Source: Periplaneta americana
Lineage: Eukaryota; Arthropoda; Insecta; Blattodea; Blattidae
Direction of reading: 5' to 3'
DNA: 64,000 nucleotides
Assembly (NCBI RefSeq): GCF_040183065.1
Contig: NC_091119.1
Coordinates: forward strand, 206,295,298 to 206,359,297
Position numbers and translations under genes: made by a program. This document shows, one piece after another, positions 1 through 64,000 of the stretch. Every line of letters starts with the position of its first letter. Position 1 is the first letter of the stretch. The notes under the pieces are model-generated. The model saw only the letters and a program-made list of their open reading frames with translations, made no database searches and was not told where the DNA came from.

Positions 1-8
1 CTTTGTAG

Positions 9-3000
9 TCATGCTGTGGTACCTACAATACCGATATTCTGAGGAAAGGGGAAAAAGCTTCCAACCAATGTAGGAACACTGTTCACAGAGGTAAAGAACT
101 TTCCAGGTGAAAAACGGTAATTAAATGTAGTTTACAAACTAGTACTGACTCTTCAAAGTGTAATGTGACTTTCAATTTCAGATGTAAACAACTTCAAAGG
201 TCCTGAAAAAATCAAGAAAATTATGCCATTTTTTGTAAGTATGTCACTTCCTCCTACTCACGTCACAGTTCACTCTATTGGCCTGTTTTTCGAAAGACAA
301 GATAGTGACTGATTAGTTAGCACTCCTTAGAGTGACTAGTTCCGTAATTTTACTGCCTAGTTACTCGAAAGATTTTTTGGCTCACTAATGAATTAACTGA
401 AAAATGATTAATTAGGGAATCTAGACATTAACACAATCTTATTCATAAATAACAAGTTGCATAAGATCTGTTAGTACATGTCAATCGCTTTAAAATATGT
501 CTTTTGCGCAATAAGTCATAAGCTATAGGTTAACAACTGGCAAAACTCCGTTGTAGGAGGTTACTAAACCTTACCGCTGTGCTAAAGGCGGAGTCGGAGT
601 CGGACTTTACCCTCCATTAAACTGAACCATTGACAAATCATCTGACGCATCAGTACGCGCTACTATTGGCTGACAATTACGAAGGGGGAGGTGATTAGTA
701 TATGTGTCACTCTTTAAGATTGACGCATGCGCAGACTAACGGAGTTTTCTAAGTTGTTCCCCTATACCTTTTATCTTTGTTTACTCGTATCTTGTAAATA
801 AATCAACTCGATTTCTACACACTATTGGTCCAACAATTTCGTATACAATAGCGAATACGTCTTCATCTAAAGACAAATTTATTTTGAAGACTTAAGAAAC
901 TTATTACTATACTGCAATAATCACCATGGTAACGTCGACCTGGTTGGCGAGTTGGTATAGCGCTGGCCCTCTATGCCCAAGGTTGCGGGTTCGATTCCGG
1001 GCCAGGTCGATGGCATGTAAGTGTGCTTAAATGCGACAGGCTCATGTCAGTAGATTTACTGGCATGTAAAAGAACTCCTGCGGGACAAAATTCCGGTACA
1101 TCCGGCGACGCTGATATAACCTCTGCAGTTTCGAGCGTCGTTAAATAAAACATAACATTTAAACATTGTAACTGTCTGTAGTAACGTAAATTTTTCCAAC
1201 ACATCTAGTAGGCTTTGGTTTTTCAAAGAGATCAGCTGGAAATTTAAGGTCAATGCATTCTTTCGATATTTCTGCCCATGTAAGAAGAGTTAAGAGTTAC
1301 TGATTTCGTATCCCCCTCCAGCAATGAGAGTTTAATTTAAGGAATCATTAGGCCTACTGTACCTGTTTATAATAATTATAGACTCATTATTTTTAATAAA
1401 ACCTCAAGTATTGTTAGAGGAACTGGGCATAAACGCCAAGCAACAATTTCTCTACAAATTTATTACAGGTTACGTTTGAAACTTTACGTTGTAATGAAAG
1501 CTTGCATCTATGAAAACAAAATCCTGTTACTTTTCTTGAATCCTCCAAGCTTACTTCAGTGTCAGCGTGATTACTGAGTGGTTGGGCAGAGATAGTGCCT
1601 ATTTCCTATATCCGTCTACAGGGTGTTTAAAATATAATGGTCAATGTTTTAAAAATTAAAAGTATAAATGAACACAAGAAAAAAGTTCCATACAGATTGT
1701 TGCTTGTTTGAGTTTGTAATTTTCATCTGCAAATTACTGACCATCACTTTTGTAACACTCAGTTCAGCCTATGGGGAAATGGTTCTTTTGAAGAATGACA
1801 AACTCTGTCTTGGAATATTTTTGTGGACCTCATAATGGGAAAAAAATAACTGATAACGTAAGCATTATTAATTAAAGTCCAGATTACCAAGAACTATTGA
1901 TCAAACGATACGAAACGTGAAGACAACATGAGTATGGAGCGAACACTTCCATGTACCGCGTAACAAGGAGCTACAAAAAATATAGGTAGTTTCACGAAAT
2001 AACACCGCATTATTGCAGATTTTATTTGTTTCACAACAATTCTACTCTATTTCATGTCGCGAATTATATTAATGTTTACAGTGTGAAATGAGAGATTAAA
2101 AAAAGGTTTATTTAAATGATATCATTTATTAAAGAGTAAACACTAGACTATGACTTAAGTTTCCATTAAGGTTTACACTGAGAGTTATGTTTTTTGACAC
2201 ATCAAGATTTTGATTTAAAAAATCAATTAAAGGAATATAATTTAAAAGCCTTTTATCAGGTAAATATAGCTTTATTCCATGATTCGTTTATCCGAGGAAT
2301 TAATCTCACTGATTTCTTAGTTTAGTTACAATATATTAAATAAATGCGCATCTCATACGTAGCCTATGAACGTCCACAATTCATGTTCCTCACAATTACT
2401 CCTCTCTTTATTTCAGTGTGAACAGTTGTGTATGTGCAGGAGACTTCACATGGTATGTCTGTCACTATAATTTCACTAGTAGTAGTAATAATTATTGAGA
2501 AATTCCTTTGCAGAACGAAAATTACACTTGTTCAGATCAAATTTCTGCACATTTAAAGGACAAAACTAAAATTCTTTCAATCATTTATTATCATAATACA
2601 CTGCTCAAATGATACTCGGGAGAAAATTAAACGCAGAATAAATATGGGAAATGACTGATATTATTCGGTTGAGAAGCTTTTATCATCCAGTCTGATGTCA
2701 AAAAATCTTAAAGTTAGAATTTATAAAACAGTTATATTACCGGTTATTCTTTATGGTTGTGAAACTTGGACTCTCACTTTGAGAGACGAACATAGGTTAA
2801 GGGTATTTGAGAATAAGGTGCTTAGGAAAATATTTGGGGCTAAGAGGGATGAAGTTACAGGAGAATGGAGAAAGTTACACAACGCAGAATTGCACGAATT
2901 GTATTCTTCACCTGACATAATTAGGAACTTTAAATCCAGACGTTTGAGATGGGCAGGGCATGCAGTACGTATGGGCGAATCCAGAAATGCATATAGAGTG

Positions 3001-6000
3001 TTAGTTGGGCGGCCGGAGGGAAAAATACCTTTAGGGAGGCCGAGACGTAGGTGGGAAGATAATATTAAAAAGGATTTGAGGGAGGTGGGATATGATGATA
3101 GAGAATGGATTAATCTTGCTCAGGATAGGGAACAATGGCGAGCTTATGTGAGGGCGGCAATGAACCTCCGGGTTCCTTAAAAGCCAGTAAGTAAGTAAGT
3201 AAGTAATACACTGCTCTCTTAAATTCACTGAGCACATTGGGAATTAAATCAATGGCTTTCCCAAAACACGCAATTTTCGAAAAGAAAGCAAAAACGAGCT
3301 AAATTGTATTGTACTTTTCTTTGAAATATCTGAAAGAATTGGAATTAATGACATTACTTAGGTTCAACCTATATGCCGCGCATCGTATTTAAGGCCATGA
3401 GCATCGAGAGTGAAGTTATAGACAGTTATGATCTATAACAGAGGTCATCAAAACATTGCACTCTCGGGCTAGCGTCTCTTAACCGCAGGGCTCTTACAGC
3501 ACCAGCGTGCATTCGTGGCTGCTGGCGGGCATACTTCCGAGGGTGCATGTCCATGCACTGGTTACCCCTAACCCATTTCAGCGGGTGCTGACGATCACTG
3601 ATCTATAATAACAAAGATAAAACGTATGGGCGAATCCAGAAATGCATATAGTTAGTTGAAAGGCCGGAGGGAAAAAGACCTTTGGGTAGGCCGAGACGTA
3701 GGTGGGAAGATAATATAAAAATTCATTTGAGGGAGGTGGGATATGATGGTAAGGACTGGATTAATCCTGCTCAGGACAGGAACCGATGGAGGGCTTATGT
3801 GTGGTCGGCAATGAACCTCCGGGTTCCTTAAAAGCCATTTTTAAGTTGTAAATACAAAGTAGAAATAGAAAAAACGATTTTGTGCGAGATCGTGCGTATT
3901 TGCTTGTTTTCCGCACAAAACCAATAAGCGGTAAGTGTGAAATACCACATTCAGTATTCCCAACTTAACACACAACAATTTCCCTCTTTATACTGCTTAA
4001 GAGACATATTCATTTTATTGCTTTTGGCTTTTAACATATTATTTTTAGAGACGTTTAACAGAGTAATAATTATAAATTGGAAACTTACCACTGCAATTTC
4101 ACCTAAATTGCACTGTTAATTATTGTTTTTAAATGTTTGCAAAAATTAAGTAAACTCTATTACTCCAGTAAAGTTATTGCATTCGTGATGCAAGTAACAT
4201 TAAGGAAGCCGTGAAAAAATCAACACGATTCCAGATGCCGATGTTATTACTGCAATATGTTATATAAATAATATTGTTAAAATATTGAAATGAAAAATAA
4301 ATCATTACATAACCTTACCGTTTGTTTTAGGGGAGAGTCGGGTAGTATCGGACATCGGGTAGTATCGGACAGTGAGTTTCTTTCATCTACCACCATATGG
4401 TAGTACCTGAATGACATGGTTACGTTTCTCTATCCGACATCACAGAAACGTAACCATGTCAATCAGGTACTATCATCGTGTGGTAGATGAAAGAAACTCA
4501 CTGTCCGATATTACCCGATGTCCGATACTACCCGACTCTCCCCTAAGTTCGCATTTATAGACTGGGGGGGGAAGACAGACGTATATCACGGCCTGCCGGA
4601 GTATAGTAAACACAGAAAAAATTTTATGGCAACAATGTTGAAGAGAGATATTTTTGTTTTCCAAAATTGCCGTCATTGAACAGAAACCAAGATGGAGATT
4701 TCATCGCAACTAATTAGAAATTCCTCTTTCAGGTATATAATAATAATCTTCGCACAAAATAATGTACGATACACGAGCGGTATGTTTGTTTTCAACTACG
4801 TTTCGCTTTTTCAATCTTTTCCTCGAACATGAAAACATCAACATACAGCTCTTGTAACGCATATTACTATTAAAATAAAATATAAACTACAATAACATTA
4901 ACAATTTACACTACCGTACTACAAAATACTTAAGTCTATAGAAGAGTTGAGAAATTCCTTAAAGAGGCATCATAAAAGGGATTTTCTATTAGCAAACTTT
5001 GCATGATGATTTTAAATTTCTTAAAATGTACAGCGTCTGCTTGGTGTGGCAATTTATTGAACCTAGCAACTACAACCTAGCTAAAACAATTTCTTGATTT
5101 GCTCAGTTCAACGTTTTATTTAGGCCTTCATTCACAGTTTTCTATCCAAAGGGCAGGTCTTTCACTGCAAACCAAGTATTCTCCTATTTTCCCATTTTCT
5201 GCCTTCCTCTTAGTCTTCGCATATATGATCCTTTCTTCTTCTTCTTTGGTTCTACAGCCGGGTTCCAGCCTTGACCGCCCCAACGATGCTTTTCCATGCC
5301 CTTCGATCTAACACCTGCTGCTATTACATCCTTCTCCACTTCATCCAGCCATCTTAGCTGAGGTCTCCCTACTTTTCTGGTGCGAAAAAGTATAGTGAGA
5401 GCCAATTTCTTGCAAGGATCATTTTCATCCTTCCTACAGAATGGCCCAGCCACCTGACTCTCCTAGCTTTAATTTCTCTGCAAACATCTAGTTCTTTAAA
5501 AAGTTGGTATAATTCATAGTTATATCTTTTCCTCCAACTGCCCTCATCATTTGCTGGTCCGTATTTCGTCCTCAGAACCTTTCTCTTGAAGCAGTAATTA
5601 GGAGAGGGAGAGACCGATTTAATAGCGAAGTGATATCTCCATATTTTTGTGACATGTAATCGCGGGGATGTTCTGGCGACTTGGTTAGAATTAGTTTCAC
5701 ACTCAGATGGTTCACATCCTCTCGTCACCTGTCAGCATCGGACAGATTTATGGCCACCTTGGACAGGGTTTTGCATAGACACTCTTTCAAGCGTAAAAGC
5801 CAAAGTTGGACTGGACCCGTGGGAAAGTTATTGCAAAGCTCGGATTTTCCAAGAACGGGGGTTCTCTAAAGATCTACTAACTAATTTGATGTTGTGGGAA
5901 GTCCAAAAGTTTAAATTTAGAGATGACGTATTTCGCGCCCAATAAGAAGAGATCGTGGTTCAACTTATGAGGTCACTTTGGACCAATAGTGAATAGATTT

Positions 6001-9000
6001 TAGGCCGGTTAAGTGACGCAGTTTTTAACCAATAGGATAGTTAGTTTTAGCGTAGGATAGGTTTTTATAAATAAGGGTGACGGGGAGTGGAGATCATCAC
6101 AACTTCTTATCGTGTCGGCGGCCCTACATACAGGGCACAATAACTACCTCGTTTCGCGTCGACAGGACAACTACTTCTTTTCGTGTCGACATATTTTTTT
6201 GGGTGTCGGCGGCCCAACCTAATAGTCTTTCTTCCGGCGAAGACTCGATAGATAGAACTTTGTCATCGGCGAGACTACTCGTCAACGTTTAGGAGCTTCG
6301 ATTATAGTGTACTGGACAGAGTATTGAATTTATAGTATCGGATAGAGCTTATTCAGAGCCGCCATAGAGTCGATACAGAAGTGCGACCAACGATTGAATT
6401 ATAAGTCAGCCGGAAATACATACTCTAGGGTTTACCAAGTGAATACGACAATAAACTTATAGTGTTGGAGTTTACACTGCCTTTTATATAAGTAGCCGGC
6501 TTGGTAATATTCCTGACATCATCCTACACCACAACCGTACCTCGGCTACCCTGAGTGAATCTCACGCAACACCGAGACGCACCCACCCTCACTCTCAAAT
6601 ATACTCAGCCTACAATTGTCGGCACTGCCAACTGCCCAGGTTTCAGATCCATAAAGCAAGACTGGTCTTATTAATGTTTTATATAATTTGCACTTAGTGT
6701 TGCGGCTGATATCATGTGATCTTAACTGTTTTTGGAGTCCATAATAGCACCTGTTTGCTGTAAGGAGTCTATGTTGGATTTCTGCACTCACATTATTATC
6801 TGAAGTGACTAGTGAACCTTGGTACTTAAATTCGGTGACTTTTTCCAACTTGTATCCTCCTACTTCAGGATACTCCATTTCTGAGGGATTTATTGATACC
6901 TCCATATACTTGGTTTTACCCTCATTTACTTTGAGGCCCATTTGCTGTGCTGTAGCATCTAGGTTGATGAATACATCTTTGATGGCTCTTTCTGATCTCC
7001 CAACAATGTCAATATCATCAGCATAAGCCAATATTTGCACCGATTTGTGGAATATTGTACCCCTCCTTTCAATTCCTGAGCTTCGGATAACCTTTTCCAA
7101 AGTAATATTGAACAACAGACATGCAAGTGCGTCACCTTGTCTAAGGCCCTTCTGTGTATAGAAAGGTTCTGAAAGTCACATATATAATCCATATTACCTC
7201 AATATCGTCTATTATCTGATATCTTCTTCCGCCCCAAACTTTTCTCCCGTTCACCATTCCTTCCACTACATTCTGAGCAGACAGTTTCTTCTCAGTGGCC
7301 CAGCAAATTAATTTGTTATACAGTTTAACACTTATGACCAAAGCTCGGAACTTGGGGACTTGTGTGTCGTGTGCATGAGTAAGGTTACAGGTACAACGTA
7401 CACACAGCTCACCCTGCAAGTGCTCAGAGACAGTCGTGTGTACTAAGAAAGTGGTCACATCGAATGACAGGAAGACGGACGAGGAAACTGTGTCGTGTCG
7501 AAGGCAATGACATTCAGATAATTAATTAGAGGTAAACGGTCTGTCTGAAAATAAGAAAATACGTATTATTCGAATGGGTATTGTATACGTTTGAAAATAT
7601 ATTTCTTAAAATTTAGATACAGAATTTCGTGGAGGAATTCTGAGGAGATACATTATTTTCTTCGAATGGAGAGTTTGTATTTTGTAACTTGTGTCAAACA
7701 CAAACTAGAGATTGGAAACGGGCATTCATTGAAATACATTGCAGTCCCTTAAATCGGTGGAAAATTTGTCCATAGCCATGGATCAAATCGTAGTGGAACC
7801 TTCCCTAGTAGTGACATAGAAATTGAAAACTATTTTCGAGACAAACTTAGGATACTTATCTTTCTCAGATACGAGATCAGCTAGTAACTACTGAAAATCG
7901 AACAGGAAACAGTGACAGTGAAAACATTCAATACTTTATTTCGGCATAAGACTTTATAATACAATTACATACCATTTTCCAAATTTGAATTTTTTTTAAA
8001 ATTGAAGCTTTTAAAAAATAAATTTGTAAAATTATCCACGATATAATATAATATTAACAAATGTATTTTTTTTACCTTTTATTTCTGTCTACTATATTCT
8101 TGTTTTTATTGAATATCACTGGCTTCTGTCGGATTGTCAATTTATATTAAATGTGTATTTTTCTCTCTTTCTCTTTTTTCTTTATTCTTGCTCTTGTGTT
8201 ATATTTAATGGTTTGAATTAAGTTACTTACTGTATTTAGTAAAGTATCCTTGTAAATTTTATGTTATATTATTGACTAAGACCACACCGTACACGAGCCT
8301 GACTCTTACGGTAGTGGCTAGACACATTTTTGTGTTATAAATGTAATTTGTATTCAGTAGGTAGCTAGTTAAAATAAATAAAATAAAAAAGTTAATTTTG
8401 CTCCCGTCACATCATGTGACGTGGAAATAAGTTTCTTTCGTTTTAAATCATGTTTAACTAACAGACGAAGAAGGTATGGGTTAGAAAAATATTCGAATGT
8501 ATGTAGTCATACACTGTAATAAAATATACAGAGCAGAACTGTAAATTTGATATATTTTGCATGTTTATTTATATATATATGCTATAAAATTACGTGTTTC
8601 AACCTACCATAATATTATCATTATGTTGTTCTAGCCAGGAACCACTTTTATAGCAGACCTTACAATACCTCTGTGCTGGAAGCGGGAGTTTGTTGACATT
8701 GAAGTCCGATCGCTTAGCCACGTTCAAAGACACAAGTCCCCAAGTTCCGAGCTTTGCTTATAACACATGTAATGTAGTGAGAAAATTAATCGAATGTATG
8801 AGTATTCAATAAACAGTATTAACCTACAAACTGTTGAGACAGAGGAGAAAAGACAAATTTGCATTGAAGGAACAAGAAGTCAAATGATTCAGTATACCTG
8901 ATTACTAACATAAACATTGTTACATTTTCAGTGCAACTCGACAGGATATCTAAAGAAGGATGAATTTGTAAAGTATGCCAAAGATTTGTATGTAGAACAA

Positions 9001-12000
9001 GAAGTGCGCACAACCTTGCTTCGGAACGTGGACAGATGCTACAGCATTAGTAATCACGGAGCAAATCGTAAGTTTACGGATGAAAATATTGTTCGCAGTA
9101 GAAGCACTTTCCTACTATACTTTCCTAATTAAATAAATGTGGAACAATAATCTTACTGAGAGTACTATTTGCGGGAGTGGCAGTTGTAATTGCCGCAGAA
9201 ATGATCTCTTGCTTGTGAAGGAGAGAATAAGACTAATCAACAACAAAACTGTAAAGAAGAAATATACACTATCAAATACACAGCACAGAAAATTCATACA
9301 ACCCCAACATAATAGACATCATAAAAAGTATAAAATACAAATAAATAAACGCAACACAAACACAAGAACACAATAAATACATGACACTAACAAACGAAAA
9401 TAAAAACACATGGTCTACAAGATTGCATCATCTTTCAAGAAACTAAAATACAACACTGCATACTGAACACTCCTCAACACAAGACAAGACACACAAATGC
9501 AACCAAACAGGTGTACACAATAGTCGTAGTGACTTCTAACTACATTAGACAGACTGTAAGATCTTTTCAAACACGTCATAAAGAACACATTACAGCCACA
9601 GCCAAACCACACAACAGTTTAATCTACGCAGAACGCACCACAAACCCCAAACCCATCTACAGCAACATAGACACATATATGAAAAAACTACACATTCAAC
9701 AAAAAAAAACAGAAACTCGATATTCTACGTAGAATAATTGGAATTTTACAGACACTCAAAAACACATCCAAAATTTGTCATGGTTCCATGTTATTAACAC
9801 TCTCTTCTGCAGTCTTATCCTGAGGACTCATTTACAAAAATTTTCCCTGTGAATAACGTCATACGCCACTATTAAAACGTTTGAGTGCAATGCCTCAATA
9901 TGGCATTGAAGTTGCTTTGCATCCTGATGTAACCCAAAACGAAATCAATTCGGTTTAAGATGACTTCATGAACAGGTATGATGTAAGTTATAGTATAATA
10001 ACTTCATGAACAGGTATGATATAATAGTATAATAACTTCATGAATAGGTATGATATAAGTAATAGTATAATAACTTCATGAACAGGTATGATATAAGTAA
10101 TAGTATAATAACTTCATGAACAGGTATGATATAAGTAATAGTATAAAAACTTCATGAACAGGTATGATGTAAATGAGAGCATAATAACTTCATGAACAGG
10201 TATGATGTAAGTAATAATATAATAACTTCATGAACAGGTATGATATAAGTAATAGTATAACAACTTCATGAACAGGTATGATATAAGTGACAGTATAATA
10301 ACTTCATGAACAGGTATGATATAAGTAATAGTATAACAACTTCATGAACAGGTATGATATAAGTAATAATATAACAACTTCATGAACAGGTATGATATAA
10401 GTGACAGTATAACAACTTCATGAACAGGTATGATATAAGTAATAGTATAACAACTTCATGAACAGGTATGATATAAGTGACAGTATAATAACTTCATGAA
10501 CAGGTAGGGTATAAGTGATAGTATAATAACTTCATGAACAGGTATGGTATAAGTGATAATATAACTTCATGAACAGGTATGATATAAATAAGTTATTAAT
10601 ATAATAACTTCATGAACAGGTATGGTATAAGTGATAGTATAACTTCATGAACAGGTATGATATAAGTATTAGTATAATAATTTCTTGAACAGGTATGATA
10701 TAAGTAATAGTATAATAACTTCACGAACAGGTATGATATAAGTAATAGTATAATAACTTCATGAACACGTATGATGTTAAGTGATAGTATAATAACTTCA
10801 TGAACAGGTATCATATAAGTATTAGTATAATAACTTCATGAAGAGGTATGATATAAATAATAGTATAATAACTTCATGAACAGGTATGATATAAGTAATA
10901 GTATAATAACTTCATGAACAGGTATGATGTAAGTGATAGTATAATAACTTCATGAACAGGTATGGTATAAGTAATAGTATAATAACTTCATGAACAGATA
11001 GGGTATAAGTGATAGTATAATTTCATGAACAGGTATGGTATAAGTGTTGTATAATAACTTCATGAACAGGTATGAAATAAACAAGTTATTAATATAATAA
11101 CTTCATGAACAGGTATGGTATAAGTGATAGTATAACTTCATGAACAGGTATGATATAAGTATTAGTATAATAACTTCATGAACAGTTATGGTATAAGTGA
11201 TAGTATAATAACTTCATGAACAGGTATGATATAAGTAATAGTATAATAACTTCATGAACAGGTATGATATAAGCGATAGTATAACAATTTCATGAACAGG
11301 TATGACATAAGTGATTGTTTTCCAGTTAGTATATTAATTTTTTTGAATATGTAACTGTGACAATAACATAATTCAACCTTCAATGATACTGAAATCGATT
11401 GAGATTTTAATTCCAAAGTAACAAGTAGTAACAAGACTTGATGACAAGACATTCTTCGGTACTCACGCCCTTCTGAATTCATTTCAGTGTATAAATGAAT
11501 AGGAATTGCTGCAATGCAATTTCTCCATTACGGTCATCAATTTATGAGATGTCGGTATGAAGCGTTGGGAAGTGCATATTTTTAAGACTTTAGTAACTAA
11601 AAGTTATCTAAAATTGATTAATTTGTGTTGTGCTTATGTAGTCAAAATCATTTACAGTACATAATTAATCTATTGTTACACTTTCTGAAGCAGTTACATG
11701 AGCACGAGAGAACTAAATTTCATTTCATTTTACTTTATTTTAAGAATGGATGACGCAGGAACCGGATACAAAAATTTGCAACGGTGCAGCGGGAATGTCC
11801 GAGATATGTTTCAGCAAAGCAATGATGAAGGTAAGTAAGTACTAATTAGCTAAGTCGACATTCTGTTTTCCTGTCCCATTCATTTCATGACTAAAATAAC
11901 TCTTTCTCTTTTCCCACGTCTAGCTACTTGTCATTATTTTCTTAAGTCAACACGTTCTTAATTTTGTCGATGATTAAATTCCCTACGATTTACGACAGGG

Positions 12001-12790
12001 TAAATTCTGAGTTAATGCAATCAAAAGTTTGTTCTTACTCAGTTCTTATCTGGACACGGCAAGTTTGGTAGCTATTTCGAAAGGTTCAAGAGAGAAACAG
12101 AAGGTGGAAATATTTGTGCATGTGATGACTCCCTGCAAACAGTCCAACATTTGTTATTAGTGTGTCACAAAAATGAACTGCAACGTCTTGAACTAGTTTG
12201 TCGATTAGACAGGTGCGACACCAAGTACTCCCCACCAATACAAGTGTTCCGATCAAGATTTTATGAGATATGTAAATTACGTTCACAAAAGTTGTAATCT
12301 GAACACATGATAAAATTTGTATATATCCACTGAATTATTATTATTTTCTTTCCATAGTTTTTATATATTTTGATAAAAATATTTAAATTAAGTTGATAGA
12401 AATAAATTAGGATAATAATTTAAAATAGATTCCGATAAATGTGTTGTATAAAATTTAGAAACTGCTTGTAACAACATTGTTTAACGGAAAACTGTGTAAC
12501 GTCTTCAGAGATTTCAACCTACAGAAATTTAAAATTACATTCTAGTGAATATTAGGATTAGTTATTTGCTTAGGTTATAATATAGTATACATTTCATGAA
12601 ACTTGTTAATTATTGAAATATAAGATTTTATTTTAGTATTTAATTTCATCTCATTGCATTTCATTCATTCATGTGTATAAATTATAAAACTTTGTAGAGA
12701 TTTGCTGAATTTATAGGTTTGTAAAATTGTATTAATTTCATAATTGATACGTAAGATTAATTCAATACGAGACTTCATTAATCAATATCA

Positions 12791-12840
<50 letters not shown>

Positions 12841-15800
12841 GCCTACTATTATGCATTTATAATCCTAACATACCTATCTCAGGTAAAACTGGGTTCTCTG
12901 TAAAATTGGAGTATAATAAATAAATAAATAAATTGTGAAGATTTATCAACCCATACTTCATCTCACAATGTCTGACAGGAGAATTAAGCAATGCCGACAG
13001 AGTAGGAGACAAGTAAAATTGCTATTCAACCAATGACAGAGGTCTCATTCCATACTTGTCTTGAAGTTGTGTGGGGGTAGAACGTTTCTGATAGCCCAGC
13101 TTCAAATCAAATTTGGAATCAGACCTCTGCCATTGGTTGAAAATCAATTACACTTATCTCCTCCTCTGCCCACAATGTTTAAATCTCTTGTCAGATATTA
13201 TGGAAGGAAGTATAGACGGTATACCAAATCCGTCAATCATCAAAGTCGTACTGGTCAAGATCTGAGAGGTTGGGCTTAAACGTTATGACTAGCAGCAGGA
13301 TTCATATGCAAATGCATATTTTTAATGATCAGCTGATAGGCATTCAAAAAACATTTTATGCAAGTCTGTGATAATCAACATGCAAAGTTAATAGTACATA
13401 TTTTTGCTTATTTCATGTAAGATTCAATCAATCATTTGTTCATTTTCCAGGACTGTCCTGACGGGTATTTCAAGAATAGTAAGTATTTATGTACTTACTT
13501 ACTTACTGCCTTTCAAGGAACCCAGAGGTTCATTGCCGCCCTCACATAAGTCCGCCATTGCTCCCTATCCTGAGCAAGATTAATCCAGTCTCTATCATCG
13601 TATCCCACCTCCCTCAAATCCATTTTAATATTATCTTCCCATCTACGTCTCGGCCTCCCTAAAGGTCTTTTTCCCTCCGGCCTCCCAACTAACACTCTAT
13701 ATGCATTTCTGGATTCGCCTATACGTGCTACATGCCCTGCCCATCTCAAACGTCTGGATTTAATGTTCCTAATTATATCAGGTGAAGAATATAATTCGTG
13801 CAGTTCTGTGTTGTGTAACTTTCTCCATTCTCCTGTAACTTCATCCCTCTTAGCCCCAAATATTTTCCTAAGCACCTTATTCTCAAACACCCTTAACCTA
13901 TGTTCCTCTCTCAAAGTGAGAGTCCAAGTTTCACAACCATACAGAACAACCGGCAATATAACTGTTTTATAAATTCTAACTTTCAGATTTTTTGACAGCA
14001 GACTGGATAATAGTATTTATGTACATGAAATATAAAAAAAAAATCAACTGATTACAGTTAAATAACCAAAGTATAACATAACGATGCCATCCGTTTTGTT
14101 GTTTCAATAAACACAGCTCGAAGGCAGTCGATTCTTAATATCGTAGCTTTTCTCTGAAAGGTACTCTTGTCATGACATTTTCCTTATCACGTAATTTGTA
14201 TTTCATTATAAACACAAGTTAAGCACGAGTGATATTGATGCATTATGAAGTAAGCGATATCTCTCTTCTCAATCGTTAAAAATACGTAAACATGCACACG
14301 TGTATGATGCAGGTAATTCCAAACGTACGAGGTTGTTTTGGAAAGCTTTGCCTCCTATTCTTTTTATTTTTAAATGGCTATAGTTATTCACGTAAAATAA
14401 AAAGTGATGACTTTCTGGGACTTTATTATTTATACATATCTATATAATTATTTCTCCACATACTCGACGACAGAATCACAGCCTAACTTCTGTCTGCACT
14501 GCATCATCATCAAAAAACGGTTCTCTCAGATGTTTTTTAAGTTTTGGTAACACCTGATCGGGACTGTATGGAGATGATTCAAAGACAGTAAAACCAAATC
14601 CAATCGTGCACAAAGTTTTCGGAATTCCAGTTCTGCGATTATCATCTGCACACGCTTCTTCCATTGTCACACAAGTTGAGAGTCACACTAGATATTATTG
14701 GGTTATTTTACGACGCTGTATCAACATCTAGATTATTTAGCGTCTGAATGATAGAAAGGTGATAATACCGGTGAAATGAGTGCGGGGTCCAACACCGAAA
14801 GTTACTCAGCATTTGCTTGTATTAGGTTGAGGGAAAACCCCGGAGAAAACCTCAACCAGGTAACTTACCCCGACCGGGATTCGAACCCGGGCCACCTGAT
14901 TTCGCAGCCAGACGCACTGACCGTTACTCCACAGGTGTGGACGTCACACTAGATTCATTATAAGCAAGAACAGGCCAAAGTCGGACAGTCTACTGATGTT
15001 TGCACATTGCTCTCTTTAAACAGCCTTCATTCTCCCGATAAATGTCAATCGGGGCCACAGTTTCTCCCGTCAGAAAAATCATCACAGAGCGCTGTTTCAG
15101 ACACATCGACATACTGCTGTTACACGCTGCCGTGTTTCATACTATAATTCAGAGCTATCTAGCGGCAGAGGTACAAAACTTGCGTCAGTGAAGCAGAAAA
15201 GTTAACTGATAAGTAGACTTCGTTGAATTGCCACACGCAGCATGCAATCAGGTTGCCGATGTATGTAGTATAGAAGAGGTGAGCGACCGCCCGGTCTCGT
15301 AGTATAAGCAGTTCATGTTAAGAGTTGCGACCGGTCCAAATAGATAGAGCAGGTACAGATCATGTATACCTATGTAAGCTCTTGTTTTTGCATTACTGTG
15401 GATGGAATAGTCAAAGTTTAACATTTGTTCAGTGCAGACAAGAATTCAATCAAACATACTACAATGAGAGTGTTGCTGTTCCAAATAATTGCCCCTGGAA
15501 TTCCCTTACCCCCGCAGCCAGTCTTAACCCGTTGGGGAACGTGGTTGGATGCTGGTAATAATAATATTACCTCAAAATAATGGAGGTCATTGATGCATTG
15601 GATAGCACAGACAGTTCCGCTGTTGCAGCTGTAAAATCATTGTCTTCTGAACAGCTATTGGAAGATATTCTGTTCATTGATTCTAATTTTAAAATCGTGT
15701 CCAAAAGCATCATCCTGTTAGAATCGTCTAAACTACAACTCTCAGAAGTACTTAATATAGTGGATAAAGTATCACAAACCGTTATCCAAAATAACAATTC

Positions 15801-18800
15801 ACTAATCTCAGAAAAAGTGAAATGCAAGTTGAGAAACATTATTGCTAAAAATTCTGGCTATTCACAACTTCGTATTATAAATGATGTACTATCAGGTGAC
15901 GACAAGACATCTGAAGTTGGTGTACTAAAAAGTAGTGACTTTCCGTTCTTCAAATATGTACATATTACATCGTGTGTTGTTGAACGTACATTTTCCCAAA
16001 ATAAAAACTGTTTAAGTGACCGTCGGAGGAGGTTACTTTGCAGTCGCTCAAAATGTACATAACTCTTCACCGCAATGCACATATTCAAGGATGATGTGAG
16101 TATCTTACATTAAATTTTAAGAGTTTATATCTCACTATAAAATAATTGTGTATTTACATGTTTAGACATTTCCTACTTCAATGATCATTCATTATATTTC
16201 TTGAATACAGGATACAGGTTTTATTGTAACCGCAGTATACTGCTCTATCCTTTGCACGCCTCCTTTCTCATACAGTCTATACCGCGTGCGCAGTAAACCT
16301 TGCGATTCTCGTGGCAATTCCATGAAGTCTACTGATAAGTGAGTGGAATGTACGAAAGCTAGTATTCCGAAATTTGTTAGCAATAACATAAGAAATTACG
16401 AGGCATTACTTTTCAAAACACTCTCGTACAACATCATATCCTAAGACAGAATGGGTGGTAAGAATAAACATGAGTATATAGTATATACTGGACTTTTTTA
16501 GTAAATACTCTTGTTAGTAAGAATAAAAACATTTGAGTATCTACTCATTTTGATTACATACTTATAACATGGAAGCATAGTAGAATATACTCAAGCGTCC
16601 ATCTTGTACAGAATATATACTCATACGTGATAAGAATAAAAGCTAGTAGCATAACTGGAATGCTAGAAATGGATTGTAATCTCTATCCAACATCCAGTAA
16701 TGACGATTTCCAGTACTATTTTCTTCTTTCCTGTTTATTAACGTCACTTATCTGATTCACTCTCCCTTTAATGTTTGTTTATTTATTTACTTACTTACTT
16801 AATTAATTAATTAATTAATTTAATGAATATATTTTATTTATTTATTTATTTGTTTATATATTTAACTAGTGGCTTGTGCAGCAAATGCTGCTGCAAACTA
16901 AGTTCGTTAGACGTTCAAATAAAAATTTTTCAGATTTATTTTCAATGAAGAATACTTGACATTTTGATAATTATTTGCTTCCATAATAATGAAACATACT
17001 CCCTCTGAATGGATTTTTAGGCCACATCCTTTTTTTGAAACTATCCACCCTCAGTTTTTGAGTTTCAACGCGGAAACGCAAGTATCAATGTCAGGACGAT
17101 AGCAGTAGCTGTTTCAGGTCATTGTGGATTGTAGGCAAAAGTTAAAAAAATGTCAGGTTTGCTAAGTTTTCGAACAATAGCATTTTGCTGCATGTAGAAC
17201 TTTAAATGTAGAGCGTAAAATCATTTTATCCTACTAAGAGATCATGCTGAAATGATCTGGAGACTACAAAATTTTCTAGGCCTCTTATTTTATTAGTAAG
17301 TAATACCTTTTGGTCTTTCCTTAGGAACTTTATTTTTTGCGCTCTCTAGATCCAATACTGAAGACAATGACACACATCAATATTTACATCACACCGCCAT
17401 TAAGTAATATGAAAAAGACCCAACCCCACTTGATTAAGAACTATAAAAATATTTGATTTTTAAAAACAATATTATCTTACGTAAGTTTTGTAGTTATATA
17501 TAGCCGCCACTCAGTAAATTATAGAAATGAAGATCTAAATTAAGATACTCTCTACATTTACTTACATAACCTCAAAACGTTTCACTTTCATGTCATCAAT
17601 ATAGCATTAATATTATGTATAATTAAAGAAAAATAGACGCATCATGACATTAACCATAGTAATATGTAATTTCTAAAATGGTAATAATGTCATCAAACCA
17701 CCTCAAGTTTCGTAGATTTGAATATCTAATAGACTATATATATCTGTACTCACAAAATTATACACTGCAGAATGAGACCTGCAAATTATTTTTAATAACA
17801 AATTGAATTTGAGCTCCAAATATGTCGGCAATCCTGCAGGCCTTCGTGTAATAGCCTATTGTTTATTGTAGTGTGTGTTTTGTTCTGAAATTCAATCAAG
17901 TCGGCCGTGATTCAATAAAATTAGTTCTCAAAACTGTCAACAGATGGATTTTGGAAAATAGGAAAATTATGTACGAAAATTGACATATCACTGAAAACTA
18001 CTACTTTTCCGAAAAACTTTGGGTTCCAAGCTTCAAAATGAGGGGCCATTTATTAAAATCCGTTCAGCCGTTTTCCCGTAATTTCCATTACCACTTCAAA
18101 TTATATATATATATAGATTATTTAATTTATTTAATTATTTATTTATGTATTTATTTTATTTATTTATTTATTTATAATTTATTTAATTTATTCAAATTAT
18201 TTATTTATCTTATTTACTTATTTATTTAATTAATTAATCACTTGGTATATTAATTAATTAATTTATTTATTTTATTTATTTTATTATTTCACTCATTTAA
18301 TTAATTTATGTAATTATTTATTTATGTATTTATTTATTTCATATATTTATTTTATTTAGTTCATTACTTCTTTCTTTACGTAATTTCTTTCTTTTAATTA
18401 TTTATTTAATTATTTGATTAATTTATTTAATTATTAATTTATTTTATTTATTTTTTAATTTATTCATGTTATTTGCAAAACAAATCACTACAGCATGCCG
18501 ATAGCATGTGAAAGTTTATAAAAAAAAAAACTGAGCATCACGGTGCAAAGTGGTCAAAGAGGATAGGTAACACGAGTATATGCTAACTTTTAAACGATGA
18601 AGAAGGCTGTAGAGGTGAGTACATATTGGCGTTAGATACAATGTCTTTATTCTTACGAAAATGAGTATGTTCTAGTGGTTACGAGTATATAATCACAGGA
18701 AGTGCTCATACTCAAAAGTATAAATCTTGAGAAAGTACTTAAGCTTTATTCTTACTAATGAATAGATAGGGCAGGCATCTCGCTCGGGACCTCTCATTTC

Positions 18801-20241
18801 ACAGTACCATACCTACGCATTATCTGTAACTAGGTCTCTAGGAGTATACGGAAAATTACACATTCATTGACAAAAACTCGATTTCAGATTAGCCATATTT
18901 ATTTTTTTAGTTTGTTATTTAACGACACTGTATCAACTACTAGGTTATTTAGCGTCGATGATATTGATGATAGCGAGATGGTATTTGGCGAAATGGGACC
19001 GAAGATTCGCCATAGATTACTTGACATTCGTCTTAAAGTTGGGGAAAACCTCGGGAAAAATCCCTACTCTTCGAAATCGACATCAAGCACCTCTTTCTAT
19101 CCCTCATCATAGAATGTCTATATACTCATCTTCCTATACTGTAGAAATACCTCGCCTCTGGAATTCGTTAACTAATGACGTCAGGGACTGCCGGACTTTA
19201 TCACAATTCAAAATTAAATTGGAAAATTTTGTCTTAGTTAATGTTTTTTAGGTACAGCTAGAAGTATTGATTTGTGTGTGTTTTTTTTCTTTTCTTTTTT
19301 TAATATAGATTAAAATTGCAAGTTTCTTTGTTTATGTTAGTTAATTAGTTAGAATACAATTAAGTATGATACTTAATCACTCATTTAAAGTTTGTGTGAC
19401 TGCAACCTGTGTATATTTTTGTGATGCTTTACTTTGTTTATAGTGTTTTTTTTCTCTCTCTCTTTATTTCTTGTGTAGCTTTACTTTGTCTATAGTTTTA
19501 TTTCATTGGGTTATTTTACGACGCTGTATCAACATCTATGTTATTTAGCGTCTGAATGAAATGAAGGTGATAATGCCGGTGAAATGAATCCGGGGTCCAG
19601 CACCGAAAGTTACCCATCATTTGCTCGTATTGGGTTGAGGGAAAACCCCGGAAAAAACCTCAACCAGGTAACTTGCCCCGAACCCGGGCCACCTGGTTTC
19701 GCGGCCAGACGCGCTGACCGTTACTCCACAGGTGTGGATCTTTGTCTATAGTGTTTTTTTTTTTTGTTTATTTCTATTATTGTATTTGTATTCCTGGTGT
19801 TGTGGAAGAGAAGGCCTGATAGCCTTAACTACACCAGAATAAATAAATATATATATATATATAATAAATAAATAAATAAATAAATAAATAATAAAGAAAC
19901 CAGGCAATCAGCCCAAGCAGGAATCGAACTCGCGTCTAGGCGCAACTCCGGATCGGCAGGAAAATGCTATAGCCCACTGCACTATGCCGGTGGCCTGATT
20001 TCAGATATTAATCTCGTTGCATTTTATATACTTTTCCATTGGAAATGGCCAAATCTTATAATCAAGAGATCTCTTAGTATAGTATAAATGTACAATATCG
20101 AATATTACTGAAAAGCTTACATTATGCGTCTAGAGGTACGCACATGTGCTGTTTTTAATATTATTTTGTGTTTTTTCAGCTGAAGAATGCAAGAAACACA
20201 GAGATAAAGTACTGAAAAAGACGTTCTCAGATCAATTCTAG
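9..20241 (+). CDS. OBP-1: Plus-C odorant-binding protein, 5'-partial (exons 3-9)
   Basis: Probable secreted carrier of small hydrophobic ligands. Exons joined in frame: 9-90, 182-234, 2417-2452, 8932-9067, 11745-11830, 13451-13478, 20180-20241 (TAG), 483 nt or 160 residues. All have AG acceptors and GT donors with phases matching OBP-2 and OBP-3. Exon 3 carries CC-X17-C; exon 5 is a 36-nt microexon reading CEQLCMCRRLHM (C-X3-C); exon 6 adds the next conserved Cys after 42 residues; exon 7 has C-X9-C; exon 8 continues C-X8-C-P; exon 9 has the last Cys after CP-X9. This is the Plus-C spacing. Exon 6 begins with an extra Cys. The signal-peptide exon and exon 2 should lie left of the window. AATAAA occurs at 20303-20308. 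Exon 3 begins TCA-TGC-TGT after a TAG acceptor at 6-8, one codon more than in OBP-2, so its left edge is the least certain. No function beyond the class can be read. Confidence 0.85.
235..2416. other. OBP-1 intron 4
   Basis: Begins gtaagt directly after exon 4 and ends tttcag. It contains the tRNA-derived SINE at about 935-1170. I see no further gene or recognisable element in 241-930 or 1175-2400. Confidence 0.7.
935..1172 (+). mobile_element. tRNA-derived SINE (family 1), near full length
   Basis: The head has a polymerase III A-box-like stretch (tggcgagttggtatagcg) and a B box (ggttcgattcc). The body ends in ttaaataaaacataac. A 5'-truncated copy of the same body lies at 58334-58480. The tRNA-like head is part of the SINE, not a working tRNA gene. 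Confidence 0.75.
2525..3375 (+). repeat. Dispersed repeat split by RTE copy 1
   Basis: Sequence before 2607 and after 3204 (gatcaaatttctgcacatt ... ttgaaatatctgaaagaat) matches the continuous stretch 54830-55095 in OBP-3 intron 4. It flanks a different exon side in each gene, so it is a dispersed repeat rather than conserved intron sequence. Confidence 0.65.
2607..3203 (+). mobile_element. RTE-type LINE 3' end, copy 1, with 13-bp TSD
   Basis: Encodes the C-terminal end of an RTE-like reverse transcriptase (YGCETWTL ... [12 protein letters not shown] ... RRLRWAGH ... [11 protein letters not shown], ending MNLRVP) and finishes in a (GTAA)n tail, as RTE elements do. Target duplication taatacactgctc at 2594-2606 and 3204-3216. 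The copy is 5'-truncated. It is inserted into a dispersed repeat whose uninterrupted form lies near 54833-55090. Confidence 0.88.
3439..3600. mobile_element. hAT-type MITE, 162 bp, perfect 8-bp TSD
   Basis: Ends are cagaggtcatcaaaac and the inverse of ggtgctgacgatcactg. They are flanked by the 8-bp duplication atctataa (3431-3438 and 3601-3608). It is related to 21361-21527 and to a worn copy near 37174-37310. Confidence 0.8.
3622..3842 (+). mobile_element. RTE-type LINE fragment, copy 2
   Basis: Short 3' fragment matching the same RTE family from the ATGGGCGAATCC region to MNLRVP, with an internal deletion (gtgttagttgggcgg reduced) and no clear (GTAA)n tail. Confidence 0.8.
3870..4885. repeat. 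1-kb dispersed repeat, inverted partner of 40920-41640
   Basis: From gattttgtgcgagatcgtgc to gagcggtatg near 4783 and onward, this matches 40920-41640 in reverse complement, with shared pieces such as ggaatttctaattagttgc (reversed) along its length. The copy here carries a foldback MITE at 4327-4546 and extra sequence at 4240-4326. Confidence 0.65.
4327..4546. mobile_element. Foldback MITE with about 97-bp arms
   Basis: The left arm (ttaggggagagtcgggtagt...) and the right arm (...actacccgactctcccctaa) pair almost perfectly over 4327-4425 and 4446-4546 with a short loop. It could form a long hairpin when transcribed. No protein is encoded. Confidence 0.8.
5185..5640 (-). pseudogene. RTE-type LINE, second family, C-terminal relic
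   Basis: Minus-strand reading shows FKRKVLRTKYGPANDEGSWR, ELYQLFKELDVCREIKARR and RKVGRPQLRWLDEVEKDVIA, the C-terminal part of an RTE-like reverse transcriptase of a different family from copies 1-9. Two frames are needed. Its reverse-transcriptase part continues at 6590-7300. Confidence 0.75.
5640..6560. other. Unidentified block inside an RTE relic
   Basis: Splits the second-family RTE. It contains tttttataaataaggg near 6060, which looks like a TATA box, and short repeated GTGTCGGCGGCCC pieces (6113 and 6203), so a solo LTR or other insertion is possible. I found no clear terminal repeat, target duplication or protein motif. Confidence 0.35.
6590..7300 (-). pseudogene. RTE-type reverse transcriptase relic (YADD box)
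   Basis: Minus-strand reading has QGDALACLLFN and the catalytic LAYADDIDIVGRS, followed by GLKVNEGKTKYM, TEFKYQGSLV and LLYGSETW. This is the palm and thumb of an RTE-like reverse transcriptase. It is truncated at both ends and shifted upstream of about 7115. Confidence 0.82.
7339..8756. mobile_element. hAT-like TIR element, 1.4 kb
   Basis: Perfect 27-bp inverted termini begin caaagctcggaacttgggg (7339) and end as its inverse at 8756. The flanks cttatgac and cttataac match at 7 of 8 bases, an 8-bp target duplication as in hAT elements. No transposase is seen inside. An AT-rich stretch ending in AAATAAAATAAAA near 8370-8390 may be the tail of a nested LINE. Confidence 0.7.
9137..9740 (+). pseudogene. 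GIY-YIG-like endonuclease relic, possibly Penelope-like element
   Basis: Broken reading with NYIRQTVRSFQTRHKEHITA followed by NSLIYAER, resembling the YIGQT-RS-F--R--EH part of GIY-YIG domains in Penelope-like retroelements. Several stops and shifts are present. The assignment rests on this short motif only. Confidence 0.45.
9962..11315. repeat. 38-bp minisatellite, about 35 copies
   Basis: Tandem units with core cttcatgaacaggtatgat followed by ataagtaatagtataataa, with spacing of 38 bp in regular units and shorter or longer variants. Each unit carries the palindrome TTCATGAA and a CAGGTATGAT that resembles a 5' splice donor on the gene strand. Lies wholly within OBP-1 intron 6. Confidence 0.92.
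11831..13450. other. OBP-1 intron 7
   Basis: Contains a LINE C-terminal relic (12045-12297) and an (ATT)n run at about 12788-12840. The stretch 12300-12780 is AT-rich without a recognised element. An inverted pair around 13023-13060 and 13110-13145 (caaccaatgacagaggtctc against gacctctgccattggttga) suggests a small foldback of about 120 bp. Confidence 0.6.
12045..12297 (+). pseudogene. I-group LINE C-terminal zinc-knuckle relic
   Basis: Reading LSGHGKFGSYFERF, then CACDDSLQTVQHLLLVC (C-X-C...H...C) to a stop at QKL. This GHG-F--Y--RF plus CCHC ending is typical of the C-terminus of I/Jockey-group non-LTR elements. 5'-truncated. Confidence 0.65.
13495..14011 (-). mobile_element. RTE-type LINE 3' end, copy 3, 16 nt after OBP-1 exon 8
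   Basis: Minus-strand C-terminal RTE domain (LYGCETWTL to MNLWVP) with a (TTAC)n tail facing the exon. The 13-bp duplication agtatttatgtac is at 13482-13494 and 14012-14024. The donor gtaagt at 13479-13484 overlaps the first three bases of the duplication and stays intact. Confidence 0.9.
14694..14942 (-). mobile_element. tRNA-derived SINE (family A) with 12-bp TSD
   Basis: The reverse strand has a B box (ggttcgaatccc) and a tRNA-like head at the right end, and a tail toward gttattttacgacgctg on the left. TSD gtcacactagat at 14682-14693 and 14943-14954. Same family as 19497-19739 and the relic at 44690-44885. Confidence 0.8.
15440..16090 (+). pseudogene. hAT transposase relic (C-terminal half)
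   Basis: The reading PPQPVLTRWGTWLDA, typical of hAT transposases, is followed after one frameshift by an open stretch of 160 codons (15580-16062) ending near VVERTFSQNKNCLSDRRRR, the start of the hAT dimerisation region. One further shift follows. The N-terminal half and ends are not seen. Confidence 0.8.
16864..18110 (+). repeat. Dispersed repeat, direct partner of 62970-64000
   Basis: Begins actagtggcttgtgcagcaa, as does 62970, and both stay alignable through gaccca(a)c near 17420. It ends with gttcagccgttttcccg and a short (TA)n. Its class is not assigned. Confidence 0.7.
18105..18475. repeat. ATTT-rich tract
   Basis: About 370 bp of imperfect (TTTA)n with AATT variants, directly after the dispersed repeat. 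Confidence 0.85.
18906..19063. mobile_element. SINE family B, partial
   Basis: Body sequence ttatttaacgacactgtatc ... gcgatagcgagatgg-type text shared with 46565-46818 and, inverted, with 54048-54256. It lacks the tRNA head because it is joined directly to the LINE 3' end that follows. Confidence 0.65.
19064..19862 (+). mobile_element. CR1/Jockey-type LINE 3' end, split by a SINE
   Basis: Encodes the end of the ORF (YTVEIPRLWNSLTNDVRDCR ... KIKLENFVLVNVF) and a 3' UTR ending gttgtggaagagaaggcctg ... accagaataaataaat. It matches the minus-strand copy at 27052-28235. A SINE with its own TSD interrupts the UTR. Confidence 0.8.
19497..19739 (-). mobile_element. SINE family A nested in a LINE 3' UTR
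   Basis: Same family as 14694-14942. The 13-bp duplication ctttgtctatagt occurs at 19484-19496 and 19740-19752, so it landed after the LINE. Confidence 0.82.
19905..19996 (-). mobile_element. SINE family B, tRNA-like head only
   Basis: The reverse strand has agtgcagtgggctatagc (A-box-like) and gagttcgattcctgc (B box), followed by gcttgggctgattgcctggt as in the head at 54048. Preceded by a (TAAA)n run. Confidence 0.6.
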
Positions 20242-20302
20242 ATGCAAACATGATATGTTACCGTTTCAAGGAATGGGTCTAGGCCTATATCTCAAGATAA
20301 GG

Positions 20303-20308
20303 AATAAA
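20303..20308 (+). terminator. Poly(A) signal of OBP-1
   Basis: AATAAA 62 nt after the OBP-1 stop codon, a normal distance for a short insect 3' UTR. Confidence 0.5.
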
Positions 20309-20697
20309 CGCATATTTCTTAAATTTAAACGATTTGCCCTAAAATAAAAATTTTATGAATTCATCTTGAACGAGACAAAAGAATGTTGTTCCTGAGTGTT
20401 CCTATTGTCCTTGCCTCATTCCATAATTTCATCACATGTATCACCGATACGGAATAAAACTCGCAATTACCGCATCGAGCGTTTCTATGAGAAGTAATTT
20501 TCTACAATCCCCCAATTAAATGATAACTCCTGAGTCTTGAGTTGAGAAGAAATTACCTATATTATGCACACCATTATCATTAGATACTACAGTCCGGATC
20601 AGCTTACTTAAAGGGAGAGGACTTTTTCTTTTTACCTTTTTCCTATTTGATGTAAAACATTAATTTTTTGTATGTAGAGAGCTCATGGCTATAGCAA

Positions 20698-21053
20698 CTT
20701 AAGGGGACACTCAACTTAAAAATTGCAGAAAAAGTGTCATAGAAATAAAAAATTAATTTCTACACTAATTTATGTGACAGAACTAAATTAATATGCAGAA
20801 TTCTTTCCCCATTCATTGAGAAGTCACAGTCAAATGCACAAAGCCAAAAAATAAGAAATGATAATTAAAAGTGATATTTCAATTAATGATTGATTAAAAA
20901 TTGAAATATTTTTTATTTTGAAAAGTATTGGATCTAATGAGCTGAGATTTTTGCATGTTACTTTCTATGTGTGTATTAAACTTTTTCTCCAAATTTGAAA
21001 AAGATTGGTCAAATAGGAAAAAAGTTCCAAATATAGTTGAGTGTCCTCTTAAG
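20698..21053. mobile_element. TTAA-flanked MITE, 356 bp (piggyBac-like ends)
   Basis: Inverted ends cttaaggggacactcaact (20698) and the inverse of agttgagtgtcctcttaag (21035-21053) match at 18 of 19 bases. TTAA at both edges fits piggyBac-type target duplication. No protein inside. Confidence 0.65.
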
Positions 21054-21360
21054 CAAATATAAATATTTTGAAAAAAAAATTTGGGGCTAGATTTGAAAAA
21101 AAAATCCCAATGCATGATATACTAAAACAATTATATCTAAGCCATTTTAAAGATTGATTCAAAGAGTTTTTTTTTACATTTTACTTGTAAAAGAATGCTC
21201 TACAAACTGTCTGTAACAGAATTTTGATATTAGACCCTACATTTATAAAATAAACAAATAAAACTTAATAACACTTTTTGCAAACAGACAGACATATTTT
21301 TTTAAACGAAATCAGTTAGTAAAATTCTGTTACAGAGTAAAGTTTCCTAATAGTCTAGAT

Positions 21361-21527
21361 CAGTGGTCGCCAACACTCGCTGAAATGTGCAATCCCGTGT
21401 GCACTGTCGTGCAGCAGGGAGAGATAGAGAGCATACCCGCTAGCAGCTACGGAGTGCACCATAGTGCACTGCGTTTTCCGCGGGTAAGAGAGACTGGCCT
21501 CAGTGTGCTCTGCGCTGACGACCCCTG
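21361..21527. mobile_element. hAT-type MITE, 167 bp, perfect 8-bp TSD
   Basis: Ends cagtggtcgccaacac and the inverse of gctgacgacccctg. The duplication gtctagat is at 21353-21360 and 21528-21535. Same family as 3439-3600. Confidence 0.85.
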
Positions 21528-23329
21528 GTCTAGATAATGTGTGTTCTAAATTTCATGCATGCATCTTTAATAGTTCAGAAATTATATCCATTTTTGTCTG
21601 GCAATGTAGCAAAAAAAGTAAATTTACCGTAAACAACATTTAAATAGGGGGTGGTGTCATTTAAAAATCCAGAGCCCAGTAAGTTTAAAAATGGCGTCTC
21701 AATATCTGGTAAGGGCACAAATACCCACAAAATGTTATGCAATGCATTCCACATATATCACAGAGTATGTTAAAGAAAACATTTTTTTTAATTTACTCTT
21801 TTGTTACAAAAAACTACTGCCTTCTCTCCTTATTAACCGAAGGGTGAAACCTAACCATTCCCCCCCCCCTTGCTACATATGCTAGTGGATTATGGTGATT
21901 TTCTAGTTTGAAGGTTGAATTTTCTCTTGCCAACTTCGTTTCGAATTTTGGTGCCGGTACTGAGAAATACTACAACTAACTATTCTAACTGTTATGTTGG
22001 CAGCAGTAACCGTGAAAATTTTGAAAATTCAAACTGTTGCAGATTTGTGAGCCGATTACTGGAAGCTAGTGAAATTTTATCAACAGTAATCTCACTAGAG
22101 GTTTTGATTTATCTAGAGAAAATCAAAACTCAAGTGGGGTTTAATTGACTATTACACGATTAGAAGAAAGTATATAAAGATTAGAAGTAACGAAGTACTC
22201 CAATACAATAAAATATTAATTGACTTACGAAAATACAACTGTCTTCAAATGTATTATTGTACCATCTCAATATTACAAATATTACGCTAGATGCATGCTA
22301 GATGGCAGAGTTAGACGTTTTCTTGATATCAGGTGTGCCAACTATGGAATCTTTATTTCACTCTGTAGACGGTTAGTAGTCAAGAAGGCTTTGTTGATTC
22401 AGTTTCATTTTTATTAAAACAGTTGCATTCCACTTCAGTTATCCGGATCCCAGTAATCAACGTCACTTGACAGATGATTTTCAATAAATCTTAGTATTAA
22501 ACGTGACTATCCATAATATCATACAGCAGAAGCTATAACATAGCCTAAATAATATATACAAGTTTTAGAAAAGTTTTGATTAGGGATGATGAAATAAAAA
22601 AGAAAAGTTTTAATAATGATGATGACATAAAAAATAAACATGAATAATTTTTGAAAGAAACAATTATTCAAAGTACAATTTTCAAATTTGAATGTTTTAG
22701 TGGTTGGTGTTAGTGTTTTATATTAGGCATGTGCGTAAAAGAAGTGGAACTCGTTGATGTAGGCCTACATGGTGTATTCCTCAACTTATTCAGGATTTCC
22801 GAATGGTGCTCTTCGTTCATTTGTAAATAGGATTTCGGGGAAGATGCACACCTATGACTAGTGATCTTTATTAATTCTTGTTCTTGAATGCCAATGTGAG
22901 TCATATTTGAAACTGCTGTGCATCGACTGGAGTGGCTTGTAATTTTCTGTTTTTAATATTTTTTTTTATTTTTTATTTTTTTTTGTTTGAAATCCAGACC
23001 AGCGCAGTTTTAAATGTTGGCAAACAAAGAAACAAATGCTAGGGACGCGATAAAATTGTGCGATAAGCAGCCATAATTGGTTGAAATACGTCCTTTCGTA
23101 CAGTTTTATTGGTCAAAAGTAGTGTGACGTAGTAAAAGTGTAATAGTCCTAATAATTTATTAATATCAGTATTAATATTAATATATAATATTTATTGTCA
23201 AGAATGAGCCTCGAATTTGGAAGAAGCAAATAAAATTAAAAAAAAAAATATTTGTCTGATTATAGTAGGCTTATATGGCTGACTACACCTAGCAAATAAA
23301 TCTATATGATACTTTTGAAACTACTGAAC

Positions 23330-23765
23330 AAAAATGTATTTTTTTGCATGTTTATACATTCTAAATTTACATTGAGGACCCAAAATAGATACCTACAAGA
23401 GGTAGACAAGCTTAAGCAAATTCTAGAAATACCAAGTGAAAAGGAAAACTTGATGTCTCGATATAATCCACTTAATAACTTCAAAGTAGATTGCTGCCTT
23501 GATCTTGATGAAGTCTTCAACAAAAAAGATATAAATCCAGAAATAGCAAAAGCCATTGCCCTACAAACAATTAATAGAAAATATCCACAAAAGGACTGGT
23601 TGTACATTTACACTGATGGATCTCTCATGGATCAAAATGAAGGAGCTGGAGCAGGAGCTACTTGCCAATACTTTTCTCTTTATAACAATGTTGGCAAGTA
23701 CACAACAAATTTTGATGGCGAAGTTGAAGCCATTTATACATTACTTCAAAATGTATATTGTTCTC
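23330..23765 (+). pseudogene. I-group LINE RNase H domain relic
   Basis: Open reading to 23785 with WLYIYTDGSLMDQNEGAGAG and TTNFDGEVEAIYTLLQ, the first Asp and the Glu region of an RNase H domain as found in I-group non-LTR elements. It stops before the last catalytic Asp. Confidence 0.78.
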
Positions 23766-24839
23766 CATTTTCCTTGTTATTTGCATAATATGTTATTATA
23801 GGTCCAAATAATATGTTTTGTTATATCTGAAGATGCCCTAAACGGCGAAAACGTTCATATATTGTTATTAAATAGCAAATAAACATTTGCAAGTTTATAT
23901 GCCTTAAGATTGAAATTCATTAAATACTTATTAATACCATAGAAGAGGACATGGAGATGGAGCACCTGGTTAATTGTGAAACTCTTAGGGCATCTGTGGA
24001 CCTTCCATCAAAATATTGGGAAGCAAGAAGGATGATGACTTCATTGTTAAATCCAGAGCATTAGATACACACACACATTATCTATAAAACTCAACAAAAT
24101 GAACCACTCTGTTAGATACTTTGTCTACAAAATTTTGAACCGAAATGTCCTGAAATGTTGTTACATTTAATTTAAACATAAGTTTAAAATTTTATTTATT
24201 TACGTAGAAATCTTATTGTGGTCAGTCCTGCAGAGCTATATTTTAGCTATAACATGAAAATAACAGAACTGAACGGTTGAATTGTGGAGGAAACTCTTTG
24301 TTTTAACACGGCACGTAGCCGTTAATTTTAATAATTGAATTACGCACTTAAATTCACGTTAGAAAATTGAGAATCATTTTAATGCATTGAAAAAAGATCA
24401 GGTTTTCCATGTATTAATTTGCAACTGTGTATAAGTTATGCTTACCGAGAAAACTATATTTCCTCTGGTAAGTTTGTCAGTGCTATACCTATCGTCTTGA
24501 GTTTCAGTCCTTGTCCCTACCCTCCCGTCCCGTCCCGTCGTCGGTCATTCTAAAGGTACGGTTTGTTTACGGCGATCATCGCCAGCGATTTTCGCCAAAG
24601 TTGCTAGCAGTTGAAATGAATGCGCACGGTTTCTTTACAGCGAAGATCGCCATCGCAATTCGTTGGACGCGACGCAGATCGCTGGAGGTTGCTTCTGAAG
24701 CAAATTCAGGACGCACATTGCCGCATTCGTGTTCAATAATCGAAATTTAGACAAGGTCATGTTGTAATACCGAATATCTAATCTGTACGCGTTAACCTGT
24801 ACTATTGTATTTCCACTCCTGTCTATCTTGCGTCTCGTT

Positions 24840-25123
24840 TTGAAAATTTATCCACCCATCATAACCTAGACACACGATCACAACACTCCTTAATATTATC
24901 CATTCCCTCCCACCGAACATCCTCATATTCATCTTCTTTCACTGTGGCTGTTCCTCGGCTTTGGAATTCCCTACCGAGTAATGTCAGGGACTGTCAGACA
25001 TCAAACCAATTTAAGAATAGACTAACGAAATATTTTTCTAACAAGTCTTGTTAACAATAATAGCTGTTTCAGGTTTGTCAATGTTTAATGGTTATATATA
25101 TCACAGATAAATATCTAAATTAT

Positions 25124-25171
<48 letters not shown>

Positions 25172-25365
25172 ACTATTTCTTACCAATGTTTATTATTGTC
25201 ACACTAACATTACTTATCCAACTTTCATTATTTACTTTCATGTTGTCTTATGGTCTAGATATTAATGTAATAACTATGTAACCAATTGTATTCAATTAGA
25301 ATTAGAGTCTGGCTGGGCGGAAGAGAAGGCGTACTGGCCTTAGGTCTGCCAGATTAAATAAATAA
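24840..25365 (+). pseudogene. CR1/Jockey-type LINE 3' relic inside the Harbinger element
   Basis: Reading with PRLWNSLPSNVRDCQTSNQF and the UTR end cggaagagaaggcg ... ttaaataaataa, related to but distinct from the LINE at 19064. Confidence 0.65.
25128..25170. repeat. (ATT)n run
   Basis: Trinucleotide microsatellite in the LINE 3' UTR; further (AAT)n/(ATT)n runs at 25368-25425 (a self-complementary pair) and 25805-25842. Confidence 0.85.
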
Positions 25366-25392
25366 ATAATAATAATAATAATAATAATAATA

Positions 25393-25425
<33 letters not shown>

Positions 25426-25802
25426 GTCGTCTTTACGTTTTGGCTGCAAAACAAATCAAGACGTTTTGTAATTTTTCGCGGTCTGAAGACGAAATTATTA
25501 TTGAATATGTGTCACAACATAATGCTCTTTTTAATATGAGCATGTGAATTAATAAACAATTCAAACAATAAACCCTTACATTAGGCCTACAGATTACATT
25601 TTTATCACGCCCGAGCCCCAGAGAATTTCGTTCAGTGTTGGGTAAGGGGGAAATTCTCTCTTCTGTAAGTTTTCCAACAGCTCCCTTGCACTAGATTTCG
25701 GCTGCCATAACCTCAAATTTTACAGAAAATAATCGATGATGTTTAGGTAAAATATCGTAACCCTTATTGTTTGGAATACACCATGTAATGTAATACAGTA
25801 TC

Positions 25803-25840
<38 letters not shown>

Positions 25841-26707
25841 CAGTTCATAATCTGAGTTACTGCCAATCTTTCAGCTGTAGTTACGGGGGTCTTGACAAAA
25901 TTTGTAGGTAAATTAACATTGTAATTTTCAATTAAACTCAAAACATAATGAAACTGGTCAGGTGAGAGTCTGAAATATTCCTTAAATTTTGTAGCGTTTT
26001 TATAAAGATGTCTCATTATCAATGTGTTAAAACAGCCTTCTGTAAACCTATTCCTGAATATTTCATTAGTCTGTAGCTAGTTCCTTTTATAATACGCATG
26101 CTCGATAGTGATATCATCATTTCCCTCTTCTAGAATAAATAGCAACTCCATTATCTTGGCTTTATTCATATAATTTTTAGGTTATGTCCGTGGCCTACAT
26201 TAATTTACTTGACCATATGTAGTAGATGAAGGAATAAACAAATGAGAATCTACAGCGATGTGCGTCAATAAAGAAACCACTTCTCGGCGATCATCGCCAG
26301 CTTTTACAATCGCCGGCGATGTGCGTCCGACGATGATCGCCGTAAACAAACCGTATCTTAAAACTCACCTTCCGATATAACGCACAAATGAAGTAAGACC
26401 CGGTAGCTTCGTTAAATCGGGCTTTTCCTTTGCATTTCTACCATTCTATGTCTAGAGAACGGACGGGCATTGAAATAAGAATCCATGCTGAATTTTCAAC
26501 CAAAGAGGGAATTAAGTGTGGCGAATTGTACTGTCCGCCACTAAATTTTTCTGAAATGTGATTTGAATGAAGAGCTGTAAACCAGCGAATGACAACCTAA
26601 TTTGTACACGCCCCGTGAATTCCCATAATGCAACAGGAAAATTATGATAAAATCACGAATGAATTGTCACGGTTGACAAGTCAAGAGGAAAGAAAAATCC
26701 CCGTATT

Positions 26708-26713
26708 TATAAA
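26708..26713 (+). promoter_or_regulatory. Candidate TATA box of OBP-2
   Basis: TATAAA inside tatttataaag lies 85 nt upstream of the OBP-2 ATG. A TCATTT that could act as an initiator sits about 30 nt downstream (near 26736). There is no transcript evidence. The Harbinger element ends about 350 nt upstream of this site. Confidence 0.45.
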
Positions 26714-26792
26714 GTGGGCTGTTCATGTGACATATTTCCTGTCTATCATTTAAGTGTACAATCAGTATAGGTGACCCACATATCCTGTGGAG

Positions 26793-29700
26793 ATGCAGCA
26801 CATAGCTACGTTATTGTTCACCATGGTGATATATTCTTTAACGTCTGGACTTCAACAAGATGTCGAAAGTGAGTATAATATTCATATATTCCATTTTTTA
26901 CCTTCTTATAGTAAATGAATTATAATTCAGTTCAAATTGTTTCCATGACGACTATCTTCCTTCGGCACAATACATTAAAAATAGTCAATACAAAATATCC
27001 TGCATTCAATTAAGGACGAAGCCATATAAAAAACACTAAAATATAAAATATTTATTTATTTATTTATTTATTTATTTATCTATCTATTTATTTATTTATT
27101 CTGGTGTAGTTAAGGCCATCGGGCCTTCTCTTCCACAACACCAGGAATACAAATACAATAATATATAAAAACAGAGAAAAAAATACACTATATACAAAAT
27201 AAAGCTACACAAAAAATAAAGAGAGAGAGTAAAGCCACACAAAAATATACACAGGTTGCAGTCACACAAACTTTAAATGAGTGATTAAGTATCATAATTA
27301 ATTGTATCCTAACTAATTAACTAACATAAACAAGAAACTTGCAATTTTAATCTAGATTAAAAAAGAAATAGAAAAAAATACAAATCAATACTTCTAAGAA
27401 TACCTAAAAACATTAACTAAGACAATATTTTCCAATTTAATTTTGAATTGTGATAAAGTCCGGCAGTCCCTGACGTCATTAGGTAACGAATTCCAGAGGC
27501 GAGGTATTTCTACAGTATAGGAAGATGAGTATAAAGACGCTCTATGATGAGGGATAGAAAGAAGTGCTTGATGTCGGTTTCGAAGAGTTGTAAGAAATTG
27601 AAAGCGCGATAACAGATAATTCGGAGTAGAAGTATGCGTAATTCTAAACAGAAGAGACAGTGAATGTATTGTTCTTCGTTCCTTCAGACGCACCCATGAA
27701 AGTAACTGGAGGGAAGGTGTTACATGGTCAAATTTACGAGTATTGCAGATGAATCGTATGCACACATTATGAACACGTTGTAGTCTCTCAGCTAAGAGTG
27801 ATCTTACATTAGTTAGTAAGGAATCGCAATAATCAAAATGGGGCATTACAAGCGTCTGAATAAGATTGGTTTTAGACTAAGTGGTAGAAATTCTTTCATA
27901 TGGAACAAGGAGTGAAGTTGAGAATTATTTTTTTTGCAAATGTGTGTTACTATTTAGATCGCTATCCACAAAAATGCCAAGATTTTTAACGGTTTCACTA
28001 TATTTAACAATAATCCCATTCAATATTATATGTGGTATAGTACTACTATCAAGAGTGCTTCGTAGACGATTATGTCCCATTACGATTGCTTGCGATTTCT
28101 CTGGATTTAACCTTAATCCAAATTTGTGTGCCCACAGTGAAATCGAATTCAAGTCTTCGTTTATTTTGTTTACTGCGTCACTAGTCTCGTCAGGGTGGAA
28201 ATGCAAATAAATTTGCAAGTCGTCAGCATACATATGGTATCTGCAATCAAGTTTTAAATAATATGTATAAAGGAATGTGTGACAACAGCGTAAACAAACC
28301 TTAACCGTGACAGGTTACTCCAGTATTAACAAAAACTGACATCAATAAATAAAACAAAAATCAATAAAATGTATATCCTCATACGTGTTACCATCAGCTG
28401 GCTTCAGTTCTTTGCTCCTGTTCACAGAGATATCCTATGTAGATTTTCGTGAACTGTCGTTGAAAAGAACTGATCTTGACTCAGCTCTTAGCTGAACAGT
28501 GTTTCAAATATTTGAGATCTATCTACTATGAGACCGGCAATACTCTAATACAATATCTTAAATAGTTTCACAGAATCCTATATACAGCAACAACAGTTTC
28601 AAGATAATTTAGCAATTTTTTCAACGTTTTCAAAGTTCTTAGTAGCGTAAGCAATAGGTGTAACTTTTGGGAGCATCACTTGACAAATTTACCTATAACA
28701 TGCAACACATTTTAAAAACAATAATTATCGTTTAATATTAAGACATTTCGTGTCAATTTAGATTCCCCAAAAGTTGTTTATAGAGCAAAATCCATTCTCC
28801 AATATTACACACTGAACCAACAAACCAAGAAATTACTTAATCTAGTTAATTTTTGAGAACGGCAGCTTCATAATTTCTTTGAAAATCAGGGCTCAATTTG
28901 AAACTCCTTTCCAGCAGAAATCTAAAGGATTTCTTATTTTAAATATTGGTCATTGTCGGTAGAAATAGTCAAAAATATTTTTCTTTCAACGTCGCACTCG
29001 CAATGCTAATGGTGAACTACTTCTTCAGCTTTCAAATTTAATATAATATTTAATATTTTTTTTAACTTCAGCCCGATGAGTCCATCCTCCCCGCATACCC
29101 CACTGATCTTTACTAAGTGTCTACTACATTAGTTTGTAACAATTCTTTCAGCGCGACGAAAGATTTCTCACTTCTTCTGTCAATAGTGCCAAAGATGTTC
29201 CGTTCAGTGGAGCAGGTGGTCATATAGTGTAGGATAGGTCAAAAGTGAAAGAATCATCAAGTATTCTGTAACAGCGAGTATTTTGCACGCGCAAATCCAG
29301 AGCAGCTGTTATTTTGAAATGTAGTACTGAAAGATGCTGTTACTTTTTATTATTTTATTTATTTATTTATTTATTTACTTATTTACTTCTTTAATTATTT
29401 ATTTACTTATTTATTTATTTAATTATTTATTTATTTACTTACTTCCTTATTTATTTATTTATTTACTTATTTTTTATCTACTTATTTACTTATTTTTTAT
29501 CTACTTATTTACTTATTTAATTATTTATTTATGTATTTACTTATTTACTTCTTTATTTATTTACTTATTTATTTACTTATTTATTTATTTACTTATTTAT
29601 TTATTCATTTACTTATTTAGTTACTTATTTATTTAATTATTTACTCATTTACTTATTTATTTATTTACTCATTTACTTACTTATTTATTTATTTAATTAT

Positions 29701-32700
29701 TTACTTACTTATTTATTTATTTACTTTCTGATTTATTTACTTACTTATTGACTTATTTATTTATTTATTTACTTATTTATTTATTTATTTACTTATTTAC
29801 TTACTTATTAATTTATTTACTTATTTACTTATTTATTAATTAATTTATTTACTTACTTACTTATTAATTTATTTATTGACTTATTAATTAATTAATTAAT
29901 TTAGTTATTTACTTATTTACTCATTTATTTATTTACTTATTTACTTATTTTGCAATTTATTTATTTATTTATTTATTAATTTATTTATTTAATTATTTAT
30001 TTACTCATTTACTTATTAATTTATTAATTTATTTACTTATTTATTTATTTATTTACTTACTTATTTACTTACTTATTTACTTATTTACTTACTTATTTAC
30101 TTACTTATTTACTTACTTATTTATTTATTTACTTACTTGCTTATTTATTTATTTATTTATTTATTTGCTCTGGTGGAGTTAAGGCCATCGGGCCTTCTCT
30201 TCCACACCACCATAAATACAATACAACTACAACTACTTCTACTTTTTGGAACAGTTCCAAGCAAGTTCTACAACTGTTACGTTATTTTTCCCCACCTCTA
30301 TAATAAATATATGCTCCACCTATTTACCAGGTCTGAGCGACATATTCGCGGATGAATTCGACTTCCAAGACATAGCCAGCGCTCCTTTCGGACTAGGGGA
30401 CTTCATGCCGCATCATACTCAAGGGCAGTCAAGGGTATTTCGATCGGCAGATATGTTTAAGAAGCAACAGGTTAGTACACATGCGACTATTTCAACGTCT
30501 TCTCAAAATACCCTTGACTCAGTTTGGAAATACTCAAATATGTTCCTTAAAGATATTATACAGTTGCGGCAAAACAAACAACACTGAAATCATCTTTCAT
30601 CTGCTGTCCACGTTTCCTTAGCAACGAAGTATTTCTTCACTCTATTATAATAGTTTGACATATTGTGAATTCAGTGTTGTGTTGTTTTCTGCAAGAACAG
30701 AGGAGAAGGTGTTTATTGTGGAACATTATTTCCGGTCATACGGAGTACTGAAATTACAAACATATTTCGAAAATCAAGATAAGTCATTATAATATACAAG
30801 GCGACATAAGACTGGCCCGTATGACGGAATTCCTCAAGGATCAACATTAGGTCCCCTACTTTTTCTAGTGTTTATAAATGATCTTGCCCCCCTAGTAAAA
30901 GATGTAGGTCATCCCATATTATTTGCAGATGACACAAGTACAGTAATTACAGCCAATAACTCCAACACATTCCAATCTTCAACAGAGGAAATTCTCTTCA
31001 AAATATGTGACTGGTTCTCAGTCAATAAATTAGTATTAAATTGTAACAAAACTAATATATTTCAATTTAAATCCTGTCCAAATTCAACCTCGCAAATTTC
31101 TAGCGCAATAATTAACAAGAGATCCCTATTAGAAACAACAACAACCAAATTTCTGGCTTAAAAATCGATAGTGTGTTAAATTGGAAAAATCATAGTAAAG
31201 AAATTACTCCCAAACTAAATTCAGCTTGTTTTGTTATTAGATCTATGCAAAAGATAGTAAATATCAATACCTTAAAAACAATATACTTTGCATACTTCCA
31301 CTCGGGAATGAGTTTTGGGATAATATTCTGGGGAAATTTCACAGATAGCAACAATATATTTCTATTACAAAAAAGAGTAATTAGAATAATAGTAGGTGCC
31401 AAATCTAGGGAATCGTGTAGGACTATTTTCAAAAAACTACAAATAATGCCCATGGCTTGTCAGTATATCTTCTCATTAATAATCTTCCTCGTATGTAATC
31501 GTGAAAACTTTGTAACTAATTCAACAGTTCATAGCATAAATACACGTCAAAAAATAACTTTCATACTCCATCGGAAGGTCTATCGTGCTATCAAAAAGGA
31601 GTGCGTTATATGGCAGTAAAAATTTTTAATAGCCTCCCTATGGATATAAAAAATGAAACTGGAAACATAAAATTATTTAGGGCCAAATTAAAGAAGTACC
31701 TAATTTCTCACGCTTTCTATTCTGTAGGTGAATTCATGACATTCAATAACACTTCATGAAATTGATACTAAAACTTTGTGTTGTACTAGTAGACTATATT
31801 GTAAATCTCGTCTGTATATATTTCATCTAGATTGTGACTATAAATTCAGATTTTATAATAGTATTAAGTTTTTTGACTTCTTCCATATTGTAGCTCTAAA
31901 GCAATGTATGAATACTATGGAATGTTAATAAATACAATACAATACAATACGGAAATTCCTGAAGATATCTAACATTGTTGTGTTATTTGGTGCCGCATTG
32001 TTAAATGACTCCTGGTACTGCTTTTTAACGTGGCGTAAGTTCGGCCCATTGTGACGCCCCACTTCGTATGACCGGAAATAATGATTCTCCTCTGTTGTGA
32101 GAACCATTAACTGCAGAAATCAACTCAACACTGAATTAAATTAATATGTCAAAAAATAAATACTTTGTTGCTAGGAAAACGTGGACAACTGACGAGCGAT
32201 AATTTTAGTATCGTTCGTTTTGCCGCCACCGCATAAGGGTATTCAATATATATTAGGGCTAATTATTTTTCTGTATTTATGTTAATACAGTGTTGCAACA
32301 TCGCTCATGTTGCGCCCAGTAAGAGGGCCAAGACGAAATTTTCAGAGTGTACGAAAGGTACGTAAGTTTATAGTTATGTTGTTTTTAATGAACTATTTGT
32401 AAACTATTAGAGATTAGGGAAAACGCGGATATTCTAGTTGAAAAAAGTAAAGCGATTGGGTTGGAAGTAAATCCCGAAAAGAGTAAGTATATGATTAAGT
32501 CTCGTGACCAGAATATAGTACGAAATGGAACTATAAAAATTGGAGATTTATCCTTCGAAGAGGTGCAAAAATTGAAATATCTTGGAGCAACAGTAACAAA
32601 CATAAATTACACTCGCGAAGAAAGTAAACGCAGAATAAATATGGGAAATGCGTGTTATTATTCCGTTGAGAAGCTTTTGTCATCCAGTCTGCTGTCAAAA

Positions 32701-35700
32701 AATCTGAAAGTTAGAATTTATAAAACAGTTATATTACCGGTTGTTCTGTATGGTTGTGAAACTTGGACTCTCACTTTGAGAGAGGAACATAGGTTAAGGG
32801 TGTTTGAGAATAGGGTTCTTAGGAAAATATTTGGGGCTAAGAGGGATGAAGTTACAGGAGAATGGAGAAAGTTACACAACACAGAGCTGCACGCATTGTA
32901 TTCTTCACCTGACATAATTAGGACCATAAAATCCAGACGTTTGAGATGGGCAGGGCATGTAGCACGTATGGGCGAATCCAGAAATGCATATAGAGTGTTA
33001 GTTGGGAGGCCGGAGGGAAAAAGACCTTTGGGGAGGTCGAGACGTATATGGCACGATAATATTAAAATGGATTTGAGGGAGGTGGGATATGATGGTAGAG
33101 ACTGGATTAATCTTGCTCAGGATAGGGATCAATGGCGGGCTTATGTGAGGGCGGCAATGAACCTCCGGGTTCCTTAAAAGCCAGTAAGTAAGTAAGTATT
33201 TGTAAACTATTAAATACTCCATCAGTCAAGTCATTCAAGTATGATTTCTTTCCAGTTAAGTATATCCATATAAATATTTACCATTTAAATGAATTACAAT
33301 TTCTCTTCCTGTGTTAGTATAAACTTGAAATTGAATATAATTATCTCTGTGGTTCTGGGAGAATTTATATTGGTACCCCTGGCACGATTGTCGTTCATTT
33401 TTTATATTCATATTGACCAATATTGAAGAACGTGATCAATCGCAGGAATATCGCAAACATTTAGTAGTCTACTCATAACTTGGTCAATTTTATAGTTATC
33501 TTAAAATTATTTCCTAGACATAAAGCTAAAATTTCATATTAAATTAATATAAGAAAATTGAAAAATGAATATTTTTTACCCTCGAAGGTGCATATAACTC
33601 CTTAATTTCCCCAGTGTTTGAGTATGTGAACTGTAAACCAGATATAGTGCAAAAGGCAACAGTACATAAATACTGAAATATTTATAACGCTTAAAAATTT
33701 AAAATTTTGTGAGAATTTGTAACATACATAAACACAGGATAAGAATTTCCGAATTATCAGAAAACAAATTTGGATCTCAATTTCATAATTAACGGTAAAC
33801 AATTTCAAAATGTGATACCATTCACAAGGGTAGTATCGAAAATAGATATCAGCAAAAGTACTTTCATACCGGTACTTACAAATGACTTTCAAGGAACTCG
33901 GAGGTTCATTGCCACCCTCACATAAACTAGCCATCGTTCCCTATACTGAGCAAGACTAATCCAATCCCTAACCATTATATTCCATCTCTCTCAAAATCCA
34001 TATAATTTCAGTTTAACCATAGTCTAATCGACATTTTAATTTTTCTTTTCAGAAGTGACTGAAAATTCTCCTGAAAATGCAAAGAAGAGGCCAATAAAAA
34101 GATTTGTGGTAAGTTCTTAATAACATCAAAATCTTCCACGACAACTTCATAAACAAAGAATAGTAAAACAATAAAAACAATTGAGTTGTCTACGATTATG
34201 GAGCAACTGGAAGACCCAGGGTTGAAACTCGAGTGGCGATGGTATTTCTAATTCAGTCGTAACTTACAGGATGTGTCCGAAATCTACTCAGGTTACTGTA
34301 GAATTAAATATTATTCTATCCTGAATTAAAAGACGGAAGCAGAGGGGTGTTCACCACACCACATTCTACCGTGAAGATGCATAGAGTTCTACGTAGCGAG
34401 TGTCATACAAGAGAACCGTCTCACGTCATGGTGCTTGAATTTAATGAAAATGCATATTTAAAGCTAGCTAGTTAAATATATTATGAATAAAAAAACTAAT
34501 TTTCTTTCGTTAAGAAACGTGGTGATATTCGTTTGTTATCTTTTTTTTTTCTCTCATTTACCAAATTTAAAGACTTGAAAATCGTTGCTACTTATGCCGC
34601 TTCTTCTGCGCACTCGGATCCTCATAGTTCCGCGATACAGCTCTCGCATTAATGCTCTAATCCAGGCCTGCACAAGGTTTGCGCTCTCCGAGCCGGCTCA
34701 CAGCTCATGAGCGAAATGCAGATATTAGCTGCGCTCTGTATAAGGGTGGACTGGAAGAAGGGGTGATCTCGTACAAAATATACACAAAAGGAAGTACTAT
34801 TACGAATGTTTATGAAATGAATTCCCGTTCAGTGTTTGCAAAACTATTTTGAACTATAATTAATTAATAAAGAAATATTTATTTTACAGAAAGAGTAAAC
34901 TGTTTCTTATTATTTTTATTGAATTTAATTTTTAAGTTAAAAAGCTTAAATTTATTATAATAGAAATTCTGTAGCTACTTAAATGTATAATATCATTTTG
35001 TTATAATTTTATTTATCAGTACATCAAAACGGGGTTTTATGCTGTTGGCAGCTGAAAGGAACAGTAGCCTACTGATCATAATGAAACATCTGTTCGATGT
35101 CTGCCTTTATTAAAGTTGATTATAGAAAACAGTTGCTCACAAATATAAATGTTGAGCCAAACATAGCAATCATTTTCACAGCCAGCCTGTGTAGTCGTGG
35201 ATATTACCGCTAATGTTTAGTCTTGTAAAACTCAACCAGGCTAGTAGTATTATTCAAACGATCTTTAGCCCCTACGTCACATTGAAGATCAATAAGTTCG
35301 AGCTGTAAATCGTTAAATGTTAAATGTTATGTTCCGTCTTTTAGATTCCTCCATACTGTACTGTAGCAGTAGGTAAGCAACGTGAAACAGTTACTGAGAA
35401 TAGGCCTACACACTGCACTCCACTAGATAACTGAGTGGTCGTTTCCCTTTCCTCTACCTCTAGCAAGTCTATGTCATTCTGACGTATCTTCCTCTCCGTT
35501 TCGGCGAGCGGTAAACACAGCTCTCCCGCTCTCGTTGAGCGCTGTTTGTGCAGGTATGGTCTAGTCCATTTTCTCTCTTAACTAACATTAATACAGTAGT
35601 ATGGCATCTATAATTCAATCGTACACCGTCCAAATCCATAGGTATGCAGCTGGAAGTCTAGGAACACGACTGAACACACTGTAATTTCAAGAACCGCAAG

Positions 35701-36883
35701 GGGAATTTGGACCTAAAGTAAAACAACCTATAAACAAATATAAGCCATTTAATGCCGTGGTCGATGCAAGTAGTTCCGGTAAACTGACAAAAAAATCACG
35801 TTGGAAGATTGTTTATAGATATATTTGTCCCGGATGTTAAGAAAGATACTTCTGGATTCCTGGAGTGGTCAGACAGATGACACTACACTTACTGACGAAG
35901 GAGTAAACAATCATTTACATGGTAAGATAATTAAAACACAAATATCTCTCCAAAAACTGCAAGATTTGTGCAACCCTTGGATGTGTATTACAGAAGAGTG
36001 TGAAAAACCAGCCGGTATATTAAAATATTTTGTAGTTTTCAATAGCTCTTTGTTCCGACTACTTCATTTCGAATCCCACTATGATATTTAAAAGGAGAGT
36101 CACAAAGTTAATACTTACTTACTTACTGGCATTTAAGGGACCCGGTGGTTCATTGCCGCCCTCACATAAGCCCGCCATTGGTCCCTATCCTGAGCAAGAT
36201 TAATCCAGTCTCTATCATCATATCCAACCTCCCTCAAATCCATTTTAATATTATCTTCCCATCTACGTCTCGGCCTCCCTAAAGGTCTTTTTCCCTCCGG
36301 CCTCCCAACTAACACTCTATATGCATTTCTGGATTCGCCCATACGTGCTACATGCCCTCCCCATCTCAAACGTCTGGATTTAATGTTCCTAATTATGTCA
36401 GATTAAGAATACAATGCGTGCAGTTGTGTGTTGTGTAACTTTCTCCATTCTCCTGTAACTTCATCCCTCTTAGCCCCAAATATTTTCCTAAGCACCTTAT
36501 TCTCAAACACCCTTAACCTATGTTCCTCTCTTAAAGTGAGAGTCCAAGTTTCACAACCATAAAGAACAACCGGTAATATAACTGTTTTATAAATTCTAAC
36601 TTTCAGATTTTTTGACAGCAGACTAGATGACAAAAGCTTCTCAACCGAATAATAACAGGCATTTCCCATATTTATTCTGTGTTTAATTTCCTCCCGAGTA
36701 TCATTTGTATTTGTCACTGTTGCTCCCAGATATTTGAATTTTTCCACCTCTTCAAAAGAAAAATTTCCAATTTTTTTAATTTCCATTTCGTACAATATTC
36801 TCGTCAAGAGACATAATCATATACTTTGTCTTTTCGGGATTTACTTCCAACCCTATCTCTTTACTTGGTTCAAAATATAATAA

Positions 36884-36930
<47 letters not shown>

Positions 36931-37442
36931 TTAGTATTGTTAAATTATTATTTATAATTAATTTTGTTTCAGTGTTTTGGAGACTGTTTCGCAAGGAAGT
37001 ACGACTTGGTAAGACACCCTCTATATTACAATCGTTATTTTGTTACATTCTACTAATGTGGAACATTTATGCCTATACTTTCTTATACCCCAATCCTCTT
37101 CCAATATTTATTCATGGATTTAGCTCATCAGATTACTCATTGCACAACGTAAAGAATATTGAACGGTCTAATGCAAAGGTCATCAGCACAGTGCACCGTG
37201 GGGCTAGCGTCTCTTACCCGAGGATATGACATTGCACTAGCGTGTATCCCTGCCTGCTGGAGGGTATGCTATTTCCCTATCCCTTCTGCACGACGGAGCA
37301 TATTTCGTTGCACATAATATCTATTGAAATTGGAGCTTTGTCTTGTTACAGACGAAAAAATAAATTATATAAAATAATAACAATGAATAACAACTTTAAC
37401 TTTACTGAAAATGCACTTCCACGAAGAAATTGTGGTAGTACC

Positions 37443-37528
<86 letters not shown>

Positions 37529-38372
37529 GTCGTGAATATGAATCATGGAAGACCCTTTCAGGACAGGGAAAAGGTGTTGAGATGTATAGCGAAGTAATAG
37601 CCGCCAAAAGTTGGATTGCAAACAAGGAAGGACCTTCGACTAGTGAATGGATATCTAGCCTGGAAATGACAGCAAATTTAGCAGCTGTTCGTTCCGTTCC
37701 CGGCAGATCTCTCGACGGTACCCGGTGCAGACATGGCTGCCGGAGATTGAAACTTTAGCACACGTCTTGGGATTCTGTGAACAGGGATTGCTCTTGAGGA
37801 ACTCTAGACATCATCTTGTAAGATCCAAAATTGCTGCCGCATTAAGAAATAAGGGCTGGATAGTAGAAGAAGAAATCTCCTGTCTAGCTGAAAATGGGTC
37901 AACGAGACGAGTAGACATTTTAGCGTACAATGCTGACACTAAACAGGGCATCATTGTGGACCCCACGATACGTTTTGAAGTAGGATGTCATCAGTCAGCC
38001 GAGGTCCACCTTGAGAAGAAGTCGATCTATGAGCCTATAGTCAACTATTTCAAGCTGAAATATGCCTTAATTCACGTTGAGGTATTCGGCTTGCTCATGG
38101 GTGCTCGAGGGACTATACCAGCTTCTTTCGAAGAATTTCGACGGCAGTTTGCTCTGCCAAAATCTCTGAGGGATGACATTGTAATAATTGTGTTAAAAAA
38201 AAATCCTGCCAAATCCTAATTAATCACATGGTGCCACATTAATAGCAATTGTAATTTTTCACGACATTTTCTTAGTTTCCCTTCTTTAAAATTTAATATC
38301 TATGTTTACATATGTATAATAATTTTTTGATGATATACTGAGTCCGTAAGGGCTACCCTCAATGGGAGAAAG

Positions 38373-38433
<61 letters not shown>

Positions 38434-38544
38434 GTAGTAGTAGTAGTAGTAGTAGTAATAGCACTAGTAGTAGTAGTAGTAGTAATAGTGGTAGTGGTAG
38501 TAGTAGTAGTAGTATTAGTAGTAGTAGTAGTAATAGTGGTAGTG

Positions 38545-38580
<36 letters not shown>

Positions 38581-41500
38581 ATAGTGGTAGTGGTAGTAGT
38601 AGTAGTAGTAGTAGTAGAAGTAGTAGTAATAGTGGTAGTGGTAGTAGTAATAGTGGTAGTGGTAGTAGTAGTAGTAGTAATAGTGGTAGTAGTAGTAGTA
38701 GTAATAGTGGTAGTAGTAGTAGTAGTAGTAATAGTGGTAGTAGTAGTAGTAGTAATAGTGGTAGTGGTAGTAGTAGTAGTAGTAGTAGTAGAAGTAGTAG
38801 TAATAGTGGTAGTAGTAGTAATAGTGGTAGTGGTAGTAGTAGTAGTAGTAATAGTGGTAGTAGTAGTAGTAGTAATAGTGGTAGTAGTAGTAGTAGTAGT
38901 AGTAGTAATAGTGGAAGTAGTAGTAGTAGTAATAGTGGAAGTAATAGTAGTAGTAATAGTGGTAGTGGTAGTAGTAGTAGTAGTGGTAGTAGTAGTAGTA
39001 GTAATAGTGGTGGTAGTAGTAGTAGTAGTAGTAGTAATAGTGGTAGTAGTAATAGTGGTAGTGGTAGTAGTAGTAATAGTAGTAGTAGTAGTAGTAATAG
39101 TGGTAGTGGTAGTAGTAGTAGTAGTAATAGTGGTAGTGGTAGTAGTAGTGGTAGTAGTAGTAGTAATAGTAGTAGTAGTAGTAATAGTGGTAGTGGTAAT
39201 AGTGGTAGTGGTAGTAGTAGTAGTAATAGTGGTAGTGGTAGTAGTAGTAGTAGTAATAGTGGTAGTGGTAGTAGTAGTAGTAATAGTGGTAGTGGTAGTA
39301 GTAGTAGTAGTAATAGTGGTAGTGGTAGTAGTAGTAGCACTAGTAGTAGTAGTAGTAGTAATAGTGGTAGTGGTAGTAATAGTAGTAGTAGTAGTAGCAG
39401 TAGTAGTAGTAGTAGTAATAGTGGTAGTGGTAGTAATAGTAGTAGTAGTAGTAGTGGTAGTGGTAGTAGTAGTAGTAGTGGTAGTGGTAGTAGTAGTGGT
39501 AGTGGTAGTAGTGTTGTGGTAGTGATAGCTGTAGTAGAATAATATTGGTATTTGTACTCGTACAACAATTATTTCAGGTTGATGCTGAAGGTTATCTAGT
39601 CCTCGACAAGCTGATGCCTTTCGTCAAGAATGCTACCGAATCTGGAATGGCGTATAGTGAAAAGGAAGAAGTCGTGAAGCGTTGTACGGATTTCTCCAGA
39701 TTTTGCAAAGGCATGTAGATCCATGTATCATAATTTAGGGAGGACTATGGAAGAATGAGGCGCATATTTCATAATATGAAATTTCATGCCTATTTGCAAA
39801 ATGTTTTGGACATGAATTCCCCGTTTATTGCTATAGCACTGATTATTTTTTCGATTTTCTTCAGATCTGACGATTGTGGATTATTACGGCAAAAAGTGCA
39901 ACATGGCGGCTCTGTTATTTGCGCAGTGCATGAAAGTCATGTCGGAGGTCGTAAGTAGTGATTTTATTACTGATGTTATGGTCGGAACTCATTTAGTGTT
40001 GGAAAAGAAAGATTTCAATGTATCTTGATAGATTGAATTAGTAATTTGTCCTTGAATATACTCATGTATACTTTAGAATAATTATTAATAGCATAACAAA
40101 GTCACAATATTGATATTGACTGTGAGTTATTAAATTATTATTAGTAGTCTATATTGGTACTAAAGTTTTGCACTATTTGTTTCTCAGAAACTAATCGCAT
40201 CTAATCTTATGTCATTTAAATGAAGTGATCTTACTATTACATCTTTTATAAACATCCTGTTATTTTTCTACGAAGTCGCCGTCATTTTCATTCCCTGCGC
40301 CATCTGTCAACGAGACGCTGTATTCCGCTCGGTAAAAAATTAAAAATCCTTGATGTGATTTCGACAATCAACAAGAACACTTAGTTTCAGCTGATAGTGG
40401 TGGACCCAGGTTTCGTCTCCTGTAACTATACCCGACAGAAAAATATCTCTCTCAAAGCTGGTTTTCCGATGCTTACTGCATTACGCAGTTCATGTGTTGT
40501 GGTACGGCAGTCTTCTTTGTTGACTGCGTCGATTCGATTCTTATTGCATTCTGTCATTGCCGTTGCTGGCCTAACATTTCTGTCACGACATATTATATTT
40601 CTTGTATAAGTATCGATCTCAATTGGACCAATTTTAACCACAGCGAGGAATTAAATCACAACCCTTTGTTTTGTAAGAAGATAGAATACATCAACCATTT
40701 TGAACAGCTATTGTTTCACATCCACGTGTCGTATCGCATTATCTGTCCGTATGGTGAAACTAGAGACATCTTCTGGTCACTAAATTAAATTGGCAACATT
40801 ATGGTTCGCCAGATTTTTAAGAAAAAAAAAAGAGGAGGCATACTTTCGTAGCAACTCAAGTAGATTTGAATAGAATGCAATGGGATCACAGACTAAGCAT
40901 AATGGTCTTCCTACAGTCTTAGAATAATAATATGCGTTACAAGAGCGGTATGTTGAAGTTTTCATGTTCGAGGAAAAGTTTGAAAAAGCGAAACGTAGTT
41001 GAGCTTTTTTTAATTTCCGAGAATTGAAAGAAAACATACCGCTCGTATACCGTACATTATTTTGTGCGAACATCGTTTATTACATACCGGAAAGAGGAAT
41101 TTCTAATTAGTTGCAATGAAATCTCCATCTTGGTTTCTGTTCAATGACGGCAAATTTGCAAAACAAAAATATCTATCTTCAACATTGTTGTTTTAAAATG
41201 TTTTCTGTGTTTACTATACTCCAGCAGGCCGTGATATACGTCTGTCTTTTTTTTCCCTCAGTCTATGATGAGTCTGGAATCTTGTTGATTTTTTCACGGC
41301 TTCCTTAATGTTACTTGCATCACGACTGCAGTAACTTTAGTGGAGTTGTAGAGTTTACTTAATTTTTGCAAATATTTAAAAACAATAATTAACAGTGAAA
41401 TTTAGGTGAAATTGCAGTGGTAAGTTTCCAATTTATAATTATTACTATATTGAACGTCTCTAAAAATAATATGTTAAAAGCCTAAAGCAGTAAAATCAAT

Positions 41501-42638
41501 ATGTCACTTAGGCGTTAAGAAGAGGGAAATTGTTGTGTGTGTTAGAATGGGAATACTGAATGTGGAATTTTAGACTTTCCGCGGATTGGTTTTGTGCGGA
41601 AACCAAGCAAATACGCACGATCTCGCACAAAGTTAATTTTATCTACAAATGTGTAACAGTAGGCCTACAGGCCGATTATATTTATGAGTAAATTAGAGAA
41701 CATACACATACACAAAGCAGAAATATGTTTATTGTAATAACTAGTAGGGCATTATTCTATTTCATAAAATGATATTCAAGCATTTCAGGGAAAGAATATG
41801 AAACAAATGCCTCAATTTCTTATCTAGTATCCTTATTGTAGAATTGGGAACAATTCCTTAAACGAGCACTGTGTTTAATAAAATGAATTAAAGTGTTTAC
41901 TTTTATTTTTCAGAACTGTCCAGACGATAAGAAAGTTAAAAGTAAGTAATTCAGTACAATTAAACATTAACTTATATCACCATGATTTAGTAACAGTAAC
42001 ATATTTAATACCATAAATCTTTCCTCAAACAGAACATGAAGTCTCAGAGCTTTTATTCCAAGGCCAATCCAATTTATTACTCGTTTCTATGGTTACAAAT
42101 AGTTACAGATATTAATTACTGTCTTTCTCTTGTAAGCAGTTAATATTTCGATGGAAAGATGTTAATAACTTTTTATCGTATTTTGACACCTCGTAATTTC
42201 TAGCTAGTCACGACAAAAGCATGTGAAGTGTCACCGATTATTCCAATCCTATCACCTCAAGGCCTGAACTCCCTTCAGGGATAGTTAATTATTGAATCTG
42301 TTGTCCACGATAGAGTAATGGCCACATCACAGTACAGCATATCGCATTTCACTATATAAAAATAGTTGGTAAAATTTGTACAAATATATTGAAGAGAAAA
42401 CGTCACCTAGAAAAATCTCCCGCACGCTGTCTTTGTTTGAAATAAACTTCACTCCTAATGACCGGTACTTGAACCAAAGAATCCGATATAGAATGCAGAT
42501 ACAGTAGTCATTTGCCATACTAAGCTATATGATAATTTAATAACTGTACAGTAAGATATCTATTTTGTTGTTCCAGGTGAATTTTGTGACTTGCACAGAG
42601 AGCATCTGACTGAGAAGATTGAGATTGCAAAGATATAG
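26793..42638 (+). CDS. OBP-2: Plus-C odorant-binding protein, complete, nine exons, 227 aa
   Basis: Secreted ligand carrier of the Plus-C OBP class. Exons: 26793-26868, 30331-30470, 32291-32357, 34053-34108, 36973-37008, 39578-39710, 39865-39950, 41914-41941, 42577-42638 (TAG); 684 nt in frame. Residues 1-19 are a signal peptide (MQHIATLLFTMVIYSLTSG). Cysteines: C73, C74, C92, C114-X3-C118, C161, C168 (extra), C181-X9-C191-X8-C200-P201-X9-C211, which matches the Plus-C pattern. The start gives a full signal peptide and a 76-nt first exon equal to OBP-3; a second in-frame ATG at residue 11 has a good context but would cut the signal. Intron 6 appears to use a GC donor (39711). Exon 3 must end at the donor gtacgt to stay in frame; the nearby gtaagt would give a stop. 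AATAAA signals follow at 42762 and 42787. Function is inferred from class only. Confidence 0.9.
27052..28235 (-). mobile_element. CR1/Jockey-type LINE, truncated, with YADD box
   Basis: Minus-strand reading MYADDLQIYLHF, GLRLNPEKSQAIVMGHNR and, after a frameshift near 27900, HFDYCDSLL ... YTVEIPRLWNSLPNDVRDCR. The 3' UTR starts ctggtgtagttaaggccatc (plus strand) and the tail is (TTTA)n at 27055-27100. Broken by at least one frameshift. Confidence 0.85.
29340..30165. repeat. ATTT/ACTT tetranucleotide array, about 0.8 kb
   Basis: Almost pure TTTA/TTAC tetranucleotides with few interruptions. It continues into a LINE 3' end (30165-30235, tggagttaaggccatcgggc), so it looks like an expanded LINE tail. 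It lies 166 bp before OBP-2 exon 2. The open frame of leucine, isoleucine and tyrosine across it is not a gene. Confidence 0.9.
30507..32246. mobile_element. Long-TIR DNA transposon, split by a LINE
   Basis: Arms 30507-30770 and 32000-32246 are inverted copies of each other (for example ccacgtttccttagcaacg and its near-inverse). Both carry a coding relic, EEKVFIVEHYFRSYG on the plus strand and ENHYFRSYEVGRHNGPNLRH on the minus strand. From memory this resembles the N-terminal helix-turn-helix (DUF4817) region of insect transposases. The outer edges (aataccctt) are approximate. Confidence 0.65.
30800..31952 (+). mobile_element. Jockey-type LINE with FADD box and (AATAC)n tail
   Basis: Readings GIPQGSTLGPLLFLVFINDL, LFADDTSTVITANNS, DWFSVNKLVLNCNKT, then after a stop VLNWKNHSKEITPKLNSACF, and LFRAKLKKYLISHAFYSV. 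Reverse transcriptase palm and C-terminus with two breaks. Tail aatacaatacaatacaatac at about 31930-31952. Confidence 0.82.
32410..33196 (+). mobile_element. RTE-type LINE 3' end, copy 4, with 16-bp TSD
   Basis: Uninterrupted reading of 238 codons from EVNPEKSKYMIKSRDQN to MNLRVP, then the (GTAA)n tail. The duplication tatttgtaaactatta is at 32394-32409 and 33197-33212. 5'-truncated downstream of the YADD box; inserted 52 bp into the intron. Confidence 0.92.
33889..34003 (-). mobile_element. RTE-type LINE fragment, copy 5
   Basis: About 115 bp matching the last coding part (ctcggaggttcattgccacc ... caaaatccat), diverged and without tail. Confidence 0.75.
34663..35561 (-). mobile_element. hAT element relic with transposase remnant
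   Basis: Ends caggcctgcacaaggtttgc and, inverted, gctgtttgtgcaggtatg, flanked by ctctaatc and gtctagtc (6 of 8 match). Minus-strand coding remnant at 35050-35330 reads LELIDLQCDVGAKDRL, LVEFYKTKH-stop, YPRLHRLAVKMIAMFGSTF, then after a frameshift CEQLFSIINFNKGRHRTD, matching the C-terminal region of hAT transposases. Confidence 0.7.
36111..36875 (-). mobile_element. RTE-type LINE 3' end, copy 6
   Basis: Minus strand; tail (TTAC)n at 36113-36127. The reading is broken by a stop near 36403 (nonsense in the SSPDIIRN region) and a shift near 36785. The 5' junction abuts an (AAT)n run. No clear TSD found. Confidence 0.88.
37174..37310. mobile_element. hAT-type MITE, degraded copy
   Basis: Left end caaaggtcatcagcacagtg with internal ggctagcgtctctta matching 3439-3600. 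The right end and TSD are not clear. Confidence 0.55.
37434..37529. repeat. (AGT)n microsatellite, 5' of an R4-like LINE
   Basis: About 28 nearly pure AGT units immediately before the LINE fragment. Confidence 0.9.
37530..38373 (+). pseudogene. R2/R4 (Dong-like) LINE 3' end with REL endonuclease
   Basis: Two frames joined by a 1-nt shift near 37745: RSLDGTRCRHGCRR, then ETLAHVLGFCEQG (a CCHC knuckle), then STRRVDILAYNADTKQGIIVD, a restriction-like endonuclease core, ending at 38219. The 3' UTR ends actgagtccgtaagggctac, like 57712-57748. It sits between trinucleotide repeats. The R4/Dong assignment follows from the endonuclease type and microsatellite location. Confidence 0.75.
38374..39538. 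repeat. Trinucleotide array (TTA then TAG variants), 1.16 kb
   Basis: Starts as (TTA)n, the normal tail of the LINE before it, and turns into TAGTAG with regular AATAGTGG variants. It is open in several frames on both strands (poly-Val/poly-Leu), which is an artefact of the repeat. It ends about 40 bp upstream of OBP-2 exon 6. Confidence 0.93.
39951..41913. other. OBP-2 intron 7
   Basis: Contains the dispersed repeat at 40920-41640. In 39951-40915 and 41645-41910 I see nothing I can name. Confidence 0.6.
40920..41640. repeat. Dispersed repeat, inverted partner of 3870-4885
   Basis: Starts at ttacaagagcggtatg and runs to caagcaaatacgcacgatct, in reverse orientation to the first copy. It lacks the foldback MITE. 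Confidence 0.65.
41942..42576. other. OBP-2 intron 8
   Basis: gtaagt to ttccag, 635 bp. No recognisable repeat or gene inside. Confidence 0.6.
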
Positions 42639-42761
42639 CAGCTGCACCAATAACATGGAATTATGAAGAGCAAGTACACGAGATGCTTGGACTTCTCTGA
42701 AATCTGTTTAACCAAGTTGTTCTGTTTAGACTCATTTTATTATCAAATGAAAATATTTAAA

Positions 42762-42792
42762 AATAAAATATATGTTTAATTCGCACAATAAA
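42762..42792 (+). terminator. Poly(A) signals of OBP-2
   Basis: Two AATAAA hexamers, at 42762-42767 and 42787-42792, lie 124-154 nt after the OBP-2 stop codon. Confidence 0.55.
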
Positions 42793-43147
42793 CAATTCCT
42801 TTACTTGACTCTGATGTCAGTACACTTTTATTTAGAATTATATCCTTTTCCTAGTGTGGGAGGTCTGTACGTACGAAGTTTTGGACGTCCAAAAAAGAAC
42901 AAAATTTGAACCGCTTACTGCAAGCAAACTATAAGATATACGTTAATGATTTATTTACTGTTCGATATAGGATAGATGCCACTTCTTAACAAAATGTAAA
43001 CAGATTACAACAGATACGTGGGGGGTGAGGGAGACCAGGCGGAAGTGATCTTCTTTAGCGACCTCGGCACGACGCTGCGATGAGTCAGAGACGATTGCGT
43101 CACTGTGACTTGAGATACGTAAGCGAGCAGTACCTCGTTCTGTAGCT

Positions 43148-44302
43148 CAGTGATGTCAAAGCAAGCGCATTTTTCTGACCTTGACGTCGGCATCAAGCGC
43201 TAAGTTTAGAAAGAGGAAGGGTTGTGTATATGAATAAGCAGCCTGTTGGATTAAGAAAACAGTGGTGCACAAACTTCAAACGCAACGTGAAATTTTATGT
43301 CGTTATTTTTATATGGCTTCTTTCTGTTTAATATTATCTATATTGTCTGTAAAACAAAAGTACTAACACCAATTTCTTAATATTGCAGTTGTGTTTTAAA
43401 CGTTAATAACATAATAAAGAGTTAAGAAGATATATTCACATAAATTCCAAAGTAGTATAAGTACACTGTACTAAATGGATGAAATATATCAATCATAAAG
43501 AAAGTGATATCCAAAAAAAAGAGAGAGAGAGATTGAGTATGACATGATAAGTTGGAATTGATATTCATGATACTTTTAGCCTTATAAAAGTAATCAATAC
43601 ACTAATCGAAACAATATTACAGTACAAAGCAAAGTTACCTAGGTACTGCATCTGTTTTAAGTGTAAACTAATATTCCATAACAAAACTCTTATCGCATTG
43701 TGCTTTTAAGGTGATATTGGTGAGCAACTTCCTATCATCAGAATATTAAATTATTTTCTCGAAATCTGCTGAAGCTATAGAGCCGACATTTTTACAACAC
43801 ATGGACACGTATCTTTTGCTTATGATGTAACAGTAGTTGCTTTGTTAATTCATTTCCTTACAAAGAATTTCCATGCGAATATTTTCAAAAATTTCAATAC
43901 ACTATCTTCAGTAATACGTACTTACGTATATTAGATTTACGAAAACAATCTGTAAGGCTACTAAATAAATAGGCCTATATCTGAAAATTTCACTTTTCTA
44001 TACGAAAAGTCTTTTAAATAAAAAAATCAAACTTGTGAAAAATGAGCATTAAAATTAAAACTTACATTCTTATAATGCACTTATACTTCTCAGACAAATC
44101 TAAAAATTAACACGGATACAGTTTTAATAAGTTCTCTTCCCTTTATCTATTGAATCGGTACTGGCCATCCCTGAATATAGCTCGACCAAGCGGCATATAC
44201 TACCACTTTCGTCTGTCTCTTTTCTTTCCGCTGTAAAGCGCTTAGGCTCTCCTGAGCTCTAAAGCGCGCGCTTGCCCCTGTGGGCATCAATTGACATCAC
44301 TG
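43148..44302. mobile_element. hAT-like TIR element, 1.16 kb
   Basis: Ends cagtgatgtcaa and its inverse ttgacatcactg. The flanks ctgtagct (43140-43147) and cagtagct (44303-44310) match at 7 of 8 bases. No transposase is visible. Confidence 0.65.
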
Positions 44303-44689
44303 CAGTAGCTTATCGTTAACGTTATCAGAGGAAAAAAATATCATTTATATGCGTGTTAAATTGCAAATGTTACGAGATTCTGTTTGTGAGAGTAGTAGTG
44401 AATATTTCAAATATTCGCAATAAATTTAGCGAAAAACACCTTCACGGCCAGTGAAATGTACTAAGAGGAATGCCCAAGGATATAAGAATTCAGAAAAGAC
44501 CACATAAATCGGAAGCTGAACAAAAGCGAGATTACAAACATACATACTCGTGGGACTGGGGTTCAAAGACCAAGGATACCATGGTGATTCCTACGTACTA
44601 AAGGGACTGTGTAGGCTGTAGGGATAAATGTCGAAGCATACCTGAAATAAGGGAAAAAACGGAGATGAATGACGAATATGATAATGATG

Positions 44690-44885
44690 ATGATGATGAT
44701 CATGAAAGGGGATAATGTAATAAAATTATGATGGTAAAATAAGTCTGAAGTCCAATGCCGAATGTTACCCAGTAATTCTGCTTCAATTGGTTGGGGAAAA
44801 CCTAGGAGAAAACCTGAACCAGGTAACTTGTCCCAATCAGAATTTGAACCCGGGCTCGTTACTCTACAGCCATGGACGTATCACG
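44690..44885 (-). mobile_element. SINE family A relic
   Basis: Diverged copy with ttggttggggaaaacc ... gaaccaggtaacttg and aatttgaacccgggctcgtt, matching the head side of 14694-14942. Ends are indistinct. Confidence 0.6.
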
Positions 44886-45396
44886 GGTCATTAGCACCCT
44901 GAGATAACACGGTAATAAAATAATTAAAGTCCTACTTGATAAAGAAAGCTCATGTCAGAAGTCGGCGTGGTATACAATTATAATTCACTCAAAAGTAATT
45001 CAAAATAAAATTGTTACCAATACATTTCAGTACATGAGAATAAATTGAAAATGTGCAGCACAATATTGCAGGAAGGTACACTGGTTTCCGTACGATTGGT
45101 GACGGTTGCGTGATGATGACGCAAAAATATATATGACTGGATTACTATTGTATGCCGCGCGACTACTCATGAGTTAACTAAATAGATAATTGATCAATTA
45201 GATTTAGAAAAAGTTGCACAATTATGCTCAGCAACCCATTGCCAAAAAAACGTTTCTCTGCACAGTGTCTACAACCTTCAACCTTTTGGAATAATTCGTT
45301 CATATCAATTACACCACAGGTAAATTTCTCTGCGAAATATAACATTTTTCAGTAAATGCAAACGTTTAACAAAATTGTTTCCCATTTATCTTACAA

Positions 45397-46188
45397 TCCA
45401 CAAACGATTAGGGAAAACACGGGAATTTTACTGGAAGCAAGTAAAGAGATAGGTTTGGGAGTAAATCCCGAAAAGACAAAGTATATGATTATGTCTCGTG
45501 ACGGGAATATCGTACGAAATGGAAATATAAAAATTGGAAATTTATCTTTTGAAGAGGTGGAGAAGTTCAAACATCTTGAAGCAACAGTAACAAATATAAA
45601 TGACACTCGGGAAGAAATTAAACACAGAATAAATATGGGAAATGCCTGTTATTATTCGGTTGAGAAGCTTTCATCATCCAGTCTGCTGTCAAAAAATCTG
45701 AAAGTTAGAATTTATAAAACAGTTTATATTACCGGTTGTTCTGTATGGTTGTGAAACTTGGACTCTCACTTTGAGAGAGGAACATAGGTTAAGGGTGTTT
45801 GAGAATAAGGTTCTTAGGAAAATATTTGGGGCTAAAAGGGATGAAGTTACAGGAGAATAGAGAAAGTTACACAACACAGAACTGCACGCATTGTATTCTT
45901 CACCTGACATAATTAGGAACATTAAATCCAGACGTTTGAGATGGACAGGGCATGTAGCACGTATAGGCGAATCCAGAAATGCATATAGAGTGTTAGTTGG
46001 GAGGCTGGAGGGAAAAAGACCTTTAGGGAGACCGAGACGTAGATGGGAGGATAATATTAAAATGGATTTGAAGGAGGTGGGATGTGATGATGGAGACTGG
46101 ATTAATCTTGCTCGGGATAGGGACCAATGGCGGGCTTATGTGAGGGCGGCAATGAACCTCCGGGTTCCTTAAAAGCCAGTAAGGTAGT
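45397..46188 (+). mobile_element. RTE-type LINE 3' end, copy 7, with 13-bp TSD
   Basis: Reading from [20 protein letters not shown] to MNLRVP, broken by a +1 shift near 45725 and a TAG near 45859. The duplication atttatcttacaa is at 45384-45396 and 46189-46201. The GTAA tail is almost lost. Confidence 0.9.
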
Positions 46189-46564
46189 ATTTATCTTACA
46201 AAGATTTTCTTCTTGATTTCTTGTCGTATGAATTAGTATCAAAAATTCCTTCTGTGTTCACTGCGAACATATTTATTAAATAAAGAAACACCTATTTTCT
46301 TATTTTCTGTCAGAATTAGTTAGTTCTGCCTATTCAAGAGCGTTACCATCTAAAATTCAACAAGACACATGATGGGATGGCTGCTAGTTGGCATTAGCAC
46401 GATGTGTACTTCCATCCAAGACAACACACTCATGTCCAGTGCAGGATTTGAACCAACGACCGCAATTTCCATGCACATCATCTTTACCTCACGGCTATCA
46501 CACATAACACGATATAGTTCTCTTCGAGGAAAACAACTCAAACATTTGGGATGGACTACAGACA

Positions 46565-46818
46565 CAAGTTAATTATTTAACGACGTTGTATAAACTGCTC
46601 GGTTATTTAGAGTCGGTGGCATTGACGATAGCGAGATGGTATTTTGCGAGATGAGCCCGAGGATTTGCCGCAGATTACCTGACATTCGCCTTACTGTTGG
46701 GGAAAGCCTCGCAATAAACCCAACCAGGTAATTAGCCGACGCGGGAATCGAACCCGTGCCAGAGCGAAATTCTGTATCGGCAAGCAATCGCCTTATTCGA
46801 CTGAGCTAAGCCGGTGAC
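46565..46818 (-). mobile_element. SINE family B, near full length
   Basis: The tRNA-like head on the reverse strand (gggttcgattcccgc) is at the right and the tail ttatttaacgacgttgtat is at the left. It ends ctgagctaagccggtgac. Same family as 54048-54256. Confidence 0.75.
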
Positions 46819-47166
46819 TCTAAAAATGTTGTTTTGACTAATCAAGTTACAGGCTGAATTTGTGATATTGGCCAACAACGTTTCAAAATCGCCTTAAAAG
46901 CAACCGATCACAAATGTGTTTCTTGATAAGACGCTTTGTAAGGAAACGTCTTATCTAATAAGATGGCTCAGACAATACTTCAGTGCTAATCGCAGGAAAT
47001 AAAGAAATGCTAATAAAATTTAATTGAAAATTTGTGTTTTCAATAACTGTAATTTCAAGTAATAAATAAATGACTGTAAAAACGTTTCGTGTTTTTATTC
47101 TGTTAATGTACCAATCTTACTTTTGAGGTTAAGTATTGTTGTTTCGTATTTCCGCTCTGAGTAGTT

Positions 47167-48076
47167 GGCAATAGTATCAAATACCTCACTATAGTAATAC
47201 CGGACAGCTGTATACTAGCAGCATTGGCGTGGGTGCGAAATATCGCGGACCTGACATCTAGCGGAGAGGGATGGAATTACGTCCACATATACAAATATTA
47301 ACATAGCGTGATTCGGACTATTGTTTAACACGTGAGTTACTAATGTGGAATTATACATGATACACTTAAGAAATGTTGAATAGTATTTAATGTAAAATTA
47401 TTATCTTATAGCAAAGCTGCATATTATGAGAAATATTGCATACTTCATATTACTTTCCGTAATTAATTGTTACAAATTTTTTTTTTTTTTTTTTTTTTGG
47501 TTTACCGAGACAAAATCAATCTGATATTAGGAATGAATTTACAGTAATGTTTTATGTACACATTGCTGACAACTGCAAAGATGAAATTGATAGCAATCTG
47601 ATGCTTGTAATAATTAGTAAAGGCATGTGGACAACAATAAAACTTAATTTGATAAACCCTTAAAATTATCAATACATTTTAAATTCTATTTATTTATTAG
47701 GTCTAAATAAAAAAAAACTAATTTGTATTTTTCTATCTACACAAAGACGAAGGAATTAGGCCTACTAAAGAATGTTGTTGACTCACGTTTTATGAACTGT
47801 CGGAAATCGAAAGTACGATTTGGAGCAATTTGTAATGCTGCAATTGTCACAATTATAAACAGCACATATACACCCTGACATTTTAACACTAGTACTAATT
47901 CATAAAACTATTAACAAATTAACTAGCCCAGCAACAATATATTGCAGTTGATTACAGCTTGTTTCGCGAGTATCTCCACCCCGGTAGGTAGGTAGCAGCA
48001 CCGTCGTCGTTCGCACGTAAAACTGCTAGCTGACCGGTATTATTATAGTAGGGTATTTGATAGTATCTAGTATGCC
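47167..48076. mobile_element. TIR element, 0.9 kb, superfamily not assigned
   Basis: Left end atagtatcaaatacctcact ... aataccggacagct pairs with the right end agctgaccggtattattatagtagg ... gatagtat (about 40 bp with a few mismatches). No transposase. A poly(T) run lies at 47478-47499. Confidence 0.6.
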
Positions 48077-48522
48077 GTGATAGATAGCAATTTGTTTTTG
48101 AACTTCATTACAAGGAAACATAATAATGTCTTATTGCTGTGTTTTATAATAATTATTATCATTTACGTAAGTAATTCGGTTTTGCAAGTTATTTAATTTT
48201 ATTCGTTGAATAAACCGATTAAATTGCACTCGTGGTTTCACCTTATTAACGTAATAATTATCAATAAGGTGAAACAGCACCCACGTCATTACTACAGATA
48301 ATTATATTATCAAATATGTAGTGTTGTATATCGCATCGAACAGTTACTCACAACTTTATTATTAAATCAGTATGCAAAAGGAATATGGATATGTAACACG
48401 AAGTAGATATACTTTAAAATGATAAGAAGTATTAAATATGTGAATAGTATGAACAAACAGTGGACTAAAAATGGAAAGTAGAATATGGAGAAGAGGGTGA
48501 AGGACGATATAAATATGAAAAA

Positions 48523-49421
48523 TAATACTTACTTACTTACAAATGGCCTTTAAGGAACCCGGAGGTTCATTGCCGCCCTCACATAAGCCCGCCATTGGTC
48601 CCTACCCTGAGCAAGATTAAACCAGTCCCTACCATCATAACCCACCTCCCTCAAATCCATTTTAATATTATCCTCCCATCTACGTCTCGGCCTCCCTAAA
48701 GGTCTTTTTCCCTCTGGTCTCCCAACTAACACTCTATATGCATTTCTGGATTCGCCCATACGTACTACATGCCCTGCCCATCTCAAACGTCTGGATTTAA
48801 TGTTCCTAATTATGTTAGGTGAAGAATGCAATGCGTGCAGTTCTGTGTTATGTAACTTTCTCCATTCTCCTGTAACTTCATCCCTCTTAGCCCCAAATAT
48901 TTTCCTTAGCACCTTATTCTCAGACACCCTTAACCTATGTTCCTCTCTCAAAGTGAGAGTCCAAGTTTCACAACCATACAGAACAACCGGTAATATAACT
49001 GTTTTATAAATTCTAACTTTCAGATTTTTGGACAGCAGACTGGATGATAAGAGCTTCTCAACCGAATAATAACAGGCATTTCCCATATTTATTCTGCGTT
49101 TAATTTTCTCCTGAGTGTCATTTATATTTGTTATTGTTGCTCCAAGATATTTGAATTTTTCCACCTCTTCGAAGGATAAACCTCCAATTTTTATATTTCC
49201 ATTTTGTACATTATTTTGGTCACGAGACATAATCATATAATTACTTTGTCTGTTCGGGATTTACTTCGAAACCTATCCCTTTACTTGCTTCCACTAAAAT
49301 TCCCGTGTTTTCCCTAATCGTTTGTGGATTTTCTCCTAACATATTCACGTCATCCACATAGACAAGAAGCTGATGTAACCCGTTCAATTCCAAACCCTGT
49401 CTATTATCATGGACTTTAAAT
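48523..49421 (-). mobile_element. RTE-type LINE 3' end, copy 8
   Basis: Minus strand, 228 open codons from MIMSRDQNNV to MNLRVP. The upstream stretch (49240-49420) continues the same family with a break. Likely duplication tatgaaaaa at 48514-48522 and 49422-49430. Confidence 0.9.
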
Positions 49422-49977
49422 TATGAAAAACAGTACTTTGACATAATAGATATCAAACGTAGCAAGTTAGTTAACTGCAGTAAAAGAAAAGGACTTAAGA
49501 GAAAAAAAAAATTAAACAGTATCTCCCTGCATAAGAATTTGAGTGTAAATGAATTATAAACTTTCCAAAACACGTGCCGGAATATGGAATCATTTACTCG
49601 TACATCAACCAGTATGAACAGCTACACAGAAAACGTAAAAATTATACTTTTCACTACACAACGGAAATGTGTCATTGCAACTTGTACAAAAACTAATGGG
49701 TTGAGTAGCTGATATTGTAAGTTACTTCCTTCTCTATTTAGCAATCATGTAATTGGTATAATTTCATTCCCACTTCAGCGCTCATGTAAAATGACGTCAT
49801 TTAATGTGTTAATATTCGTGAACCTGCACGGTAAGTGCCTATTTTTAGTAGAGCGGACAATGAGAATGAAATTTATGAAGCAAGTTATTGGAATTTATTA
49901 CAGACGGGAAATGACCATAATAAATTATGTATTTGTCGACTCTTGGAAACTGCAGTGATCGAGTGTAAAGATCAGCT

Positions 49978-52900
49978 ATGGGACCAATAACTTCATTTTT
50001 CTGTATAGCTACTCTCTTTATATTCGCAAGATGCGTGGAAGTTTCAGATCGAGGTGAGCGTGAGTACTCTAGATCACAAAGTACTAAGGAGAAGAAGAAG
50101 TTACGGAAAAGGGGAGAAAAAATATAATTTTACCTGTGATGTAAATAATTATTCAGTTAACACAGAACTGAAAGCTTAAAGAGTAAAATTTTAGGGCTTA
50201 AAACTATCAAGAGTTTGCACGATCGGCATAACGCTAGGTTACGGAAATGGGTAAAAATAAAATGATAAGATTTTTATGCTCGACCATGCCGAAATGTAGT
50301 AATTATACACCTGGTAGTAGCCCTTTATGGACTTCATCAAAGTACACCTATTCATTAAAGTTCAATGTTCCACCAATCAGAAAATACCATTGTAGCAATA
50401 TGAAAGCGCAAGTATCGATTATTCTCGGATATGCAATCGAAAGACAACTAGTTCTGTTACTATAATAATTAGGGTTAATTGTAAATAATATTCAAATAAA
50501 TTCAATTTGTCATCTGTTTTTCATGTCTAATTCAATTTCAAGGTTATATCAAGATTAATGTTTATTTTACTCTCAAGATTATATCAAGGTCAATGTCGAC
50601 ATTTGTTTCTCGGAAAAAATCAATACTTTCCCGTCTGCGCACATCTCACAATTTACGAGGTATTGCACAAGGTCAGTTCCGCTCCTCAGTCAGATAAGAA
50701 TAACATGAATACTTATGAATAATTTCAAGTTAGAAATAAGATCGAGCATAAAAAGTCGTATGAAACTTGACTATAATGGTAATTAAGACGCTCGTATGAA
50801 AATTATTATACTACCACTATAGGCTCGTTGCATAATGTACTATTCTGTGAAAATGTCGCTTTCCTTAAAGGAGTCATATACCGGTGGCATAAAAATATTA
50901 CATCATTTTATAATACAGAGTTTTATTGAAATAAAATCAGGAATATAAGTTCAACACAAATAATTGCATTGTGTATTCATTTACAATTCCAGATCCCGAA
51001 TTCACGGATATAGTTGACGCAGAATTAAATACTCCCATGATTTCAAGTCGATCACCTTTATTTTATTACAAGCCTGAAATGTATTTTAGCCCTTTATTGA
51101 GCCGTTCGCTGCGTTCTGAAGACGGTACACGTAAGAATCTGAAGGTAAAGGTAACGTGTTGATCCAGACAATAACAAAGAAAATCTTCCTCATAGCAAAA
51201 GGACGTCTTTTGTCACTAAAAGTTGTCATGGTAACGTTACGATATTTGTCTTTAAATGTAGGATTATTACTTCTTTTGTTTTCTGTAAGAAAGAACAGTA
51301 GCAGTAAAGCCATCGTCTCACTTCTTGTAGCTTCTTTTGCACTCATTTTTCTACAATATGGAACACATCCACTTACAGTTTTTGTTTTCAGCCACATTCA
51401 TTTGTTTCTGTTTGAGTTTGAGTAATAGATCTTTCTCTTCGTATCGGTATGTTACGTTAGACCTCTTTCTTCTTCTTCCATCAATGTTCATAGTTCTTTA
51501 TGGTAATTCATTAGCTTTATCATTCAACTCATATTCATTTTGTTTTTATTGTTGCTCATATGGAGATAATCAATTGTCCCAAGACTGCCTCGTTTCGAGC
51601 AGTATCAAACAGATGGTACTCCTTTCAATATGAAAATTTTATGGATCAAAGTGAATTGAAACTAAATCTACGTTTGAGAAAACTAAGATAATAAAAGGCG
51701 TGGTGTACACTGGCGTTCAAAGACACCTGAACCCTACTAATCGATAGTGATCGATTGTTTGATCGTGTAAGTGTGGTTTTTTTAGTTATTATTAATGCTA
51801 ATTATGAGAATAATTTATACTTAATCTACGTCATCATTTTCCCAAACATTTTTTTACCTATCCCTATATTAGTGCCATCTATTGAGAACTATAGTCGCGA
51901 CGCTGTTATTCCCGGCGTGACTCCTCCTCTTTGCTTACGTCTTAGGAAGTGAAGGCTCTATAAGGTCTAGGTAGGTAGTATCGTTCGCCATTTTTGTTCT
52001 TTCGTTGCCGAGCTACCAGACGAGGGATCTATTTGCCACCCCGTTAAACATTATCATGTCGTAGCTCCTATGATAATAAATCAGACGCACTGTAATTCAG
52101 CAAATAATTGAGCGGCAAATAACGTCTTCGTGTGCTTTCTGCGAACGCAAACGAAAGAGCCAAAATGGCGGGCGATTATATTAAGTATTTATCGAGCCTT
52201 AGGAAATGCTTAACGTCTTCATCAGCGAATCACAAGACGCACACGTTTAAATGTAGCCGACCTGCAACGTGATTGGCTGCCGGAAATTAGAGCGACGGGA
52301 CTACAAAGTGTCTCATGGCTCTCTGTATGCCGTCATATGGCTAGTCGATGAGCCTAGAGAATTCAATCTTCCTACACTTCCGCAGAGGCGTATAACCAAT
52401 ATGTCTGAGAAGTTGCCTAGCAAGTACGACGTTCATTCTGAAATTACTTACCGATATGTACGGTAACGCCGGTAGTGGCAGGAATGTGAACTGTTTGGAA
52501 AGATGTACTGAGGTAGGTTTTTTTCTTACTGTCGGGATATGGGGAGAGAGTTAAGATGATTACTTACGTATTTGTTGACATTAATTTCGACGGTCAACAT
52601 GGACACGGAGCATTTGATTTGTGTTGTGGAATGTTACCGTACGCAACTGATAACACTCTACGTACGACTTGGCCGAGCAAAACACAGTTCGAAAGAGGTT
52701 ATGGTAGCACACAGACCGTACAGACCGCCATCTGTTGCTACGACGTTCAAGTTATACCGTACACGTTCTCAAGTTCAGATTGAACGCCTTGATTAATAAG
52801 CAACTTCTCTGACTTAGAAAACTGAAGCTCGCTTCAAATCGCTGACTCACAACAGTGACGTCATGACACACTTTGAAATGAACACCCAGTATAGTGAAAC

Positions 52901-55900
52901 TATATCAAAGTTTGTCCTTTTGTTATATCTTTGGTTCTGACATCTCGTGGTTGGAAAGTTCGCTTACACGATCAGAAAAATTCTAGGTCAGATTTCTTTG
53001 AACGCCAGTGTACACAGAGTTCATTGTTATCCAAGATAATGCTATTAACCTAGTTTTAGGAAACTAAGTTAACAAGGAATTTACCGGTGTTGATGAAAAC
53101 GGGGCTTAATAATATTAGAACGATTTATTTGAATATATTCAAGCAGTGAATTTTGTTTGTGCACAGTGTTGCCGGCGACCTGAACCTCAGTACACCGAGA
53201 AAGATGTGCGAATATTCAACAGATGCGTAGAAGAGACAAAACCAAAGGGTAAGAAACCCAGCAGTTGCCAACAACATACCTAAAACTGTCTGGCTACTAC
53301 AGAATCAAATACCTTATATGATTTATAACCAAAACACAAAGGAGTATTAGATATACCATAAGTCGAAATATAAGACATGAATTATATAGAACCCATAAAC
53401 CTAGAATATAAATAAAACTTAATAGATATCAATTTATTACCAATATCAATCCTAGAAATTTCATATCCTTAACGTGAATTTATTTTTTTTTATTATATTC
53501 CGATATGTTTACAATCCAATTAGGCTGTATCATTTTTTTAACCCTTTAAGGACAACTATCCTCATATTGGGTTTTTTCTCTCTCTTCCTCTTACTTAATT
53601 AAGAAATAGATAAAATACGATATGATGGAATAGTGCCAGTGGAGGATGGAGTGGAATCTGAAGACGAGAGAGTGGACGACTGGCTAATCAACATTTGCTT
53701 ACTTAAATTAATTAGTTAACGCAATTTAATTACTTATATGGAAGAGTAAATCGTTACATTTCAACAGCAACATTAAGAATAGTAACTAGTGATGAAAAAG
53801 TACATATGAAAATACGTATTTGTATCGGAGCTGTATATCTTAATGGAACTAAGTAATTGCATGTTTCACGTTTAATTATTATGATTGACGCATTGTTGTT
53901 CGTGGATATATGCATATTTTTTTTATGTTCGTCAATATTTCGACATTAAGATTGGCCTGTATTTTCTGTATATTTTCAATATTTTATAGCAAAAACCGTT
54001 TTCTAGCATCCTGGACTTTGATAAAATATGTTTTAACGATTTACTTTACTAAGATGCTTTCCTGCTGATCCAGAGTTGCGTTCGATTCCCGCTTGGGCTG
54101 ATTACCTGGTTGGGTTATTACCTGGTAAGGCGAATGTTAGGTAATATATGGTGAATCCTCGGCCACATCTATCGAAATACCATCTCGCTGTCACCAAACC
54201 CATCGACGCTAAATAACCAGGTAGTTGACACAGCGTCGTTAAATAATCAACCAAAAATAAAATTATTTACTTCAGACATGGGTGAGATCATTACCTTTTT
54301 TTTTAAAACAACAGTAAGTAGTATTTTGTTAGAGTCTCTCTAGTGTCGAAGGTTTAACCGCGAAATCTTGTCGTCGGCCGACCGGGAGCAGACGCTCTGC
54401 GACCCGTCAACTCCGTGACGCACTCGCATTTCACAGATAATCCGCTCACCTAGTACAATGCTGGTGGCAACTAATGCAAACCAAGCTTCAAGAGTAGAAA
54501 TGAAATAGCTGGAAATTAGTTTCATAATATGTTCTAATATGATTCATTTTCAGCTTCTATGACTTACACTCCGGGCGACGCAGACAAAGAAGTCAAGAAG
54601 CGATATGTCGTGAGTACAAACAATGCTACCTGTATTTCTTAAACGACTATCTCAAGGAAAGTGAAGTTAACTTCGTGGTATCACCCTTAATGGCAACAGG
54701 ACTGCAAGTTACACTTTAAAATTCGTAACACGTTTAGGCCATCTGTATTTCAGGTACATGAAAAATCGATTTTCATGACTTGCTCAATACAAACTTTCCG
54801 TTCTACAAAGGAATTGTTCAATGTTACGTTTGTTCGGATCAAATTTCTGCACATTCAAACGACAAAACTAAAATTCTTTCAATCATTTATTACCATAATA
54901 GACTGCTCTCTTAAATTGACTGAGCATATTGGGAACTAAGTCAATGGCTTTCCCGAACCACGCTATGGAATGTTTCATAAAAAAATTATCTCGAAAAGAA
55001 AGCAAAACCGAGCAAAATTGTATTAACTATTTTCTTTGAAATATCTCAAAGAATAAACCCCTGAAATTAATAGCATTAACTACGGTTCATCTGTATATAC
55101 CCAAAATAACAGTGGCTTCGTCTGCATTCTTTTTCAGTGCCTCCTGCATTGCTGTGCTAAACATCTCGGCATGGTAAGACAACGACTATTTCAGACTACA
55201 ATTAAAATAGGATCCATGTAGAGTAATATCACGATGTGGTTTAACTCGGAGCTTATGTATAGTACCATTATTACGATTACACTACATCATAATTGGCCAC
55301 GTGTTGGCCTTTTGTCGGAAAGGAGAGTTATTGCGTAACAACAGGCATCATAGTCCGTCGAGCTGTCGCCTGTCTTCTTCGAAAGAAGGGTTTGGAAGTT
55401 CATGAAGAGGTCCAGGTCTGAAGACGAATCTCACAGAAGAGCGGATTTTAGTTATTCAGTTATTTAGTTATTTAGTTATTTAGTTACTTAGTTATTCAGT
55501 TATTCAGTTAGTTAGTTTATGTATTATTTATTTATTTATTCTGGTGTACTGTAGTTAAAGCCATCAGGCCATAATAGCATTGAACAGACAACTAATGGCA
55601 ATTATCATAGATCCAACTATACGCCTGGAGAGGGATCTAAACCAAGCTCATCAGGTTGATCATGAAAAGTGGACCATTTATGAACGTTATATTCCCTACC
55701 TTACTGCCCAGTATAACATCCCTCTCTTCAATTGGTCAGTGACAGGTTTACTTTTTGGTGCTTGGAGTTCTTTACCAAAATTGACATATAATTTTTCAAA
55801 CAATTATCAATATCATCTTCTGAAATTGAAAAAATCATCTCTCAAATTCTTAATGATTCCTTGCAATTTCTTTTATACTACTCAGAAAGTCTTAATTAAG

Positions 55901-57746
55901 AGTATGCCATATGCTAATCTTAACTAAAATCTTTTATTTATAAGTTTAATTTTATGATAATACTAGCCGTACCCGTGCGCTCCGCTGCACCCGTTAGAAA
56001 TAAATATAAAGTAATTACATAATTAAAATAGGACATTTGATCCAGGGAACATTCATGTTTGATAGAAGGATAAATCGTTTATTATGTTACTTAATTTAAA
56101 TTGTATTATCAAAATTAAAATGCGATCATTTTGATCCAGAGACACTCATTTGTTCACAAAAATTATTTTAGGAAATACAGGAAACGAATGTACAGAATAG
56201 CATCAAGTTTTCTGTGCATAAGAAGCTATTTTAATCTTACCTGTCCTCGATTCAAAACGGATAATTTAGCTTCCGATATTACTTCATACAAACACAGAAA
56301 CATTCTCTGTAGACTATGTTTCATACTTTCATCGCTTTCGATTGTTGTCCAAGGCCCCTTATAGACGAAGTCATTTGTTTTTTATTTCATTACACCGCTT
56401 TAGATGGTGTTGTTATTGTAGTTTTGAAACTCATTTATCTCATTAAATATCAGTCCTATCAAAATTTTTTAAAGAATAAAACTTATCGGAAATTATTTTT
56501 AAAGAAACTATTGTTATATAATATTTTCATTGAAAATTAATAATAAGGGAGATATTTCAATTTATTTAATTCAAGCCCCCTTATAACCCCCCTTTTAAAT
56601 AAAATATTCTGAATGCCATATAGCCTAAATTCTAAGTTACAACGAACTTAATTTATATTCCAATTTTCATATAAATCGGTTCAGCCATTATCGCGTGAAA
56701 GGGTAACAAACATCCAGACAGACAGACAGACAGACAGACAAAAATTAAAAAAAAAAAACTATTTTTCGGTTTCAGGGCGGTTAATTATATATGTTAGGAC
56801 GAATTACTTTTGGAAAACCGAAAATTACCAGAAAAATTTCGGCTACAGATTTATTATTAGTATAGATTTTAACATTTTATTTTATAATAATTGATATCAA
56901 CTGCTTTTAATTATTACAATTTATTTTTATAACAATATTCATCTTTAATTCGTCATATTTTTCTATTCATTTCCTGATCCTCGTGGTCATCTTTAATTAA
57001 GGCCGGAAGATTTATTTCTTTTTTAAATCTCTCTCTAATTCTATAGATAATAATTCACTTCCCAGAGAAAACTTTCTTTTCTTATGAACAAAACACTACC
57101 GAGTTATTGGCTAGAAAGTTCTACGTGATATAAAAACCACTAACAAACTCGTCGCGTTTCGGCTTGAATCAATCATCTGTTAATTTCAAATAATGACCCA
57201 TTAAATTTTCATTAATATTAACCATTTTCCGAAAAATTGACTTGCAAATACTTCTAATAAATAATGGCTCCTCTAGACGCATTGACATCATAGCGTATTC
57301 CCAGACTACCAAGAAAGGATATATAATTGATCCTACCACAAGGATTGAAACGGGGAGTAGCCAGCCGGAGGATGTCAATCAAGAAAAGATCAACATTTAT
57401 CTGCCAACAGTTGATTACTTCAAAGCAAAATACCAGCTTGAAGACATTGAGGTGATTGGTCTTCTTATTGGAGCTCGTGGTGTGATTCCCAAGTTCTTTG
57501 AAAGCTTCAGGAAGACTTTTGAACTACCACAGACACTTACTGCTGACATCATAACTTCAGCTTTGAAACGCTCTTGCCAAATTCTGAGTCATCATATTCA
57601 CTCTGTTTATTTTTTTTTTCTTCGCTTTATAATTCATATATGTTTATTTTAATTTTCTTTCTACAAAATTTATGTAAACATTTAATAATGTAAATTCATG
57701 TAGGAGAGTATACTGAGTCCTTCTGGGCTACCTCCAATGGGAGGCA

Positions 57747-57782
<36 letters not shown>

Positions 57783-58886
57783 ATATATACATACTAGGTT
57801 CAAAAAGTTCCTGGAATTTGCTAGCATCATAGAAACAACGTACCTTAAACACTATTCTACAACATTCCCTTCAAAATAGTTGCCTTCCGCAACAACACAC
57901 TTTTGCCAACGCGTGTAGAGTTCCTGGAAGCAGGCCTGGAAGCCATTTTGTGAAACCCGTCTTAGTGCTCTCGTCGCGTTTGCGATAACCTCTTCAGCAT
58001 TGAATCTCCGTCCTTTCAGATGACTTTTCAGACGGGGAAACAGAAAGTAATCAGGTGGTGAGAGATCAGGAGAGTATGCTGGGTGATCCAAAGCAGTTAT
58101 GTTGTGCCTGGCAAGAAAATTCTTTACAATAATTGCGCGATGAGCAGGTGCATTGTCACGCATAAGGAACCAGTTGTTTTCTACCCACTTTTCTGGACGT
58201 TTCCTTCTCACTGCGTCCCAGAGGCGACGGAGGGTTTCTACGTACAATTCTTTCGTTACAGTACGACCTTCTGGAATGAACTCATGGTGCATGAGACCCT
58301 GAGAGTCGAAGAAAACTTCCAACATAACTTTGCTTTAAGTGTGCTTAAATGCGACAGGCTCATGTCAGTAGATTTACTGGCATGAAAAGAACTCCTGCGG
58401 GACAAAATTCCGGCACATCCGGCGATGCTGATATAACCTCTGCAGTTGCGAGCGTCGTTAAATAAAACATAACATTTAAAATAACTTTGCCTTTGGAAGT
58501 GTCCCTAGGAAATTTTTGCTTCCGAGGAGATGTTTTCGATTTCCACTCAGATGACTGTCGTTTAGGGACTGGGTCGTACAAGTAGCACCAGTTTCATTTT
58601 GTTTAAGAAATCACCATCTTCATCAGCCATACTGATCATGTCCCCAGCAAAACACAGAACTTGATGTTTGTACTTTGCTCTGTGGACATAATTACAAAAT
58701 GCGACGAACAAACGAAACACTATGATAAACAATTGCCTACAACTCAAAACCAATAATTGCCATTATCAACAAACTTTAAGGAAATGACATCATGAATGTT
58801 ACCAACAAAACAAATGTATAATATCCCTTGTTATATATTAATACGAAAAATGGTAGTAAAATTCCGGGAACTTTTTGAACCTAGTA

Positions 58887-58969
<83 letters not shown>

Positions 58970-61530
58970 ACAAGGAAACGGACATGTTCAAAACCAAACT
59001 TGTAGTGCAATGAATGTTCAAAAAATGTTTCAGACAAACATAACGAAATGGAATTTCTGTAGAATGAAACAATTTGTGTTTATACTTCATATAATGAGAA
59101 ATGATACACAAATACAAAATGAATCATTGAAAGAAATGAGATATCAGACAAGTTGCATCTCAATCACTATTGTAAATTGAAGCCCGGAGCATAAGGTATA
59201 ATTATATTAAACAAACTAACTACACTTTTAGAACTCGACAGCCAGGTAGCTGTACTTCCACTGTATATTGTATTACGTGCTGTTAACAAATGTTCCAGAT
59301 CGATGCGGGCGGCTACTTAATAGAAGATAAACTGGCACAGTTCATCAAGAACTCCAGTGGCTCCTCCGTGTTCTATAACGAAAATAAGGACATTCTGGAG
59401 AAGTGCGGCAGTTTTGCGAACAAATACAGCAAAGGTGAGGGGTTCGCGAAGTATGCCGATCTGGTCACAATTATTGTCCTCCCTTCAGCTCGTCTTTTTC
59501 ACTGACCGGCCTCTCCATCTGAGTTGATAATTCAAAATAAAAAACGTTATTGCCTGGTCTCACGTACACAATCCTCAGCAGAGGTCAACGATCATCCAAT
59601 CAGTATGAAGGTAACGCGTGGGTGATATGATGATTCCCCTTAGTTGTTATGAAACCCTGATCACATTCCCTCAAGAGTACCACCTTTTTTCCCCGTAAAG
59701 ACAGTAAAAACTGGAAACTACTTCATTTTCAGATCACGTCAAACTCATACAGTACTACGAACGGAAATGTAACGCTGCCATTGTTGCGCTCTACATGTGT
59801 GTCAACGCTTTTGCAGAGTTGGTAAGTGTTGTGTTTGGCTGCCTTGAACTTAGGAAGTACGTTTCTTCTTATCTTTTTGCAAAGTAAAAATAATATAACA
59901 AAAATACATAGCAATAACTTTGAAACCAATGAATATCTGTTGGAGTTTAGTTATATCACGGATTATAGACTGCTACAGAGATCATAATATTAACTCTTTT
60001 TGTAACATAAATACAGCCACAATATTACACAACAGATTTCACTAACAATGTGAAAAACCTGACTCAGGACTGTACAATTTTAAACAACACTGCAAATACA
60101 TCGCTGACATATAAATTTAAATTACTTTCAATACATCGATTCCATCATATAGTAATTAATTTGTGAAGGTCCTCCTTAATTAAATATCATAATCGCCAAT
60201 ACATCCGTTACAACTCCCAATTAACTTCAAATTTCAATTTAAACTTCCCAGTATTTAATACTCCATAGCTGCATAGTTTTACACCATGTCGTGTGAGACA
60301 TCTCCATACGGACACCCCCAAAATACGGATACCCCTCATATACGGACAGATGTTTATGTTCCAACTGAAATGATATAGAAATAATGATAAATTTAACTCT
60401 CGTTTACGGACACTCTCAGACACGGACACGGACAGCTGTTTCACAGTCTCAAAGCTTGCTTTACCTCCTGACTGTGGACAGAACTTGGATTTGAAGACCT
60501 AATATGTTACAAAAATGGAAAATTTAGTACAGAAATTCCTTAACATGAAAGAAGACAATAAGGGCCTCATAGCATACCACTAGCCCAGCCGGCTACCCCT
60601 TGTTAGCTGGAAGCGGGTGGATAAAGAAAATCATAAAATTTAACCTGTCTGATGGGTCAAGGTTTCCGCGATCGTGAAATTGTATTCGACACATGATAGG
60701 GTTAGTAGGATTATTCTCTTCACTTCAATCAGTTGTCCTGTTTTGAAAGACATGGCACCTGAACGTAAAGGTTAAGTTGAAAACTGTAAATTACAGTACT
60801 GCATAACTGTAGACCTAGAATAAAACTGTATGGCACAGCACTGTATTTTCCTTTTTCGATCTTATCTACTGTAATTAAAGTTGCAAAGAATTTACTGTAG
60901 TACAGTATACTGTATTTAGAATTAAACTACAGTAATACACTTCATTTAAAGCGTGAAGGGATATAATAATGCATATTATAAATTCACAGTTAGAGTGGGG
61001 AGCCTCCCTCCCAATAAAGGACACCTCCCAGATGCGGACAGATTGTTACGTCCCTTCGATGTCCGAAAATGAGAGGTTTTACTATACATGCAAAACACTC
61101 AACTCTTTGGAACTTCGCGAAGGGAAAGGAAACCTGTATATTTGATCCTTAACAACGTCACTCTAGGACTAGTAACCAGTCTAACACTTACCCTTCACCT
61201 TCGCTGATCACGATGATGACCTCCATACGTGGCTCAGAAGTATTTGAAGTTTCTGCAACAAACAAACAATTCTGTACTACACTCAGAATTCATACAGATG
61301 TTGTTGCAGTGCCTAATTGCTTATAATATTGTGTTCTTTCATATTATCCAATTCTCACATAATTTACTAAATCTGCCGGTTTTTTTTTTTTTTTTACAGA
61401 ACTGTTCTGACCAAAGACAAATTAAAAGTAAGTATGATTATTTTACAGAGTTCTTATACAACAGAGTATCATTTCAATTTTCCGAGCATTACTATAAGCC
61501 TACACTTAGCACTAATTGCAATATCTATTG

Positions 61531-61590
<60 letters not shown>

Positions 61591-62467
61591 GGAAAGTCCA
61601 GGATAACAGAGAGGGTTTGGAATTGAATAGGTTACATCAGCTGCTTGTCTATGCAGATGACATGAATATGTTAGGAGAAAATCCACAAACGATTAGGGAA
61701 AACACGGAAATTTTACTGGAAGCAAGTAAAGAGATAGGTTTGGAAGTAAATCCCGAAAAGACAAAGTATATGATTATGTCTCATGACGAGAATATTGTAC
61801 GAAATGGAAATATAAAAATTGGAAATTTATCTTTTAAAGAGGTGGACAAGTTCAAATATCTTGGAGCAACAGTAACAAATATAAATGATACTCGGGAGGA
61901 AATTAAACATAGAATAAATATGTGAAATGCCTGTTATTATTCGGTTGAGAAGCTTTTATCATCCAGTCTGCTGTCAAAAAATATGAAAGTTAGAATTTAT
62001 AAAACAGTTATATTACCGGTTGTTCTTTATGGTTGTGAAACTTGGACTCTCACTTTGAGAGAGGAACATAGGTTAAGCGTGTTCGAGAATAAGGTGCTTA
62101 GGAAAATATTTGGGGCTAAGAGGGATGAAGTTACAGGGGAATGGAGAAAGTTACACAACACAGAACTGCACGCATTGTATTCTTCACCTGACATAATTAT
62201 GAACATTAAATCCAGACGTTTGAGATGGGCAGGGCATGTAGCACGTATGGGCGAATCCAGAAATGCATATAGAGTGTTAGTTGGGAGGGCGGAGGGAAAA
62301 AGACCTTTAGGGAGGCCGAGACGTAGATGGGAAGATAATATTAAAATGGATTTGAGGGAGGTGGGATATGATGACAGAGAATGGATTAATCTTGCTCAGG
62401 ATAGGGACCAATGGCGGGCTTATGTGAGGGCGGCAATGAACCTCCGGGTTCCTTAAAAGCCAGTAAG

Positions 62468-62516
<49 letters not shown>

Positions 62517-62692
62517 CATCATCATCATTATAAACCAATAACATAATTGTGGTTACTTGTGTATGTGGTTATGTCTGATTTCTTACGTCACAGATAGATA
62601 AATTAGTTAAATCTCCTTTTCTTGCAGGTGCAGAATGCGACAAATATAGACACAACACGCGAATGACGTTAGAGGCACTCAAACTGTTATAA
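49978..62692 (+). CDS. OBP-3: Plus-C odorant-binding protein, complete, nine exons, 239 aa
   Basis: Secreted ligand carrier of the Plus-C OBP class. Exons: 49978-50053, 50993-51144, 53167-53248, 54554-54609, 55138-55173, 59299-59434, 59733-59821, 61400-61427, 62628-62692 (TAA); 720 nt in frame. The N-terminus [19 protein letters not shown] is a hydrophobic signal peptide. Cysteines: C77, C78, C96, C123-X3-C127 (C128 extra), C170 after 42 residues, C192-X9-C202-X8-C211, C222. The proline that normally follows the C211 position is Ser212. Exon lengths 76, 56, 36 and 28 nt equal those in OBP-2, and all phases agree. Exon 2 could be read to a donor at 51131 (gtaaga), but only the donor at 51145 (gtaaag) keeps phase 0 into exon 3. 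AATAAA occurs at 62691 (overlapping the stop) and 62783; the latter is the likelier poly(A) signal. Confidence 0.9.
50054..50992. other. OBP-3 intron 1
   Basis: Gtgagc to ttccag, 939 bp. It has short open frames but no recognised element. Confidence 0.6.
51706..53013. mobile_element. TIR element, 1.3 kb, with nested MITE
   Basis: Ends tacactggcgttcaaaga and its inverse tctttgaacgccagtgta. The first TA may be the target duplication. No transposase is seen. Confidence 0.65.
51979..52180. mobile_element. MITE, about 200 bp
   Basis: The left end atcgttcgccatttttgttc ... tttcgttgc pairs with the right gcaaacgaaagagccaaaat ... ggcgat. Nested in the larger TIR element. TA dinucleotides lie at both edges. 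Confidence 0.6.
53249..54553. other. OBP-3 intron 3
   Basis: Contains a SINE (54048-54256). Nothing else is recognised. Confidence 0.6.
54048..54256 (+). mobile_element. SINE family B, forward copy
   Basis: Head with gttgcgttcgattcccgc (B box) and gcttgggctgattacctggt, body ending gacacagcgtcgttaaataa. Inverse orientation of 46565-46818. Confidence 0.7.
54610..55137. other. OBP-3 intron 4 with dispersed repeat
   Basis: Positions 54830-55095 match the repeat around RTE copy 1 (2525-3375) and show its state without the insertion. Gtgagt to ttcag. Confidence 0.65.
55591..55930 (+). pseudogene. R4-like LINE endonuclease relic
   Basis: Reading [20 protein letters not shown], then [18 protein letters not shown] and [14 protein letters not shown], aligning with the endonuclease and C-terminus of 37530-38219. 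Both ends are lost. Confidence 0.65.
55963..56872 (+). repeat. Dispersed repeat with (CAGA)n
   Basis: Begins tactagccgtacccgtgcgc and ends aaatttcggctacag ... attagtatagatt, with cggttcagccattatcgcg and (CAGA)n at 56712-56740. The style is common in arthropod genomes; the class is not assigned. Confidence 0.6.
57240..57748 (+). pseudogene. R2/R4 (Dong-like) LINE 3' end, second copy
   Basis: Reading [20 protein letters not shown], then [20 protein letters not shown] and [16 protein letters not shown], with the UTR end actgagtccttctgggctac. It is followed by (TTA)n at 57749-57780, as in the first copy. Confidence 0.75.
57794..58884 (-). mobile_element. Mariner element, inactive, interrupted by a SINE
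   Basis: Inverted ends ctaggttcaaaaagttc (left) and gaactttttgaacctag (right), with TA on both sides. Minus-strand transposase 57852-58325 reads [29 protein letters not shown] and [20 protein letters not shown], the last two catalytic acid regions of mariner transposases. It resumes upstream of the SINE ([20 protein letters not shown]) and is shifted beyond. The N-terminal domain is mostly missing. Confidence 0.88.
58334..58480 (+). mobile_element. SINE family 1, truncated, inside mariner
   Basis: Matches the body of 935-1172 without the tRNA head. The duplication ataactttgc is at 58324-58333 and 58481-58490. Confidence 0.82.
58889..58963. repeat. (TA)n microsatellite
   Basis: About 37 TA units directly after the mariner target site. 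Confidence 0.93.
59822..61399. other. OBP-3 intron 7
   Basis: Contains a pogo/Tigger-like non-autonomous element (60270-61075). A poly(T) run (61380-61395) forms the polypyrimidine tract before exon 8. The rest is unassigned. Confidence 0.6.
60270..61075. mobile_element. Pogo/Tigger-like MITE
   Basis: The right end reads, inverted, agtaaaacctctcattttcg followed by gacatcgaagggacg. The left part has atacggacacccccaaaata, with paired cggacag motifs on both sides. This is the look of pogo/Tigger ends. The left end is worn. Confidence 0.5.
61428..62627. other. OBP-3 intron 8
   Basis: Filled by RTE copy 9 between (ATT)n runs at 61530-61590 and 62473-62515. Confidence 0.7.
61591..62472 (+). mobile_element. 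RTE-type LINE 3' end, copy 9, with YADD box
   Basis: The longest copy: it includes the catalytic [20 protein letters not shown], then [17 protein letters not shown], a TGA near 61923, and the usual C-terminus to MNLRVP. The tail GTAAGTA merges with (TTA)n, and the 5' end also abuts (ATT)n. Confidence 0.92.
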
Positions 62693-62782
62693 TAAACCTG
62701 AACATTTGTTTCGACATCTTGGTCATTAATATTTCTTTGCTGTCTGAGCTAACGTTTAACTGCAAAACAATATTTACCAAGA

Positions 62783-62788
62783 AATAAA
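62783..62788 (+). terminator. Poly(A) signal of OBP-3
   Basis: AATAAA about 90 nt after the OBP-3 stop. A second hexamer at 62691 overlaps the stop codon and is probably too close. Confidence 0.5.
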
Positions 62789-62969
62789 AGATGCATTAAT
62801 TATTAGAATGTATGAGATGATTTGGGTTAATGCACCACTACAAACACTTGGAAACTCATGCAAGCGGCTATGTCTACAGGAAATAAAAGTAATAAAGGTG
62901 ACTCAAATGCAGTACTGACGTTATTGACTACATATTTAGGCCTAACTTAACCAACCTTTATATATCTTA

Positions 62970-64000
62970 CTAGTGGCTTGTGCAGCAATTGCTGCAAATT
63001 AAGTCCATAAAATGTTCAAATAAAAATTGTTCAGATTTATTTTCAATGAAGAATACCAGACATTTTGAAAGTTATTTGCTTCCATAATAGTGAAACATAC
63101 GCCCTCTGAATGTTTTTTTTTTTTTTTTTTTTTTTTTTTGCCAAATACTTTTCCTTGAACCTATCCGTCTTCAGCTCTTGAGTTTCAATGCGAAATCGCT
63201 AGTAACAATGTCACGATGATAAGTGGGTTTTTGATGTGGGAGTAATGCAGTAGCTATTTCGGGTCATTGCGGATTGTATGTGAAAGTTAAGAAAATGTAA
63301 GGTTTGTCATGCTTTGAACAAAAGACTTAGCATTTGGTATAGCTGCTGCATGTTTCGTGAACTACCCTGAAATGTAGAGGGCAGAATCACTTTTTCCCGC
63401 TAAGAGATCTAGCTGAGGTGATCAAGATTACTACAAAATCTTGTAGGCTTCTTATCTTATCAATAAGTAATACCTTTTGGTCTTTTCTTATGAATTGTAA
63501 TTTTTTACGCTTCTTCCAGACAATACTGATCTATCAAATACTGCTGGATTAATTTGTTTAACAATGATGTTATTTCGTATATTTTCTGTAATATAGGCTG
63601 TTGTGAGGAATTTATTGCTGAGATGTGGAAAATTAGGCGAATGATATGTCAGAGTTGTAGAATCTTATATGCGCCCTAAATAAAATTGTCCATCGTAAAT
63701 CGTTAGCAGCTTCAGTGTTTCATTTGTTGCTGGTTGCGGGAAATAAACTTACTCAACACGGTAGCAAGAAGTGAAATGGCATGCTATTTTCCCTACAACA
63801 AAATATGCTTGGCAGCGATCACAAATCTAATCAATTAAACCGAAGAAATATGGAATTAATTTTGATGTAGTTTAAAGACGCAGCTAAAATAGGAAGCATG
63901 ACTGAATTACTACCAAGGAAAGTTAGAGAATCAGACATATAAATATCTATATCACACTGCCATTACATATATGAAAAGGACCCAAACCACTTGATTAATA
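62970..64000 (+). repeat. Dispersed repeat, direct partner of 16864-18110, runs off the window
   Basis: Starts actagtggcttgtgcagcaa and follows the first copy through caataagtaataccttttgg. It contains a T-rich insertion at 63113-63139. Positions 62790-62965 hold nothing I can name. Confidence 0.7.

Follow-up and report, generated by a model that had tools for sequence, protein, structure and literature searches.

Three OBP genes, OBP-1, OBP-2 and OBP-3, lie head to tail on the plus strand of the window, which is the whole stretch of 64,000 nucleotides analysed, and they span positions 9-62692, as the initial annotation had placed them. OBP-1 was modelled from exon 3; its exon 2 was not found, the 5000 bases adjoining the window reading N. 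Its exons in the window are exon 3 (9-90, 82 nt, with a CC pair near the start), exon 4 (182-234, 53 nt), exon 5 (2417-2452, 36 nt, carrying C2-X3-C3), exon 6 (8932-9067, 136 nt), exon 7 (11745-11830, 86 nt, carrying C4a-X9-C5), exon 8 (13451-13478, 28 nt, carrying C6-P) and exon 9 (20180-20241, 62 nt including the stop codon, carrying C6a).

OBP-2 and OBP-3 have nine exons each. In OBP-2, exon 1 (26793-26868, 76 nt) encodes a hydrophobic leader and is preceded by a TATA-like box at 26708, and exon 2 (30331-30470, 140 nt) encodes a linker with R-V-F-R. They are followed by exons 3 (32291-32357, 67 nt), 4 (34053-34108, 56 nt), 5 (36973-37008, 36 nt), 6 (39578-39710, 133 nt, followed by a GC donor), 7 (39865-39950, 86 nt), 8 (41914-41941, 28 nt, with C6-P) and 9 (42577-42638, 62 nt including the stop codon, with AATAAA at 42762). 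In OBP-3, the leader exon 1 (49978-50053, 76 nt) and the linker exon 2 (50993-51144, 152 nt, with R-S-L-R) are followed by exons 3 (53167-53248, 82 nt), 4 (54554-54609, 56 nt), 5 (55138-55173, 36 nt), 6 (59299-59434, 136 nt), 7 (59733-59821, 89 nt), 8 (61400-61427, 28 nt, with Ser instead of Pro after C6) and 9 (62628-62692, 65 nt including the stop codon, with AATAAA at 62783).

The spliced models of OBP-2 and OBP-3 reproduced the nine-exon plan proposed earlier, both in lengths and in intron phases (1,0,1,0,0,1,0,1). The last six phases are the same in OBP-1, whose seven exons also follow the proposed plan with one correction: exon 4 is 53 nt, not 56 nt. The reading frames close in all three models. 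The donor is GT in 21 of the 22 window introns and GC in one (intron 6 of OBP-2), while the AG acceptor was a requirement of the search and not an independent observation. An Rfam scan and a tRNA scan were both empty.

Exons 3-9 were compared with chance in an exon-chain search, in which exon lengths were free between 15 and 210 nt, phases were fixed, and the other two window genes served as the query. The same seven exons were recovered for each gene, with chain scores of 67.0 (OBP-1), 161.5 (OBP-2) and 144.5 (OBP-3), whereas the best scores in 20 first-order random sequences per gene were -24.0, -40.0 and -29.5, respectively. Under narrower length limits, with 60 random sequences each, OBP-1 scored 67.0 against -44.0 and OBP-3 scored 144.5 against -52.0. 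No chain was obtained for OBP-2 under these limits, and in a further length-limited run its chain (93.5; 60 random sequences at or below -56.0) had exons 6-9 right and exons 3-5 wrong, because the 67-nt exon 3 falls outside the permitted range. A first test, restricted to a single query gene and to GT donors, gave wrong exons in two of four window chains; the exons 4 and 9 of OBP-1 and 5 and 6 of OBP-2 that the OBP-3 query placed in that test were rejected. Exon 6 of OBP-2 was recovered only once GC donors were permitted. An all-against-all comparison of open segments and an unmasked search for paralogue exons were swamped by pieces of retroelements, and repeat masking helped.

Exons 1 and 2 of OBP-2 and OBP-3 rest on weaker signals than exons 3-9, and exon 1 is the least certain exon class. 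Their lengths were taken from the initial annotation and were not derived independently. By similarity, the proposed pair of exons 1-2 of OBP-2 and OBP-3 ranked only 30th of 3552, and exon 2 alone ranked 142nd (local) or 50th (global) of 1696. The leader of exon 1, a putative secretion signal, was recognised by hydropathy only. Some support for the leader models comes from the neighbouring array member D4, whose exons 1-2 have the same lengths as those of OBP-2 (76 and 140 nt); D6 and D7 also have exons 1-2 of common lengths (85 and 119 nt). A strict-rule search for leader exons gave none for U3, D5 and D8; for U2 it gave a single weak candidate, which was left aside. An alternative phase-0 start of OBP-2, with exon 1 at 25186-25266 and exon 2 at 30255-30470, is possible; it was ranked lower because the 76-nt phase-1 start is common to OBP-3 and D4.

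Extension of the search in both directions, which had been suggested for counting cluster members, showed a longer array. Across the window and 240 kb of flank, exons 3-9 were recovered for 11 genes, and a twelfth is represented by its tail; every one of them is on the plus strand. With only OBP-1 to OBP-3 as the query, the flank search gave U2 (113.0), U1 (87.0), a partial U3 (42.7), D5 (208.0), D4 (188.3) and D7 (38.3), against best reverse-strand scores of -11.0 upstream and -17.3 downstream. A second flank search, scored as the mean of the best three queries, gave U3 (233.7), D7 (98.3) and D6 (91.7), with the reverse strand at or below 18.0; only these three genes, which were outside the query set, count here, the scores of U1 and D4 being inflated by their presence in it. 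The array also has weak places: exon 4 is poor in D4 (44 nt, score -9.0) and in D8 (score 1.0), and in U4, the tail of the twelfth gene, exons 8 and 9 alone appear genuine, while exons 6-7 in its chain were judged noise.

Introns 4, 5, 7 and 8 fall at an identical alignment column in all 11 genes and intron 6 does so in 10, while intron 3 lies inside the gapped linker of the alignment. The intron phases are also identical, but they were imposed by the search. The lengths of exon 5 (36 nt) and exon 8 (28 nt) do not vary among the 11 genes. The exon structure described at first as fixed is therefore fixed in intron number, position and phase and in exons 5 and 8, whereas the other exons vary by whole codons (exon 6, 118-136 nt; exon 3, 67-109 nt). 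Adjoining genes are more alike than in random orderings (mean identity 29.9% vs 21.9%, permutation p 0.0001), and the groups in the tree follow the gene order. The claim made from the window, that entire genes were duplicated in tandem and retained their intron positions, is well supported: 11 genes on one strand agree in the positions and phases of their introns across exons 3-9, and neighbours are more alike than in random orderings.

The assignment to the Plus-C subfamily was examined through the cysteines. OBP-1, OBP-2 and OBP-3 each have the six core cysteines with C2-X3-C3 and C3-X42-C4; elsewhere in the array, C5 is absent from U1-U3 and C4 from U2. The extra-cysteine segments C4a-X9-C5-X8-C6 and C6-X10-C6a have spacings of 9, 8 and 10 in all three window genes, in agreement with the Plus-C formulas given in PMC5623005 and PMC8151400; in HparOBP14, described in the latter, the C4-C4a gap is shorter (12). 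A CC pair lies 17 residues ahead of C1 in the window genes and is invariant in all 11 array members. The passage on HparOBP14 likewise mentions two conserved cysteines before C1, and gives no spacing for them (PMC8151400). OBP-1 has 12 cysteines in exons 3-9, and OBP-2 and OBP-3 have 11 each from the CC pair onward. A description of Drosophila Plus-C proteins gives 12 cysteines (PMC2258175), and other Plus-C descriptions require eight. The proline right after C6 is present in OBP-1, OBP-2 and 9 of the 11 array members; the two without it are OBP-3 and D8. OBP-3 groups in the clade of OBP-2 (support 89/93), and it is therefore placed in Plus-C by descent and not by motif.

Searches against Pfam gave a mixed result. 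OBP-3 matched PF01395 at 28.6 bits (E 1.7e-6), above the cut-off of 22, and OBP-2 fell below it at 19.3 bits (20.5 for exons 3-9 alone). PF01395 did not match OBP-1, for which the best Pfam match was the Giardia surface protein VSP (0.0034), followed by OBP47_like (0.017), both below the cut-off. In OBP47_like, the AgamOBP47-like family PF22651, OBP-1 reached 15.3 bits against a cut-off of 27, and OBP-2 and OBP-3 had no match. At E up to 1, 7 of the 11 array members matched PF01395 and four matched OBP47_like (best E 1e-4). An NCBIfam search returned nothing useful, and a whole-genome search for the PF01395 family returned no match here or in the control genomes, which makes it uninformative. 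The proposed Plus-C membership is supported for OBP-1 and OBP-2 by cysteine spacing and the proline, although both are under the Pfam cut-offs, while OBP-3 passes the general OBP cut-off, lacks the proline and sits with OBP-2.

When OBP-2 and OBP-3 were searched singly against solved structures, no match was convincing (the best were a dynein light chain at 0.57 and an OBP at 0.14). The profile of the 11 array members, in contrast to these single sequences, matched 4ij7 (9e-7, positions 14-141 of 152) and 3pm2 (2e-4, positions 37-141). We take 4ij7/4kyn to be Anopheles gambiae AgamOBP48 and 3pm2 to be AgamOBP47, both Plus-C OBPs. Among the 36 matches listed, only 4ij7/4kyn and 3pm2 have alignments that extend to position 141, covering the C-terminal part with C6-P and C6a. 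Non-OBPs are also among the matches listed, the best being an outer envelope protein (0.0041). The likeness to these chains is distant even at the profile level, and two of the 11 array members differ from them in missing the C6 proline. Chains 4ij7/4kyn are labelled OBP-8 in the structure listing.

We conclude, with a probability of about 0.93, that the window genes are members of a tandem Plus-C OBP array that descends from one ancestor, diverged long ago and likely encodes secreted carriers. Each gene would begin with a leader exon and a variable linker exon, and the seven short exons that follow would encode a cysteine-locked OBP domain. The array would have grown by tandem duplication of a whole ancestral gene, a history supported by the shared intron positions and the tree-mirroring gene order. 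It is worth considering that splice-like sites were assembled by chance and that some or all of the genes are unreal or dead. The 28- and 36-nt exons were found by rule, open frames were imposed by the search, and exons 1-2 rank poorly by similarity. In the free-length and length-limited runs, however, no random sequence reached a chain score above zero; moreover, eight genes beyond the window repeat the plan, and Pfam and PDB profiles match OBPs. We regard a chance assembly as very improbable. The age of the copies is a separate question, as the initial annotation spoke of fast sequence change. Identity is indeed low (30.2% between OBP-2 and OBP-3, 21-28% between OBP-1 and the others), as would be expected of young copies evolving fast under positive selection after recent duplication. 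In both window pairs examined, however, synonymous differences are at or past saturation (pS 0.867 for OBP-1/OBP-2 and 0.888 for OBP-2/OBP-3), so the duplications in the window may simply be old. D6/D7, the pair in which divergence is best measurable, gave dN 0.43 and dS 1.19, and U1/U2 gave dN 0.62 and dS 1.72. Low-copy DNA matches between gene bodies number only two for OBP-2/OBP-3 (one at exon 8), one for OBP-1/OBP-2 and none for OBP-2/D4. In the termite Zootermopsis nevadensis, the related genes OBP23-28 are few, and five of the six lie in an array that was read as an old expansion (PMC6175461). Recent, fast-evolving copies are unlikely, and the claim of fast change is not supported. The preferred history of the array is a long divergence of the copies, probably under mainly purifying selection on the cysteine scaffold, to judge from the one measurable pair.

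Judging from the family, the products are most likely secreted into sensillum lymph or other body fluids, where they would act as disulfide-braced helical carriers of small hydrophobic molecules. The chances seem about even that these OBP-fold proteins no longer serve smell and act as general carriers or in gustation, reproduction or immunity. PameOBP3, a Plus-C OBP of Periplaneta americana, very probably the species of the window, has 215 residues in the mature form; it occurred across most of the tissues surveyed and bound none of the tested compounds with high affinity (PMC5232348), a panel of 87 as retold in PMC6175461; it is likened to the array genes by description, not by sequence. The newly added OBPs of Blattella germanica also had RNA support mostly from head and less from antenna (PMC6175461).

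R-x-x-R occurs ahead of the OBP domain in all seven modelled exon-2 pieces, with the first R 12-20 residues before the CC pair. Exon 2 of D8 (157099-157208) was chosen for its R-x-x-R and was left out of the seven. A search for an exon-2 candidate with R-x-x-R gave none for U2 and D5, which counts against a pro-segment unless the exons were missed. We put forward, tentatively and as rather doubtful, that the array OBPs may be made as pro-proteins, in which exon 2 would be a variable pro-segment and R-x-x-R would be cut by a furin-like convertase to activate or release the carrier. If so, the exon plan would have a reason, with leader, disposable pro-segment and cysteine scaffold on separate exons, and mature Plus-C OBPs would need to be expressed and assayed for binding in a different way.

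The find is sound but ordinary, as comparable rows of OBP genes are already known in cockroaches and termites. It supplies exact models for OBP genes in which exons of 28 and 36 nt and introns of up to 11 kb make prediction difficult, and it shows intron positions kept even where identity within the array has dropped to 14-46%. In Blattella germanica, 61 OBP genes form an array of about 1.6 Mb that includes most members of a Plus-C clade of 71 genes (PMC6175461). Like the present array, it is tandem and belongs to the Plus-C subfamily, and in its genes the signal exon is followed by 7-9 short coding exons. The first intron is in phase 0 in most Blattella OBP genes (PMC6175461), whereas it is in phase 1 in the six genes modelled here, a phase that came from the initial annotation (OBP-2 and OBP-3) or from the search filter (D4, U1, D6 and D7). 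The gene density in Blattella is about 26 kb per gene (1.6 Mb for 61 genes), against 17-48 kb between successive exon 6 starts in this array.

The three OBP genes of the window belong to an array of 11 genes, together with the tail of another, all on one strand. The window itself lies at C3:206295298-206359297, and 240 kb of flank was searched. With the three window genes as query, the first round gave U2 (113.0), U1 (87.0) and a partial U3 (42.7) in the upstream flank, and D5 (208.0), D4 (188.3) and D7 (38.3) in the downstream flank; reverse-strand chains scored -11.0 and -17.3 at best. For the second round, four first-round genes were joined to the query and the score was taken from the best three queries, resulting in a full U3 (233.7), D6 (91.7) and D7 (98.3), with the reverse strand at 18.0 or below. 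In the third round D8 (151.0) was recovered, along with the final two exons of U4. Successive exon 6 starts are 17-48 kb apart.

The window genes were modelled by reading in-phase AG...GT exons with retroelement and simple-repeat stretches masked, and this reading recovered the coordinates and exon lengths that the initial annotation had proposed for all three. Their frames close, an open frame in every exon being a requirement of the search. The predicted proteins have 227 aa (OBP-2), 239 aa (OBP-3) and, for the part of OBP-1 inside the window, 160 aa, and an AATAAA signal lies downstream of the stop in each gene. Intron sizes range from 91 to 6701 nt. Twenty-one of the 22 introns in the window are GT-AG; the remaining one, after exon 6 of OBP-2 (39711-39864), is GC-AG, the sole GC start in the 80 intron models of the array. 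Exons 1-2 of OBP-1 are incomplete because the flank sequence has 5000 N immediately before the window. A possible leader exon lies beyond them at -5095 to -5035, and a second stretch of 5000 N occupies -64999 to -60000.

To assess the chaining of exons 3-9, each window gene was searched with the other two as query. With free lengths (15 to 210 nt) and imposed phases, the exon 3-9 models were recovered exactly, with scores of 67.0, 161.5 and 144.5; the best chains in 20 first-order random sequences per gene scored -24.0, -40.0 and -29.5. The same phases were set for the real and the random sequences, so that these scores test the genes, and phase identity belongs to the best chain. When exon lengths were kept narrow, OBP-2 was missed or found with wrong exons 3-5, its 67-nt exon 3 being the cause. 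A single-query test with GT donors only misplaced some OBP-1 and OBP-2 exons. Exons 1-2 rest on less than exons 3-9: their lengths were taken from the initial annotation, the proposed pair ranked 30 of 3552, and exon 2 alone ranked 142 (local) or 50 (global) of 1696.

Across the 11 genes, introns 4, 5, 7 and 8 occupy the same alignment column in every case, and intron 6 does so in 10, being shifted by a gap in D8; intron 3 lies within a gapped linker and its column is variable. The intron phases agree throughout, as the search required. All 11 genes share a 36-nt exon 5 and a 28-nt exon 8, the lengths allowed in the eight flanking genes having been 27-48 nt and 22-40 nt, respectively. The other ranges are 67-109 nt (exon 3), 118-136 nt (exon 6), 80-89 nt (exon 7) and 50-80 nt (exon 9). 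Leader and linker exons in the same phases were modelled in D4 (76 and 140 nt), U1 (82 and 134 nt) and D6 and D7 (85 and 119 nt each), and a linker exon of 128 nt in U3. The six full-length models have 222-239 aa. In OBP-2, OBP-3, D4, U1, D6 and D7 the first intron was modelled as phase 1, a phase that came from the models of the initial annotation or from a search filter.

The consulted part of a study of Blattella germanica (PMC6175461) reports 109 OBPs, of which 61 form a single array about 1.6 Mb long; this array contains most of a 71-gene clade called all Plus-C. In the OBP genes of Blattella the signal exon is typically followed by 7-9 short coding exons. The Periplaneta array is therefore a further instance of an already known kind of OBP array. 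According to the same part of that study, the first intron is in phase 0 in most Blattella OBP genes, whereas it was modelled as phase 1 here, following the initial annotation or the search filter, so that any difference between the two is only tentative.

An R-x-x-R motif was found in 7/7 modelled exon 2 pieces, with its first R 12-20 residues ahead of the CC pair, the two adjoining cysteines 17 residues before C1. It reads RVFR in OBP-2 (30331-30470), RSLR in OBP-3 (50993-51144), RSRR in U3 and RIRR in U1 in the upstream flank, and RVKR, RHVR and RQAR in D4, D6 and D7 in the downstream flank; the flank loci bearing it range from -102044 to 132625, counted from the start of the window. As a base rate, 64 of 794 exon-2-like candidates (8%) on both strands, true ones included, carry the motif near their end. 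The clean test consists of OBP-2 and OBP-3, both chosen before the motif was seen; exon 2 of U3, U1, D4, D6 and D7 was picked partly by tail likeness. Exon 2 of D8 was chosen for its R-x-x-R and stands outside the 7/7 count. Exon 2 of OBP-1 is also absent from it; the stretch adjoining the window is N. An exon 2 candidate bearing the motif was sought in the loci of U2 and D5, and none was found there.

Exon 2 might thus encode a pro-segment with a site for a furin-like convertase, a reading that we consider rather unlikely, with a probability of roughly 0.3. The furin pattern is R-x-[K/R]-R, and this stricter form fits 3 of the 7 motifs. In the one library of literature covered, we found no earlier statement on furin or proprotein-convertase processing, or on a propeptide, of OBPs, Plus-C included; a Rhodnius antennal transcriptome was the one match.

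PF01395 matched OBP-3 above the cut-off and OBP-2 below it, and the OBP-1 matches, to OBP47_like (0.017) and a Giardia surface protein family (0.0034), were both below cut-off. At E up to 1, 7 of the 11 array members matched PF01395 and 4 matched OBP47_like. Against PDB, most of the matches to the 11-gene profile were pheromone- or odorant-binding proteins; some unrelated entries appeared from 0.0041 upwards. Only 4ij7 (9e-7) and 3pm2 (2e-4), among 36 matches listed, aligned as far as position 141, covering the C6-P and C6a end; we take these to be AgamOBP48 and AgamOBP47, respectively, both Plus-C. The spacing in the window genes, C1-X21..26-C2-X3-C3-X42-C4-X19..21-C4a-X9-C5-X8-C6-(P)-X9-C6a, falls inside the formula printed for two plant-bug Plus-C OBPs in the consulted part of PMC5623005. 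The proline after C6 is kept in 9/11 array members and is Ser in OBP-3. U1-U3 are without C5 in exon 7 and have a cysteine mid exon 6; U2 is also without C4. A cysteine at the start of exon 6 occurs in U1, U2, U3 and OBP-1.

Neighbouring genes resemble each other: mean identity is 29.9% for adjacent genes versus 21.9% over the full set of 55 pairs (p 0.0001 by permutation). The tree, rooted at the midpoint only, gave groups that follow gene order: U1-U3 with OBP-1 (support 99/99), OBP-2, OBP-3, D4 and D5 (89/93), and, weakly, D6-D8 (71/78). The window therefore straddles the border between two groups. The rearranged cysteines of the U1-U3/OBP-1 branch suggest that its disulfides may be rewired. 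Tandem duplication with conserved introns, as initially proposed, is supported by the shared intron positions, the neighbour likeness and the gene-order tree. The accompanying claim of fast sequence change is unsupported, since silent sites have reached saturation (pS 0.867 for OBP-1/2 and 0.888 for OBP-2/3) and D6/D7 gave a dN of 0.43 and a dS of 1.19.

Judging from the family, the array proteins would be secreted carriers. For P. americana, the consulted part of PMC5232348 describes the Plus-C protein PameOBP3 as present in most examined tissues and as lacking high affinity for the tested compounds. Given these observations, a role outside smell would seem as likely as a role in smell.

Within intron 6 of OBP-1 lies a 38-base tandem repeat of 35.7 copies (9963-11312), and within intron 5 of OBP-2 an imperfect TAGTAG repeat of about 1.1 kb (38432-39523), whose end is 54 bases short of exon 6. 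The coding end of a single element recurs seven times in introns and spacers, with similar open frames (2659-3180, 13513-14016, 32392-33177, 36403-36816, 45356-46172, 48550-49260 and 61926-62456); the copy at 32392 matched nothing in Pfam at E 0.01. The stretches 6549-7175, 27928-28314, 30793-31158 and 57855-58334 hold fragments of reverse transcriptase (PF00078) and one of a DDE transposase (PF01359, PF13358).
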